Source: Climacium dendroides
Lineage: Eukaryota > Streptophyta > Bryopsida > Hypnales > Climaciaceae
NCBI GenBank assembly: GCA_950106755.1
Contig: OX467090.1
Location: forward strand, 13,081,489-13,145,488
Length of the DNA stretch: 64,000 bases
Direction: 5' to 3'
Each line of letters starts with the position of its first letter. Within the stretch, counting starts at the first letter, position 1. A program made the position numbers and the translations under genes. The notes below the pieces were generated by a model that saw only the letters and a list, made by a program, of their open reading frames with translations, did no database searches and was not told where the DNA came from. Below, piece after piece: positions 1-64,000 of the stretch.

Positions 1-812
1 TTTACTATGTTATAATATGGGAAAGTCAAATTATCTCCTTGTGCATTTCGGCATATTTTTTGTTTAAAGCTAGTCTCTAATAGTCCCTTTTACACTCACT
101 TTTTCCTAGCTAGTATGTCCTTGTGGCGTGGTAATTTCTACTCCAATTTGAATTTTCAAAGAATCCTAATATTAGATATTTTATTACAATTTAAACTTTG
201 GATGTATTTTCAATGTCTATTGAATTTTAATTTAAGAAAGACATAGAAATTGATTTTATACTATGATATTTTTCATTGTGATATACATACATGGTGAAAT
301 TTTCAGATTTTTGAAATATTTTTCTATTTGATGTGATTTTTGTTACTTTTTCTTCAAATTTTTTCAAAGAAATCAATTAGGAGTTAATAGATGACGGGGT
401 TTCCAACTTCATATTGCTCCCTTAGAAAGTTCTGGACGCCTTGGGTGGCAATTTCTTGGTTAATCAATGACTCTCTACCACTTTCTAGTTAGCCAATGAT
501 ACTAGCATTGCAACTACCTATCTAGCCAACCAAATAAGCAATGATTCTCTACATATTAAACTAAATCCACTCCAATGAATTGAAGGACTCAATGTCCAAT
601 GGAATGGTTTTAGGTAGACTAACAATGTTATGTTGAAAGAGATTTTTATGGACACCCATGATTCCATGAAGCATTTTTGTAGGCTTATTGCTTAGAGTCG
701 TAGACTTACTTGTGGCTTGTCAGCTCATCCCAATCTTCCTTGTGAAGTTGGCTTGAGCTTTTTTATGATAGATAATTATAGAAATTTAAAAAAATTTAAT
801 CTTAAAAGAATT

Positions 813-1040
813 CACTATAAGAAACCAAAATTTATTGATGTCAAAAGGAACGGATTTTAGGTGATTTTGAAAAAAACAAACCCATGTTTTTATGTCAACA
901 ATGATGTCCAATATAACATCAATGGACATCGTTTCTGACATAAAAACATGGGTTTGTTTTTTGATGTCACCTTTGATGTCACCTAAAATCCGTTCCTTTT
1001 GATGTCAATCTGTCATGTAAAACAAGGTTTTCTTATAGTG
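813..1040. mobile_element. CACTA-type MITE (foldback)
   Basis: The element starts CACTATAAGAAACC and ends GGTTTTCTTATAGTG. Nearly its whole length folds on itself as a long hairpin (arms from about 813 and about 1040 meeting near 925). A 3-bp duplication ATT flanks it (810-812 and 1041-1043), as expected for the CACTA/EnSpm superfamily. It has no coding capacity. A second member of the same family lies at 1657. Confidence 0.85.
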
Positions 1041-1141
1041 ATTTAAGGACTTTGAGCATGCAATTTGATAGCAATTTTTTAATCCTAGGAGGCTAGGACT
1101 CAAAATTTTTACATTGAAGCATACAAGGATTGTCTTGAATG

Positions 1142-1294
1142 CATGGTTGTCATACAGGACAAGTTACTATTCATTTTTCGTCCTGTAAGACGAGTTACTA
1201 TTCATCAAATGTACTTGAGAGGTACATTTGATGAATAGTAACTCGCCCTATAGGACAAAAAATGAATAGTAACTTGTCCAATATGACAACTATG
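1142..1294. mobile_element. 153-bp hAT-type foldback MITE
   Basis: The ends are CATGGTTGTCATA and its complement with one mismatch, and the interior is a near-perfect hairpin built around GTTACTATTCAT. Flanks 1134-1141 (CTTGAATG) and 1295-1302 (CTTGAATA) form an 8-bp duplication with one mismatch, which suggests a hAT-type transposase. A same-length copy with a perfect 8-bp duplication lies at 10411-10563. Confidence 0.8.
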
Positions 1295-1656
1295 CTTGAA
1301 TAAAAGTCAAATTTATAGAATTAAGATGAGTGGCTACAAAGTTATGTTCAATTTAATCATTTCAATTGTTCTCAATTAGTAGCAAGATTGCAAGAGAACC
1401 TTTTTGATTTTTTGTAATCAAGTATTTGTTTCTTGAATTCTTTTTAATGGATTTTCAACTAAATTTCAAAACAAATCACTAGCTTACAGCCTTGCACAAG
1501 TTGAAATACTATGAGATGTATACACTTTGTATGAATTTTTTGAAAGATGAACTATATTACTATATATTTACAAAGTCATGCAAAAAAATTCATTGTAAAG
1601 TTTCAAGATAAATCTCTTAAAATCATTGATGTTTATCATTTTGAAATAATAACTCC

Positions 1657-1883
1657 CACTATAAGAAAACCTTGTTTTAGGTGACATTCAAAAAAACAGC
1701 CGACGTCAAAGGGAACGAATTTTAGGTGACGTTGAAAAAAACAACCTGTATTTTTCATGTCAATAATGATGTCCAATGGAACATTAATGGAGATAATTGT
1801 TGACAGAAAAACATAGGTTGTTTTCTTCAACGTCACCTAAAATCCGTTCCCTTAGACATTGAAAATTTTGGTTTCTTCTAGTG
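1657..1883. mobile_element. CACTA-type MITE, second copy
   Basis: It starts CACTATAAGAAAACC and ends GGTTTCTTCTAGTG. It folds over its length like the copy at 813 and shares most of its arm sequence (for example a block around CTAAAATCCGTTCC). The 3-bp duplication TCC flanks it (1654-1656 and 1884-1886). Non-coding. Confidence 0.85.
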
Positions 1884-2442
1884 TCCAAACCTTTCAATGA
1901 GTTTGACATTTGAAATTACAGTTAGATTTTAAGAATCAATCATTGAAATAGAATATGTTTTTAACTAAGTATGATGGTTTAGATAAAAGTACATTTCACC
2001 TCTTGTAATTCTACACAATCATGCTAGTCAAATAATGCAATGCAAAGCTAGTAACATGATACATGCTATCTAAAAAATATTTAAAAAAAATAAAGACATG
2101 ACCAAAAAATAAAAAAGTCCAAAATGGTCTCTATACCTTCTAGAGGTTAAACTCTTTGAATCAAATTCAACGCTTTTGTCCATTCAAGCATTCAATTTAT
2201 ACTTATTCAATGTATCATATGTCCAACCTCTTAGTGCCCTTGAAAATAAATAGGGAACAATAGACAATAGTACCTAGTAAAGTTCAATAATGGTTTTGGG
2301 TCAAAACTATATTTGAATGTAAAATATGTACAAAATATAAGTGTTTCTTGCAATCACCTACTGTAGGTTCTAGTAGAATATATAAAAAAAAAAATTTCTC
2401 TACCCTGTAATTATTTGAGGGATTTTGAACTTGCGGGTTGCT

Positions 2443-2534
2443 GCCAAAAATACTTATCCTATTTATGGTCCCCTTGGACTTAGACTATTGCCAAAAATAC
2501 TTATCCTATTTATGGTCCCCTTGGACTTAGACTA
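2443..2534 (+). repeat. 47-bp direct duplication, two copies
   Basis: A 47-bp unit beginning GCCAAAAATACTTATCC occurs twice head to tail (2443-2489 and 2490-2534) with almost no differences, so the duplication is recent. Confidence 0.9.
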
Positions 2535-3797
2535 GTTAATGGTCTTTTAGCTAAAACTTTTGTGATGCATTTTTGAACTGGTGTATGTAAAATTTGAAAT
2601 AAAGTTACATATGGTCATTGTGGTGGTTGTAGACATTGAATAATTTTGTTTATTTTTTGAAAATTAATTTATTATTTTTAAGGAGACCCAATTGCATGTC
2701 TACTTTTGCCATTTTGGAGTTTGTCAATCCCTATTTTGACCTAAAAATGAAAAATCAGAGCCAAAAATTGGAGAAGTAGGTTTTGTACCAAAATTATACG
2801 TAGTGGGTATGAGTTTTTATGCAAATTCTGACATGTGTGACATACACATGGTCTCAAATTAGGACGACCATCATTATTGCAAGTTCGGACTTTTGCACGA
2901 TAGCTGAAAATACTAAGACAGCAAGAAATTAGTGTGAGGCAACCTCATTTCACTGTTTTGTGTAGCGCCAAGCTTAACATTAGATGTCAAGTGCATGAGC
3001 AGATTTTTTTATCAGTTTCTGACAACAGAAACATTTAATAATTCTATCTTTCAGAAATGACTGGAAACGATCATCGACATCCACCGATCCACGTGACCTG
3101 CCCTCCTAAAGATGTGATGGTCGTTGACAACCTTCGATGAGCACCACAGGCTGCACCATAGAGCCTGGCAGGATGGGGTATGCAGAGCGCAAGCATTTCA
3201 GGGAAGACAAGTTAGGACGGTCTTCATTCTTGCAAGTTTGGACTTTAATTCGCATCCCTACACCCCCACTTGGCACGATTCAAAACCTGTCTCAAAAAGG
3301 ATGAAGCACCATGTACTGACCGTAAAAATTAGGCTACACAAATTTGTATGTCCTAATAATGCGTGTTGTACTAATTTACCGGCGTGGCACTATTTGGAAT
3401 TAGAGTAGGTTCAGATAATATTGTACAATTGTACCAATTTCCTCGTCCAATTATTAAATGTTGTGGTGACCCTAGCTAATTATCAAGCTTGGTGATGCGC
3501 GCTACTTTCCCTTGGGACTAAACAGCGTAGCCGGTCGATCCGATTCCCAAAATTAGAGCGCAGAGCTCCAGAAACACAAAATCAACCACCCACACCCAGA
3601 CAGAACCTCAAAAAAAGAAGGCCAAGTTTTACATCGAACTTAGGCCTGGTAGTCCTGTTTCGATGACGTAGCCGCGTGATCCACAAGGACGAGCTTAATA
3701 TACCCATCTCCCACCTTGACTTGAGAAAACCAACATAGAACCGCCGGTCCCTGCCACGTCCCCACCCGAACCCCTACCCCACACAGCCAGCAACAAG

Positions 3798-3806
3798 TAC
3801 ATAAAC
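3798..3806 (+). promoter_or_regulatory. TATA-like box of the secreted-protein gene
   Basis: TACATAAAC lies about 125 bp upstream of the start codon. The same spot holds TACATAAAC in copy B and TACTTAAAC in copy C, so it is conserved although the flanks have diverged. A conserved ACGT core (GCCACGTC, near 3753-3762) lies about 40 bp further upstream in all three copies. Assignment as TATA box is inference from position and conservation. Confidence 0.4.
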
Positions 3807-3922
3807 CCCAAAAGCCCACATTGTAGTCACCCTTCTCCACTTCTGTCAGCTGCAACTTCCAGTCCATCACTCTCAAGCACCAGCATTCCATTCGACGCGG
3901 GGTCTTCCTGAGCTAGAACGCA

Positions 3923-4315
3923 ATGGCGACGTCGGCGGTCATGAAGTCCAACTTGGTGCTGGTGCTGCTGCTGGGTGCTGTGGTGGCCTCGCATGCGCAC
4001 GAAGTGTCCTGCAAGAACTCTTGCAAGGATCCCATCTGGCTGAATGGGATCTTGGTCCCCGTGGGCAAGACGGTGCTACTGAAGTTGGAGGAGTTGGAAT
4101 TGAAGATCGTGGTCGTGGTGGTCGGCTTGGATGGCGGGAAGCACACTGGCACGTACGAATGCCCGGAGGACGTCACGGAGCTTGAATTCTTGTACAACGA
4201 AGTCACCGGCTACTTGGAGGTGAAGATCACCGCGGTGCTCCGCATCCTCGGCGGAATCCTGAACTCTGTGTTGGGCGCTGTGTTCGGCCTCATCAAGTGC
4301 GACTTGCACTACTAG
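3923..4315 (+). CDS. Small secreted four-cysteine protein, copy A
   Basis: Single-exon gene for a 130-residue protein. Residues 1-25 look like a signal peptide (short basic N-terminus, hydrophobic core rich in V and L, small residues before the cut near SHAH). The mature part has four cysteines (C30, C34, C80, C126) and a valine-rich strand followed by GLDGGKHTGTYEC. A hydrophobic glycine-rich stretch precedes the final KCDLHY. It is probably exported and disulfide-bonded. Three copies in the window differ at only a few residues; copies A and B differ at three (V6A, N10S, Y97F). I do not recognise the family. The CxxxC start and DGG.YEC part recall Ole e 1/extensin-like domains only faintly. 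Coding GC is much higher than the flanks. The start is the first ATG after the conserved leader and is shared by all copies. Confidence 0.85.
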   Translation: MATSAVMKSNLVLVLLLGAVVASHAHEVSCKNSCKDPIWLNGILVPVGKTVLLKLEELELKIVVVVVGLDGGKHTGTYECPEDVTELEFLYNEVTGYLEVKITAVLRILGGILNSVLGAVFGLIKCDLHY

Positions 4316-5488
4316 CATGGTACGCTACCTAGCTCGCTAGTAACCCAATCAGCATGCATGGCGTGATTGGTTTTTGTACAAATATTTTATTTGCATCTCG
4401 GGCTTCAGTTGGTATCTTTCTTCGGAATGAATGTCGTGCTTTGTTTATTTGCTGCTTGCCGCTTCTGGGCTCCTGCTACATCGTTGTAGCTTGGTATGGC
4501 TCTCATTGCTATGAATGTATTTGGTCCTATCTGCAAAGTGAAACCATGGAGTACTTTCTTTGCTTCTGTCTGTGTATGTGGAACATGCAGAGCGAGAAAT
4601 TCAATACTTAAGTGAAGCCGGATGTTTTTCTGGTCGCGCCATGCATTTCCACTGCAATCCTCATTTGGGATGAAGCTGTGGTTTCTGGTTTCAGCTCTTT
4701 TTGCATCAGTGGAGTTTAGTAACTTTCCTTTGCGAATTAATATTGCAGGTTCGGAATTTCGGATACCTGTGATGGTTGCGACTTCAGATAACCAACTGAA
4801 GGCGTTGAGACTTGCTCACCATCGGAGTCTGATGTCCGTCTAGCTCTATGTAGATCGGGCCCGTTTATTTTTAGTCCGTCTGCGATTGAATTTGTTAAGT
4901 TGCAGTATACAATACTTTTACCCAGTTTTTTTCTCTCTGTACGTCATCTTTCCGGCCCATCCGTGATTCATAGTGGACACTAATGGAAGTGGCACGTAGT
5001 GTGGCTCTTGACTAGAAATTGTTTCCAGTCAGCTTGCCTGTGAGTTGTAGGTTCTAATGTTTTTGGAGACGAAACACTGGGGTTGACTTTTCTTAGTTTC
5101 GATTGAGGTTACACCCAGACTGATTATACGTGGCTAACTGCCTGCAGTGGCATGTTTTATTTTTTAAATTTTCTAGCAATTAAATCCAGTCTCCGAAAGA
5201 AATTAATTGAATTACACATTAGGAATGTCCGAGACTCCGAGTATCCTCAATGAATTTGATCAATGCTCTCACTATCTTCCCTTCGGCTCGATTCTGGTAA
5301 CAGAGGATATCTACATCAATGACTAGTAGGAACCTTAATTATGACTAGTAGGAATCGTAGGAGCCACAATCCAAGGTGATCGGAAATTGGAAAATATTCT
5401 TAGTGCTCTAGCTCTACATTCACTACGACTATCAAATCGATAGTGAATCGAGTAGGAATTTGATAAGCGAAAGTATATGACTATATGT

Positions 5489-5800
5489 ATGGGGAATTTC
5501 GTTAAAATGGCGGCATTCCATGTGCCATTTTTCAGACCGCCCTCTCTGAACTGTAAAAGTGACATCTAGGACAGGTATAGTTTTCAAGAATCTTGGTTAT
5601 TTATAGATTTAAGAAATCTATGACTACTATAGATTTCAGACTGCATGATATATAACATCTAACACAGGTATAGATTTCAAACATCTAAAAGTGATATAGA
5701 TTTAAGATATCTATGACGTTTGTACACTTCAGAACACCCGCTCTGAACTGTAAAAACTGCCAAAGTAGAGGAATTTTGCCATTTTAACGAAATTGCCCAT
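5489..5800. mobile_element. 312-bp MITE sharing termini with the giant element
   Basis: It starts ATGGGGAATTTCGTTAAAAT and ends with the complement of ATGGGCAATTTCGTTAAAAT. The 4-bp duplication ATGT flanks it (5485-5488 and 5801-5804). Just inside both ends are degenerate copies of the palindrome that fills the arrays of the 28.7-kb element (CAGACCGCCCTCTCTGA near 5525, CAGAACACCCGCTCTGA near 5740). The two ends differ from each other just inside the repeat (CATTCCATGTGCCATTTT on one side, TACTTTGGCAG on the other). The first matches the right end of the giant element. It has no coding capacity and is likely a non-autonomous derivative. Confidence 0.85.
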
Positions 5801-6049
5801 ATGTAGACAAAACTCTAACCGCAGTGGACTTGTAGTCAGTACGTTGCAGTTGAGAGCAATGTTTGTCTAGAATCCATCATTCCTAGCTAGCTAACCCTTT
5901 CAGGGTCTCAACATTGTGGCAATTTGCACAACGCCAATGCATCTGGCTATATCTTAAGCGACGTTTCAGAATGACCCACTTGGCTCGGCTACTACCATTC
6001 CTTAGCAGACCGTGATCGACACTTAATTAACACTTGGGAGTTTGCATGA

Positions 6050-6290
6050 AGAGTGCCTGGTATTTGATCAGTCTGCGATTATGTCTAGACTAAGTGCTGT
6101 ATTCCTCTGTGCTTTTTCCCAGTTTTTTACCATCACTGCAGGTCGTCTTTCAATTCCAATCAGTGATTCGCAGTGCTGTAAACTGTTGGGAGTGACACGT
6201 CGTGGAACTCTGGAAGTTATTTCCAGTCAGCTTGCCTGCAAGGTGCTGGTTGTAACGATTTTGGAGACAAAACGTACACTAGAGTTGACT
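6050..6290 (+). repeat. Diverged duplicate of the secreted-protein 3' flank
   Basis: This segment resembles 4880-5100 (shared blocks around TTTCCAGTCAGCTTGCCTG and TTTTGGAGAC), but no coding copy precedes it. The stretch at 5820-5960 matches the complement of 52840-52990 beside copy C. These pieces suggest the region once held another, now deleted, copy of the duplicated locus. Confidence 0.6.
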
Positions 6291-6386
6291 GTTGTACGTT
6301 TTAATTGCAGTTGTACGAAGCTTCTACGAGCAGTGATCGATACACATGTACTGTTTTCTCTTGATAAATTTGAGGCTCTGAGACAG

Positions 6387-6780
6387 TAATAAAATATCTC
6401 CAATTATGTTATCCTCCACTAATTCAGAGGAGTGTAAAGGTCTACATGTATTGAATTCCTCATGTGCGGTTGATTATTCCAAACCCAAGAATAAACGAGT
6501 AATTGTAGGTATTAATGTATGGCGTTCCATATCCCTTTGCTGCAAACACAAGCCAACAGACAGTAATAAAATGTCTCCAATTACGTTATCCTCCACGACT
6601 TTCAGTGCTCCGTGACTGTCTCACTGCCTTCCTTAAGAGTGTCGGTTCATTGAGAGGAGTATTAAAAGTCTACATGCATTGGATTCCTCGCGTGTCCCAT
6701 GTGCGTCGATTATTCAAAAGAACAAAAGAATCTCTGCACACATTAATTTATGGCGTTCCATATCCCACTGCTGCAAAATG
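6387..6780 (+). repeat. Diverged tandem duplication (about 180-220-bp unit)
   Basis: Two head-to-tail units begin GTAATAAAAT(A/G)TCTCCAATTA at 6387 and 6563 and both end with a block around TATGGCGTTCCATATCCC. They have drifted by substitutions and small indels. The 182-codon open frame that overlaps them looks accidental. Confidence 0.65.
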
Positions 6781-7553
6781 CGAGACGTTAAGCACCCCCA
6801 CTCGAGCTAATCTCGGGTCCAGATGGAAGGGCGGGTTCGTTCGCCGGCGATGGTGTCCAGCTAGCTCCCCTCCGTCCTTCGTCCGTCCGGAATGCAGATC
6901 GCCGTCGTTTCTGGTCATAATTGAAAGTGTTTCCGATCTGCAAACTGCTCTGCGCATCATTGAGAGTTACGTTCTCCTTGGAGGGGCTGATTTTTTGAGG
7001 TTGCATGCAAGTGGTGTGATGAAAATCTTTGAGACTGTTGTACGGAACGCAAAAGAGAGGTGAATGTTGTGTACCCTCCCTGTTATCTATTCCCTCATTC
7101 AGGTGCAACATTGAACCAGTGCTTTGTCTTTGGATCATACTGACGAATAAATGGTCATAGAAGTATCCGCTTCTGGTGTATGTACTGGTGTGCTGTGCAT
7201 TTATCTGAATTTCAGTTATGGAGGTGTGATTGTGTGAAAGACAGCGTCTCTTATGTCTGATTGTATTGTACGTGTTCCTAAATATCATGTGTCGTGGTAC
7301 AGTGTTTTCCTGTGGATGCGCTTGCCCTCTCGGCAGGGAATTTTACACGTACATGTTTTATGGAATGTGATTAGATGAGATCAAGGGGTTGCGGAATTGA
7401 CACCTAGCTTCCACTTCCTTTCGCAAAATGCAAACACAAGATAAAAATAGGAGATGGGAAAGCTTTCACTTTGTCCAATCTCTTGCGCTGCTGCAAAGTT
7501 CAACAAGAATTCAAAAATGCTTGTAAAAGTCCTCCCAGGCCGTTTGTGGCTGG

Positions 7554-7901
7554 ATGGGCAATTTCGTTAAAATGGCGAAATTCGGCTACTTTGGCAGTTT
7601 TTACAGTTCAGAGCGGGCGGTCTGAAGTGTACAAACGTCCTACATGTCTGAAATCTACACCATATTTATATGTCTGAAATCTACACCATATTTATATGTG
7701 TGAAATCTACACCTATGATAGATGTAACTTTTACAATTCAGATTGTGCGGTCTGAAATCTATACCAATCATAGATTTCTTGAATCTATAAAAGTCCAAGA
7801 TTTCTGAAAACTATATCTGCCCTAGATGTCATTTTTACTAATCAGAGCGGGCAGTCTGAAAATGGCACATGGAATGCCGCCATTTTAACGAAATTCCCCA
7901 T
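7554..7901. mobile_element. 348-bp MITE sharing termini with the giant element
   Basis: It starts ATGGGCAATTTCGTTAAAAT and ends with the complement of ATGGGGAATTTCGTTAAAAT. The 4-bp duplication CTGG flanks it (7550-7553 and 7902-7905). It holds three palindrome copies (near 7606, 7735 and 7845, for example CAGAGCGGGCGGTCTG), and an internal direct repeat around CTGAAATCTACACCATA. It is inverted relative to the copy at 5489, judged by which end carries CATTCCATGTGCCATTTT. Non-coding. Confidence 0.88.
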
Positions 7902-8187
7902 CTGGGTACTTATTCTCTCTTTTTTTTTCTTGAAGTAAAGGTTCCTTTACTTGTGTCAAAAAAAATGTTTGTAAAATTATTGCCACTGCCCTACAATTCA
8001 TTGCCTGAAACTCCAGTAAAGAGGTATTTCGGAGTCACCGGAATTCCAAGTGAACGACTGAAGGCCAATATTCTAGTATTCCAAAACACACAAAATGGTG
8101 ACACTTGCCTTTAGCTTCAGGCCACAAACTAGGACAGGTATTGATTTTGGTTTTAGGACAGGTGGAATGTAGTGCTGAATTGCGCCA

Positions 8188-8222
8188 GACAGCCAAAGTA
8201 ATGGAATATCGCCCGATTTAAC
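8188..8222. repeat. Possible decayed terminus of the same MITE family
   Basis: The block GCCAAAGTAATGGAATATCG followed by CCCGATTTAAC aligns with the inner terminus of the MITEs at 5489 and 7554 with several substitutions. No partner end was found, so this is at most a relic. Confidence 0.3.
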
Positions 8223-10058
8223 CCTTAAACGCTTAAACCCTTAACCCTGGAGCGCTCCGACGTCCATTTTTTGGACGATGAACAGATTGAAGTTCTTGGT
8301 TATGTAGTTGTTGGTTATGTCTCGTTCCTGCTTCAATGAAACTCATCCTTCTTTTTGTGATACTTTACCAAGTTATGATCTTATCTAATGGTTGGATTTG
8401 GTGTTATTAGAATATAATTTTTTTTTAAATTACAAATGCGAAAGTGTGTCAAGTGTGTCAAATTGCATTGATTCTAGTTCAGAACTAGATTTGCAAAAAT
8501 GAGGTCATAGATGTAAAGAACACAAAAAATCACTATGTCAAGAAAATCTCATTTTGAATTCATTCCAATAAGTTTTTCTCAAAAAATGATAATATTTTGC
8601 TTATAATCAAATTTTGAAGGAATTTTGAAATTTGGCTTTCCAAATTTATAGAAAAATATTGGTGATAGCATTGGTGAATCTAATTGCATAGATGGAATCT
8701 AAAATTCAAAATCTAAAACTTTTCTTTGTATATCACTTCTAAAATATTCTTCCAAATAGCACTTTATAATGATTTTCTCCAAATCGTCAATTATAAAGAA
8801 GAGTTCAGATGCAAAGAAATGTTGTCAGAATGCAAAGAAATGCAAAGGAATGTTGTCAGAATACAGGAAATTGGACGTTCAAATGCGGTTCCTTTCACAA
8901 AAACTGCCAATCACGATGACCAGACTTCGGAATTGATGCAAACTTCGTACTAAGTAATTGCTCCTCATGAGATACCCAACCATCTTCAATTGAAAAATCA
9001 GCAGTTAAATCTGGCCGTACTTGACGTGATTTAGGCAGGTATGTTGTTGCGGTCGAAAAACACCGCATGGCGCCTACAAATTCGGCAAAATCATGGAACT
9101 ACACATTCGACACATCCAATCGGCCCAAAGCAATCTCAGGATGCTAGGAACCTTCTAGAAAAAAAAAAAAACTTCTCTACCAGCTGGATCGCACACAATA
9201 GTACTCTGAAGACCCACAAAACAAACAACCCGGTGAACAGTCGAGTGAACTCAGCAGGAACCAACGACAAGGACTGGTTCGTGCGCCTGAAAAAAGGCGG
9301 GGTTGATACCGCAGAGAGTGCGAGGTGGTCGCCGTCTTCTACGTGAAAGCTTGAGCCCCTGGATGCTTGCATTCCCCAATCCCATGGAGCTGTTTGGTCT
9401 GGGAGAAGAGCGCCTCACTCTCGAAAACCTGGCGCCAAAAAACACTGGAGCCTAAAACCGTAAGGGACTCATCTAGGTCATGCATCAAAAGCCTGCCCCC
9501 AACAGTATGTCTTCGGGCGCTTGGCACGTGACACTTGCCATTGCACCCGGTTACGTCACCCCAAACCCGTCATTCTTAGTCCGCAAGGGAGCGCCCCTGC
9601 CCCGTGGATGTGCCGAATTTTCAAAACACCCTACAAATTGGAATACAATGTGGATTTCCCTGTTCTTGGTGTTATTCGATTGCTCTCTGAGAATGCTACA
9701 ATGGCTCTTTCAGGTGTTTTTCCATTAGAATGCGGCAGATGATGCAAAATTGAGGTTGAAAAGCTCGAGGACACATTCTGTCCCTATGTCATTTGGGGGT
9801 TAAATACTAGGATAAGTGTAGATTTTAGTTCAATTGGAAAATAAATTACAAAAAACTCCAATTTCCTATTACCAAGGATGTTTAATTGCTTATGCACCCA
9901 GGTAACCTTCAATCCTTCTCTAGTGGTAAGGGCATTGAACTAAGGTAGAAACATCCAATTCCATCCATACACCTAATCCTTGTTCATATTACATTGAAAA
10001 AATCTATTTTTTTTAATATTCATGATTTTCTCTTGCTAATACTACAAAAATATTAGTT
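8223..10058. other. Gene-free stretch
   Basis: I see no exon with convincing boundaries. A GC-richer patch at about 9030-9740 has several overlapping short open frames on both strands but no recognisable protein. A TTAACCCTGGAGCGCTCC block near 8250 resembles the piggyBac-type terminus at 10063 but has no partner. Confidence 0.5.
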
Positions 10059-10062
10059 TTAA

Positions 10063-10293
10063 TCCTTGAGCGCCCCAGCGACCCAAATGTGGCCTCCTAC
10101 TATGAGACATTTGACCATTATAATGTCCTAGGTTGTATGGTGAAAACTTCTACAAATTTCTCCAAAGATGCCCTCCCTACCTTTCTTGCAATCTAAACAG
10201 TCATGTCTCTTGGATCTTATTTTTTAATCGGTAGAGTCTACTTGAGTGGCAATTTGTAGCTTGCTTTTGGAATTCGCGTTGGGCGCTCAGGGG
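10063..10293. mobile_element. piggyBac-type MITE (231 bp)
   Basis: The ends TCCTTGAGCGCCCCAGCG and the complement of CCCCTGAGCGCCCAACGC are inverted repeats. Both are bordered by TTAA (10059-10062 and 10294-10297), the classic piggyBac target. It has no coding capacity. The superfamily call rests only on the TTAA duplication and the CCCTTGAG-like terminus. Confidence 0.6.
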
Positions 10294-10410
10294 TTAAGAA
10301 AGTAGGCTTCCAACTACGCTAATTTCTTTATTTTGACGGTTTTGAATGCCTTCATCTTAACCCCAATTTTGATAGCTTTCTATGACTTCAGAGCATGCTC
10401 TAGAGAGACT

Positions 10411-10563
10411 CATGGTTGTCATACTGAATAAGTTATTATTCATTTCTTGTCTTGTAGGACGAGTTACTATTCATCAAATGTACCTCTCAAATACATTTGA
10501 TGAATAGTAATTCGTTCTACAAGATGAAAAATGAATAGTAACTTGTCCAGTATGACAACCATG
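10411..10563. mobile_element. 153-bp hAT-type foldback MITE, second copy
   Basis: Same length and sequence family as 1142-1294. It begins CATGGTTGTCATA and ends with the exact complement. A perfect 8-bp duplication GAGAGACT lies at 10403-10410 and 10564-10571. The interior is a near-complete hairpin. Confidence 0.9.
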
Positions 10564-10586
10564 GAGAGACTCAGTTCTATTTTAAA

Positions 10587-11277
10587 CATTAGAGAAAATC
10601 TGGACTCTTCAGAAGATCGTCAAGCTTAGACAAGCCACTCTATTTGGAGAGTCCTACAGAGCTAAGAAAAGGACAGCATCTTTGTCAAAGATGTTGTGTC
10701 AGCTTGTGTAAACTTCGTGAAAGACTATCACTTTTACTTTTTTTATGTATAGTTATGTGTCAGTGGACTTGTATCAAGGTATAAAAACGGGCAAGTTAGA
10801 CCACAACAAACAAGCCTATCAATCCAAGAAACAATCAACTAACAACTCTCTCGCACTCCACCTCCAAACAAGCAACAAAATTAAGTAGTACAAATAGCAC
10901 ATACCAATTCACAGATGGCAACCAATTGTGAAGAAACAGAGCACTCCATTTACATATGTTCCCAAGCAATTTATCATCAAATAGAGCTCGAATTTAGAAA
11001 TTGAAAAAAAATTTGCAGACAATTCTCTCTCCCAAGCTGCAGGAAGCCGATTTTCATCCTCTTCACCGCAACTTTTGATTGCATGACAGTATATATTTAA
11101 AAATAATAATTACGCCCCTTCTTCTATTTAAGTAATATTATTTTTGTAATCAGTGCTCAAAACTGACAATGAGCAACAATAGGGAAAAAATCACTGTCAA
11201 ACCAAAATAAATGTAATGAAAGGGTCCCTTTCGACACTTCATAACGGCCTTTTAGAGAGTCCAGATTTTCTCTAATG
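10587..11277. mobile_element. Inverted-repeat element, about 690 bp
   Basis: CATTAGAGAAAATCTGGACT at 10587 is matched by its complement ending at 11277, an inverted repeat of about 22 bp. The same terminal consensus (CATTAGAGAAA followed by CTG and, 20 bp on, AAGGCCG) bounds the larger element at 60613-61859, so these belong to one family. No clear target duplication or coding region was found. Confidence 0.5.
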
Positions 11278-12544
11278 AATGAACTTCCAACAGCACGAAA
11301 TCAACAATGAATTCTAACTTCCTAAACATGATAACCCTTAAGACTCAAGCCCACCGAGCTTTCATTGTCCATCAAGTTCACTGCATGCACTCCATGCAAT
11401 ATCTAATTTCTCAAGGAGTTACCGCAGAAAGTATGGGACATCAAGTTTGGTTTCACATTAAATTAATTCAAGATGTGAATGCTTGTGGAATATTTTAAGG
11501 AAGTACAAAACATGAATTCATTCAATTTAGACTCTTAGTAGTGTTTGCAAGTACAAAATGGTCTATGCTCCTCTCAAAACAGTTCAAGAATGTTCACTTG
11601 ATTGAACATATAATTTTATAGATTCAAAAGATTGTTCAATGGATTGCTAGAAATAGATGTTCCAATTACGGATGAAAGTGTTGAAATTTTGAAATATTAA
11701 ATTGCATGTTGAAAAACTGGCCGGGTTGACATATTACATTTATTGGATTACCGATGACGTCCAAAGTGCTTGCAGAAAGCTCGGTGGTGTAAAAGCGTGG
11801 ACCTTGCATTGCATGCCCGCATGGTGACCTCAAATAACGAGCCCATACCGACTGTCTTCACCCGCAAGGGAACTAATACGCCAAGCAACTTCATATTTTT
11901 TGTTGACGTACATGTATCTAAATTTTCCAAATCTGAATTCAGACTGGGATTAATTTACAGACCGTGAAAAACCTGAAATATCAAGTAAAGCTAGCGCACG
12001 AAAAACAATTCTGTGCAACCACAAATTTAATCGTAGACAGATCATTTGACATTTAACTTGATCCGAAAGCATGGTCTGTTGGCTTCTTGCTGACCCACGT
12101 AATCCTCACTGAGCAGCTAAATGGCTAAATATACCAACTGCAACTTAAAAACCAACAAATTACCGCCTGTCACACCCACGTCAAGGCTGCTCTCACAAAC
12201 TGCGATGGCTGCGTCTCATCTCTCTTGTGGACGACCAGGGTCCAAATTTCCTCCTTAAGGCCGGGGAAAGCTATATCATTTCAAAAATGAAATGACTACA
12301 GTGTATGCATGTTTGGACCCCGATCGAAACCCTAGAACTGGGGATTGCAACGTTTTTTCGCCACATTTTTTTACCTTACAACAACGGAGCCAAGTTTGAG
12401 CAACGTTTGGCTATGAAGGCAGTCAAATTTTGAGAGCAAAGCTTCAGAGTAACGTTTCAACAACGTTTAAGGTCGCCAGATTGTATGACAGAATGAAAAT
12501 CTTGAATCTTGAATGATCAGTAAATATTTTTCAATTTTCGATGA
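11278..12544. other. Gene-free stretch
   Basis: Unique-looking DNA of mixed composition. Small open frames near 11300 and 11770 have neither splice sites nor recognisable content. I see nothing else. Confidence 0.5.
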
Positions 12545-15500
12545 GCTTTGATTGTGGCTCCTACGATTCCTACTAGTCATAATTAAGGTTCCTACTAGTC
12601 ATTGATGTAGATATCCTCTGTACCAGAATCGAACCGAAGGGAAGATAGTGAGAGCATTGATCGAATTCATCCACGACACTCGGACATTCCTAGTGTATAA
12701 TTTAATTGATTTCTTAGTCTCGGAGACTGGATTTTATTGCTAGAACAAAACAACATGTCACTGCAGGCAGTTAGGCACGTATAATCAGTCTGGGTGTAAC
12801 CCCAATCGAAACTAAGAAATGTCAACCCGAGTTTTTCGTCTCCAAAAACATTAGAACCAACAGCTACACTACGTGCCACTTCCAGTAGTATCCCCTACGA
12901 ATCATGGATTGGCCGGAAAGACGACGTACAGAGAGAAAAAAACTGGGTAAAGTTAATGTATAATGCAACTTAACAAATTTCAATCGCAGACGGACAAAAA
13001 TAAACAGGCCCGACCAACATAGAGCTAGACGGACATCAGACTCCGATGGTGAGCAAGCCTCAACGCCTTCAGCTGGTTATCTGGTATCCGAACCCTGCAG
13101 TAATTCGGAAAGAAAAGTTACTAAACTCCACTAATGCAAAACGAGCTGAAACTAGAAACCACAGCTTCGTCCCAAAGGAGGATTGCAGTGGACATGGCGC
13201 GACCAGAAAAACACCCGGCCTCACTTCAGTATTGAATTTCTGGCTCTGCATGTTCCACATACACAGACAGAAGCAAAGAAAGCACTCCATGGTTTCACTT
13301 TGCAAATAGGACGAAATACATTCATAACAGTGAGAGCCAAACCAAGCTATGACGATGTAGCAGGAGCCCAGAAGCGGCAAGCAGCAATTAAACAAAGCAC
13401 GACATTCGTTCCGAAGAAAGATACCAACTGAAGCCCGAGATGCAAATAATATATTTGTACAAAAGCCAATCACGCCATATGCATGCTGATTGGGTTACTA
13501 GCGAGCTAGGTAGCGTACCATGCTAGTAGTGCAAGTCGCACTTGATGAGGCCGAATACTGCGCCCAACACAGAATTCAGGATTCCGCCGAGGATGCGGAG
13601 CACCGCGGTGATCTTCACCTCCAAGAAGCCGGTGACTTCGTTGTACAAGAATTCAAGCTCCGTGACGTCCTCCGGGCATTCGTATGTGCCAGTGTGCTTC
13701 CCGCCATCCAAGCCGACCACCACGACCACGATCTTCAATTCCAACTCCTCCAACTTCAGTAGCACCGTCTTGCCCACTGGGACCAAGATCCCATTCAGCC
13801 AGATGGGATCCTTGCAAGAGTTCTTGCACGAGACTTCGTGCGCATGCGAGGCCACCACTGCACCCAGCAGCAGCACCAGCACCAGGCTGGACTTCATCGC
13901 CGCCGACGTCGCCATTGCGTTCTAGCTCAGGAAGACCGCGTCGAATGGAATTCTGGTGCTTGAAAATGATGGACTGGAAGCTGCAGCTCACTGAAGTGCA
14001 GATGGGTGACTGGAGAGTGGGCTTTTGGGGTTTATGTACTTGTTGCTAGCTGCCTGGGGTAGGGGCTCGGGTGGGGACGTGGCAGGGACCGGCAAGGTGG
14101 TATATTAAGCTCCTCGATGTGGATCACGCGGGTACGTCAGCGATATCCTAACTACTAGCCCAACATAAAACTTGGCCTTTTTTTTTTGAGGTTCTGTCTG
14201 CTTGTGGGGGGTTGATTTTGTGTTTCTGGAGGTCTCCGCTCTAATTTTGGGAATCGGATCGACCGGCTATGTTGTGTAGTCTTAATAGAGGGAAAGTAGC
14301 GCGCATCACCAAGCTTGATAATTAGCTAGGGTCACCACAACATTTAATAATTGGACGAGGAAATTGGTACAATTGTACAGTATTGTCTGAACCTGCTCTA
14401 ATTCAAAACAGTGCCACGCCGGTAAATTAGTGCAACATGCATTATTAGGACATACAAATTTGTGTAGCCTAATTTTTACGGTCCGAACTTGGTGCTTCAT
14501 CCTTTTGAGACAGGTTCTAAATCGTGCCAAGTAGGGGTGTAGGGGTGCGAAGTAAAGTCCGAACTTGCAAGAATGAACACAGATGAGCTGGCCCATCCCC
14601 AGCCATTCTAATTCAGTTAAGAGCTTGATGAACTATAATTAATTGCAGTATTCAAGAATGGCAGTTTCAACGCATTCAGGGGAGCGAAAGGGAACCCCAG
14701 AGTTGGTAAACAACGTTAGGCAGACTGTTGTTGTAGGGGTTCAATATATGACATGCACGCGAATACTGATATCTAATCTGTCTTGAATCTTGATCCTGTT
14801 TTGAACTATCAAAGAAGTGTAAGCTAAAATTTCTCAAAGCATTCAACATTCTCACCTTAACCGAATTTATGTCGAAACAGACCTCGATGTGAGGTGATTC
14901 ATAGTTTCGTACAGAAAGTAACCGGTTTTTCGGCCTCTCTGCGAGCTAGTGAAATTGATAGACAATGGATTTTTTTAATGGTTCGTTCCATTTGTTCCCA
15001 AAAAAAGAAATTGATAGACAAAGCTCGTTGGTGCAGTCTGTGGTGTTCATCGAGGGTTGTCAACGACCATCACATCTTTTGGAGGGCAGGTCACGTGGAT
15101 CAGCGGATGTCGATGATCGTGTGAAGTCATTTCTGAAAGAGAGAATTATTAAATGTTTCTGTTGTCAAAAACTGATAAAAAAATCTGTTCATGCACTTGA
15201 TATCTAATCATTCTAATGTTAAGCTTGGCGCTACACAAAACAGTGAAATGAGGTTGCCCCCACACTAATTTCTTAATTTCTTGACATTTGTTGCTGTCTT
15301 AATATTTTCAGCTATCCTGTAAAAGAATCATAGAAAATGAAATTTGAAAATCAATAAAATAAAATAAAAATGAAAAATGAAATTAAAACAGCAATAAAAA
15401 TCAGTAAAAATGAATAAAAAAATGAGTGAATCCGCTCTCTAGTACCAGCATTGCTACAAAACAACTACAAAATTAGGGGAACCAAATATTAGTAGAAAAT

Positions 15501-15795
15501 AGAGACATGAACATTTTGATTTTCAATAATTTAAAAAAATCATTAAAGTGAATTCTTAAAAGGACCATTTTCTACACTTTGACGTGCTTGAATTGCACCA
15601 AATAATTCTAAAAAAAACTCTTTTTTTCATTTTAGTCTTTGCTCAAAGGGTGCATACTTTGAAACCATGTGCATGTCATACACGTCAAGAATTTGCATAA
15701 AAACTCATATCCACTACGTATAATTTTGGTCAAAACCTACTTCTCCAATTTTTGACTCCAATTTTGGGTTTTTTAGGTCAAAATAGGGATTGAGA
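12545..15795 (-). repeat. Segmental duplication, copy B (inverted)
   Basis: Reverse-complement copy of 2725-5380. It is longer because of extra DNA at about 14600-15030 and 15320-15650 that is absent from copy A. The extra blocks may be insertions here or deletions in A. It carries an intact secreted-protein gene. Confidence 0.85.
13523..13915 (-). CDS. Small secreted four-cysteine protein, copy B
   Basis: Single-exon gene, 130 residues, the same family as the gene at 3923. It has a signal-peptide-like N-terminus (residues 1-25), cysteines at 30, 34, 80 and 126, and the GLDGGKHTGTYEC motif in the middle. It differs from copy A at residues 6, 10 and 97 only. The TATA-like TACATAAAC and the 5' leader are conserved about 125 bp upstream. 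The 3' untranslated region is also conserved with copy A over several hundred bases. Both reading frame and control region are intact, so it is probably expressed. The function is unknown; secretion is inferred from the N-terminus. A 127-codon open frame on the opposite strand is a codon-bias shadow. Confidence 0.85.
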   Translation of the reverse strand: MATSAAMKSSLVLVLLLGAVVASHAHEVSCKNSCKDPIWLNGILVPVGKTVLLKLEELELKIVVVVVGLDGGKHTGTYECPEDVTELEFLYNEVTGFLEVKITAVLRILGGILNSVLGAVFGLIKCDLHY

Positions 15796-16629
15796 AAATC
15801 CAGATTAATTTCTTAGATATCAGTGTATCAAAAAAATAGAACAAAATCTATCTGTTGACAAATTGTCCACCAATTACTAGTTGTAGCAATAATTGGATAA
15901 GTTTATACCTTGTTTTTCTTTCAACAAATGTTCTTCTAGGAATTGCAAGCCTATCAATTAGGGTTGGTTTTGGTAGGATATAAATACCATTGAATACAAA
16001 AACTTTCATTTGACTCCTCACTCTTGCATTCATTAGTTTTGAGTTAATAGCAATCACTTGAATAAGCTTCCACCTTTCTTTTCTTTTAATTTTGCCAATA
16101 TTCCTTTTTAATTTTAGATTATTTAAAGTTGGTCTCAGTAGGAAGGATTACCTATCATATAAAAACAAGCATTTGGCTCTACAATTTTATACTCACTACA
16201 GTCACTAGTTGTGATAATATTAGGGTAAGTTGCACCTTCAGTTATTTTTCTTTCTTGTACATTTCAATTCATTGAACTAGATTACCACTTCAATCTATTT
16301 CTTAGACTTGTGATCAAGTAGCACACAAATACGACACTACAAATTCTTGTAGTAGCATGTAAACCTGGTGACGACCCTACAAATTCTTGAGTAGCATGTA
16401 AACCTGGTGGGCATGACAGTTTGGGGTTGATTTTGGGTTGAATTGTAATCAATAGTTGAAAAGTATATGTAGCTACTCCTCCAAAAAGAAACATGCTTGC
16501 AAATCTAGTAATTCACTGACACAATAAAATTATGTGTTCGTGTACAGGCACTTGAGAGCAGACAAAGTGAGGAGGTTTGCAAATCACATCGATTGCCAAT
16601 AAGGAAACTTTTCGACACTGCAAAGGAAG
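15796..16629. other. Gene-free stretch and 5' flank of the PAH gene
   Basis: AT-rich with no exon recognised. A short direct duplication around CTACAAATTCTTG and GTAGCATGTAAACCTGGTG lies at about 16335-16410. An acceptor-like GTGTACAG at about 16547 could end a 5' untranslated intron of the downstream gene. Confidence 0.45.
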
Positions 16630-17950
16630 ATGAACCGAATGCAGTCAGATCGTGCAACTGGACGTCCGAGGAGACCTCCACCGGAAAGCAACGCCGAGCA
16701 GCCTGGCACTTCGACCAGGGAGAGACCGCTCAACAGCGTGCAAGACTGTGCCGCACTTTTGCTGGAGGTGAAGGAGTATTTCAAGGATGTTGACCCGAGC
16801 AAGTTCACCGCTTTTGCGAACATCCTGCTGACCCAGAAACATGGAGCGGTTGGTCGTCCCTGCGTCATCAGTCAAGTGAAGGAGCTTTTCCGCGGTAAGT
16901 CTGAAATTCCACTCAAATGGCACATTTGCGACTGCCAATTGCCAAATCACGTCAGTTAGTTTCGTTGTATTGGGGCAAATCAGAATGCCAGTTTAGTAAG
17001 TTCGCTGTCCTTTTCGTCTTTTCACTTTTCATCTTGAAAACGAAATCGACAGTCCATAATTTAGCAATCCTAAATGAGACGCAAATGTAAATGGTCCTCT
17101 TATATGCCGATCCTAGTGCGTACAGTTTCCTGGAGATGAATGTTACACTTGTAGGCGCCTAGCCAGAACGGCACCAATTGTAACGAAATTGACGATTGCA
17201 CAGTCAGCGGTTTTTCCATGATGACTAGCACTGAATCGTGAATTGGAATCAGACACTCTCGTTGAATCAGTACGGTTCTGGGCTCCAAAATTTATGACAT
17301 CCATCAGCTCCAAGCTGATAAAATGAAAACCTAGCTATTAAAACCGGTTTACAGGGTTCAGGGTTTAAGGAAGTAGGGTGTAGCCAGGATTCAGCGAAAT
17401 GGATGTTACCTGAGCGATGGAGAGATAGAAGTTCAATTGTGCAAACCTTTTCGATTTCCATTGCAGATTGCTAATATAGTGGGACCTTCCTGCAGATCAC
17501 ACGGAAATGCTCAAGCTCTTCAACGAGATTCTTCAACCGGACCTCAAGATGCTAATCAAGGAGGACGTGCCGGAGGTCCAAGACCTCGCGAATCTCTATT
17601 TGGCCAAGGTCAAGGCGCGCAGCTCACCTTCAGAGTACACGACCTTCATGCACCTCCTCTACTTGCACAACGAGCGTGCGCTGACCAACGACGAATTCGA
17701 CCAGGAAGTGGAGGTGCTCTTCGCCCACTCCTGCGATTTGCTGGAAGAGTACGACTGCTTTCGACCTGACCGAGCAGCGCACGTCGTGCAATCACCTCTG
17801 CACCCTCGACATTCCGCCTTGGAGGTTTTGGAGCTCCAGAGAGAGCAGCAAAGGGAGCGGCTTCAGCGAATGTGCGAGGACGTTGCGAAACGCAAGCGAA
17901 AGGAGGAAGGGAAGATGGGCAATTTCGTTAAAATGGCGAAATTCCATTGA
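16630..17950 (+). CDS. SIN3-like protein with two PAH domains
   Basis: Two exons, 16630-16894 and 17496-17950 (GTAAGT donor, CTGCAG acceptor, phase 1), give 239 residues. Residues 36-108 (VQDCAALLLEVKEYF, FAN.L, VISQVKELFRDHTEML, FNEIL) match a paired amphipathic helix domain as in SIN3 co-repressors. Residues 113-180 (VQDLANLYLAKVK, FMHLLY, FDQEVEVLFAHSCDLL) look like a second, more diverged one. A basic, coiled-coil-like tail follows. PAH domains bind short helices of transcription factors and act in the nucleus with histone deacetylases. The protein is far shorter than full SIN3, which has further PAH domains and an HDAC-interaction region. The start is the first ATG after an in-frame TAA. 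The last 11 codons (from MGNF) come from the left end of the 28.7-kb transposon; the original end seems displaced to 46606-46644. Confidence 0.7.
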
Positions 17951-19259
17951 AATGGCGGTTTTCCGGTAGCCGAGAAGACCGGAAACTTGTTGAGATGCGG
18001 CTTGCAGGGTTCTTGAAGTGCATACTCTATTGTTTTTTTAGCGCTCATGGGATGGAATGGGGCCCCTCCCCAACTGGGAAGCTCAGATTGAGGTCATGAT
18101 GGAGGATCATACAATAAAAGACTCAAGCATTTTCGACTATTGGAAAATAGGAAAGCCAAAGAGACAGTGCAATGCGGGATTCTTTTTGGGCAATTCATTA
18201 GTCTGAGGTCTTAACTAGACTCCAGTCACTCCACGGTCTCAGAGGAAGATGGCATTGAGGGTCGGTTTAAGGTAGGGGGCTCATGAAGCGACCCTTTACG
18301 GGATGGTCGGCCTTCTTAATGGTCTTTAGATGCCTGAAATTAGTTTACTTTATTTTTCACTTGAAGCAAATCTGATTTGGAATTTAACCCAAGTGGTTTC
18401 ATATTTTTCAGAGCATTTATGAATTACTTATGAATTTTCAAAGAATTCTGCCGTAGGTACCTATTTATGATCCCTAGGCCTTGCAAAACCTACACACGTG
18501 CGGTCTGAAAACAAGCACTGTGGCATGCAAAAATATAGTAGACAAGGTTCCTAAATGTGATGTGTACTAAACCAAACTCCTAAAGTGCCAAGGCCTATTT
18601 CTGGTCCAAAAACACTCAAAACTGCCATTTTTGCTCAATTCATCCAAGGCACCAGAAAAAATAGTTTAAAGAAAATCTAACCATAGGATCTTGTACTTTA
18701 CTTGTATGAGATCACGTGGTAACAATTTCATGAAGTTTGACCATATGGATTAAAAGATATTAACATTCAAAGTTTGAGTGCATTTTTTTTCGGAATGCAC
18801 ACACATGTTTTCAGAAATGGACCCACATTGGCTCTAATTATGTCCCCTATCAAAGTATGAACAAATAATTGATAAATGATAAACCTCTTTTTCATCATCA
18901 AAGGAACATTGATTACCTAGTTACCAACCTCTTAAGGTCCATTTTAAAGCCAGCTAGGGGACGGTCTGAAGAAGAGGGTTGGAATTCCATCCACCTACCT
19001 TAGGGGACATCATCGTCCACGGAACTTGTTGCAATTTCCTCCATCGCCACTAAGAAGTTTGTGTAGCCAAATGTACATGGGAGCAAAGTCCTTGGAAGAA
19101 TTAGATTTTCGAAAAGATTGCAACAGACCATAGAATTTGATTGCCAGCTTACTACTTCCTTCACATAGAAACTAGCACCTACGCGGTCACTTGCCTATCA
19201 CAATTTCCCCAATGGAGGGATCCCCTACAACTTGTCTAATCCTTTTGTTTCAATTTCAT
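17951..19259. other. Left subterminal non-coding region of the giant element
   Basis: No exon is recognised. Two half-palindromes (GCGGTCTGAA near 18500, ACGGTCTGAA near 18970) resemble the element's palindrome. The rest is AT-rich unique DNA. Confidence 0.5.
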
Positions 19260-19504
19260 CACTACAAGAGAAAGTGTCCTAATTGACAGAAACTGACCTG
19301 AATCAACTAGTCCTAATTGACAGAAACTGACCTGAATCAACTAGTCCTAATTGACAGAAACTGACCTGAATCAACTAGTCCTAATTGACAGAAAATTGAC
19401 CTGAATCAACTAGTCCTAATTGACAGAAACTGACCTGAATCAACTAGTCCTAATTGACAGAAAATTGACAAGTTTAGACAATTCGGACACTTTCTCCTAT
19501 AGTG
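19260..19504. mobile_element. CACTA-type MITE with internal minisatellite
   Basis: It starts CACTACAAGAGAAAGTGTCC and ends with the complement of CACTATAGGAGAAAGTGTCC. The 3-bp duplication CAT lies at 19257-19259 and 19505-19507. Between the ends are about five head-to-tail copies of a 34-bp unit beginning TCCTAATTGACAGAAA, the first unit overlapping the terminal repeat. Its terminus differs from the CACTATAAG family at 813 and 1657. It is nested in the giant element and therefore younger than it. Confidence 0.88.
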
Positions 19505-19882
19505 CATCGAATACCACTCCAACGGATGGCCTTCTTGATTAGATATGCACTGAATAACGTGATATGTTTTATTCAATACTTGAACATTTGAGTCAGTCGT
19601 GGGGGTGCATTGTGGGAACAAACAATCAATGAATAAAACAGCAGGGAACAAAAAAGCTCATTAAAATCAACGTGCGTGTATGCCAACAAAAACACGGTTT
19701 TGGTTTGAAGAACAAATACTTTATTCAATTTGAATATGGATTTCTCGGAGGGATCCACCATTGTTTACATCATTCCTAGCTTCCCCTCAAAATACATGGT
19801 GCACCGACTTTCTTTCCCAGAAAGGAAGGAAGGGAGGGACGAGGAAGGAGAGGTGCCCTCCTGAAAAGGAGGTCTGACCATC

Positions 19883-20257
19883 CTACCTTATTTGGCCAAA
19901 GCTTGCACGGTGACCCATAGCTTTCCAATGCCCAGTAGCTTGCCATATGATAAGCAGCAGGGTCGGCAAATTTGCACTTAACATTTTTTCGATCGCGCCT
20001 CTTGAATCGATCGTATCCTCGCATGTGTGGGGAGTCTTCCGCTTGATCAACACCAACAAGTATCTATTTGCCAAGCATGTTGTTGAGAAGACTCTATAGG
20101 GCACTGTGAAGTCCACAATCAAATGCTGGTCAACAGCAACGCGAACCAATGTTGGCATTGCCTTTGTGCCCAATGAATCATTGTTAAATTTGTGGCTTGT
20201 GTGGTGAAGAAGCGGAAACAATGACAGGCCATCCACATTCCAATCAGGAATATTCAT
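19883..20257 (-). pseudogene. Decayed coding fragment, unknown family
   Basis: An open frame of about 124 codons on the minus strand reads coding-like (for example RVAVDQHLIVDFTVPYRVF and NRYLLVLIKRKTPHTCED). Its 5' part and upstream DNA are repeated, inverted and diverged, at about 20560-21013. There the matching stretch includes the frame at 20825 (NRCLLALEKL). Conservation of amino-acid pattern between the two suggests a real but broken gene. I do not recognise the protein, and no start or splice sites can be fixed. Confidence 0.35.
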
Positions 20258-20750
20258 AGGGGAAGTTCGCTTTATCTTTTAAGATTCCGTAGTCGCGCAT
20301 AACTGCGGGTCCTCTAGATACGGATGGGTGCCGCATTGACAGAGTGGATGCAGAGTTGACAGAGCTCCTTTGCATGACGGAGGGTAGTCAAGGGCACATC
20401 CGAACCGTATATTATTCAAGATGGGATGGCAGGAGCGACCGTCATCCATTTTCTATGCCACATCCCTTCGCGTCCGTCAGCTCGATTGGACCTGATGTAC
20501 TATTGGCGGTAATGGTAGGAGGATCGATCTATCTCAGAACTTGCTCACTGTGCACAAACGAGCTCCGTGAACACTACATCCACTCTGTCAATGCCGCACC
20601 CATCCATATGTAGAGGGCTTGCAGTTATGCGCGACCACGGAATCTTGAAAGAGAAAGCTAACTACCCCTATGAATATTCCCGATAGGAATGTGGATGGCT
20701 TGTCATTGTTCTCGCTTCTTCACCACATAGCCCGCACATAGACAGCGTCA
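20190..20750. repeat. Long inverted repeat
   Basis: Arms of roughly 180-190 bp (about 20190-20370 and 20560-20750) are reverse complements with scattered changes. Examples are GCCATCCACATTCC and TAGGAATGTGGATGGC, and CCGCATTGACAGAGTGGATG and its partner. The spacer is about 190 bp. Weaker similarity continues outward through the two coding fragments, so this is an inverted duplication of a gene end. Confidence 0.75.
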
Positions 20751-20824
20751 GAATTGGTCGGCACCGCAATTGACGAGCGTGTGTCCGAGGTTCTCATAGT
20801 GCCCTGCATGGATCTCCCAACGAC

Positions 20825-21013
20825 ATGATTGACAATAGATGCCTGCTGGCATTGGAGAAATTAATGGTGATCCGTAGATGCTTCTTGTTATTTGCAAGAG
20901 CCCTGATGATGCAATTTGAGAGGGGGCCGATTTGCTACAATGATACCAATGACACTATGCTTTGGGAAAGAGTGCTATGCTATGTAGTGATGGGGAAGCC
21001 AAACTATTCATAA
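20825..21013 (+). pseudogene. Inverted, diverged copy of the fragment at 19883
   Basis: A 62-codon open frame containing NRCLLALEKL parallels NRYLLVLIKR on the minus strand at 19883-20257, within the outward part of the inverted duplication. The upstream homologous segment is interrupted. Function unknown. Confidence 0.3.
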
Positions 21014-21445
21014 CAACGTGGATATTCTTATTTCTATATTCAATGTGGGGGGTGCACTAGAGTGTATTGTAGAGAAGAATGATGAAATGAAAATGATTTT
21101 AGAATCCAATATTCATCTACAGTTCTATAGCTCAACTATATTCTATATCCAAGGCGGAAGCTCCACGCAACCTTCCATCTTGACCTCCGCAAACGAGTCG
21201 AGGATGTCAGCCCCGGTTTAGAGCGGGCGGTCTGAACCGCTTGTAGTGGCATTCGAACCTCCACATCGACTTGCTCATTCGTTGTATGGGCTGTTGTGGG
21301 AGGAGGTCGGCTCTGCAAATGGGAATGGTGCACCCAGGATCCTACACAACAAGCCAACCGTGAGGGTCCGTCGAACAAGAGTGGCCATTCAATGACGGCA
21401 TAAATAAGCCCATGACATGTTCAGAGTGGAAATGGAGCGCAACAG

Positions 21446-21528
21446 AGTGTTCGATGGAGAAATAATTTCTCCCCATCCTAGACTACGTCATAGGGTAGGG
21501 CGGGAAAAAATTATTTCTCCATCAAAGT
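21446..21528. repeat. Short hairpin
   Basis: GATGGAGAAATAATTTCTCC and its near-complement (ending TTATTTCTCCATC) face each other across about 35 bp. A palindrome copy (CAGAGCGGGCGG-type, 21215-21238) and further gene-free DNA lie beside it in 21014-21823. Confidence 0.6.
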
Positions 21529-21823
21529 CACCCGGTAGCCCTTGCGTACCTGAATTCAGCCATCCCCATTAGCTATTGATGAGCCCACCTTACAATATGT
21601 GCATCCCGTCGCATCTCCATGCGGTCGCCGACCGCGTCCTCCATTTAAATTCGAGCGGACGTGACGTCCTGGCCTGCCTCGTCGGGGGTCATGCAACCGT
21701 CGGAGGAGCCCACCCCTTCCGTCATGTGCATCCGTCGCCGCTTGCCGCGTCCGGTGCCCACTCGGGAATCGACGGTAGCATGCCCGCCCAGAGCGTGAAC
21801 GCGTCGGCGCCCCTGCACACGCA

Positions 21824-23387
21824 TCAAGTTTTTGTGTGGGCATCAGATTTTTTTTTGGGCTTCCTCTTCCCTCTCTGTCGGGTGAAATAATCGTCCCCTT
21901 CTCTAGTGTATTTGCCGACAAAGTCCGGATATTCCAGCACGAGGTGCCTGTCCTGCCACGGGGCTACCACGCGAACGCGCAGTCCCAGATATGTTTGTCT
22001 CAAGGGTATCGTGAGGTGTCCAAAAAGTGCGTTCTGAGACACGTATTGCGACACGCTAAGACCGGATGCGAGCAGGCCTTCGAGATACGGGCGCACAGTT
22101 CCCAAGAGGGTGGAATCGTGTTCACTGCCCACATACGACAAGGGAAACACGGCGTTGTGCACGGGGTTCAGGATGCTGCTCTCCGGAGAGGAATCGATGA
22201 GGAGGGTATTGGACGAATTGGCCCGGAAGTTCTTGGTGACGAACGTCTCGGTGTCCCACACAACCTTGTGCAATACCTTCAGCCGCAGCTACCCCTCCGG
22301 ATGGTCGGGGAACTACATGTAGGTGTTCACGTCGATAGTAGGATCACATGAGATATGGGCGGGGTGCCCCGGGCAGGGTGGGTCGGGAAGGGACGGCAAG
22401 GGCGGGCACCTGCACTCCCACCACGGCCGCCTCTCGATAATGGAGGTGCAGTTCTCCAGCGCGAGGACCCGCATATAAGTGCGGTCGAAGTCGTGAAAGA
22501 GGAAATCGACCATGGGTTTGGCAACGACGGCGGGCAGCCGAGTCTAGATGGAGACGTAAAATCGATTCGTCAAGCCCGTGAGGAAGCGGTGCAAGTCGGG
22601 ACGGCAATGCATCGTGTATTTGCCGAAGACGTGGCGCCGTCGAGGGTGGTAATCCTCCTTCGAGGGCTTCGTCTTCGTGGTCGAGGGAGTTGGCTGGACG
22701 CGCCCAACGTCCTCAATTTGGGCGAGGACCCCTTCCAACTCCAGAAGGACGAAATAACTATACACAGGCAAAGCGATAGGGGGCGCCGTCGCGGACACCA
22801 GCAGTGGAGCCTGCGTATGCAAAATCCCGGCTCAAAGTCCTCTTCTTTATGAAGAAATGAAGTCCACAAAAATGAACATGCGACTCCTCAAGCTTTGCCT
22901 TGCTAAGAGAGAGACGACAACCCCCTCTCTATGAAGATCCTAGTTCTAACCTGAATGAGATGTGCACTTCCTACAAACTATTTAGGCAAGTGCTGGACAG
23001 AGACAAGGAGCAGAGGGTTGCAAGGACATGGAGTCTCACCTTTCTTACATCCGTGGGAGTGGTGGCCGCGAGAGGAGGTGGTGCCGGTGGCGCCAGGACA
23101 GCGAGAGTGTCGACATCTACGAGGGAGGGAAGCACCATCTTCATAGGTACCGGAGTGGCGACCTCATCGACAGCGGGAGCATGGACGTCTACGAGGGAAG
23201 GAGGCACTAAGTTTTGAGGCACCGGAGTGGCGACTTCCAAGTCGACAGGAGGGACGACCTCGACATCAGCAACAGCAGGAGAGCCGACTTCTATGGGAAT
23301 GGCAGGAAGGACTTCATCATTCCTCGGGGCCGAAACGGGAAGTGGGGACAACGGAGACTCGTTGTCACGTGCGAGAGCATCGACAAC
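21824..23387 (-). pseudogene. C-terminal part of the long cargo gene, with three TAG stops
   Basis: The exon at 23387-23040 opens after a TTCGGTTCAG acceptor and encodes a proline/valine/aspartate-rich repeat (VATPVP and PSLVDV each occur twice). It joins in phase to 22810-21824 over a 229-bp intron (GTGAGA donor, ACGCAG acceptor). The second exon reads through TAG at 22544-22546, 22313-22315 and 22289-22291 in one frame, covering LHRFLTGLTNRFYVSI, PMVDFLFHDFDRTYM and LVLEYPDFVGKYTREGDDYF. It ends in a basic tail (KRKPKKK). Each stop is one C-to-T change from CAG. It may be the 3' end of the gene starting at 29580, since a weak GTGGGT donor near 23770 would join it in phase. It could also be a separate gene. 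Family not recognised. Confidence 0.5.
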
Positions 23388-23745
23388 CTGAACCGAAAAT
23401 GCAAAGGGCGTAACTACAACGTCCAGAAGTAGTCGGAGACAAATCCCACAGAGCATTTCAACGAAACAAGAGTCATGTATAAAGAAAAGCACCCAATATA
23501 TTACAAGTGGAATACAAAGTTTGTACAAACTGAATGGTGAATGCAGAGGTTCAATGGTCACGTCCAAGTCTAGTAGTCTACACCTAACAGGACCACTACA
23601 ATCCTAACCAAGACGAGAGTCCCCACACTCCCGGTCTCGCGGCTGAACAGATTCAAGACAGACTCGTCGAGATGATCTTCGATCGTCCCGACGTAACACC
23701 CTAACATAGCGTCCACACCACTACGACTAACTACAAAGATGGGAG

Positions 23746-26052
23746 CTATGTGTAGGGGTTACCCACCGCGGAAGCCTCGTCGTCCTTGGCCAGCGAGTCC
23801 ACCGGGGCTTGTTCATCTCGTGTCACCGAGGGCTGCGGTGGAGCAACTGCTGCTTGTAGAGGAGCATACTGTTGAGTCAAGTTAGTGAACGAGGCCTCCA
23901 TATCCCCCAATTGAATGTCCAGGTCGTAAGGATCATCGTCGACCAAGCTGGGACGATGCATGGGTTCAGGGACATGAATAAACGGAAACTGACTGAGGGC
24001 CAAGTCATCGTAGTCTGGGTCGCGAGTGACACTCACTGAAATAGTTGCAGGCTCCACGATCCCCAGCAATTGCAGGCCCGACGCCGTTGTGGCCGTCGCG
24101 GAAGCCGAGTTGGTGGTGGACACTCTAGAGAGGTTCTGGATTTCGCTGGCAGGATGGGCCGTGGGAGTGACGGGTGTGGGAGGTGCCTTGGACATCGTCG
24201 AGGTGAACATCTCGAAGCGCTCATTCATAATCTTCAGCATCTCCCAATCGCGCCTCCTGTCCTCCTTGTACTGCCTATCCTTCTCCGCCTACTGCCTCCT
24301 CTGCTCCTCCAACTGCCTCTCCTTCTCGGCGAGCTCGCGGTCCCTCTCTGCTTTCTTGACCTTGCGCTTGGCCTTCTTTTCCTGCTTCAGCTGCTCCTTC
24401 TCCTCTCTCTCCCTCTGGAGGGCCTCGATGGTCTTGGCACACTTCTCGACCACCACGGAATGCTTCCTCTTGTATCGCTCGGACATCATCTCGATGTACG
24501 CGAGGTTGAGGCCCGCCTTCTTGTCCATGGTGTCGGGCTTCGTCTCCTTCCTCCCCACGTCCAAGCTCCCCGACGCCTGAGGTGCGGCCGTTCCACCTCC
24601 AGATGTGGTCTCCGCGTCTAACGGAGTGCAATCCCCCCCTTGGGTGGCAGCCTTGACCATCTGGCTGTACTCCTCCCTGTTTTCCTTCGCCGTGGAGAGC
24701 CGCTTATTCAGATCCTCCTCATCCACGTCGTCAAGGTCAATTGGGTTCTCCTTGGCATTCTGGAGAGCCAAATTGAGCTTCTGCTTCATGGCCCGCACAT
24801 GAGCCAAGAGAACGAGTTCCTCGGGGCCGGCGGGAGGCAGTTGCGACCGCAAGGTATCAACGGCGACATGCACCGTGATGAGCTTGCTCACTCCATCGGA
24901 GTCCAGCGGGGGTCCGGCAGACTTCAACTCCTGAAGAACGCCCTTGACCTTGTTAATTTTTTCATCCATCGATCCCCGCGCAGGTTCGGTGGAGTAGTCT
25001 CTGACGTTGGATCGGACATTCTTCAGCTCCACCCGTTGCTCTTCAGAGAGTCTCGCCTTGAGATCGTCCAACTCCGTCTGGAGATCCTCAATCTGCATCC
25101 TGGGAAGGGCGGGAGGAGAGCCCTCACGAGACGTGCCCGCACTGAAAGATGGGCCTGTGGAGGTACACAGAGCGGGAGTTTTGAAGATGGCGCCGCTCAC
25201 TTCAGACTGCACGGTCTGAACCTCTTGGAGGCGAGGATGACTACGACTCGATAGGGGTGAGGCAGGATCGGTCTGGGCCCTCTGCAGTTCCGGAACTCTT
25301 GCTGGAGGAGAATCGAAACGCAAAGTTTGAAGCTGTGGATGGGAGGATGGAGAAGTGGGAGACAAGGAAGGGGCTGAATCAGACCACCCGCTCTGAACTG
25401 CTGTAGTGGGAGACGCGTGATCAGACCGCATAGTCTGATCGTTACGAGGAGCACCCGCCGATCTGATGGCAACCTCCTCAGACTGTACCGTTGCCTCGCT
25501 CTCCATACGGTTTTGTGACGATTCCCCTATGATTTCAGGGCCGCTATCTTCTTCGTCACGGTCGAGCGTTCAATCATCCAATACGTCTTCATCTAGATCG
25601 TCTTCCTCATCCTCGTCCTCTTCTTCATCTTCGTATTCATCATCATCTTCGAGCCCCTCCACTTCCTCCAATATTGCCCCCCTTTGATGAAGATCTTCTC
25701 CCCTTCGTTCGAGTAGATCTTCTTTGTCCTCCCCTTCCTCTTCTTCTTTGTCCTCTTTTCCCCCCTTGTCTGCTTCTTCATCCTCGACGGGGTGTTCCGC
25801 GTCCACATGCCCAGCATCGACGATGTCCAACGCCTCGTCCGACATGGCTTCCTCTTCGGTTGGTGTGGGCTCCTCCTCTATGGTCAGTCGACACCTCTGC
25901 GTCGGGGACTGCCCGTCGTAGTCGTACTTGAGGGTGTACCCCGACACGAAGACATAAGGCCACATTTCCGCACCAATTCGCTGATGCACGGAATGGAGGA
26001 GAAGGGCTTTCTCAGTGGAGATCATGAAGGAGACGGAACTGCAACACAACAT
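23746..26052 (-). pseudogene. Acidic and coiled-coil region of the long cargo gene
   Basis: One frame runs from an acceptor (TTCTGCAG, exon start 26052) to 23746 and is broken by TGA (25570-25572) and TAG (24289-24291). The first part finishes the methyltransferase-like region (STEKALLLHSVHQRIG). Then come an extreme Glu/Asp stretch at about 25580-25800, a Ser/Pro/Gln-rich linker, and a long charged coiled coil (REREEKEQLKQEKKAKRK, AEKERQLEEQRRQ) ending near 24230. The linker contains four copies of T-(V/M)-(Q/R)-S. Three of them are encoded by DNA palindromes of the element's family (25201-25220, 25379-25396, 25421-25438). It follows the exon at 26162 through a 109-bp intron in phase 0. Coding GC is high relative to neighbouring DNA. 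Confidence 0.55.
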
Positions 26053-26161
26053 CTGCAGAACACAGTGTTAGTGAAGGGACAAAACGTGAATGTGGAATAT
26101 CTATTCTGACAAGCCAAAAAGCCCCTGCAAAGAAAAAAAACACGAGTGGTGAAATCATTAC

Positions 26162-29100
26162 CGTGCATGCTGAGACTGCTTTCACTCCAGCGAAGACGAG
26201 CATGACCGTCCCTTGATCCCTGCAGAACTTGTCGATGAAGCGCAAGTACACGTCGTACCGTAGCTCGCGCTTGGACAGGATCCGAGGGAAATCGTGGCGG
26301 CAGACCTCCCGAGTCTTATACATGGGATCCGTGGCTATGAGGTCGTTGTCCTCATCCTTGGACAATTTGGGCACCTTGCCTTTAGCGTCCACCAACTTGG
26401 AGTTCATGAAGCTCTTGGCACTCCGCTGCAAGTACATGACCTTATCCCTGTTCCTCTCCTTGAAGGTCGGCTCTCCCTTGCAGATCATGTAGTCACATTC
26501 CCGCCTAAGTGAATAGGACGGGAAGAGCTCCGTCGCCAATCTGTCCACCGCAGCCGCCCGCTTCGAGTTGAAGATGAACATCCACGTGTGCACGGTCTTG
26601 GACATAGTGGATTTGGAGACCTCCCTCACTTCCTCCATGATTTTTGCGTGCCCGGAAGTGACCTCCATGCCTTCCACCTTCAGAAATAGTCGGAAGTCAA
26701 TAATGCCGACCTCGCAGTACTCCGTCTTCACGGCTCCAGTTTCCGATCGATACGGTGACTACACCCCATTCTTATGCACGTACAACTGTGGGTCAAAGTG
26801 CTTCTCGCTTCGTATCCATCGGCAGACGGTGGCTCGGGAGCACTTCCTGACCTTCTCGCATCGGTCGGCATTTTGCACGACCTGATCCAATGCCGCCAGG
26901 AATGGCTTCTTGGGCTTCTCCACTGTCCTCCCTGACCGGCATTGGGACTTCACCCAATCCAAACCGAGGCTTATGAGATGCCACATGTGGAAGCCACCGA
27001 TGCACAACGTGGTCTTCAGATTCCGCCAAGCCTTGACATTCATGTCTCCCGGCTCGGGGAATACGCCCTTGGCCTCCTCGATGCCGAAGGTGTCGGCCTT
27101 GTCGACAATCTCCTTCGCCAGTTGCATCTTGTGCTTCTTGTTTGTGCACCACATGAGGAAAGGAATGGCCGACGTCTAGACCGTGGGTCTCTTGTTGAGG
27201 TACACCTTGGGCGGCACGTCCAGGATTTTTTGGGCCAGCTCGCCGACGGCGTCATCTTCCATTCCGAGCAAGGCCTTCATCATATTATTCGTGATGGGTT
27301 GGAACTTGTACACCTTGGCGTTCCCGTCCTTGCTCACCGCTTCATTGAATGGACCGCCCATGTCCGTGTCGTGCAGCGTGCCTTGCTCGTGAGCTTCAAA
27401 GACCTTCAGCCAAGCCGACCATGTTTCCTCCGAGGCCATGATGATTTTCCTCTCCCCCATCTTATCCAAGTCGTATGTTCTTCGATTTCCAAACAGCGGC
27501 TTGAGGAGGCCGGTGGACTCGAAGCTCTGTTCCGCCTTGTCTCGGAAGTCCTGCACACCGCAATTGACTAGGTTAGAGGATCACAACTCTGAGAACATGC
27601 ATCAGACCTCCCGCACTAAGCTTATTTGAATGGATCTAAAGGACAGCATCCTAGGTATACAATATGAAAGTTCAGAGCGGTCGCTCTGAAGTGGCTTGGA
27701 TTCATTCCATTACAGTGGAACAATGTGATACGATTGTGCCATTGTCCAAGGCATTGGAACAACATGAATGTGGACTCGACAATATCTATTGTATTACAGA
27801 TCAGACCGGGCGGTCTAAACTGACCAAGTGGAGGAGACATACCTCATAGGCCTTGAATTCGTCGCCTTTGTCCGCCTGCCTCGTGTTCTTCCGGAATTGG
27901 GTTGGTCTCCGCGCGTTGTCCCACAGATATCGGCAATGGCGGATCGTGGCAGGGAGCGACGACAAGTACGGGCCGGTGACGTTTCCGTCATTGCACTTGC
28001 AGAAGAGCGCGTGCAGGTGGTCCTTGTTTTTGGACCAGACGATCTCACAAGTCCACTTTTGCACCCGCTTCTTGACCGCCTCATCGTCGACGGATGCTGT
28101 CCCTGAAATGATTCCGGTCGCAACCTTCCACGTGTGTTGGCCATTGATAATTTTCAGTGGGAAGGCCTTGATGCAATCCGCCCAGCAGGTAGGCCTTCTG
28201 GCGTGTCCGGCATGACGGTCAGGATTTGCTTGGTGAAGTTGACCTTCACCATGCGGGCGAGGACGGCTAGGACACCCTTCTTCTCCAGTGGCCTGAAGAT
28301 CATGCCCGAAGTCTCGTCGGCACTTGTCATGTCCTCAAGGTCCAGCTCGAAGAAGTTGTCCCGTCCGAATATGTACATGTAGGCGGACAACTCCTTGAAC
28401 TTCTTGTTCGCCACTGCCTCGGCCTTGAGGCGTTTCCGGGCTTCCTCTTCTTCGCTGCGCTTGAGCTCCTTCTTGATCTCCAGATCCACAAACAGCTTAT
28501 CCGGAACAGCTTTCTCATCGAACGGCAAGGTCACCGGGTTGTGAATCCAGTGGCCATTCACCTTCTTGAATGCCACCTTCTGTGCCTCCTCTTCGGATAA
28601 GTCGGTGGACTCCGGGAGGCGCTCTGCGTGGATGCGCTTGGGGCACCTTCACCCTCTTCCACATCGTACAAGGTCCGTCGTGTCTTCTGAAAGCGGGATG
28701 CCCCTTCATCATGTGAGGCCGAGTCGTCACCGGTGGCGACGGTTGCGGACTTCCTCTTCCGCGCCTTTTGTTTGTCCCGTGCCGTGGGCTTGGGACGCTC
28801 TGCTACTACCATGCTAGGCAGATTGGGCCGGGATGGAGGGGATCGGGATGGTGTCGTCTATGGCGCCACCGTTGCGGGAGCAGACCGTGCAGGTTCAACC
28901 GGTGTATGAGTTGTCATGCCTGCGGACCCTGGCAGCGCTGACGCTGCTGGCGGCCGGGAACGGGTTGCAGGCACCGAGGCGGACGCGACCGCTTTTTTCT
29001 TCTGGGTCCGCCCTTGCGCATCCATGTCGACGTTCCCTACTCCCTGTGATGCGTTACCACTAGTCAGCGACGACACGTATAAGGTGTTTGCATTAGTGAG

Positions 29101-29580
29101 GTACGCGCTCGCGACCTGTGCGGTCTTCATGAAGTCCCCAGCGTGCGCTTCGCACCTAGCTTGTATGTCCAACATGAGGATTTGGAACACATGCGGAACC
29201 CGGTCATAATTTTTGATGAGGCGCTCATGGCAGAATATCATCTCGTCTTCTACGCGGATGATGACTACTCCCAGAGCATTGTTGCATGAATTCACTACGT
29301 CGACGAGAACGGCCTCTCGCATCACAGTAATGTTAATGACTACCAAGTTCTTAAAGGATTTCCATCTAGGCCCTCCGAATTTTGTGAACCCCAATTCTAA
29401 ATTAAATATCAGGGAGCCGTGAAGGTAACTCATTTCCACAGTCCACAATGCTTTGGTTGCAATGAAGGTCAGCGGAATTTTCCCTTCAACGTGCGCCTTC
29501 CACGACTCCATTAGCCGCTCAAGCGGTATTTGTGTAATGTAGCCCGTGAGAGGTGGCTTGCTCTCGAGGAAGGACTCCAT
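26162..29580 (-). pseudogene. ParB-like and DNA-methyltransferase-like cargo gene, broken
   Basis: Exons 29580-27843 and 27550-26162 (GTATGT donor, GTGCAG acceptor) continue into 26052. The first exon has TAG at 28858 and apparent one-base frameshifts near 28640 and 28190; the second has TAG at 27176 and 26759. A ParB/sulfiredoxin-like region includes WIHNPVTLPFDEKAVPDKL, then MIFRPLEKKGVLAVL and, at 28128-28151, IINGQHTW. CEIVWS, a CKCNDGN-type stretch and HCRYLWDNARRPTQF follow. Further on, EVGIIDFRLF (26680-26720) sits where a beta-class adenine/cytosine methylase would have motif IV. FIDKFCRDQGTVMLVFAGVKA (26180-26240) sits where it would have motif I. Both motifs are degenerate (DFRL for DPPY, FAGVKA for FxGxG), so catalysis is doubtful. 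Start: first ATG after a TAA in frame. The family call is from motif memory only. Confidence 0.5.
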
Positions 29581-29690
29581 GTCACTGTCCACATGAATCA
29601 AATCAGACCGGCCGCTCAGAATCAGACAGGCCACTTAAAATTGCAATCTTCTCAGCGGCCCCGTATTATTGGGGTTCTAGCCCTTCGATT

Positions 29691-31069
29691 AGTTCAGAGC
29701 GACCGCTCTGAACTGATCTGGATCCACGACCTCTTCAGTGTAGATGTTCACAGCGGTCTGCTTATAGACATTTCTGTACCATTGACCGTGCGTGATATCT
29801 AGTGTTTGGGCTTGGTTTCCTGCTATTTAATTGGGTTTCAATTAAATTTCACAGCGGCTTCACTATACTAATCGATCGGATTCTCTGGATCCTATGGTAC
29901 AATGTGAAATGATCATAACCTAGGTTCGATGCCCCTCTATCCTCTATTGTCTTTCCAGATGAATCATTCAATTCATCGGTCAGAGATACTGGTCTCACCG
30001 TACCCGATCTACGCGAAGATGTTATTTCATCGGATGCTCACTTCAGTGAGCCATCCGAATGAGTTTGGAGCGACCGCTCTAAACCTCCCTAATGTTGAAT
30101 GAGATGTTACAGGCTCAGAACTGCCGCTCTTCAATGTAGGGAGCACATACATCTACTAAGCTCCGGCCATGTCGATACAGGATCAGAGCGACCGCTCTGA
30201 ACCTGTAGCTCTAATTCCAACCCTAAGGATGTTGTGAACGGTCTGTCTGAATCTTGACAGCGCTCATCACCGTCGTTGAGAATCAGAGCGACCAATGAGA
30301 ACCTTGACCCTAACTACCAACTGGAAGCTTCAGTGTTTTCGCTCTGGACCGCTTTCACTCTCATTGTGGAAGTGGTGGTTTGGAGTGACCACTATGAATC
30401 CGCTGCATTGGTTTTGGCGAGTGCTTCATTTCAGAGCGGCCACTCTAAACCGTGATCACGCTCCATACGAACGATTGCGCTCAATTCTACCATTCCGAGT
30501 ACCGATATCTTTTGGTTTAGAGCAGCCTCTCTGAACCTCTGCTTCGTGATGAGCATGGTCACGGTTTAGAGCGACTGCTCTGAACCACCTTGTACACGAT
30601 TTCAATGCTGCAGGTTTAGAGCGGTCGCTCTGATCCGTGAGGGAGTTCATGATGGAGTAGGAGGTTCAGAGCGACCGCTCTAAACCTCTCTCTGAACGAA
30701 ATTAGAGCTCTGTCATTTCGTTCAAAGGGAGGTTTAGAACGTCCGCTCTAAACCTTCTACTCCAATATGAAGTCGCTCATGGTTCAGAGCGACCGCTCTG
30801 ATCCTCCTTGTGCTGGATTCCAATGCTCTAGGTTCATAATGCAGCAGGAGGTTCAGAGCGACCGCTCTAAACCTCCCTGTTAACGAATTGACAGAGTTGT
30901 GATTTTGTTCACAGGGAGGTTTAGAGCGGTCGCTCTGAACCTCCGGCTCCATTATAATGTCACTCTAAATCAGTCTGGCCGACTTCACTAGTGCAAGTTC
31001 AGAGCGGTAGCTCTGAACCTCGACAACGCTCATTATGGAGCTGGAGGTTTAGAGCGACCGCTCTGAACC
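29691..31069. repeat. Palindrome array 1, upstream of the ParB-like gene
   Basis: About 15-18 copies of a 24-bp near-palindrome, core TCAGAGCGNNCGCTCTGA with arms extended to GGTT/AACC, are spaced 50-120 bp apart. The two central bases vary (AC, GT, GC). Clear copies: 29691-29714, 30183-30200, 30563-30586, 30613-30636, 30661-30688, 30731-30754, 30781-30804, 30850-30873, 30915-30944, 30997-31018, 31046-31069. Some neighbours form larger hairpins (30848-30885 with 30909-30944; 30664-30702 with 30716-30754). DNA between copies is unrelated, unlike a simple tandem repeat. The array starts about 110 bp upstream of the ParB-like start, so it may be a control region, a protein-binding array or a transposition signal. 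Confidence 0.9.
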
Positions 31070-31865
31070 CTGCCAACAACATCAACATGTGCGCGGTTAT
31101 AGGGGGTCCTTGTTTTAGCAAATTCTTCTATGTTTGCATGGTTTCAAATTGTTTAGGAATGGTTGGCATTGCAATCAATTGGGATGTGGTGATTACCTGG
31201 GCTAGGTGCCTGTTCAATACTCTGCTTCTTCAGCCTAGAATAGCAAAATTGCTTCGTTTGTGAAGACTCCAGGAACTCGGAATCCCTGGCAGCTGCAGAT
31301 GAAGTGCAATGGAACTCAATGAAAACTAATAAGATACGCAATTGCATTGAGAGAACGCAAAATAACAACAACAGACATCAACGCATGGTGAAGCCACCGA
31401 ACTACAGTGCAAGAGGTATATGGATTTAGGGTAGCTCGCACCAAGATTCAAAAAAGCAAAGAAACGAGATAGCTCGCAATGAAATGACCTAAACCCTAAA
31501 CCAATGGAGAGCGTACCTTGCAAACGAGGTGTCCAGAAGCAACACACCAGGTACCGAAATGCGCGCGGGAGGAGCACAAGAAAGGAACAACGTTGCGCGC
31601 GGGAGGAACGGAAAAAGGGAATCACGCTGCGCAAGAAAGAAAGGCCACTGCGCGGGGAGGAACGAGCACAAGAAACGAGCGCGAGCAAGAACAAGCAAGA
31701 AAAATGAGAAGAAGAACGAGTGCAAGAAAGGATGAGCAAGAACGAGCGCAAGAAAAAATGAGCGCTGCGTGCGGGGGAACGGAAGAAACGAAGAGACAGG
31801 CGCGGTACCGGTGGGAAGAGTGTGCATGCAAACCCTCGGAACAGGGAAGATGACCAACCAAACCT
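31070..31865. other. Gene-free stretch with purine-rich low-complexity DNA
   Basis: At 31540-31800 short motifs around GCGCGGGAGGA, GAGCACAAGAAA and GAACGAGCGCAAG recur irregularly. They produce long open frames on both strands rich in Arg/Glu or Ser/Phe, which I take as low-complexity artefacts. A telomere-like CCTAAACCCTAAACC near 31490 is an isolated short match. Confidence 0.5.
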
Positions 31866-32045
31866 GGAGCCGAACCAAAACCCAACCTCCATGAAACCCA
31901 AACCGAAGCTGAAGCGAACCTCCGCCGAACCTGAACCCAACCCCCTCAAACCCAAACCAAAGCTGAACCGAACCTCCGCCGAACCTGAACCCAACCCCCT
32001 CAAACCCAAAACGAACCCAAAACAAACCTCTGCCGAACCTAAGCC
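31866..32045 (+). repeat. 54-bp minisatellite
   Basis: About three head-to-tail copies of a 54-bp unit around CGAACCTCCGCCGAACC and CCCCCTCAAACCC, the last one degenerate. Confidence 0.8.
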
Positions 32046-34920
32046 GAGTCTAAACGAAGCATCATAATATGGGGGGGCTCCATCATTTGATAGTCAAATA
32101 ATACTTAAGTATATGAGTGTATCTACACTTTTTTAACCCTCAAAAAAATTCGATGTTTTTATATCCAAAATTGCTTCAAATTACTTAAATCCAATGCAAG
32201 GCTAAAACCTTCATTTATATTTCTTCATTAACAATTCCAACCATAGGATCCCTTAGTTAAATTGTTAAATTATATCCTCCTAAAACTTTAGAATAAAATA
32301 CCTTACCATCTACAAGATCAAGTCGTCTGAATTTCAAAAAAAAATGTTTTCAACTCTTCTTGAATGGTTAGATTTCATCTTTCAAACTTTTTGTAGAAGG
32401 TTTTTGAGATTCTATAGCTTGTTGCTCTCAAGAAATGAGTTGGAAATACATATACAAAATTTCAAACAAAAAATATTTCATATTCATGCTTAAAAAATTA
32501 TAAGTAGAAGAAGCTAGAGTATGATTTAAAACACTAGAGTGTTAAGAATGTAGTTATGGAATTCAAAAATGTTAGTCATACTACTAAAATCATAAGTCCC
32601 TACGTAATATCACAACTGCTACCATTAATACTAGGGGCTCATGCTTGCTATGCTATGCATTCATTGTATCACATATTAATAAAAATTTGATATATTTCAA
32701 TAGAATGCATGATAATGCTTTTCTTGGCTTCATATTTCTTTTGCATTTCTATAATTTTGTGCTTTTGTGAGCTTTGAGCTTCGAATTGCAATTTTCTATT
32801 GCTACTACCAAATGACTTGAGCCGAGTTTCAATTTCACAATAATTGAATTGTTTAAGAAGCTTTGGAGGTTGACAAGTTCTTCCTTTAAATTCTTCTATT
32901 GGGGTTGCCACTGTTTGGAACAATTGAATCAAATTACTAATGCATTCTAATGTATGTGTATCTTTTATAGTATTCATCATTATTTATTTCAATATATGCT
33001 TATTTAGAAAATTATATGAAGATTTTAGTAATTTTTATCTAAACATTTATTGAAATTATTGCTCTGCATTTTATCTCATACATAAAAAATTCTAATGAAA
33101 TTCTAATGGTGAATGCGTAGTCATACTACTAAAATTAGAACTCCCTCTGTAATAGCACAAATGCTACCATTAATACTTAGGGGTTCGTGCTTGCTATACT
33201 ACGCATTCACTGTATCACATATTAGTAAATTTTTTATATATTTCAATAGGATGCATGATAATGGTTTCAATAAGTCTTTAAAATAATTATTTTAATAATG
33301 TTATAAAAATATTTCCAATCAAGCATATATACAAATCATGTTTTGCACATAATGTCATATTACTGAAATAGAGTAGCACTTCACAACCACCTCTGATATC
33401 ACTTTTTACTAAGGGTGATATTATAGAAATTATATAGTCGTTGCAATTGAGGGGATATTAAAGAGGATCCAAAGGATGATATTATAGAGGTAGCAAATGC
33501 ATTGCTTCTCTTGGCTTGAAACTTCATTGCACTTCTATGATTTTTTGCTTTCATGAACTTTGAACTTTCATGATTTCAATTGTCTATCACAACTACCAAA
33601 TGATTTTGAGAAATTGATTCAATTGAAGAAATTTGGGATTCCACAACAATGAATTTGTTCACAAAGTTTTTGAGATTTATTAGTTTTTCTTTTCAATTCT
33701 TCAATTTGAATTGCAATTTTCTGTAACAATGGAGTCAAATTTCTAATGTATGTGTATCTTTTATAGTATTTACCATTGCATATGCTTCATTCATCATTCA
33801 ATAAATTTCTATGCTACTTTTCTATATATGCTTACTTAGAACAAAAATTATACAAAGATTTTAGGCATTTTTTTTTGAAGACTTATTGAAATATTTGGTC
33901 TACATTCTATCTCATACATAAAAATTCTTATGAAATTTTTATGGTGAATGCGTAGCATAGCAAGCGCCAACCGCTAGTCCAGTACTACAACAATTCTTTT
34001 CCTAGTTTGCATTTCTTATACATGTAATCATATTAGCAATAGTATCGTTACTCATGAAAACTCCTTTTTACTATTAATATAAATAAGAGTTTTAATAAGT
34101 TAAAAGCTTCTACGACATAAAAATAATTTTAATTTTAAAAAAAAAGAATTTGCTAATTTGCTAATCTGCGAACTTAATGTTTTTGCATAGTTCATTGCAA
34201 CAACATAAATTTGTTGGGTCAACACTACAATAAAGCATCTAACGACCAAAAAGAACTATGGAGGACTTTGGAGATTTAGGGTTACCTCATGTGATTTGAA
34301 TTTCGAACATGATTTTATGAAATAGTTTGAAGATACTTAAACAAATGAGCTATCAAGGAATGTAATATTCATTTTAATAATTGTCCTAAAATATAAGTTA
34401 TGCCGCTACAAGTCCCCCCAAAATGCAAGAAGTGATAGAAGAAGGTATTTTGAAGACAATGTAAGCATCTCTTGCACAAAAGTACATACTTAAACATCTC
34501 CTACAATGTAAAACACAAGAGCATTAGAAAGATTCTGAATGCTTGGAAGAAGTTCCACATACCATACTAATCTCATCAACTGTTCACTTTTCATGAGCAA
34601 CACACAGATAATGTTGTACTTTAAATGTTTGATAAAAATTAGTTCTGCATGTAAAGTCTTTGGGGGGATCTACTAATCATCCAATTAAACATGTTGAATA
34701 GAAATGTCATGTTCTCCTGATGTGGCCTACAAAAAGGTAAATTCCAAGATAACAAAGTGACTCCAGTTTATCTAAAAAGTAAGAAAGCTACTTGTTAGAA
34801 AAACTTGTACAAAATAAAGAAACAAAACATAACGTCTTTTTCTAATAAAACTACTCCCGGTACTATGGTACTTAGCAAAAATTCATTATGTACATACAAC
34901 AAGTAAGTAGAAGTCTTCCT
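32046..34920. repeat. AT-rich gene-free DNA with a large tandem duplication
   Basis: Two related units lie in direct order at about 32565-33110 and about 33115-33960. They share a block around CATACTACTAAAAT, the block TTAATACTAGGGG (with variants), a region around ACTACCAAATGA and the end GTATGTGTATCTTTTATAGTATT. They differ by many substitutions and indels, so the duplication is old. No exon is seen from 32046 to 34920. Confidence 0.6.
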
Positions 34921-36163
34921 TCAACGATAGTGGCGACGGGACGCTCGACGCTCAGGTGTGAGGTTATCCAAATTTGCTTGTGCTTGATTGAGCCGGGCAC
35001 GAAATTCATCAAAAATATCCGTTCCAAAGTGAATTGTTTGAGACTCCCTATGCAAATGTTCAGTCCCGTACTTGTCATCCTAAACAATGAAGTACCAATA
35101 AGACATATTTCAATGAGAAATCTTTTATAAATCCTTCAAAATTCAAAAAATCACAACATTACCCAAGAAATTGACATCATCAAAAATTCAATATCATGAA
35201 AAAAAAAATCAAAGAATGAAGAGATATCGAAGGGCATCATTTTTTCCTTTGCTATTGGAAGGTCAAAAGCAATGTATATTACAAACCTCAATGAGTTGTA
35301 GAAGCAAGGAACCATTCTTGGATGCGGCGAGCTCATCCTCATCATCAAATTCCTCCATGAAAGCCCTACATGCCATGTGAATCAAGACATATTATCATAT
35401 AAAAAATTAACATGTCTAAGTACGTACATACTGAAATCTCAAAAACCAAGCAAAACCTTTGCAAACCTAAACAATTATCAACAAATGAACTAAAAAAGAA
35501 ACAATGCTAACAAGAATTGAGCATCAAAATCAATCAAGAAATGTTAATATATAGTATAGCATGTTGTACTTGACAACCAAAAAAACTCACCGAAGGTTTG
35601 TGCAATCTTTGTTGTAACGCACATGGACATACTCCTCCATCATGGCCCACACATCTCGAATTGCAGCATCAAATTGTGCTCCCCAAGGAACTTCAAGTGT
35701 GCCCTGCAATGCACACATAACATGACCTGCAACAAGAAACCAACAAAGATTGCACTAAGGAACAACCATGCATGTGATACCTACATATTATCCAAAACTT
35801 AGAGTTTTGCACATGCTTTTGAAGTACACAATTCTACAAATGGAAGAAGGAAAACATAACCCATGTAGTATTTACCCATCTTGGTGTCTTGGAACATCTC
35901 CTTAGACGTCTCGCAGTGAGAATAATGGGCAAAGCAATATAGCTTGTAGCCTTGCCAAAAATCGCGAGCCCTATTTCAAGCAATTTTGAATCAATTCCAA
36001 TGAAGCAATCATAAGTATGGTAGAAAATCATGCAACAGCTGCAAACGCAGAAAGCCCAAAAAACATGTGTAGAAAAAGAAGAAGTCACTTACCCAAAGTC
36101 CTCATTGTCCAAAAGAACTCTAAGCTGCTCAGAGCACTTACTGAAGTTTGCAGCGCTAGCCAT
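34921..36163 (-). CDS. Intact five-exon gene, unknown function (179 aa)
   Basis: Five exons on the minus strand join without a stop: 36163-36093, 35970-35876, 35726-35591, 35365-35287 and 35079-34921. All introns are GT-AG (donors GTAAGT, GTAAAT, GTGAGT, GTTTGT) and phases agree at every junction. The protein starts MASAANFSKCSEQLRVLL. It contains FGARDFWQGYKLYCFAHYSH, an aromatic/acidic middle (GTLEVPWGAQFDAAIRDVW, MEEFDDEDELAAS) and a basic end (PERRASRRHYR). There is no signal peptide or membrane segment, so it is probably a small soluble, perhaps nuclear or DNA-associated protein, by charge only. I do not recognise the family. An acceptor (ATTGTAG) 29 bases upstream of the ATG suggests a 5' untranslated intron. 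This is the only clearly unbroken gene inside the giant element. Confidence 0.7.
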
Positions 36164-37911
36164 TGAATCTGTTTAGAACCAAAAGTGCCCTACAATGAAA
36201 CACATCAACCCTACTAATAGGTAGAGAGTGAAGATGAGGCAATCCTTCCACCAAATCCTTAAGCCCTAGAATAAAGAGATGCAAAATTGTTATTCTATTA
36301 CAATCAACAATCCTTATCTTTCAATTTGCAACATCTTACTAAAAATCACTGTTGCATGCATTTTCTTAGGTTCCACATCTTTGTTTCTTGCTAAAAAACA
36401 TGATTTAGAAAGAATATAGACCAAGAAGAACAATGAAAAAGACAGATGAGCCCTTACAAGAGCTCTTTTATAGCATACAATCTCACAAGAATGAAAAAGA
36501 AAAAGTCTTAAGAAAATATAAATCTCTTCTACATGTGCTAACAAATACAAAATGAGAACTTGAAGGCTACTGAGAAGTTGCAAATGAGAAGCATTCCCAA
36601 TGGAATCTCAAAACCACTTTCAAGTGGGTTCATTGACATTGGAAATTGACTACATTGGAAACTTTTCCGCAAACCTTAAACAAAATCAAGAAACCTTTCT
36701 TTCTTCTCTACCACTTAAAATTCCAGCATTTCTATTCCCAAACTCGAAATGAAGAAATCTCAAGCTATTATAGAAGATGTAGCGAAGTGGTGATGGTGGC
36801 AAATGAAGCCACGATGAAGGCCATAACAACTATTCTTTGGAGTTCAAACCCGAAAACAATTGCTGAGGATTATGGAAATTCAAGAGTAGCGGTGAACAAA
36901 CCTTCTCGAAGTGCGTGCGATTGTGATCTCCACATGCAATGTCCTCCGCTCTCACCCTTTTGCTATAGAACTTGCTGGAGCGTTGTCGACTCCCTTCACC
37001 GGAGGCAAATGACTTTGGGAAAGTAGTTGGGGTTGTGCAAAAATATCTTGTACCCTTCGAATGCAAAAACCATGCGGTCGAGAACTGGTTCTGACAACAC
37101 ACTGAATAACCTAGCGTAGCGACTGGCGTAGAAACTACGCGTGATAGAGATGTCTGAATTTTTTAATTTTATTTATTTTTTTGTCGAATCCAACGTGGCC
37201 CTACATTGGCGACGTGGCAGCCGCCATATGCGGCTGCTACATTGAAGTACAGCCTCATAATACAAAACCGAAACCGGCTTCTGTCATTCTTCTTTCGTCG
37301 TCTGCAATTGTGTATGTCGATATTAGAGCGCGCACCGCTTTCTCCTCTTCCGTCGGCGTTGTGCAGCACGTTGTCGACCGCTGGAGGCCATCTTTGTTGC
37401 TGAGAAGCGCCAATGACGTCGTACGTCCTCATTTCAGGTTCGATGAACAATTTATCCCCTGTTTCTCTTCTCTGGGTTCGCAGGATTGTTTTTTGTCTCT
37501 AAGAACTCAATTTCAACGGATTTCAACAAATTTCATGTTTTTCTTCAGTTATTTCGCATCTGTAGTACTGCCTGAGCCACATTCCTAGAATCTCACACTA
37601 GCAACAGGTGAGGCGTGTCTTCGCGTTAAACAAAATGCTGCATTTGCTGAAATGCGAATTTTAGAACTGTGCTCATTGTAGTTTGTGCTCATTCGGTTCC
37701 GAATTTTAAAACTGTGCTCATTCGGTTCCGAATAGTTATTCACATTCTCGTAGACAATCAATTATCCACAGTGCTGTGGTATTTCAGAGTCATGATTTAT
37801 ACAATGCTGATATACCTTAGCATTATCATCTATTACATGAGACAAAGTTCGGATGGCATTCCGTCCAGATTGATTTATGATAATTAGTGTCACCCGAAAT
37901 TAGTGTTACTC
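36164..37911. other. Upstream region of the five-exon gene
   Basis: Mostly unassigned. A minus-strand stretch at about 37005-37075 reads MVFAFEGYKIFLHNPNYF up to a GTGAAG donor and could be an extra first exon of the five-exon gene or another small gene. I could not find a fitting acceptor. Two ACGTGG-type G-box cores lie near 37190-37215. A near-repeat of GTGCTCATTCGGTTCCGAA occurs at about 37680-37740. Confidence 0.35.
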
Positions 37912-38604
37912 AGTTCAGGGCGTCCGCTCTGAACTGAACGTGGGGTGACAATTGGGAAGCAATATGACACTCCGTTCAGTTCAGAGCGCCCGCTCTGAAC
38001 TGAACGTGGGGTGACAATTGGGAAAGCTATCATCCGTTCGGTTGAGAGCGGTCCCTTTGAACTGAACGTGAGGTGACGGAGACGAAATCTATCCTCCGTT
38101 CGGTTCAGAGCGACCGGTCTGAATTGAACGTGAGGTGACGGAGACGAAAGCTATTCTCCGTTCAGTTTAGAGAGGCCGCTCTGAACTGCACGTTAGGTGA
38201 CCGAGGCGAAGGCTATCCTCCGTTCAGTTCAGAGCGGCCGCTCTGAACTGAACAGAGGGTGACAAATCATGAACTCTCGGAACGGAGGGTGACGGAGCTT
38301 AGTGACCCTCCCTGAAGTTCAGAGCGGCCGCTCTGAATTGAACGGAAGGTGACGGAGCTTTGTGACCCTCCCTGGAGTTCAAAGAGGCCTCTCTGAGCTT
38401 AAGAGAGGATCACAGAGCTCCGTCACCGTCTGTTTCGAGCGTTTATGATTTGTCACCCTCTATCCAATTCAGAGCGGCCGCTCTAATCTATGTTTTGCAT
38501 GCGCATTATTTATATCCTAGTCCTCCGTTTTCCCAATTATGCGCGATCACGTGGATGAATTACGCATGCATCCTGTTCCTCGCAGTTCAGAGCGGCCGTT
38601 CTTA
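37912..38604 (+). repeat. Palindrome array 2, tandem about 62-bp units
   Basis: About ten copies of the TCAGAGCGNNCGCTCTGA palindrome, here inside a degenerate tandem repeat of about 62 bp. The spacer reads GAACGTGAGGTGACGGAGAC with variants, followed by CTATCCTCCGTTC. Good copies: 37912-37935, 37979-38001, 38224-38250 and near 38316. Later copies (38376, 38468, 38583) are eroded and irregularly spaced. In array 1 the spacers are unrelated, so the palindrome itself, not a larger satellite unit, is the conserved part. Confidence 0.9.
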
Positions 38605-39791
38605 ACTTGTCGTACGCGCAGTTAGCCGTAAGTATCCTTACAACGACAAATGGTTGCAAGATGACACGAATTATCGGTCCAGGAAACTCTAGTATGATAT
38701 CGATTGAATTAGAAGTATCCGGATTGTGACTACTCACTTAATCACCCTCATTTCACTTACCCTATCTCGTTCCGGAAACTTAGTATATTCCAGATTCCGT
38801 TCCGGATCCGGACACACCCGGATCTGAGTTCCGTCTCTCTTCCGTCACTAGTTTTTGTTGCCTCTGTTTTACCCTCAGAGGATCCGCCCTTGATCTAGAA
38901 AGGGGTGGGGACTCACAACTTGTACAATTATCCTCTCTGTACTCTAAATCTACTTAAACAACACACCCAAGACAACATAGTTGTAGAAGGAGGGAGGAAT
39001 ATGCTCTCACAGTTTCCGGATTGGCCGATCCGGAATCAAGTCACACAGAGCACTTTTCACACCTCTCTTACTACAACGACGGATCAGAACTTATAGACCC
39101 AAAAGAATAGAATCTCAAGGAAAAGACAATTTACCAAGGGGGGAGGTTGGCAGACTTTCCGAAGTAGTGGGAGATCTTTTCTTTTGACGGTTGCTTAACT
39201 CCGCACAGAACCCTCCTGGTTCCGGACTCGCAGGGACTTCTACCATCTTATCCGGATTGCCGTTCCGGCAATTTAAAAGCACGTCACACTTACACTCCCT
39301 TACTCGGCTTGCATTCCTTCTCACTAGCTCCACCCCCAGATGGTCCGTAGCTCAAGATCCGGATTCCTCCTCTCCCTCCCTTCTCTTTCTCCAGTACAAG
39401 GATACAAACATACATACATACACTGAGCCAAAGATTCCGTCTAGGCAGAGTGCAGCTAGAAGCACCTTGGCTAACTTAGATTAAGAAAAGGAAATCGTAA
39501 TACATACGTGAAAGCACTAAGATTGAATGGAGTAGGATGGAATGGAATGGCAGACAACTAACTTGCCTGCCCTTAAAATACTAACACAAAAACCCAAAGT
39601 CAACTCCTAAAAGCCTGAAAAGGAAACCCGGAAATCCAGGCCACCAATCCCTGAACCTCCCGGGATATCCGGGTAAATTGCTAACAGCCGTCCGAGATAA
39701 CCGGATTTCCTTACTATCCGCCTAAAATTCCGGAAACCGGGTCCAAGCTCGGAACCCCATTCCGGATCCTATACTTCTTCTCCTACCAATC
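38605..39791. other. TCCGGA-rich non-coding flank of the gag-like gene
   Basis: No exon is supported. The hexamer TCCGGA and close forms (ATCCGGAT, GTTCCGGAAC, ACCGGAAT) recur far above expectation by eye, continuing through the gene on its right up to about 42050. Whether this block is a nested element is unclear; I found no terminal repeats. Confidence 0.5.
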
Positions 39792-41741
39792 CTAATGTCT
39801 TGGCTTCCGTCCTTTCTTCGAACGACTCCCCGCTTGGCTGGTAGGCGTTCCCTTCGTGTTCTTGGCTGGCGTAGTTCTTGCTGTGGCCCGAGTCTGGATA
39901 TGGCGCGTTGCTGGAGACGGATCGCTGTCGTCTTCGGTTCCGGAAGTGGAGTGGGCACTCTCCTCATCAGAATCTTCAATAACTTGGACTTCCTTCTCCT
40001 TCTCTGGTGTTGTATCCTCCAACATCGCGGGTTCGCTTCCTTTCTCCGGCGTGGTTTCTTGCATGTGTACAAATCCTTTCGGATTAGTCCGAGCCGAATT
40101 TGTCATCCCACCGATCCGGTTGATGAGATCTCCCCTAATCTGCTGTCCCGGAACCTTGAATGATCCGGCCATCAAATTTGGCATTGTTTGTGCCTTGGGA
40201 ACTTCCGGAGTTGAGAACTTAGATGGCACCGGAACCGATTTCGCGCTAGACTCTGGTTCCGGTTCCGAGGCTGGCCTCAAATTCAACTCCGTCATCCGTA
40301 TCTTACTGGCGGAAGGCTCGGCTGGTGTGAGTATCCCCCTCAGGCCCTCCATCCGGGTTGCCTGATCCGCCACTGGCTTTCCTGGGGTACCTGCGACAAA
40401 AGGAAGTTCCGGAAAGGTGGAGAAATCCATCGCATGGTTTGGGTCGATGGCCGCCAGCAACTTCTGGATCTCCTTGAAAACTCGCTCTATTCTCGCGGTG
40501 AAGTCTACGAGGATGGTAACTACCTTGGTTCCGATAATGTGGCCTTCGGATATCATCTTGGAGTCAAACAAGGCAGCTTTCGTGATGATGTCGGCTTTGA
40601 TGTTGACTGCCCCGGTTAGATTCTTGACCAGCGTGAGGGCCTCCTTCTCTTTCTCCTTCGCAGCTACCATTTCTCCGTCCGCCCAATTCACCCGGGCCTG
40701 GAGTATATTCCGTTCCGCCTCCAATTCCTGGATCCGCTCATCCCTCTTCTTCAGATCCTCCGGCTTGGGCAGTCGCTTGACAGCTTCCACGATCTGATCC
40801 GGATCCACCTTCAGTACTTCTGCGGTATCTATCACCAGATCCGACAATCCGTCGTGAAGTACCTTGGCTTCACGTATCCACTCGAGCCCCGCATTGAAAA
40901 ATGCGGATTCTGTTTCCATCTCAGGTCCCTTGTTGGACTCCCCCCTCTCCATTGCTAGTGGCTTGATTCTCGACCCCGGATCGGTTGACTTCCTCTTCTT
41001 GGTCCTTGGGTCCGTTAGACATTCCTCGGAAAGTTCCTCCGGTTCAGACTCGACCGGATCCTCCGCTTCCTCCCCGGAAAGTCCGTATGACAAGAGCATC
41101 TTTCCGGTGTCATACTGAATTATTTCCGCCGCACTCAAAAGTTCTTGTTGATGGTACAGATGAAACAAATACGTGCTAACTGGACTCGCCTTAGCTCGGG
41201 TCACGTGATCCGCTAATTTAGCCACTATCCCGGCTATGATCCTACCCCAGTGCACTATCCGGTTCTCCATAGCCCCAAAGATAGTGTTGGCTACCGTAAT
41301 AGTAACCCGCGTTGGCTTTTTCGGATATAAGATCGGAATCAAAAACTCTAGGATCCGCCTATGTCTCTCATCCTTACACTCGCTGATAGCAAAGCCGTCC
41401 TTAGGGTTTGCAGTCCCGGTGAACTTCCCGGCTACAAAACGGTCCGTCCTCGATGCTAAACCATTCCCACTCTTCCGGAACTGATAAACATCCGCCTAGA
41501 TGTCCTCGGTCCATGCGACTGGGCGTCCTCTCAAAGTAAGCTCATACTGATTCGGAACACCATGAAGTAGCTCTTGAATCATCTCCTCACTCTTGAGATT
41601 CCACGGTCGGTGTAGTAAACCGACACATCCTAACCTAGTCAAGTCCTCCTCTAATTGCTTGTGTAGTTCCGGGCTATTCGGAATGGCCAGAGAGATAACC
41701 CGGGCAGATACCGCTGTCTTCCGTACTGGTCCGGATGCCAT
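39792..41741 (-). pseudogene. Gag-like gene with one in-frame TAG
   Basis: One frame of about 650 codons from ATG 41741 to 39792 is interrupted only by TAG at 41496-41498, one C-to-T change from CAG. The N-terminal part (IPNSPELHKQLEEDL, ELLHGVPNQYELTLRGRPVA) recalls the plant mobile/gag-type N-terminal proteins of transposon genes. The middle has a coiled coil (KKRDERIQELEAERNILQAR) and an amphipathic segment with IERVFKEIQKLLAAID. The C-terminus is disordered, Ser/Thr/Pro/Glu-rich, and ends in a basic tail (SRSKKGRKPRH). No protease, reverse transcriptase or integrase motif follows, so it is not a complete retroelement. It reads divergently from the transposase-like gene at 42808. The coding region shares the TCCGGA-rich composition of its flanks. 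The gag comparison is a structural impression, not a motif match. Confidence 0.5.
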
Positions 41742-42807
41742 AAGATCTAAGTGAGAATGAAGGGAAAGTAGTTCTACCTTAGTCGCTAACTCACCACTCT
41801 TTCTCTCAACTACTCACACAAACAGTCTCGGGTACATAGAACAGAAAAAGGAAGAGGAAACCCTAGGAAGATGGCTTAAGTACTAAACTGTCTCTCTACG
41901 GTCTTAAAGACAACGGCTATAGGTCCGTTGTCTCAACAGTATCCTACTTCCGTAGCTACGGGACCTATACGGTAGGTTCCTGTGTTCCGGATGAGTCCGG
42001 ATTCCAGATCCGGATAAGTTCCGGTTACGGGTGGTGCCGGAACGCTTATTTCCTAATTCAAGTTATCTGGTCAAAAATCACACTCTAACTATAATTTTTT
42101 TTATTTTATTTTTATTTTTCGCACCTACTTCTTGCAATATTGATCCGTTTCCGGATTCCCACATAACTATTATTCGGTGGGGCTCTTTCTTGGAGACTCT
42201 GGACTGTTCAGCATTCATTGTAGGAACGAGTTCTTCTTTGTGATTCTTTACATTGTGTTGTCTATCCTTTGGCGCGCTTCCTCTATATTGGGTGTGGAAC
42301 AATATCTGCGAGAGGTGTAACTCTTCCACGCAGTTCAGAGTGGCTCAGTGAACAGGCCTTGGGGGAATTTGTGCGTAGGGTTCCAGTCTCCTCGGACTTA
42401 GACTGTTCGGTCCATACTCATGTGCGGTTGATTGTCTTTCTTGGACATAGTGGCATTGCACTGCGGAATGGGGTCCACGGTAGTCGACGTTCTATGGGAA
42501 CCGTTAGTTTCAGACTTCATTGCATTCTATACCAAACCTCACAGCAAGTGGGCGGGTTCGAGACAGTTGCTACACTATTTCATACTGTATTTGATTATGT
42601 AATGATGTCCTCATATTCACCGCTTTCGCCACTCGCCTATTTGTCATTTCTTCTAATACTTTTTATTTTACTACTGTCAGGCGTATTAGCCCTTGTGGGC
42701 TGAACAAAGAGGACGTATATGCTACCAATTCTTTCAAGTGTCACTCTCATGCTTCCTACGAGGCCGCTATTTTCTATTAGAAAACACTTACGATTTTAAC
42801 GTCTCCT
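41742..42807. other. Divergent intergenic region
   Basis: This lies between the gag-like gene (minus) and the transposase-like gene (plus), so it should hold both promoters. TCCGGA motifs continue to about 42020. A half-palindrome (CAGTTCAGAGTGGCTCAG) lies near 42331. An open frame at 42269-42703 has a hydrophobic end but no other support. Confidence 0.4.
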
Positions 42808-45800
42808 ATGTTTTCTTCGGACGACTCTGATGGTGATGAGGTATTGTATATAACTTTCTACTCTCGTTAGTTTTCACATTTCTTATTGTACATTGCGTTC
42901 CTTTGTCGTTGATGTCGTATCAATTCTTCATCGTTCGGTGTGCAGGGGTTTGCAGAATGTCAGGAAGAGGACGTGGACTTGGAAGCATATGCCGAGGCAA
43001 ACGTAGACAATAGTTCCATCCCAGATTGCGAGGGCATTGATCGAGACGGATGGTCTGGGAAGGCATTGCTCGCAAAACATGCGGACGGCTCCGACTTTGC
43101 GGAAGTCATCATCATCAATGCCAATCCCAACGTTTGCATTGATGGACAGAGCAAGCTGGGGATGGATGACGTTGGCATTGTTGTCTTGGACGTGTACAAC
43201 GGGGATCCCAACGTCGGAGATATGTGCTTGCGCTGGCCTATGCGGCAGGTGTTTCACCACGGCGAAAATGGGTACGTCAGTGTTTACGATCACGCTCGCA
43301 AGCGAGAAGCTCTGGATAAAGAAATGGAAGGGGGTAGAAAAAATGGGGGCGTGCGACGGTATCGTTATGATAGGAGAGCTCGAGCTGTCGCTTTACTAGA
43401 TAAGAAGACGAAGATGGTATCACATGAATCCATTGCAGAGGTCTTCACACAAATCTGCTGCGATAATTAATGCACTCGTAAGTTCCGTCCTTCTACCATC
43501 CGTGTGCTTCGCGCGGAAATGCACCTACAGACATTTCAAGTGAAATCTAGCAAAAATTTGGATGTTCATAGGACAATGCACAAAGCGGTTCCGAGGGGGA
43601 GGCAAGTTGTCACCTTAGAAGGCATAGACGTCTGTCCACGTGCTTGGAGGATTCTTCACAACATCCCCCTCCGCACATTCGAAAGATACAGGGCCAAGGC
43701 CAAGGCTGGCGTCAGAGGCGCTCCACACGGGAACTCCAATCGAAAAAAGACAAGGACTGCCACTATTCAAGGCATCGAGACTTTGCACTCATTATTGGAG
43801 GCAATGGCCGACCACATGCCCCATTTGTCTCGCACCTTGCCCACTGGTGAAAAGGTTTGCCTCAAAGTTCTTCCAACCGGTACCGAATGGAGGCAATTAC
43901 TAGCCACCGTGAACAAGGTACGGCTCGCAATGTCACCTATGGCATTCATATGAAAAGGACATGGTCGAATTGTCGCATCGACCACAATAGCTCATAGAGT
44001 CCTCCAACATCCAATGAAGTGCTTGTTGAATACGCAGACTGAGTGTGCATGTTTCTATTGTTTGTAGGCCAATGAAGAACTCGGGCTGTCGACACTCTCG
44101 CAATCATGTTTTAGTAAAATTCGAACAAAATATTTTGCTGAGTACGTCGTGAAGGGAAGGGGAGATTCCTTCGCAAGATGTAGCATTTGTGACAATCTAA
44201 AGCAACTACAAGCTTCTTTTGCTCCTGGATCGGAGGACTATCAACGAATCCAAAGGCGCTTCGAGAAGCACTTGTTTCTACAAGAAGCTTGTCGACATGC
44301 CTACTACCGTAGTAGATGGTTGTCCAAATTACGGCCTATGCAACTTTTATCTATCATGCATGACAAAATGGATCATTCAAAAACAACATGTCCTGCATTG
44401 GCAAGGAAAACAAAAGCCCTAGATGGGTTCATGAAGTTGCCCGTGAAGGTATCAGGGATTTTTGCACATGGACACGGGGATGGCAAATATGCACATTACA
44501 ATTTGGACGTGTTTCCCAGCGACAACAACTTCACAGTGGGATCCATCGCCAAATTGTTACGAGATTTAGAAGGGCCCCCCGCAATGTCTTCACGGACGTT
44601 GTTCGAAGGAGCCGAAAGCACGGAACTATATCGAGCGTTGCTGCAAGGTAGCGAGATCTGTATTGATTCTTTGGGAGCTGTTCCTCCTCAACCTATTGAG
44701 GCTCAACCATTGCCACCGGTACTACACGTTCAGATGGACAACTCTTGGAGGGAAAACAAAAACAGGTATGTTTTCTGTTTTTGGTCCCTGTTGGTGGCAA
44801 GACGCATTGTGAAAGAAGTGGTGGTATCCTTCACGATAGTGGGTCACACCCATGATGACATGGATGCATCATTTGGGCAATGGAGCATGCAACTCCGCGA
44901 GAAAGACCATCCCACCCTACCATCATTGATACAATCCTACATGGAAATGGAACAAGGTCCGTTCATTCCACATCTAATTGAAGAAGTGCCCGACTTCAAG
45001 GCCTATGTCAAACCTTATATTGGGATGCACAATAAACAATTGGTGGGCCACTCTCATAGGAGACAGTACAAATTCTTCATGGATGACAACGGATGGCCTA
45101 TCATGCAATACAAATTGGCGTGTACAGACATTCCATGGTTGCCTGAAGGGGGATTGAAGCTATGGAAGGAAGATGTCGACCATAGACCTATACTTCCTCA
45201 AGGTGATCCACCGCGCGTGACCCCCAAGAAGATGACAAACGAAGCTGAGATTTTACGTGGACTTGATGGATACATCCAACATTGGAAAGACATATCTGAA
45301 GAAGATGGGACGGTGGAGTACAAAACCCACATGTCAAACTTGGTCACGTATTGGACCCGCGTGAGAAATGCCATGCTGGATGGAGGCGAAGAAGACTCCC
45401 TCCAATCTAATGAATTGCAGCAAGGATTTTGGCCTCAGACTCGACAACCCGGAGATCTTATGACAGATTTCATGCAAGATGGAAGGACACGTCAAGAGTT
45501 GGAGGCCGAAGATCCTTACATTGGTACTCTAGAGGGAAGGCCCCTACCAGCATACAATGTAGTCACTGATGTTCATGAGGGATTCTACCTCTTTGTGAGG
45601 CCAGGATTGGATTGTCTTGAGCCCGTATGGCTCGGAAGGGCAGTAGAAAATCCACAATTTGATCCCACGGCCGTTCACTTTCGCGAAGTCTTAGTGCAAT
45701 GGTACACCCCATGTGGAACATCCAAAGATGTGCAACGGTTGTATACGGGGTGGGACACAAAGCCTAATTTTAGATGGAAGATTGACCGAACGGCCGACAA

Positions 45801-45945
45801 AGCTGACTATGTTTCCACAGATAGTATCATGGCATCATGGAAACCAAAGAAGAACGATGGAAATAGTTTCATTGCTCCTCGTCAACAAGTGCAATTTGCA
45901 GTGGATCATTTACGTCGAATTGTTGAAGAAGAACAAGGTTGGTGA
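42808..45945 (+). pseudogene. DUF7869-like DDE/D transposase gene with one in-frame TAA
   Basis: Three exons, 42808-42840, 42946-43917 and 44068-45945, join in phase 0 (GTATTG/TGTGCAG and GTACGG/TTTGTAG). The only stop inside is TAA at 43468-43470. Past it the frame continues CTRKFRPSTIRVLRAEM. The N-terminus is acidic (MFSSDDSDGDE). Next come a GIDVCPRAWRILHNI-type segment and CSICDNL. Then MHDKMDHSKTTCP (D at 44362), HVQMDNSWRENKNRY (D at 44737) and GHTHDDMDASF (44854 on) follow. These three blocks match the DGMDQ.K, LDN..RENKNR and GHTH.D.D signatures I know from DUF7869 proteins and would supply an RNase-H-fold acidic triad. Its place 0.65 kb from the right terminus fits a transposase. 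C-to-T decay of CAA would explain the TAA. Confidence 0.65.
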
Positions 45946-46601
45946 ATATGAAGTCCTGGGAGACAACTATTCCAACAGTCATATTTCATGCTTGCGATGC
46001 CCCTTTGTATTGTAGAAGGTGGACCTTCACATATTATGCAACAGGTAGTGATAGTTTTTCTCGTCCGATGACATTGCAACGGATTGTACAATTTTGAATA
46101 GACTGTAGGCATCATAGGTTGCCTAGTCCTCGATCTTTGTATGCAACCTCCATTTTGTTCAATCTGAAATACAAGTTTTTGCCCTTCTGTTTTGCATCCA
46201 TTCCAACAAGACATATTTTAGATACCAACTTCACTGACCACGCACTCATGAACGATGCAAACCTAAACAAGTACCCAAACTTGTGCCCATCATGATGATG
46301 ATCCCCCCCCCACTTCAATGGGCAATGACCCCCATGTTAAGCACCAACAACTCCATGACAAGATTTCCACGTTCTACCTATTAGTCTACCATGACTTTCA
46401 CTAACAACATCTATAGTCATTGTCTTTTGCACAAGTCCTGTATAGAAATCCTAAGGATTTGCACTCGTATGCAAGGGGCCCATTTGCCACTCACTACCGC
46501 TACGCCCAATGACTAGTACATAGCACAATACAAAGGCAAGTTAATGGTCGCTCATGTCAAAATGGCACATGGAATACCGCCATTTTAACGAAATTGCCCA
46601 T
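45946..46601. other. 3' flank of the transposase gene and right terminus
   Basis: Gene-free. The last 44 bases (46558-46601) are the right terminal repeat: ATGGCACATGGAAT then the complement of the ATGGGCAATTTCG terminus, as in the MITEs at 5489 and 7554. Confidence 0.6.
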
Positions 46602-46644
46602 GAAGGCAGTTGTCACCGAACCAAAGCAGCGCTGCTTATCTTGA
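46602..46644 (+). other. Displaced 3' end of the PAH gene
   Basis: After the second GAAG copy the frame of the interrupted exon continues as AVVTEPKQRCLS and then a TGA (46642-46644). This is the natural end expected if the transposon split the last exon at codon 228. The open run is short, so coding status is inferred mainly from the duplication. Confidence 0.5.
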
Positions 46645-46800
46645 GGAAAACTATGAATTGAATACCTGGAGGAAAATTATGAAATGAATACCTAGAGGGA
46701 AACTCTAAAATGAATACCTTGTGAAAATTTGTGAAGTGAATACTTTGAGGAAAACAATAAAATGAATACCTGGAGGAAAATTGTAAAGTGAATACCATAA
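46645..46800 (+). repeat. Degenerate 26-28-bp minisatellite
   Basis: About six units of the form GAGGAAAATTATGAAATGAA followed by TACCTG, with substitutions and small indels, directly beyond the end of the PAH gene. Confidence 0.8.
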
Positions 46801-46887
46801 GGCAAATCACCTCATGAACTCCATGTGGAAATCATTCATCAAATTGCTATTTGGTAAAGTATTGTGCAAAAGCCATTTGGTAGAGCA

Positions 46888-49700
46888 TCAAAGCAACACT
46901 GTGTCACTGTTGGAGATCATGAAGGCTACACCACAAGATAATCCCATCTTTGAAAGCAGTTTATGAAAGCCTTGAGGTAAAATATTGTTTGGTAAATCAC
47001 CAAAGGCCATGGAAATGTTCCATGTAATCCTCTCTCCTACTATGTACACTACTTTGTACAAACCTAACATCTTCTCCTTTCTTCTGCATCCAAACATAAC
47101 ACCAAATTAATTTAGATTAAATGAAATTTTGGTTATTCAAACAACATGACTAAAATTATGTGTGACAATTCCTCTAATGCAATGTTAGTGTTTGTATTTA
47201 CTAATACAGTACCTAGGCTTATTAAACCCAAACTACACCAATGACTTCATTTTGATAAACAAAAGGGATCAAAATCAAAAGCATGATAATTACCAAACAA
47301 TTTATATATACAACTTAGAGTGAAGTAGCTCCATAATAGCAAACATCTTCTCAACTTACATCATAGAGAATAAACAAAAGGAGTCAAAATCAACACAAGT
47401 CCAAATAAATTATGCTTAAAATTTTTCACTAAAAGCATCTCAAGGAAGTAGTCAAAAGTCAAAACGTACCATGCATGAGGAACTTGCCTACAATCCTCAC
47501 GGCCTCTTTAATCAAAGGTCAAAACGTACCATGCATGAGGAACTTGCCTACAATCCTCATGGCCTCTTTAGTCAAAGGTCAAAACGTACCATGCATGAGG
47601 AACTTGCCTACAATCCTCACGGCCTCTTTAGTCAAAAGTCAAAACATACCATGCATAAAGAACTTGCCTACAGTCCTCACAGCCTCTTTATCAGTCATAC
47701 CATTGATGTTTGTGAAAATGTTTTTCTTCTCCAACATATTTTCATGCTTCATAAACACCCTAATCTTGGAGTACATGTCATCCACATCATTATTACCAAT
47801 GTTCTCTATGATCAGTTTCTCAACAATAGACAGTGGCAACACCATCTTTGAATGTTTAGGTAGAGGTGGTGCTTTGGAGTTTCTGCCGTGAATTTGCTTT
47901 GAAACTCTACATGTCGTTTGCTATACAACATCAATAGGACAATAGAATTAGTGTTTTTAACTTCTAAAATATAGTTTAACTAATTAAAAAATTTTAAATC
48001 AAATACTTGTACAGAATAATTTAAAATTTAAAATTAATTCAATCACATACAAGATCACTTGAAATAGTGTTGTGTTCCACTTCTTCAATGTAATCTTTCT
48101 CAGCCAAATTTGAACAAAACTGCATCTCGATCTTAGTCTCTGTTTCTTTAAATGGCTCCTGTGATGCAACAAGCTACATGCTACATAATGTTAGTCACTA
48201 GTTCACTATCTCTCTAAATTTACAAAAGTACATGGAATTAAAAGCATCAAAAAGAATATTGTACACTAACCTGTAAATGGGATGAAGTTGTAGCCATCAA
48301 ATTAGTTTGCTCGTCAATTGTTTCCACTTCCACTTGCTCTCTTGATTCCTCCACAATTTGATTATTTGAGGTGATATGAGGGGACTAGTTGCCGGCCTAC
48401 ACATAACAAAGGACTCCTGTAAGTTCAATTTGGGATTAGAAAAGAATTTAAAACAAGAAACTTGAATCGTTTTTTAGAATGCTAAAGAGCAAATCCTCTT
48501 ATGCCTACACACCTTAATAATATTATGTAGGTCAAAAGTTCAGTTGAAGTTTTGAATAAGTTACATGTGAGTGACTATTTTCAGTTCATAGTGACGTTTT
48601 AAATTCCAATTGACATTGGTGAAAGAACTAACCTCATGGTTTACATGGTTACTTTCGACCTTCAACTTCTTTCTTGCATAGTGCAGTATCTCCTTGATAA
48701 TTTCGTAAATTTCTTTGGTTTTCATTTTGTATGTAGTTGATCTAAAATTCAGCGCTACTAGTTCTGACTTTTTGTCATCTATAAAAGTTCTCAATGCAGT
48801 AAAAACCTTTGCATCTCTGAGATTTGGAAGATTTGCAAACAGACCATAGTTTGTCAACCAACCCTTGATATTGCAGCGATTGGTCATCAATATAAGATAT
48901 TGGTTGTATTGTTGTAGAAGTGTTGTCGTAGAAGTTCCTTGCCATACAATTTTCCAGCTTCTTTATGTGCAGCATGTGGTGGAATGAAGATCTATTTGTA
49001 GCTTGGAATTTCAAAGTAACTGCAAGGTTCATCTGCTAAAGTCCGCATCACTTTAAAACGAAAAGGGCATTGTTCAACAACAAAGGACAAAACAGGTGCA
49101 ATTGATCCACAACTCCCTGTTGCTACATGTAACATTTAAATTCATCATTAGAATTCATCATTAGACAAAATACAACTATAAACAATTCATTCAATGTAGA
49201 CTAAGTAAAGTATATTCCTTGTTGTAATCTCTCACCTGGTGCACCACATGGATCTGAAAGTGGAGAATTCCATTTTGTAAAATTGATCTTTGTAGGAGGA
49301 GGAGAAGGAAGATGTGTAGTTGGTCCACACTTCCGTGTTGTTGCTGCATGTGACAATGAAGTTCAAACATCATTATAATTTCACATTTTAGAATAATTAT
49401 GTCATACAACTACATGTATCATGGAAATTCAACATCACAATGCAATTCAAACCAGGATATTCTTACACTTCTCCACATCACAGGGAAGAAGCTGCATTGG
49501 TGGTAAACCAAGAGAGATTAGCTTCATATTGTTTGTTGAATTTTTTCTTCTCTGTGTTAAAGGTAGCTATTACTTGATTGCTCCATGTTTTCTACTAGCT
49601 TCATCTTTTTATTCTTTGGTGCCATCTGTATACAATTACTTTTTAATTTCACTTTCCATCATTGAAATGTATTCCATAGAAGAATCTTGAAATACAGATC
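46888..49700 (-). pseudogene. Broken multi-exon gene, unknown family
   Basis: Several minus-strand blocks look like exons: near 49265-49345 (RKCGPTTHLPSPPPTKINF, donor GTGAGA); near 49120-49030 (GSCGSIAPVLSFVVEQCPF, FKVMRTLADEP); 48880-48640 (WLTNYGLFANLPNLRDAKVF, KTKEIYEIIKEILHYARKKL, donor after NHE); 47924-47642 (KMVLPLSIVEKLIIENIGNN, EAVRTVGKFFMHG, donor GTATGT); and 47097-46888 (LPNNILPQGFHKLLSKMGL). Between the second and third blocks the frame meets a TAG and shifts, so the gene is probably dead or has introns I cannot place. No domain is recognised. It borders the minisatellite and lies just outside the giant element. Confidence 0.4.
47461..47700 (-). repeat. 60-bp tandem repeat of an exon end with splice donor
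   Basis: Four exact-length 60-bp units (47461, 47521, 47581, 47641). On the minus strand each reads the end of an exon (KEAVRIVGKFLMH) followed by a GT(A)CGT donor. The unit at 47641, joined to the exon body, is the most diverged, and the other three are near identical, so the array grew recently by copying the exon-intron junction. Confidence 0.85.
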
Positions 49701-50249
49701 ATCAAAAAGCACAAACTTCAAAGAATAAAATTTCTTGCTAATTGCATAAGACTAAGGAATCTAATCTATTTTAATGACTTTGTAGACTCAAGAGATTCTT
49801 TCATACCTGTAATGTTTGCTTCCCGGTAAGAATTGTTGCTCCGCAATGCCTAGTGCCTATAAATTATAAAATTACTTGGAAGTCAATCTACAAGTTCTTG
49901 AATGATAAAAATAAAAGTAAAACAATTTGATAAAAAAAATTATACAAATCAAAACCTAAATTGAAATCTGAGACTGAAACATAAATTTGAAACCTTAAAC
50001 AAAACTTGAGTTTGAAACCTCAGACGGAACCTGAGTCTCAAAACCTAGCAACACACTCAGAAGATACATAACCTGCTTGCAACCTTTAAGATCAATCAAA
50101 GAGGCACTCACTGAGAATTACAATCGAAAATCTGAAACTAAACTGCTTCCCTAACACCAAGTCTAAGCGATTCAAAACTTAGAACCTCACTTCCGATTTC
50201 GGTGGGAAAGAGAAAACGACTCTTGCTTCAAGTCACAGGGCGTTCGGAT

Positions 50250-53169
50250 AGCAGGCATCAATGACCGTGCATTGTACTCTATCGATTTCAAAAACTAGTA
50301 GAAGCTCTCACACTCTCTCACACAGCATTGCAAGGGAGCAATCACGAAAAACTGGCTATGGCGAGAAAATCATAGCAAACTTCAACCAAACCACAACAAG
50401 AGCAAGATCAATTTGTTTAAGATCCAAATGTGCTCTAGAAACAAAAGAGAAATGCAAACCAAAATCCAGATGTGCTCCGAAACCTAGAGAGAAATGCAAA
50501 CAAAAGGAAGACAATACAGACGGAGAGTACGAGGATTTTTCATCCAGTTTTCATCCATTGTGGGGTGGTAATGGATTGTGACATGCACTAACTTGAGAAG
50601 ACATGATGGGGTGGCGAAGTGTCATGATGAACCCAAAGTTTGCCTCACTTGCTCACTTGATCTATTTTCATTCATTTGTGACAGCAACGATTTTGATGTA
50701 TCATGGTGAACTTTTCTTATCATTGATATTTGTGATGACTTTCCATCATGATTAATGGCTAGGAATAATATATATAATGAGTAAAGATGTTTCTCCCTTA
50801 CAAAAAGTTATAACAAAATAATCAATTGACAACATATATGTGGATTTCATAACTCACTTAGTGTACACATAAAAAAAACTTTATTTATTACTCTATTAAT
50901 TATGTAAATTAGTATAAATTGTAAAAGGTCAAGAAATTCAAGTAAGATATCTAATAAAAATATTTATTTGGACTAGTATAGTACAAGGTTTATGAAGAGT
51001 TTGTTGAGGTAGTTTGTCTTTTCAATTATTCTAGTCTTTAATGTCTTTAGGTTGCTTTATCCATTTATTAATTTATTGTATGACCATTAATTTGAATCAT
51101 ATTAAATTATTAATAATCCCTGCTTATCAATTGAAATGTTTGTTGTCAGGAGGACCAATATGAATGCGGTATGATTAGCAAAAGATTGGAAGCAACCATG
51201 AAGAGCTTCATGAATCACCTCTTGAAGCTTCAAGAATTGAATATTGAACAACTACCACCTACCTAAGTTGTCACACCGTCCATCCAGTCCGATTTGTCCG
51301 TCTGTCCAGGACGTCTGATGACCCCAACCCACCCAATGTGACAACCTAGAAACTGTCACAATGGACGGATGGTCCGTCCGTCCGGGACGTCCGATGACTT
51401 CAACTCGCCTGATGTGACAACACTGCCACCTACAGAGGAGCTTTTTTCAGCGGTGCATAAAAGATGAATCTAACAATTGTATAATGATGATGATATATAA
51501 GATTCACAAGAATTTATGACAGCATTGCAAGAAAACCCAGTTGGAGTATTGCCTATACTACTAAACCGACTCATGTTAAAGATATGACCATATGAAAATT
51601 ATATTTTAATGAATTGAAATTTTTGGATATTACCTTTGCAAATTAATTAAAATCTATACCTATCCAAGTATTTAAAAAACATTTGTTGTTTATCTTACTT
51701 TGGCAAAATTTATTTGGAAAACCAATCTTCATACATAACAATAAACAAAAAAATAAGACCTAAAATATAATTTATTATAGAGTTAGGTTTTATGGTGACT
51801 AATTCAAAAGTATTATGATTGTGGTTGACAAGTGTACACGAATATAACAAAGTTAGCTAGAAAAGTTTTGATTAAGACTTGTATCTATTCAAAACATTCA
51901 TTTGGTGTCATTTAACTCCTATCTCTTTAGTAAATAAAAATATATGAAATTGATAGTAATCGAAGTGCCATTTTCACATTAACATATGCTTGTTATGTAA
52001 ATAGATATGCTAAATAATATATGCGAATTGCAGTTCATCACAACGATGTGCACCACTAAGTTAAGATGTCCACCCGTAAAACCTTTTTATTATAAGAATG
52101 TGTATATCCTTTCCTATCTTTATTTTTACCTCTTCTAAAAGTGTTGTCACACCACTATTGTTGCAGTTGGAGGAATTGAAGAGTGGCAAGGCAATGATAA
52201 CCCCAATGTGGTCGCAAGTATACATGAATCATTTTTATTTGTCTCTACACTATCCATAGATTTTGTAGATTGCAAATCTAAAGTAAAGTTTAAGAACATC
52301 AACAACTTTTGAAGCTAGTACTAGTGGATCAACAAATCTAAATAATTCAATTAGCTACTTGGCTACTCCTTGTAGAATGTGGATAAATCAATCCTAGGAC
52401 ATTAGCTAGTGCTAGTGGATTAGCTAGTCAATCGTAGAGGTTCAACTAGTTCCAAATGACTAAGCTGCAATGGATCAAAAATCAATATAGTAAACTCTTT
52501 TTACTCCCTTATGTTATGTCACTTAATGTTGATCATGTTTTTCAAAGAAAATGAATTTCATTGGAACTCAGTAACACAATCAGAGGAATCCGTAGCTTAG
52601 CTTAGATCAACATTGAAATTCCAGATTTGGTTGCTCTGTGGAAATGGGACGAAATATCAGACCTAAATGAAGAAGCACATAACCCAAAATTAGTACTTTA
52701 GTTAGGACTTGGGACGGGGCTTGGGACCAGTGTGTACAGGTATGAATTGAAGTACAGTAGATTTGTTTTAGTTCCATGATGGTAACTCTTCATGCAAACT
52801 CCTTTGCGTTAATTAGGTGTCGATCATGATCTGCTAAAGAATGCATTGTAGCAGCAGAGCGAAGTGGGTCATTTGGAGACTTTGCTCGAGTAAATTGTCA
52901 TTATGTTGAGACCTTGGATGGGATGACTAGCTAAGAATCATGGATTCTAGACAAATATATACTGCTCTTAACTGCAACGTACTGACTGCAAGTGGTTTGT
53001 GGATAGAGGTTGTATGTATACATTTTTCGATTGTCGATTAACTTTGATTGCGACACTGCGATTGGCCAATGAGTAAACATTTGCTTTCCTAATATTTGAG
53101 GCTTGCAACAGTGGGATATATATTGGATGGCATAAATAAATACGCTCAACGACTCTTTATCACAGCTGC
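50250..53169. other. AT-rich gene-free DNA
   Basis: No exon is supported. A 106-codon open frame at 50261 contains a small internal duplication (CALETKEKCK and CAPKPREKCK) but has no other support. A direct repeat at 51272-51420 is listed separately. From about 52840 the DNA matches the complement of about 5820-5980 beside copy A. Confidence 0.5.
51272..51420 (+). repeat. Two 70-75-bp direct repeats rich in GTCCGTC
   Basis: Two units start GTCACA and end TGTGACAAC. Each contains GTCCGTC(T/C)GTCC, GGACGTC(T/C)GATGAC and AATGTGACAAC (or a variant). This is a GC-rich island in very AT-rich DNA, probably part of a repeat element. Confidence 0.65.
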
Positions 53170-55010
53170 AGTGTTTGACCGCACATAATACACTAGAAAT
53201 TAAGGTCCCTAATTAATAGGTGCAGATATTCTCTGAATCTCTGTACCAAAATCGAAGGGAAGATAGTGAGAGCTTCAACTTCATCGAAGATAATTGGCAT
53301 AGACATTCCGCTTCCTAGTGTTTAGTTAAATTCCCAGTCTAGCTAGGAGACTCAAATTTATTGGTAGAAAAAAAAAATACATGCCATTGCAGGTAGTTAG
53401 CCACGCATAATCATTCTCCCTGTCAACCCCAACCAAAACTAGTGTTTCGTCTCCAAAAACGATAGAACCAACAGCTCACAAGCAAGCTGATTGTCTGGAA
53501 AAAACTTCTAGAGCTGCACTAAGTACGTGCCACCCAGAGCAGTATCCAGCACTACGAATTAGTGATTGGAAAGACGAAGTACAGAGACTTTAGAAAATGG
53601 GCAAAAACACAAATGTATAATTCAGCTAATCAAATTCAATCATAGATTAATAAAAAATAAGTAAACTAGCCAGGTCAATCCATATGGAGCTAAATGGACT
53701 TCGGACTCCGGTGGCGAGCAAGCCTCGACTCCTTCAGCTGGTTCTCTAAAGTCGCAGTAGCAACAAACCATCACAGATCTAGGAACCTGCATTCACAAAG
53801 GAAAGTTGGTAAACACTATCAATGCAAAAAGAGATGAAACCAGAAATCATGGAGCTACTTGAGAAACACACAGCTTCAATATGCTTTGCATGTTCCACAT
53901 GAGGCACTGAAAGCACACCACGGTTTCAATTTGCAGATGGGACCAAATACATAGCAGTGAGAGCCAAACCAAGCTACAACAACATACCACTGGGTACAAC
54001 CCGGACAGGAGTGACAAGAAGCCATTTACCGTCCGGCATTACACTGCATTCGTTCGGAAGATAGATACCAGCTGAAGCCCAAGATGCAAATAAATGTTTG
54101 ATCAAAAGCCTATCTCGCCATGCATGCTGATTGGGTTACTAGCGAGCTAGGTAGCGTACCATGCTAGTAGTGCAAGTCGCACTTGATGAGGCCGAACACC
54201 GCACCCAACACAGAATTCAGGATTCCGCCGAGGATGCGGAGCACCGCGGTGATCTTCACCTCCAAGAAGCCGGTGACTTCGTTGTACAAGAATTCGAGCT
54301 CCGTGACGTCCTCCGGGCATTCGTACGTGCCAGTGTGCTTCCCGCCATCCAAGCCGATCACCACGACCACGATCTTCAATTCCAACTCCTTCAACTTCAG
54401 TAGGACCGTCTTGCCCACGGGGACCAAGATCCCATTCAGCCAGATGGGATCCTTGCAAGAGTTCTTGCACGAGACTTCGTGCGCATGCGAGGCCACCACG
54501 GCGCCCAGCAGCAGCACCAGCACCAGGCTAGACTTCATCGCCGACGACGTCGCCATTGCTAGCTAGCTCAGGAAGACCGAGTCGAATGGAATTCTGGAGT
54601 TCGAAAGTAACGGACTGGAAGCTGACCGGGGGATCGAACTGAGAAGCTACAGCTGACAGAAGTGGAGATGGGTGACAGTTGTGAGGGCTGCTGGGGTTTA
54701 AGTACTTGTTGCTGGCCGAGGTGGGGACGTGGCAGGGACCGGCAATAATTTGTTGGTTCTCTCAAGTCAAGGTGGGAGATGGGTATATTAAGCTCGTCCT
54801 TGTGGATCGCGCGGGTACGTCATCGAAAACAGAACTACCAGCCCGGAGTTCCATGTAAAACATGGCCTCCTTTTTTTGAGGTTCCGTCTGCGCGTGGGTG
54901 GTTGGATTATGTGTTTCTGAAGCTCTCCGCTCTGATTTTGGAAATCGGATCGACCAGCTACACTGTTTTGTCCTAATAGTACTGACCAGTGAGCAGTCAT
55001 CCCAGAACTA
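53170..55010 (-). repeat. Segmental duplication, copy C
   Basis: Third copy of the secreted-protein segment, in the same orientation as copy B. It is more diverged in the flanks (indels in the 3' region, a shortened promoter region) but has an intact coding frame. Confidence 0.8.
54164..54556 (-). CDS. Small secreted four-cysteine protein, copy C
   Basis: Single-exon gene, 130 residues, with the same features as at 3923 and 13523: signal-peptide-like residues 1-25, cysteines 30, 34, 80 and 126, and GLDGGKHTGTYEC. It differs from copy B at residue 5 (A to S), at residue 56 (E to K) and in the valine run (V67I). The flanks have diverged much more than the coding region, which points to selection to keep the protein or to gene conversion. 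The TATA-like box here is TACTTAAAC near 54700. Function unknown. Confidence 0.85.
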   Translation of the reverse strand: MATSSAMKSSLVLVLLLGAVVASHAHEVSCKNSCKDPIWLNGILVPVGKTVLLKLKELELKIVVVVIGLDGGKHTGTYECPEDVTELEFLYNEVTGFLEVKITAVLRILGGILNSVLGAVFGLIKCDLHY

Positions 55011-55569
55011 GTTTATGGAACTACCTTCAAGACAAAAGGGCAGTAACTTTCGCTATACTGAGAGTGAGTAGCATTAAAAAATAGAAAAAAAAGGATTTTG
55101 CAACTTTTAAAGGGTTTTTTGGGAGTACTATAACACAAAATTGACTAAATAGATGCTAATTCCAATGTGGAGGAAGTTACTTAGGGTCGAACATTCATGA
55201 ATGAAGAGCATGCGTCCACGTCCTAGCTAGGGTTCCCTGAAGTGCTTCCGTTCTGCATTGCCCCTACCAGGCTCCGGGCCAGACTCTTGTAATAAGGATT
55301 AAGTAATTAACTTGCATTGACACTTGGAAAAGTTGATATTTCGTCGTCGGTGAATACTGACAATTAAGTTTCAGTGGCTTCCCCGAGCGGGAAGAAATGA
55401 TTAAAACTGGATTAGGTGAAGAGCTTGTGCATGCGCTGATTGGTCCTGGCCATTACGCGCGCGGGGCATGCCGGCATGCATTCCAGTGCGAGGCACACTC
55501 ACTGACGCTTCTACTTCAGTGTCAGCCAACAGTCCAACGCCCCCGAGCCTTGTCAACCGGGACCACAAG

Positions 55570-56031
55570 GGTCTCATAGTGGGTTCCCAGTGGGGGAAAC
55601 TTGGAAAATTCCCGGTGTTTCTCTTTGTTACGAAGCGAACACCGGGAATTTTTGGAACACAGGGAAAAGTGGGACTCACAGGGAAATTCACACGGACACC
55701 GGGAAAAATATGACGGGGAACTCACAGGGAAACTTGGGACTCACAGGGTCGTCATGTAATGAAGAAAGGATGAAAATTTCCTTCGTGGATGGATGAAATC
55801 ACAAATTTGGATGGATGAACATGGATGAAAATTATGCTTTGGGGATGGACGAAATCACAGATATTGGATGGATGTATATGGATGAAAATTTGATACATGG
55901 ATGGATGAGATCACACATCTCATATGGATGGATGCGGATGAAAAATGGATTTGTGGATGGATGAAATCGTGAATATCAGATGGATTATTATGGATGAAAA
56001 TATGCTTTTTGAATGGATGAAATTGCAAATT
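55570..56031 (+). repeat. Degenerate GGGAAA repeats then a GGATGGATGAAA minisatellite
   Basis: At 55590-55750 short units around ACACCGGGAA and CTCACAGGGAAA recur irregularly. From 55768 to about 56082 there are about five units of 56-62 bp, each with GGATGGATGAAATCAC, a GATGGATG block and GGATGAAAAT. The second array overlaps the 3' end of the exon at 56032-56385. Confidence 0.75.
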
Positions 56032-57059
56032 TCAGATGGATGGAAATGGATGAAAAATTGCTTTATATATTGATGAAAAATACAATGACCGCCTTACTAC
56101 ACTGCCAGTGCAGCTGCGGCTGTGAACTCCAGGGAGGACCTTTCGCCCTGAACAAGGCCATGTTAGTGAAGGGAATTGAGACCCATCAATGACTGGCCAT
56201 AAATGTTTAATTCCAAAGTAGCCAAAAACGCGTCTGAGATTCTCCTTCAAATTCCACACGTGTTGCTCCTGCGTGAGTGACCATGGACAAGGTGCTCCAC
56301 TCCCATCGCCTCCGACACTACTATCTGGGGGCGTCGGATGTGCACGGCCGGACCTCATCGATGAATCTGAAGTGCTCTCGCGCTCCTGCGAAGTGAAGGC
56401 AGTCGTTCAGATCCACTCAACAACCATGCCAAACCCAAAAAACACTATGCAAATACGCATGCAAATACATCACCATTGTGGTTAATCGATCTCGGATTCT
56501 TGCAAAAAGGGTCACCACGAAAAAAATTCCAACAAACATTATCTGAATACTATCACATACATCTTTGTCGTGACATACTCAATTATAATCTCGTGATTCA
56601 TGTGCACACAAGCCAGGAAATGAATTGCACAAAGTAGTAGGACGGGAAAGTACATTCCTAGTTGCTGGCAGTCCATGTACTCATGCTTACCTGAACTGGG
56701 ACTTTTGTTTCGTCAATGAGATTGTTTTCAGGTCCCATGGGCACATCCATGACTTCACATCTATCCTTCAAATTCTGCACTCGCTCTTGTTCCTGGTGCC
56801 TGCGTGACGACGGACATGATGCTCCTTTCCCGAGAGAACCGCCGCTACCGTCTGAGGACGTCGTCTTCGCAGCTGAAGCGGTCTCTGGCTCCTGCCAAAA
56901 CGAAGGGAGTCATGAGTACAGCAACCATGTGTATCGCAAAAGACAATAGCTGAGTGTTGCAGCATGGGAAGATTCAAAGTGCGTAGCGGGGAGTCATTCA
57001 TACCTGCACCGGGAGCTCTGGATCGGTGACGTGAGTGTCGTCGGATCCCATCACTTCTT
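56032..57059 (-). CDS. Gene with tandemly duplicated exons, unknown function
   Basis: Minus-strand exons 57059-57004 and 56891-56691 have clean borders (TTTAG / GTATGA; TTGGCAG / GTAAGC) and join in phase 0. A third starts at 56385 after CTTCGCAG and has no certain end; its frame is open to 56032. The exons encode variants of one module: a Ser/Gly-rich part (SSDGSGGSLGKGASCPSS or VGGDGSGAPCPWS), then EQERVQNLKDRCEVM or EQHVWNLKENLRRVF. An acidic end V-P-V-Q or L-P-V-Q precedes each donor. Exon 57059 keeps only the module end (EVMGSDDTHVTDPELPVQ). This is a coiled-coil-like repeat protein with both termini unknown. The zinc-ribbon frame at 58315 may be its 5' part. No family recognised. Confidence 0.45.
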
Positions 57060-57461
57060 CTAAATAGTCCAGCAACAATGTAAAATAGAAATAAGATGCT
57101 CCACAAGCCTGTGCTCAAGCTAGCAATTAAGCATCGGACCGGAAGATAGAATATGAAGAACCTGCGGAAAGAAACGTTCGCCAGTTCAGAAGGCCGCCCC
57201 ACTGCCGGTCCTACAACCAAATCTCAAACCCTAATCAAATTTCCGTTTTTAGTTTAATTGCAATATACCTAAAGGCTAACAAAACTGCACACAAAAGTAC
57301 TCCATATGGAATCCTCCATGTGGAACACAGTTTTTCCAGGAGTTTAAAAAGGCGCTTGCACTCATCTTCTATCCTGCTACACGTGATCCCCTTCTCTAAA
57401 GTGTTTGTATAATACATATTAGGGTGAAAATCGATACTCACCAAAACTGTAGAGAACAATT

Positions 57462-58315
57462 TTAAAAATCCTTGAACCTCGCTGGAAGTCTTTTCTTTCG
57501 AGGTTTCTTTTCCCGTGAAGTCCCTTCTCCTTGTGAAATTCTTTGCAGATTTGGATTGACAGGTGAAAAGGGGAGACCTTCTAGTGAAGATGTTCCTCTT
57601 CCTTGTAGATTCTGATTGACAGGTACAAGGAATAGAACTTCCATTGAAGATGCTCTTTCTTTCATTAATACAGATGAAGTTGATGGAGGCATTATGGCTA
57701 GGGTTTGTGAGCTCAATTCTTCCGTCATAAGTTTTGCACATCTAGGAATGCTTTTAGAACTCTTTCGATAGTGCTTAATTTCAAAAGCATATTTTAGAAT
57801 GTCACTTCCTCTCCAACAAAGCTTAGTCCCGTCATCAGGGAATGTAATGTCCACAATTCTCTCATCAATATCGCTAGATTTGCGCATTGTACGACAATAT
57901 GTTCGCAATTTTTTCAAAAAATCAAGGTTCCATCGTAGTGATGGAGATTTCAAAAAACTATCAACAAATTCATTCTTATCTGGCATAAACCAACTCCGAA
58001 CAATTTCTTATGTTGCTTCTTGTAGCAATGGTGTTGCTTTAAAAAGCTCTTTCCCCAAGACGTACCTCGAGGAAGACCTTTTAATCTTTGCCCATAGACT
58101 CTATCATAAAGTGTTGCATTTGGAAATTGTGGCAAATACCAAAGATGAGGAATTGGAGAATCCTCTGCAATTCCTTGGAGGTCATTACTTGTGACATTTG
58201 CAACAACTTCCTCTCTGACCTCTTGAACTTCTGTTTCTTTAGAGGCTCCACACTCACTACACCATTTTGACGATGCCCTTAAGTATTGGGCTCCACAATC
58301 ATCACAATAAGCCAT
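57462..58315 (-). pseudogene. Zinc-ribbon protein gene with a frameshift
   Basis: The frame from ATG 58315 encodes MAYCDDCGAQYLRASSKWCS then ECG, with cysteines at 4, 7, 19 and 22 spaced as in a zinc ribbon. It continues through IPHLWYLPQFPNATLYDRVY and ends about 57950. The neighbouring frame continues without a gap (EIVRSWFMPDKNEFVDSFL, SPSLRWNLDFLKKLR, DERIVDITFPDDG) to a basic end (SREKKPRKKRLPARFKDF) at 57462. A one-base frameshift near 57990 or a missed intron explains this. Residues near the end repeat SPVNPNLQ and VPVNQNLQ. The basic tail and zinc ribbon suggest nucleic-acid binding, by inference. It may belong with the exons at 57059-56032. Confidence 0.45.
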
Positions 58316-58336
58316 TCCTAAAGAAGGGCAATACAT

Positions 58337-60612
58337 AGAAAGTTAGATTAGTATCTAGATTATCATCATCATAACCTTTGTACTTTTTAAATTTCCAAAC
58401 AAACATAGAATTCAATGAAGAAATAAGAAACCCTACTAGTAAGGAGAATTACACCAAAATTGAATTCAATTAAACTAAAAAGGAATGCTTGATATTCCTA
58501 ACGTATGCAAAATTTGATGAATAGCTACAAAACCCTACTAATAATTAGAACTGCAAAAGTCAATTCAACAAAAATGAAATTTAATTTTCACAACATTTAG
58601 AACTGTTGAGATACCTGAACCTTTGAAAATGAATTGAAGTGTGAAAATTGACAACTGAGCGGAGTTTGTACGCAATACCGGTTACCGTGCATAGACCAAG
58701 CTAACCAAAACCACAGTCTTCCTTCCTGAGACAGCAGAGCGACGAGATAGCAGAGACTTCCTTCCTGAGACAGCAGAGCGACGAGATAGCAGAGACTTCC
58801 TTCCTGAGACAGCAGAGAGATAAACGGCAGAGAGATGAGGTTTAACAAGAAGACGGGATTGGCTTAGCAAATCCTACCCTATCACCCCATATCCATCCAT
58901 CCGTCAATGGTAGTCACCCAAAACCTGGCTCCCACCTGGCCTAAGTTACGGAATGTTCCAACCTGGCCTGGCTGTTGTCAATTGCTATGCATCTCCACGG
59001 GAATGTCACAACTTCTGAAAATTTTATATTGTTTGCCCCACCACAATAAGAGCAATTTGTAAAAAAAAAATTCAAAATCATCTAAAAATAAAGATTTTCT
59101 AGAAATCAACTCAAGTAGATTCAAAAGTCTCTATTGATATGAGTGTATAGGCAATCTTTTTATGCAATTGGGGTGATAGGAAGTTCAACAATCAATGTGG
59201 GATATGTAAATTAGAATTAGTAGAAGCTCAAGTGTTAATACTTAGTTAAATCAAACGCAGAAATTGTGTTCAATGTAGTACTTCAAACCTCATTTAGACA
59301 TAGTAGAATAACTTTTTCTAAAAAACTTTGAACTAGGAAAAGTTGGTAAATCAAACTAACTTTAATTTCCAAAAAAACGTTTGAGATTTTGAACCTTTAT
59401 TCAAAAGTTAGACACATAATTCAAAGAGGGGTTGGGAGGAATATTTTTTTTGACTTTGTACAACAAGGAGTGTAATTCAATTCATCATTTCATCCACAAA
59501 GTGAACTTATTTGGAATCTTTAATCTTAGAAAGAAGAGAATTTTCACCAAAGTTCTTTGTCAAAAATAGTCTAATTTATGAATCAATATGTACATTCTTC
59601 TTTTCTACAGTGATTTTGGAAGTCATCCATTGGTCACTTTTGGATTGTTTAGTGTTTCAAGGTTAATGGAAATTGTGATTTGCAATGAGATTGTTTTTAA
59701 TTTTTTTAATTTTTATTTTAGATGGAAGTGCTGAGAATAGGATTCTATTAAAATAGGAAATTACAAAGAAGATTAAGGCAAGAGTATTTCATATTTTTAA
59801 TCTACAAGCAAACGGAGGGACCAAAAAATTAAATTACAGTATTTAGAAGGCAAATTCAACATTCTCTGCTACATAATTATTTAATCCCAAAAGGACCTTT
59901 CCTTTCTTTGGGATAAATAAGAGTTTGCCTAGGGTTATATAATCTCAATTTTTCATTAGGTTTTTTAAGATAGAAAAATACATTAGCTTTGTATGGACGT
60001 AATTTTTATTTCAATTACTGCATAGGAGCAAAAATTATGCAACACTAAATTGAAAATAGAGTTCATCAAGTGGAACATAAAAATTTACAAAATTTCAAAA
60101 TAATTTTTAAAAAATTCTGATTCTCAAATAAAATATTTTAGTGCATGTGGGAAGATTATTTCATTCTACTTGGACTAGTGATGAGAAAGTGATGAACAAT
60201 TTCATGTTTGGGGTGAAATAAATGCATCTTCTTTTGAAAAATACTTGCAAGATTCATTTTTGAATTCAATTTTCAAATAAATTCAAAAATTGTTGCACGT
60301 GGTTTAGTTGTTCTCCTAAAACAATTTCATTATTGGCATTAGTATCTTTTAATTCCATATGAGAATAATTAACCAATTAGTTTTTATTGCTATCTGATAC
60401 CTACTTCTACTTAAACAAATTTTTGAAGGATAAAAATCAAAATTGTTGTTTTTCAATTTTTTTTTAAATCTCAAATTATTTTTTGAATATAAAAATATAT
60501 TTAGGGGTTCATATGCAATCTATGTAATCTTGATTTATAGATAGCCTTTTATTTAGTAGTAGAAATATGAGCCACATAGACTAGTTTTTAGCCCCATGAG
60601 AGGACGCACACG
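58337..60612. other. AT-rich gene-free DNA
   Basis: It contains the 39-bp minisatellite at 58718. A stretch at about 59200-59420 resembles one arm of the inverted repeat at 61020-61410. Otherwise no exon or repeat is supported. Confidence 0.5.
58718..58815 (+). repeat. 39-bp tandem repeat, 2.5 copies
   Basis: Units begin CTTCCTTCCTGAGACAGCAG and are nearly identical. On the minus strand they produce a repeated LLSRRSAVSGRKS that I do not regard as a protein. Confidence 0.85.
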
Positions 60613-61859
60613 TTAGAGAAATTCTCAGCCCTCCAGAAGACCGTTCCACAGCAGCTAAAAGGACCCCATGATTACTTTTAACTTTGCTTGATGATTAATT
60701 TTTCCCCTATACTCGCCCACCTGAAGTCGCAACGTCCAGTGACTATCAAGGTTCAGCAACCAAGTATAAGTAATTAAGTAATCAAAGGTTCAACTATCAT
60801 AATCCAGCTTAATATTGATTATTGCATACCTTGTTAAAAATCGAGTTATGAAAAAGATGCAAATGTCAAAAATAGTTCAATGACATCTACCATCAAGCAA
60901 TTTTTTGATGACATCATGAAAGAGACTAATCATTAACATTTGGTTAGAAGGATGGTGAAGAGTTTGTTTTTATAGAAAATCAATTGTCCATGGTGAATCG
61001 TCAAAGGATATGGGATATTTAGAAGATAGATCACTCATTGTCAAATGCAAGAATTATGTTCAAAGTCAAATTTCAAACCCCATTTAAGCATAAAACAATG
61101 ATTTTTTTCAAAAAACTTTGAACTAAATAAAGTTGTAGAATCAAGATAGTTTTCATCTCCAAAAATCTGTTTGAGTTTTACATTCTTCAATTCAAAGTTA
61201 TAGACAAAATTCTAAAAGAGGTTGAAAGAAAAAATTTCTTTGAAATTTTCAAACACCTTCTCCAAATTTTGTCCATAACTTTTTATTGAAGACTCTAAAC
61301 TTCAAACGGATTTTTGGAGATGAATTCTAGTTTTATTTTTTTAATTTTTTTGAAAAAATCATTCTATTATGCCTAAATGGGGTCTGAAATTCAACTTTGA
61401 ATACAATTTCAGCTTTTGACTCAACTATGGGTGGTTGTGCTCATCTTAATCCTAATTTACATATCCCACATGCATTGTTTTACCTACTACTATACTACTT
61501 GTATAAATAACTTCTCTTCTCATTCACTAATATCCTCATCTATTTGATAATTGGAGCTAATTGGAATATCTGAATGTTCTCTTATTACTTTGACATCAAG
61601 CTTCAAAGTTCACTTCTCTTTGCTTATGTTTAGTAAAATTGATTAATTTGTCAATTAATGGGATTAACTAAAACTGAAGTACTTGATTATTATAGAGGTT
61701 TCCACTACATTCTCATTACTTGAGTCCTGACATCTTTGGCGAAGTTCACACACTCTGACCATGCATTGTACCTATATGCCCCTACTAATTCCAGGACGGT
61801 TAATAGACTTGTTTGGTCACTGTGGAGCGGCCTTCCGGAGGGCTCAGAATTTCTCTAAT
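60613..61859. mobile_element. Inverted-repeat element, about 1.25 kb
   Basis: The terminal block TTAGAGAAATTCTCAGCCC and onward for about 38 bp at 60613 is matched by its complement ending at 61859. The terminal consensus equals that of 10587-11277. A further pair (GCCACATAGACT near 60574, its complement near 61905) lies outside, so the true ends may be wider. The interior is AT-rich, has a large hairpin (61020-61410) and no coding region. A target duplication was not found. Confidence 0.5.
61020..61410. repeat. Large AT-rich hairpin
   Basis: Arms of about 170-180 bp face each other around about 61215: AATTTCAAACCCCATTTAAG on the left and the complement of AATTTCAGACCCCATTTAGG on the right. 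A related single arm lies near 59270-59420. Confidence 0.7.
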
Positions 61860-63652
61860 GTGATCAACTTCACTAGATTTGGGTCTCTAGGGACATGTTT
61901 CTCAAGTCTATGTGGCCCATGTTTATACTAGTGATCTTTTTGTTTTAGTTTTTTAAAGACATCCTATTATTAATTATTGGTGTTCTATCGTGATGAACTT
62001 TAGAAGTGAATATCTCTCTATTAATAGTAGGGTTAGAGTTTTCTACCTCCACTAGAACATGTTTTTTCCCCCAACTGCTAAAACCGATTAGGAAATTACA
62101 TTATTTAGTCTTTTCATCCAAATTCCAATTAGTTTTAGCTAAATTGCAAATACATGGCAATCACATGTAAACATAACTTAGTAACACTCAATAAGAGATA
62201 AATGTAACTCTCATATTTGTATCTTTTTTGCAATTTAAATCTTCAATGATTTCATGCATGAATTTGAAATATTTGCTACATAAGACATTAGACTAGTTGT
62301 TCCAAAGCTAACCTTGCCAAAGGATCTCTTAACATTAGTTTCATTTTGTATTTTGTTAACTCCCAAGCTAAAAGATCTAGTTTATGACTTCTCTAAATGC
62401 AATTTTTTACTATACTTTCTTATTTCAACACAAGATGAGGAGCCATGTGAAGGAAATTTGCATTGAGAATGATATCTAGTATTATGTTATCTACAATGTT
62501 ATTTATCACATCGGTGAATTCATAGTAATTCTCATTTTTTAGTTGGTGATTAGAATTCATATTGACAATTTAATGTAATTTTAAATACTAATTTTGTGCA
62601 AGTTGTACTATCTTACTACTAATTTTTTGGGGGGGGTGCAAATGTAGTTGACAATTGATGCTCGTTTTGCTATTCAATGTTTGTAATAAGTGGTAAAAAT
62701 ACTAAAATTCATTATTACAATAGTGTAGTGTGAATAACAGTATTGAAGAGATACAACTTCTCATTAACACATATCATATGTGTAATCTAACTTTCCCTTG
62801 AACTAGCTTTATAGATTGATTGAAGTAGTAGGTCCACTTTAGATTGGAGTTTAATTCACTTCTCTATTTTTGGATTGAATTCAATTTTGAAGCTTGAATT
62901 TGTTCTATTTGAACTAGTGATGAGAAAATTATGGAGAATCTCCTTTTTCAGGCAATTTAAACATCTTTTTTATAAAATATCTTATAGAATCCATTTTTTA
63001 ATTGAATTTTTAAATTAAAAAAATAACTTGACAAGGTCAAATTTACTTGGTTGAACAATCATACCATTGGAATTACTCTATTTTAGTTTCCTACTTAGAG
63101 GTACTCATAGTTCAATTATCTCTTCAATATTTAATTTATTGCTATTTAATAATTTTTTAATAAGTAAAAATTAAATATTGTTCTATTGAAATTATTTTTC
63201 TAGAATCTCAACTTAGTTTTTCAACAATTCAAAATAGAAAATCCTCAAGAAAATCAAAATCAATAGTATAAAAATTTTATACTAACATTATTCAAAGTTA
63301 AAAATTCTAGTTGGTGAAGGTGTAAGAAAAACTTATTTTCTTCACTTCAAATGCAAATATATTGCAGTTCATGTAATCAAAGTTTCTAAAATTCTATCTA
63401 CATTTTTGTACTAGTGTAGTACAAAAACCTATGGTTAAATATGCAAAAAAATTCAAATTTTTTGCTCTTTGCTATTGAAATGGCAACTTCAAGTAGACTT
63501 TGATGGAAAAAAGGCCTTGGGACTTTAAAGATTAATCAAATCTATAAAAAACAATCCACATAGCAGTACCATTTAAGTGAATGATACTTTTGAAATACAA
63601 GAATACCAACAATTCAAGAGACTACAATATTGAAATTTTATAGCATATACTA
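61860..63652. other. AT-rich gene-free DNA
   Basis: I see no exon, hairpin or tandem repeat here that I can support. Confidence 0.5.
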
Positions 63653-64000
63653 CTATCTTAATAAACCTCTCCTATAATTTGAAACTAGTTTAATTCCTTC
63701 CCAACATATGGGTGTATTATGAATACTATCAAAGGCAATGGGAATCCCACTTTCTTCCACATGTCCAAGAAGGCATGTCCACGAGCACCGTATTCTATTA
63801 CTTCTAGTAGTAACCTTATACATACCTCGATCCCTATTTTGTAATTCTAGTATGTTTAGAAATACATGTCCTTCATAAGGTTCATCTCCATCCATGCCCT
63901 CACTAGGACCAACATCTTGTAAATGTTGTGGCAAAATCACTTCTCTTATATCAACAATGTCTACTTTCAATGGTTCTTTCTTATTTTGACGACAATACAT
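63653..64000 (-). CDS. Partial gene at window edge, unknown family
   Basis: A minus-strand frame of 115 codons runs from the window edge to a stop at 63653. It includes VILPQHLQDVGPSEGMDGDE, EGHVFLNILELQNRDRGMY and IPIAFDSIHNTPICWEGIKL. Composition is protein-like and unbroken, unlike surrounding AT-rich DNA. The ATG at 64000 may be internal, since the frame touches the edge. I do not recognise the protein. Confidence 0.4.
   Translation of the reverse strand: MYCRQNKKEPLKVDIVDIREVILPQHLQDVGPSEGMDGDEPYEGHVFLNILELQNRDRGMYKVTTRSNRIRCSWTCLLGHVEESGIPIAFDSIHNTPICWEGIKLVSNYRRGLLR

Follow-up and report, generated by a model that had tools for sequence, protein, structure and literature searches.

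A stretch of 64,000 nucleotides from the Climacium dendroides genome (contig OX467090.1, positions 13,081,489 to 13,145,488; hereafter the window) contains a SIN3-like exon in two portions that lie 28.7 kb apart. Is the intervening DNA one mobile element, and if so, what moves it? A first-pass annotation made from the letters of the window had proposed a cargo-carrying giant DNA transposon with its own transposase and non-autonomous relatives. We followed this up in the 412.6 Mb genome, from which the window copy and the other copies described below are all taken. The observation is confirmed and is stronger than was earlier claimed. The interval belongs to a DNA transposon family, presumably of the cut-and-paste kind, whose many copies are bounded by inverted termini (TIRs) and have a core of ~25 kb.

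Termini and target-site duplication of the window copy

The window copy occupies positions 17915 to 46601 on the forward strand, as defined by its TIRs and target-site duplication (TSD), by collinearity with six other copies read in whole and by an empty site. It is 28,687 bp long, or ~25.1 kb once a nested insertion is subtracted. The terminus ATGGGCAATTTCGTTAAAATGGCG is present at 17915 (+) and at 46601 (-), and the two inverted ends, which begin ATGGGC, are identical at 24/24 positions, just as first described, with an extended match of 31/33. The L-type terminus (17915 to 17947, +) is this 33-bp match to the R terminus, the outer 24 bp of which are identical; the R-type terminus (46559 to 46601, -) has 41/43 bp in common, counted by eye, with the R end of a MITE at 5489 to 5800. 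The reported GAAG duplication lies on both outer sides, at 17911 to 17914 and 46602 to 46605, and when duplication lengths of 1 to 11 were compared the flanks matched only at 4, apart from a trivial match at 1. Chance equality of two 4-mers from the flanking DNA is 0.0054, and for three of three it is 1.6e-7.

Two MITEs that the annotation had placed outside the element are where it put them, recognized by termini and TSD. The one at 5489 to 5800 (-) has an R-type left end, an L-type right end and the TSD ATGT, and the one at 7554 to 7901 (+) has an L-type left end, an R-type right end and the TSD CTGG. Related MITEs are ~0.3 kb long with the same end types and duplication length as the giant copies, and a 4-bp TSD was found in all seven MITEs with both ends assigned. 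The giant element and the MITEs differ by at most one mismatch over the first 11 bp and have TSDs of equal length; according to PMC4455052, Repbase places non-autonomous elements in one superfamily by first-11-bp agreement and TSD length. Common end types and TSD length support the view of these MITEs as non-autonomous relatives.

The interrupted gene and an empty paralogous site

The exon portion before the insertion (17480 to 17914, +) was assigned from protein matches and from paralogs (L061 to L063). It matches SIN3/PAH proteins, the best being pst1 (E = 7e-4), and scores below the cutoff against Pfam PAH (E = 0.96). An upstream exon is also PAH-like, with a Pfam E-value of 0.025, below the cutoff, and a match to Sin3a at E = 0.018. 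Past the element the exon frame resumes, as had been claimed, for 13 codons including the stop (46606 to 46644, +); this is weak evidence alone, and the same continuation is present in paralogs that are free of the element. The protein match and the intact paralogs bear out the proposal that the last exon of a SIN3-like gene was split, with the addition that the gene belongs to a local group of at least four paralogs.

Comparison of the flanks with the loci we had fetched gave no empty site, and a genome-wide search found one. The joined flanks are 98% identical to C39:13194679-13194847 over 169/169 nt, and the junction there, in the nearby paralog L061, holds a single GAAG. Two further places on C39 match joined-flank positions 1 to 120 across the junction at 95%. 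The empty site that the annotation had suggested seeking at the PAH gene in another strain or species thus exists in paralogs of the same genome, where it is paralogous, not orthologous.

A family of giant copies

One reading of the locus is that ordinary DNA, 28.7 kb of it, happens to lie between two independent MITEs. Such termini are common on MITEs, and convergent pairs that have no TSD do occur, as three mismatched pairings of 13.8 kb, 2.0 kb and 988 bp, in the last of which two neighbouring MITEs are paired by their outer ends. The exact 13-bp terminus is present 291 times in forward and 284 times in reverse orientation genome-wide (control, 0 and 0). Contig C1 has 11 convergent terminus pairs spaced 24 to 37.5 kb, where random positions give 0.47 and a divergent control 5; since termini are clustered, spacing alone is weak evidence. 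One of the 11 pairs uses the right end of copy E4 and is no separate copy, and the other 10 all have TSDs. Locus L048 has no convergent terminus pair.

We checked 12 further copies (E1 to E12) of 24.8 to 36.9 kb, and each proved to be of the type the annotation had suggested searching for, an interval bounded by these termini with matching duplications of 4 bp. Together with the window copy, 13/13 have an exact 4-bp TSD, one L-type end and one R-type end. The seven copies read in whole, the window included, are collinear and 25,075 to 28,831 bp long, with 95-98% identity in aligned blocks and pairwise differences of 0.022 to 0.048. In the remaining six, internal sequence was sampled at ~3.7 and ~10 kb, and all 12 pieces match copy E6 at 95-99%. 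Copies with a different interior, which the annotation had named as the refuting case, were not seen; the 13 share content wherever they were read. When the joined flanks of the 13 copies were compared with one another by BLAST, there was no similarity at E<=1e-5, suggesting that the insertions are independent. Matching TSDs and shared content in every giant pair, together with a paralogous site that lacks the whole 28.7 kb and keeps one GAAG, argue for a giant DNA transposon and leave the independent-MITE reading with almost no credence.

Putative cargo, nested insertion and palindrome arrays

Four ORFs on the reverse strand, with approximate borders, recur in all seven whole-read copies. The first (21824 to 22887) encodes a NIF/FCP1-like phosphatase that is interrupted in the window copy and open in E6; against PF03031 it gives E = 5.6e-11 in E6 and 1.3e-11 for the window pieces read through. 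ORF-C (23746 to 26067), acidic with a coiled coil, is open over 771 aa in E6. ORF-B (26150 to 27535; ~460 aa) matches no family above cutoff, and ORF-A (27801 to 29634), open over 611 aa in E6 and broken in the window copy, belongs to no known family. Several of these are interrupted by stops in most of the seven copies. Motifs seen by eye had suggested that ORF-A or ORF-B might be ParB-like or DNA-methyltransferase-like, for which Pfam, PHROGs and PDB sequences gave no support. The four ORFs are putative cargo. A 567-aa ORF at 39792 to 41495, at first taken for cargo too, is not, as it sits inside a nested TG..CA insertion of 3,556 bp (38608 to 42163; 5-bp TSD TAACT). This insertion, which contains a CCGGA-rich block, is absent from E6, as read at the junctions, and does not belong to the element core.

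Two arrays of palindromes of ~20 bp each, at 29602 to 31067 (TTCAGAGCGNNCGCTCTGAA type) and 37914 to 38605, are present in 7/7 whole-read copies. No array-type palindromes were found in the 4.5 kb upstream of a diverged relative (L068). One palindrome match lies in a viral contig (L002). The AT-rich middle between the arrays (31100 to 37900) is part of the core and collinear with E6, and it shows no coding signal, either in four ORFs scanned in Pfam or in a substitution test.

The size and multi-gene content would also fit an endogenised virus or a TIR-using element of the Polinton/Maverick type, being within the range of such elements. Polintons/Mavericks have a protein-primed DNA polymerase, an integrase and a 6-bp TSD, whereas the TSD here is 4 bp, and the Pfam-scanned ORFs contain no significant viral, polymerase, capsid or integrase family, Polinton/Maverick-type domains included. 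The best PHROGs match, in a scan of ORF-A and ORF-B only, has E = 0.065. Viral contigs yielded neither an exact match to the 24-bp terminus nor any protein relatives. We consider a viral or Polinton-like origin very improbable.

A putative DUF7869 transposase

Near the right end of the giant transposon lies a putative transposase gene of three exons on the forward strand. Exon 1 (42808 to 42840) was placed by eye from GT..AG borders and an intronless relative (L001). Exon 2 (42946 to 43917) has an in-frame stop at 43468 to 43470 in the window copy and is stop-free in four of the seven whole-read copies, frameshifts not counted. Exon 3 (44068 to 45945; 625 aa) is open in the window copy and matches DUF7869 (PF25273) at 148.7 bits against a cutoff of 26 (E = 1.9e-43). 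Its protein is 44% identical to L001, a match from a prokaryote collection whose record is titled cyanobacterium and which we infer to be a eukaryotic contaminant. Acidic residues D99/D102, D224 and D263/D264/D266 are common to both, a candidate DDE triad picked out by eye only, and the predicted structure of exon 3 has a mean pLDDT of 33, too low to judge whether the fold is RNase H-like. In Pfam the exon 3 protein hit neither a named transposase model nor, at E<=1, any hAT, MULE or PIF-Harbinger domain, and a literature search on DUF7869 found no paper. With 70 of 2019 candidates scored, exon 3 has at least 71 genome matches, at least 48 of them spanning residues 1 to 625, and 28 of these 48 are without stops.

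Amino-acid changes fall below a context-matched neutral model in five of six exons or ORFs (observed/expected 0.86 to 0.93, p 0.014 to 0.046, uncorrected), with 0/16 controls at p<0.05. This test replaced raw dN/dS, which was set aside since ratios of ~0.5 to 0.9 were obtained for noncoding stretches as well. Exon 3 shows no deficit (observed/expected 1.00, p 0.54), and none of the six shows a depletion of stop-making changes (p 0.16 to 0.96), which exceed expectation in ORF-C (15 against 10.5) and the NIF-like ORF (8 against 4.6). Since exon 3 lacks a deficit, the other p values are weak and stop-making changes are undepleted, the present copies appear to be mostly decaying, and selection on the element ORFs is only weakly indicated by these substitution patterns.

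The gene could be a passenger, if host DNA had been trapped between MITE ends and amplified by some other transposase, with the remaining ORFs carried along. The host-like composition of the AT-rich middle and the missing selection signal in exon 3 of these copies are compatible with such a macrotransposon. Against it, in three of the four stretches read downstream of DUF7869 relatives of 72-75% identity, a related R end is present in full ~0.5 kb beyond the gene (86-88% over 42 bp), and in the fourth a 44-bp match resembles the R end but lacks its outermost 5 bp. Because these relatives keep a related R terminus, the DUF7869 gene and the terminus have stayed together through long divergence. 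We regard the macrotransposon as improbable and the DUF7869 protein as most probably the transposase, a strong inference from sequence that upholds the earlier claim that the element supplies its own.

We hypothesize that the DUF7869 protein recognizes termini of ~24-43 bp, mobilises the element and staggers its insertion by 4 bp, and that it would also mobilise those ~0.3-kb MITEs in which an L and an R end are both preserved. ORF-A, ORF-B, ORF-C and the NIF-like phosphatase may have been retained as cargo or for accessory functions, and the palindromes of the two arrays may be bound by the transposase or by an accessory protein. Taken as a whole, a giant TIR transposon with a putative DUF7869 transposase, putative retained cargo and candidate palindrome binding sites is the best explanation, and a very probable one. 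We also speculate, with considerable doubt, that the element is a plant counterpart of the cargo-carrying giants: an undescribed DUF7869 superfamily in which selection on several cargo proteins in source copies keeps the ~25-kb core whole, and in which the paired palindrome arrays serve as a built-in system for recognition, silencing escape or maintenance that proteins of the element itself read.

Comparison with known systems

Discussion of giant DNA transposons with cargo has centred on fungi and some animals. If our reading is true, a family in a plant, with dozens of similar copies, an empty site, open reading frames for the transposase and conserved cargo, would assign a function to DUF7869; the means by which cargo is retained in a 25-kb element would become testable, and many of the 575 exact termini in the genome could be accounted for by the giant family. 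The exon 3 score is far above the cutoff of PF25273, a Pfam entry whose description gives no function, whereas the gene here goes with defined termini and a TSD of 4 bp.

Inverted termini, a fixed TSD length and a combination of large and ~0.3-kb members are features shared with eukaryotic TIR DNA transposons that have MITEs. The element differs from these in general by its ~25-kb core, several extra ORFs, palindrome arrays and the lack of a match to a named Pfam transposase model. Its 4-bp TSD contrasts with those of hAT (8 bp), MULE (8-11 bp) and PIF-Harbinger (3 bp) and agrees with Sola, which has a Sola transposase, and with other 4-bp-TSD superfamilies, a likeness drawn from TSD length alone. 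CACTA/EnSpm elements are likewise large plant DNA transposons able to carry gene fragments, but they have CACTA-type termini and a 3-bp TSD, in contrast to the ATGGGC termini and 4-bp TSD here. Fungal Starships resemble the element by analogy, as very large elements with their own mobility gene and cargo. The Starship captain gene encodes a tyrosine recombinase, a domain absent from the ORFs we scanned, whereas the element described here has TIRs and a DUF7869 protein.

Termini and further copies of the giant element

The termini of the giant element (window 17915-46601) are inverted and identical at 24 of 24 bases (31 of 33 when the match is extended), each is bordered on its outer side by GAAG, and the positions claimed for them in the first-pass annotation are right. 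The two MITEs said to have common termini, at 5489-5800 with the target-site duplication (TSD) ATGT and at 7554-7901 with CTGG, do have them, with at most one mismatch to the giant element over the first 13 bp. The ends are of two types, an L-type (..GGCGAAATTC.. or a close variant) and an R-type (..GGCGG[TC]ATTCCATGTGCCATTTT), and the giant element and each window MITE carry one of each. All seven MITEs with both ends assigned (309-358 bp; two in the window, one at each of loci L041, L042 and L043, and two at L045) have a 4-bp TSD. Genome-wide, the 13-bp terminus occurs at 291 + 284 places, and its reversed-sequence control at 0 + 0 places in the same 412,615,100 bp.

In this genome, where the window is C39:13081489-13145488, further copies were drawn from contig C1 and part of C2, among the matches listed (first 100 termini); six were read whole, and for six more only the ends were taken first. 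The suggested search for other intervals with these termini and matching TSDs was positive in all 12 copies examined, so that, with the window copy, 13 of 13 have an exact 4-bp TSD: GAAG, CTAG, TAAT, TCGT, ATGT, CAAG and CAGT in the seven whole copies, and TCTA, AAAT, ACTG, GTGT, ACAC and ACTG in the others. The whole copies (25,075-28,831 bp) are collinear, with 2.2-4.8% difference between any two of them in aligned blocks. The end-sampled copies span 24,831-36,922 bp, and their internal pieces all match whole copy E6 (12 of 12, 95-99% identity), 11 over almost their entire length. The remaining piece, at ~10 kb in copy E7, aligned along 1,215 of its 1,401 bp, ~2.7 kb off its expected place, which an insertion ahead of it would fit. 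Convergent pairings lacking a TSD measured 13.8 kb, 2.0 kb and 988 bp, the last being the outer ends of two neighbouring MITEs.

The empty site

We joined the flanks of the window copy into a 169-nt query with a single GAAG at the join. It matches C39:13194679-13194847 over its full length at 98% identity, and two further C39 places align to positions 1-120 of it, a span that includes the join at 95, with 97% and 94% identity. With three element-free matches there, C39 holds at least four PAH/SIN3-like paralogs, into one of which the element inserted. The empty site proposed at the PAH gene is thus seen in paralogs of the same genome: in the alignment the closest, L061, carries GAAG once where the flanks meet, and there the same exon frame continues, as had been claimed for the far side of the element. 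The L061 frame reads ..KRKEEAKAVVTEPKQHCLS, the C-terminus is longer in paralogs L062 and L063, and L063 has one base different within the target sequence. The putative PAH identity of the host gene rests on matches to PDB sequences (E=7e-4 for the host exon, E=0.018 for the upstream exon); against Pfam PAH the host exons score under the cutoff. A 26-bp tandem repeat immediately after the host stop codon (46643-46807) is absent from L062 and L063 and present in empty L061, and therefore predates the insertion.

A putative DUF7869 transposase

The putative transposase gene has exons at 42808-42840, 42946-43917 and 44068-45945 (borders by eye), and its product is a DUF7869 protein (PF25273, E=1.9e-43). 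A single in-frame stop interrupts exon 2 of the window copy; counting stops alone, exon 2 is open in four of the seven whole copies and exon 3 in two. Exon 3 has at least 71 genome matches (70 of 2019 candidates scored), at least 48 of which cover residues 1-625, at least 28 of these stop-free with the window copy included (both tallies counted by hand from the matches listed). For four relatives that are 72-75% identical, we read stretches of DNA on the downstream side of the gene. In three, a related complete R-type end (86-88% over 42 bp) lies ~0.5 kb past the gene; in L067, the fourth, a 44-bp stretch matches at 93% with the outermost 5 bp missing. It is mainly because gene and terminus co-diverge that we call the protein the putative transposase of the element. 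At C35:23860399-23869688, two 74%-identical transposase copies lie in opposite orientation, ~5.6 kb apart.

Exon 3 is also 44% identical to an intronless 963-aa DUF7869 frame on L001, a 4.3-kb contig titled cyanobacterium that is probably eukaryotic contamination.

Palindromes, putative cargo and nested repeats

Sites matching TTCAGAGCGGCCGCTCTGAA with at most 5 mismatches number 36 in the window, of which the giant element holds 31 and the two MITEs 5; the other 34.7 kb has none. Two arrays of these palindromes, putative binding sites, flank the AT-rich middle in all seven whole copies (24-35 sites per copy at ≤4 mismatches, scattered ones counted). L001, a distant relative, has its own ~21-bp family, a different one, of the TTTAGCTCGA.TCGAGCTAAA type, with three near-perfect sites upstream of the gene (shuffle mean 0.04) and weaker copies downstream. 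Window-type palindromes were absent from the 4.5 kb read upstream of L068, a diverged transposase relative.

Four putative cargo ORFs lie on the minus strand. One is NIF-phosphatase-like (PF03031; E=5.6e-11 for the version in copy E6); the others are the acidic/coiled-coil ORF-C and ORF-B (best Pfam matches E=0.0028 and E=0.016, below cutoff), and ORF-A, with no Pfam match. All are broken in the window copy and open in at least one other. With mutation type and CpG context held fixed (p values uncorrected), amino-acid changes fell below expectation in transposase exon 2 (0.86, p 0.043), ORF-A (0.88, p 0.014), ORF-B (0.87, p 0.046), ORF-C (0.93, p 0.043) and NIF (0.87, p 0.034), and showed no deficit in exon 3 (1.00, p 0.54); no control (12 shifted-frame, 4 noncoding) fell below p 0.05. 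This is countered by the stop-making changes, which were undepleted in all six exons and ORFs tested (p 0.16-0.96). A fair reading is that present copies are decaying and that their source copies were under weak past constraint.

A 567-aa ORF at 39792-41495 was ruled out as cargo because it sits, with most of a CCGGA-rich block, in a nested insertion (38608-42163, 3,556 bp; TG start, CA end, TAACT flanks) lacking from E6. No internal direct repeats were found in this insertion, so calling it a solo LTR is only a guess. Elsewhere in the element are 34-bp tandem repeats in its first 2 kb (19256-19497; borders CACTA-like by eye) and a 185-bp inverted repeat (20188-20739) with same-place inverted cross-matches in other copies. 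Outside it, long inverted and direct repeat blocks at 2979-5400, 12520-15210 and 54092-54904 (~81-97% alike) are probably another repeat family, and 813-1040 has CACTATAAGAAA termini and a 3-bp duplication, CACTA-like by eye.

Relation to known transposons

Pfam describes PF25273/DUF7869 as a domain of unknown function and nothing more; DUF7869 as a full-text term returned no papers, which alone leaves absence from print unestablished. The element is filed as a TIR DNA transposon at class level, without superfamily placement. By the Repbase rule for non-autonomous elements (PMC4455052), the MITEs and the ends of the giant element would share one superfamily.
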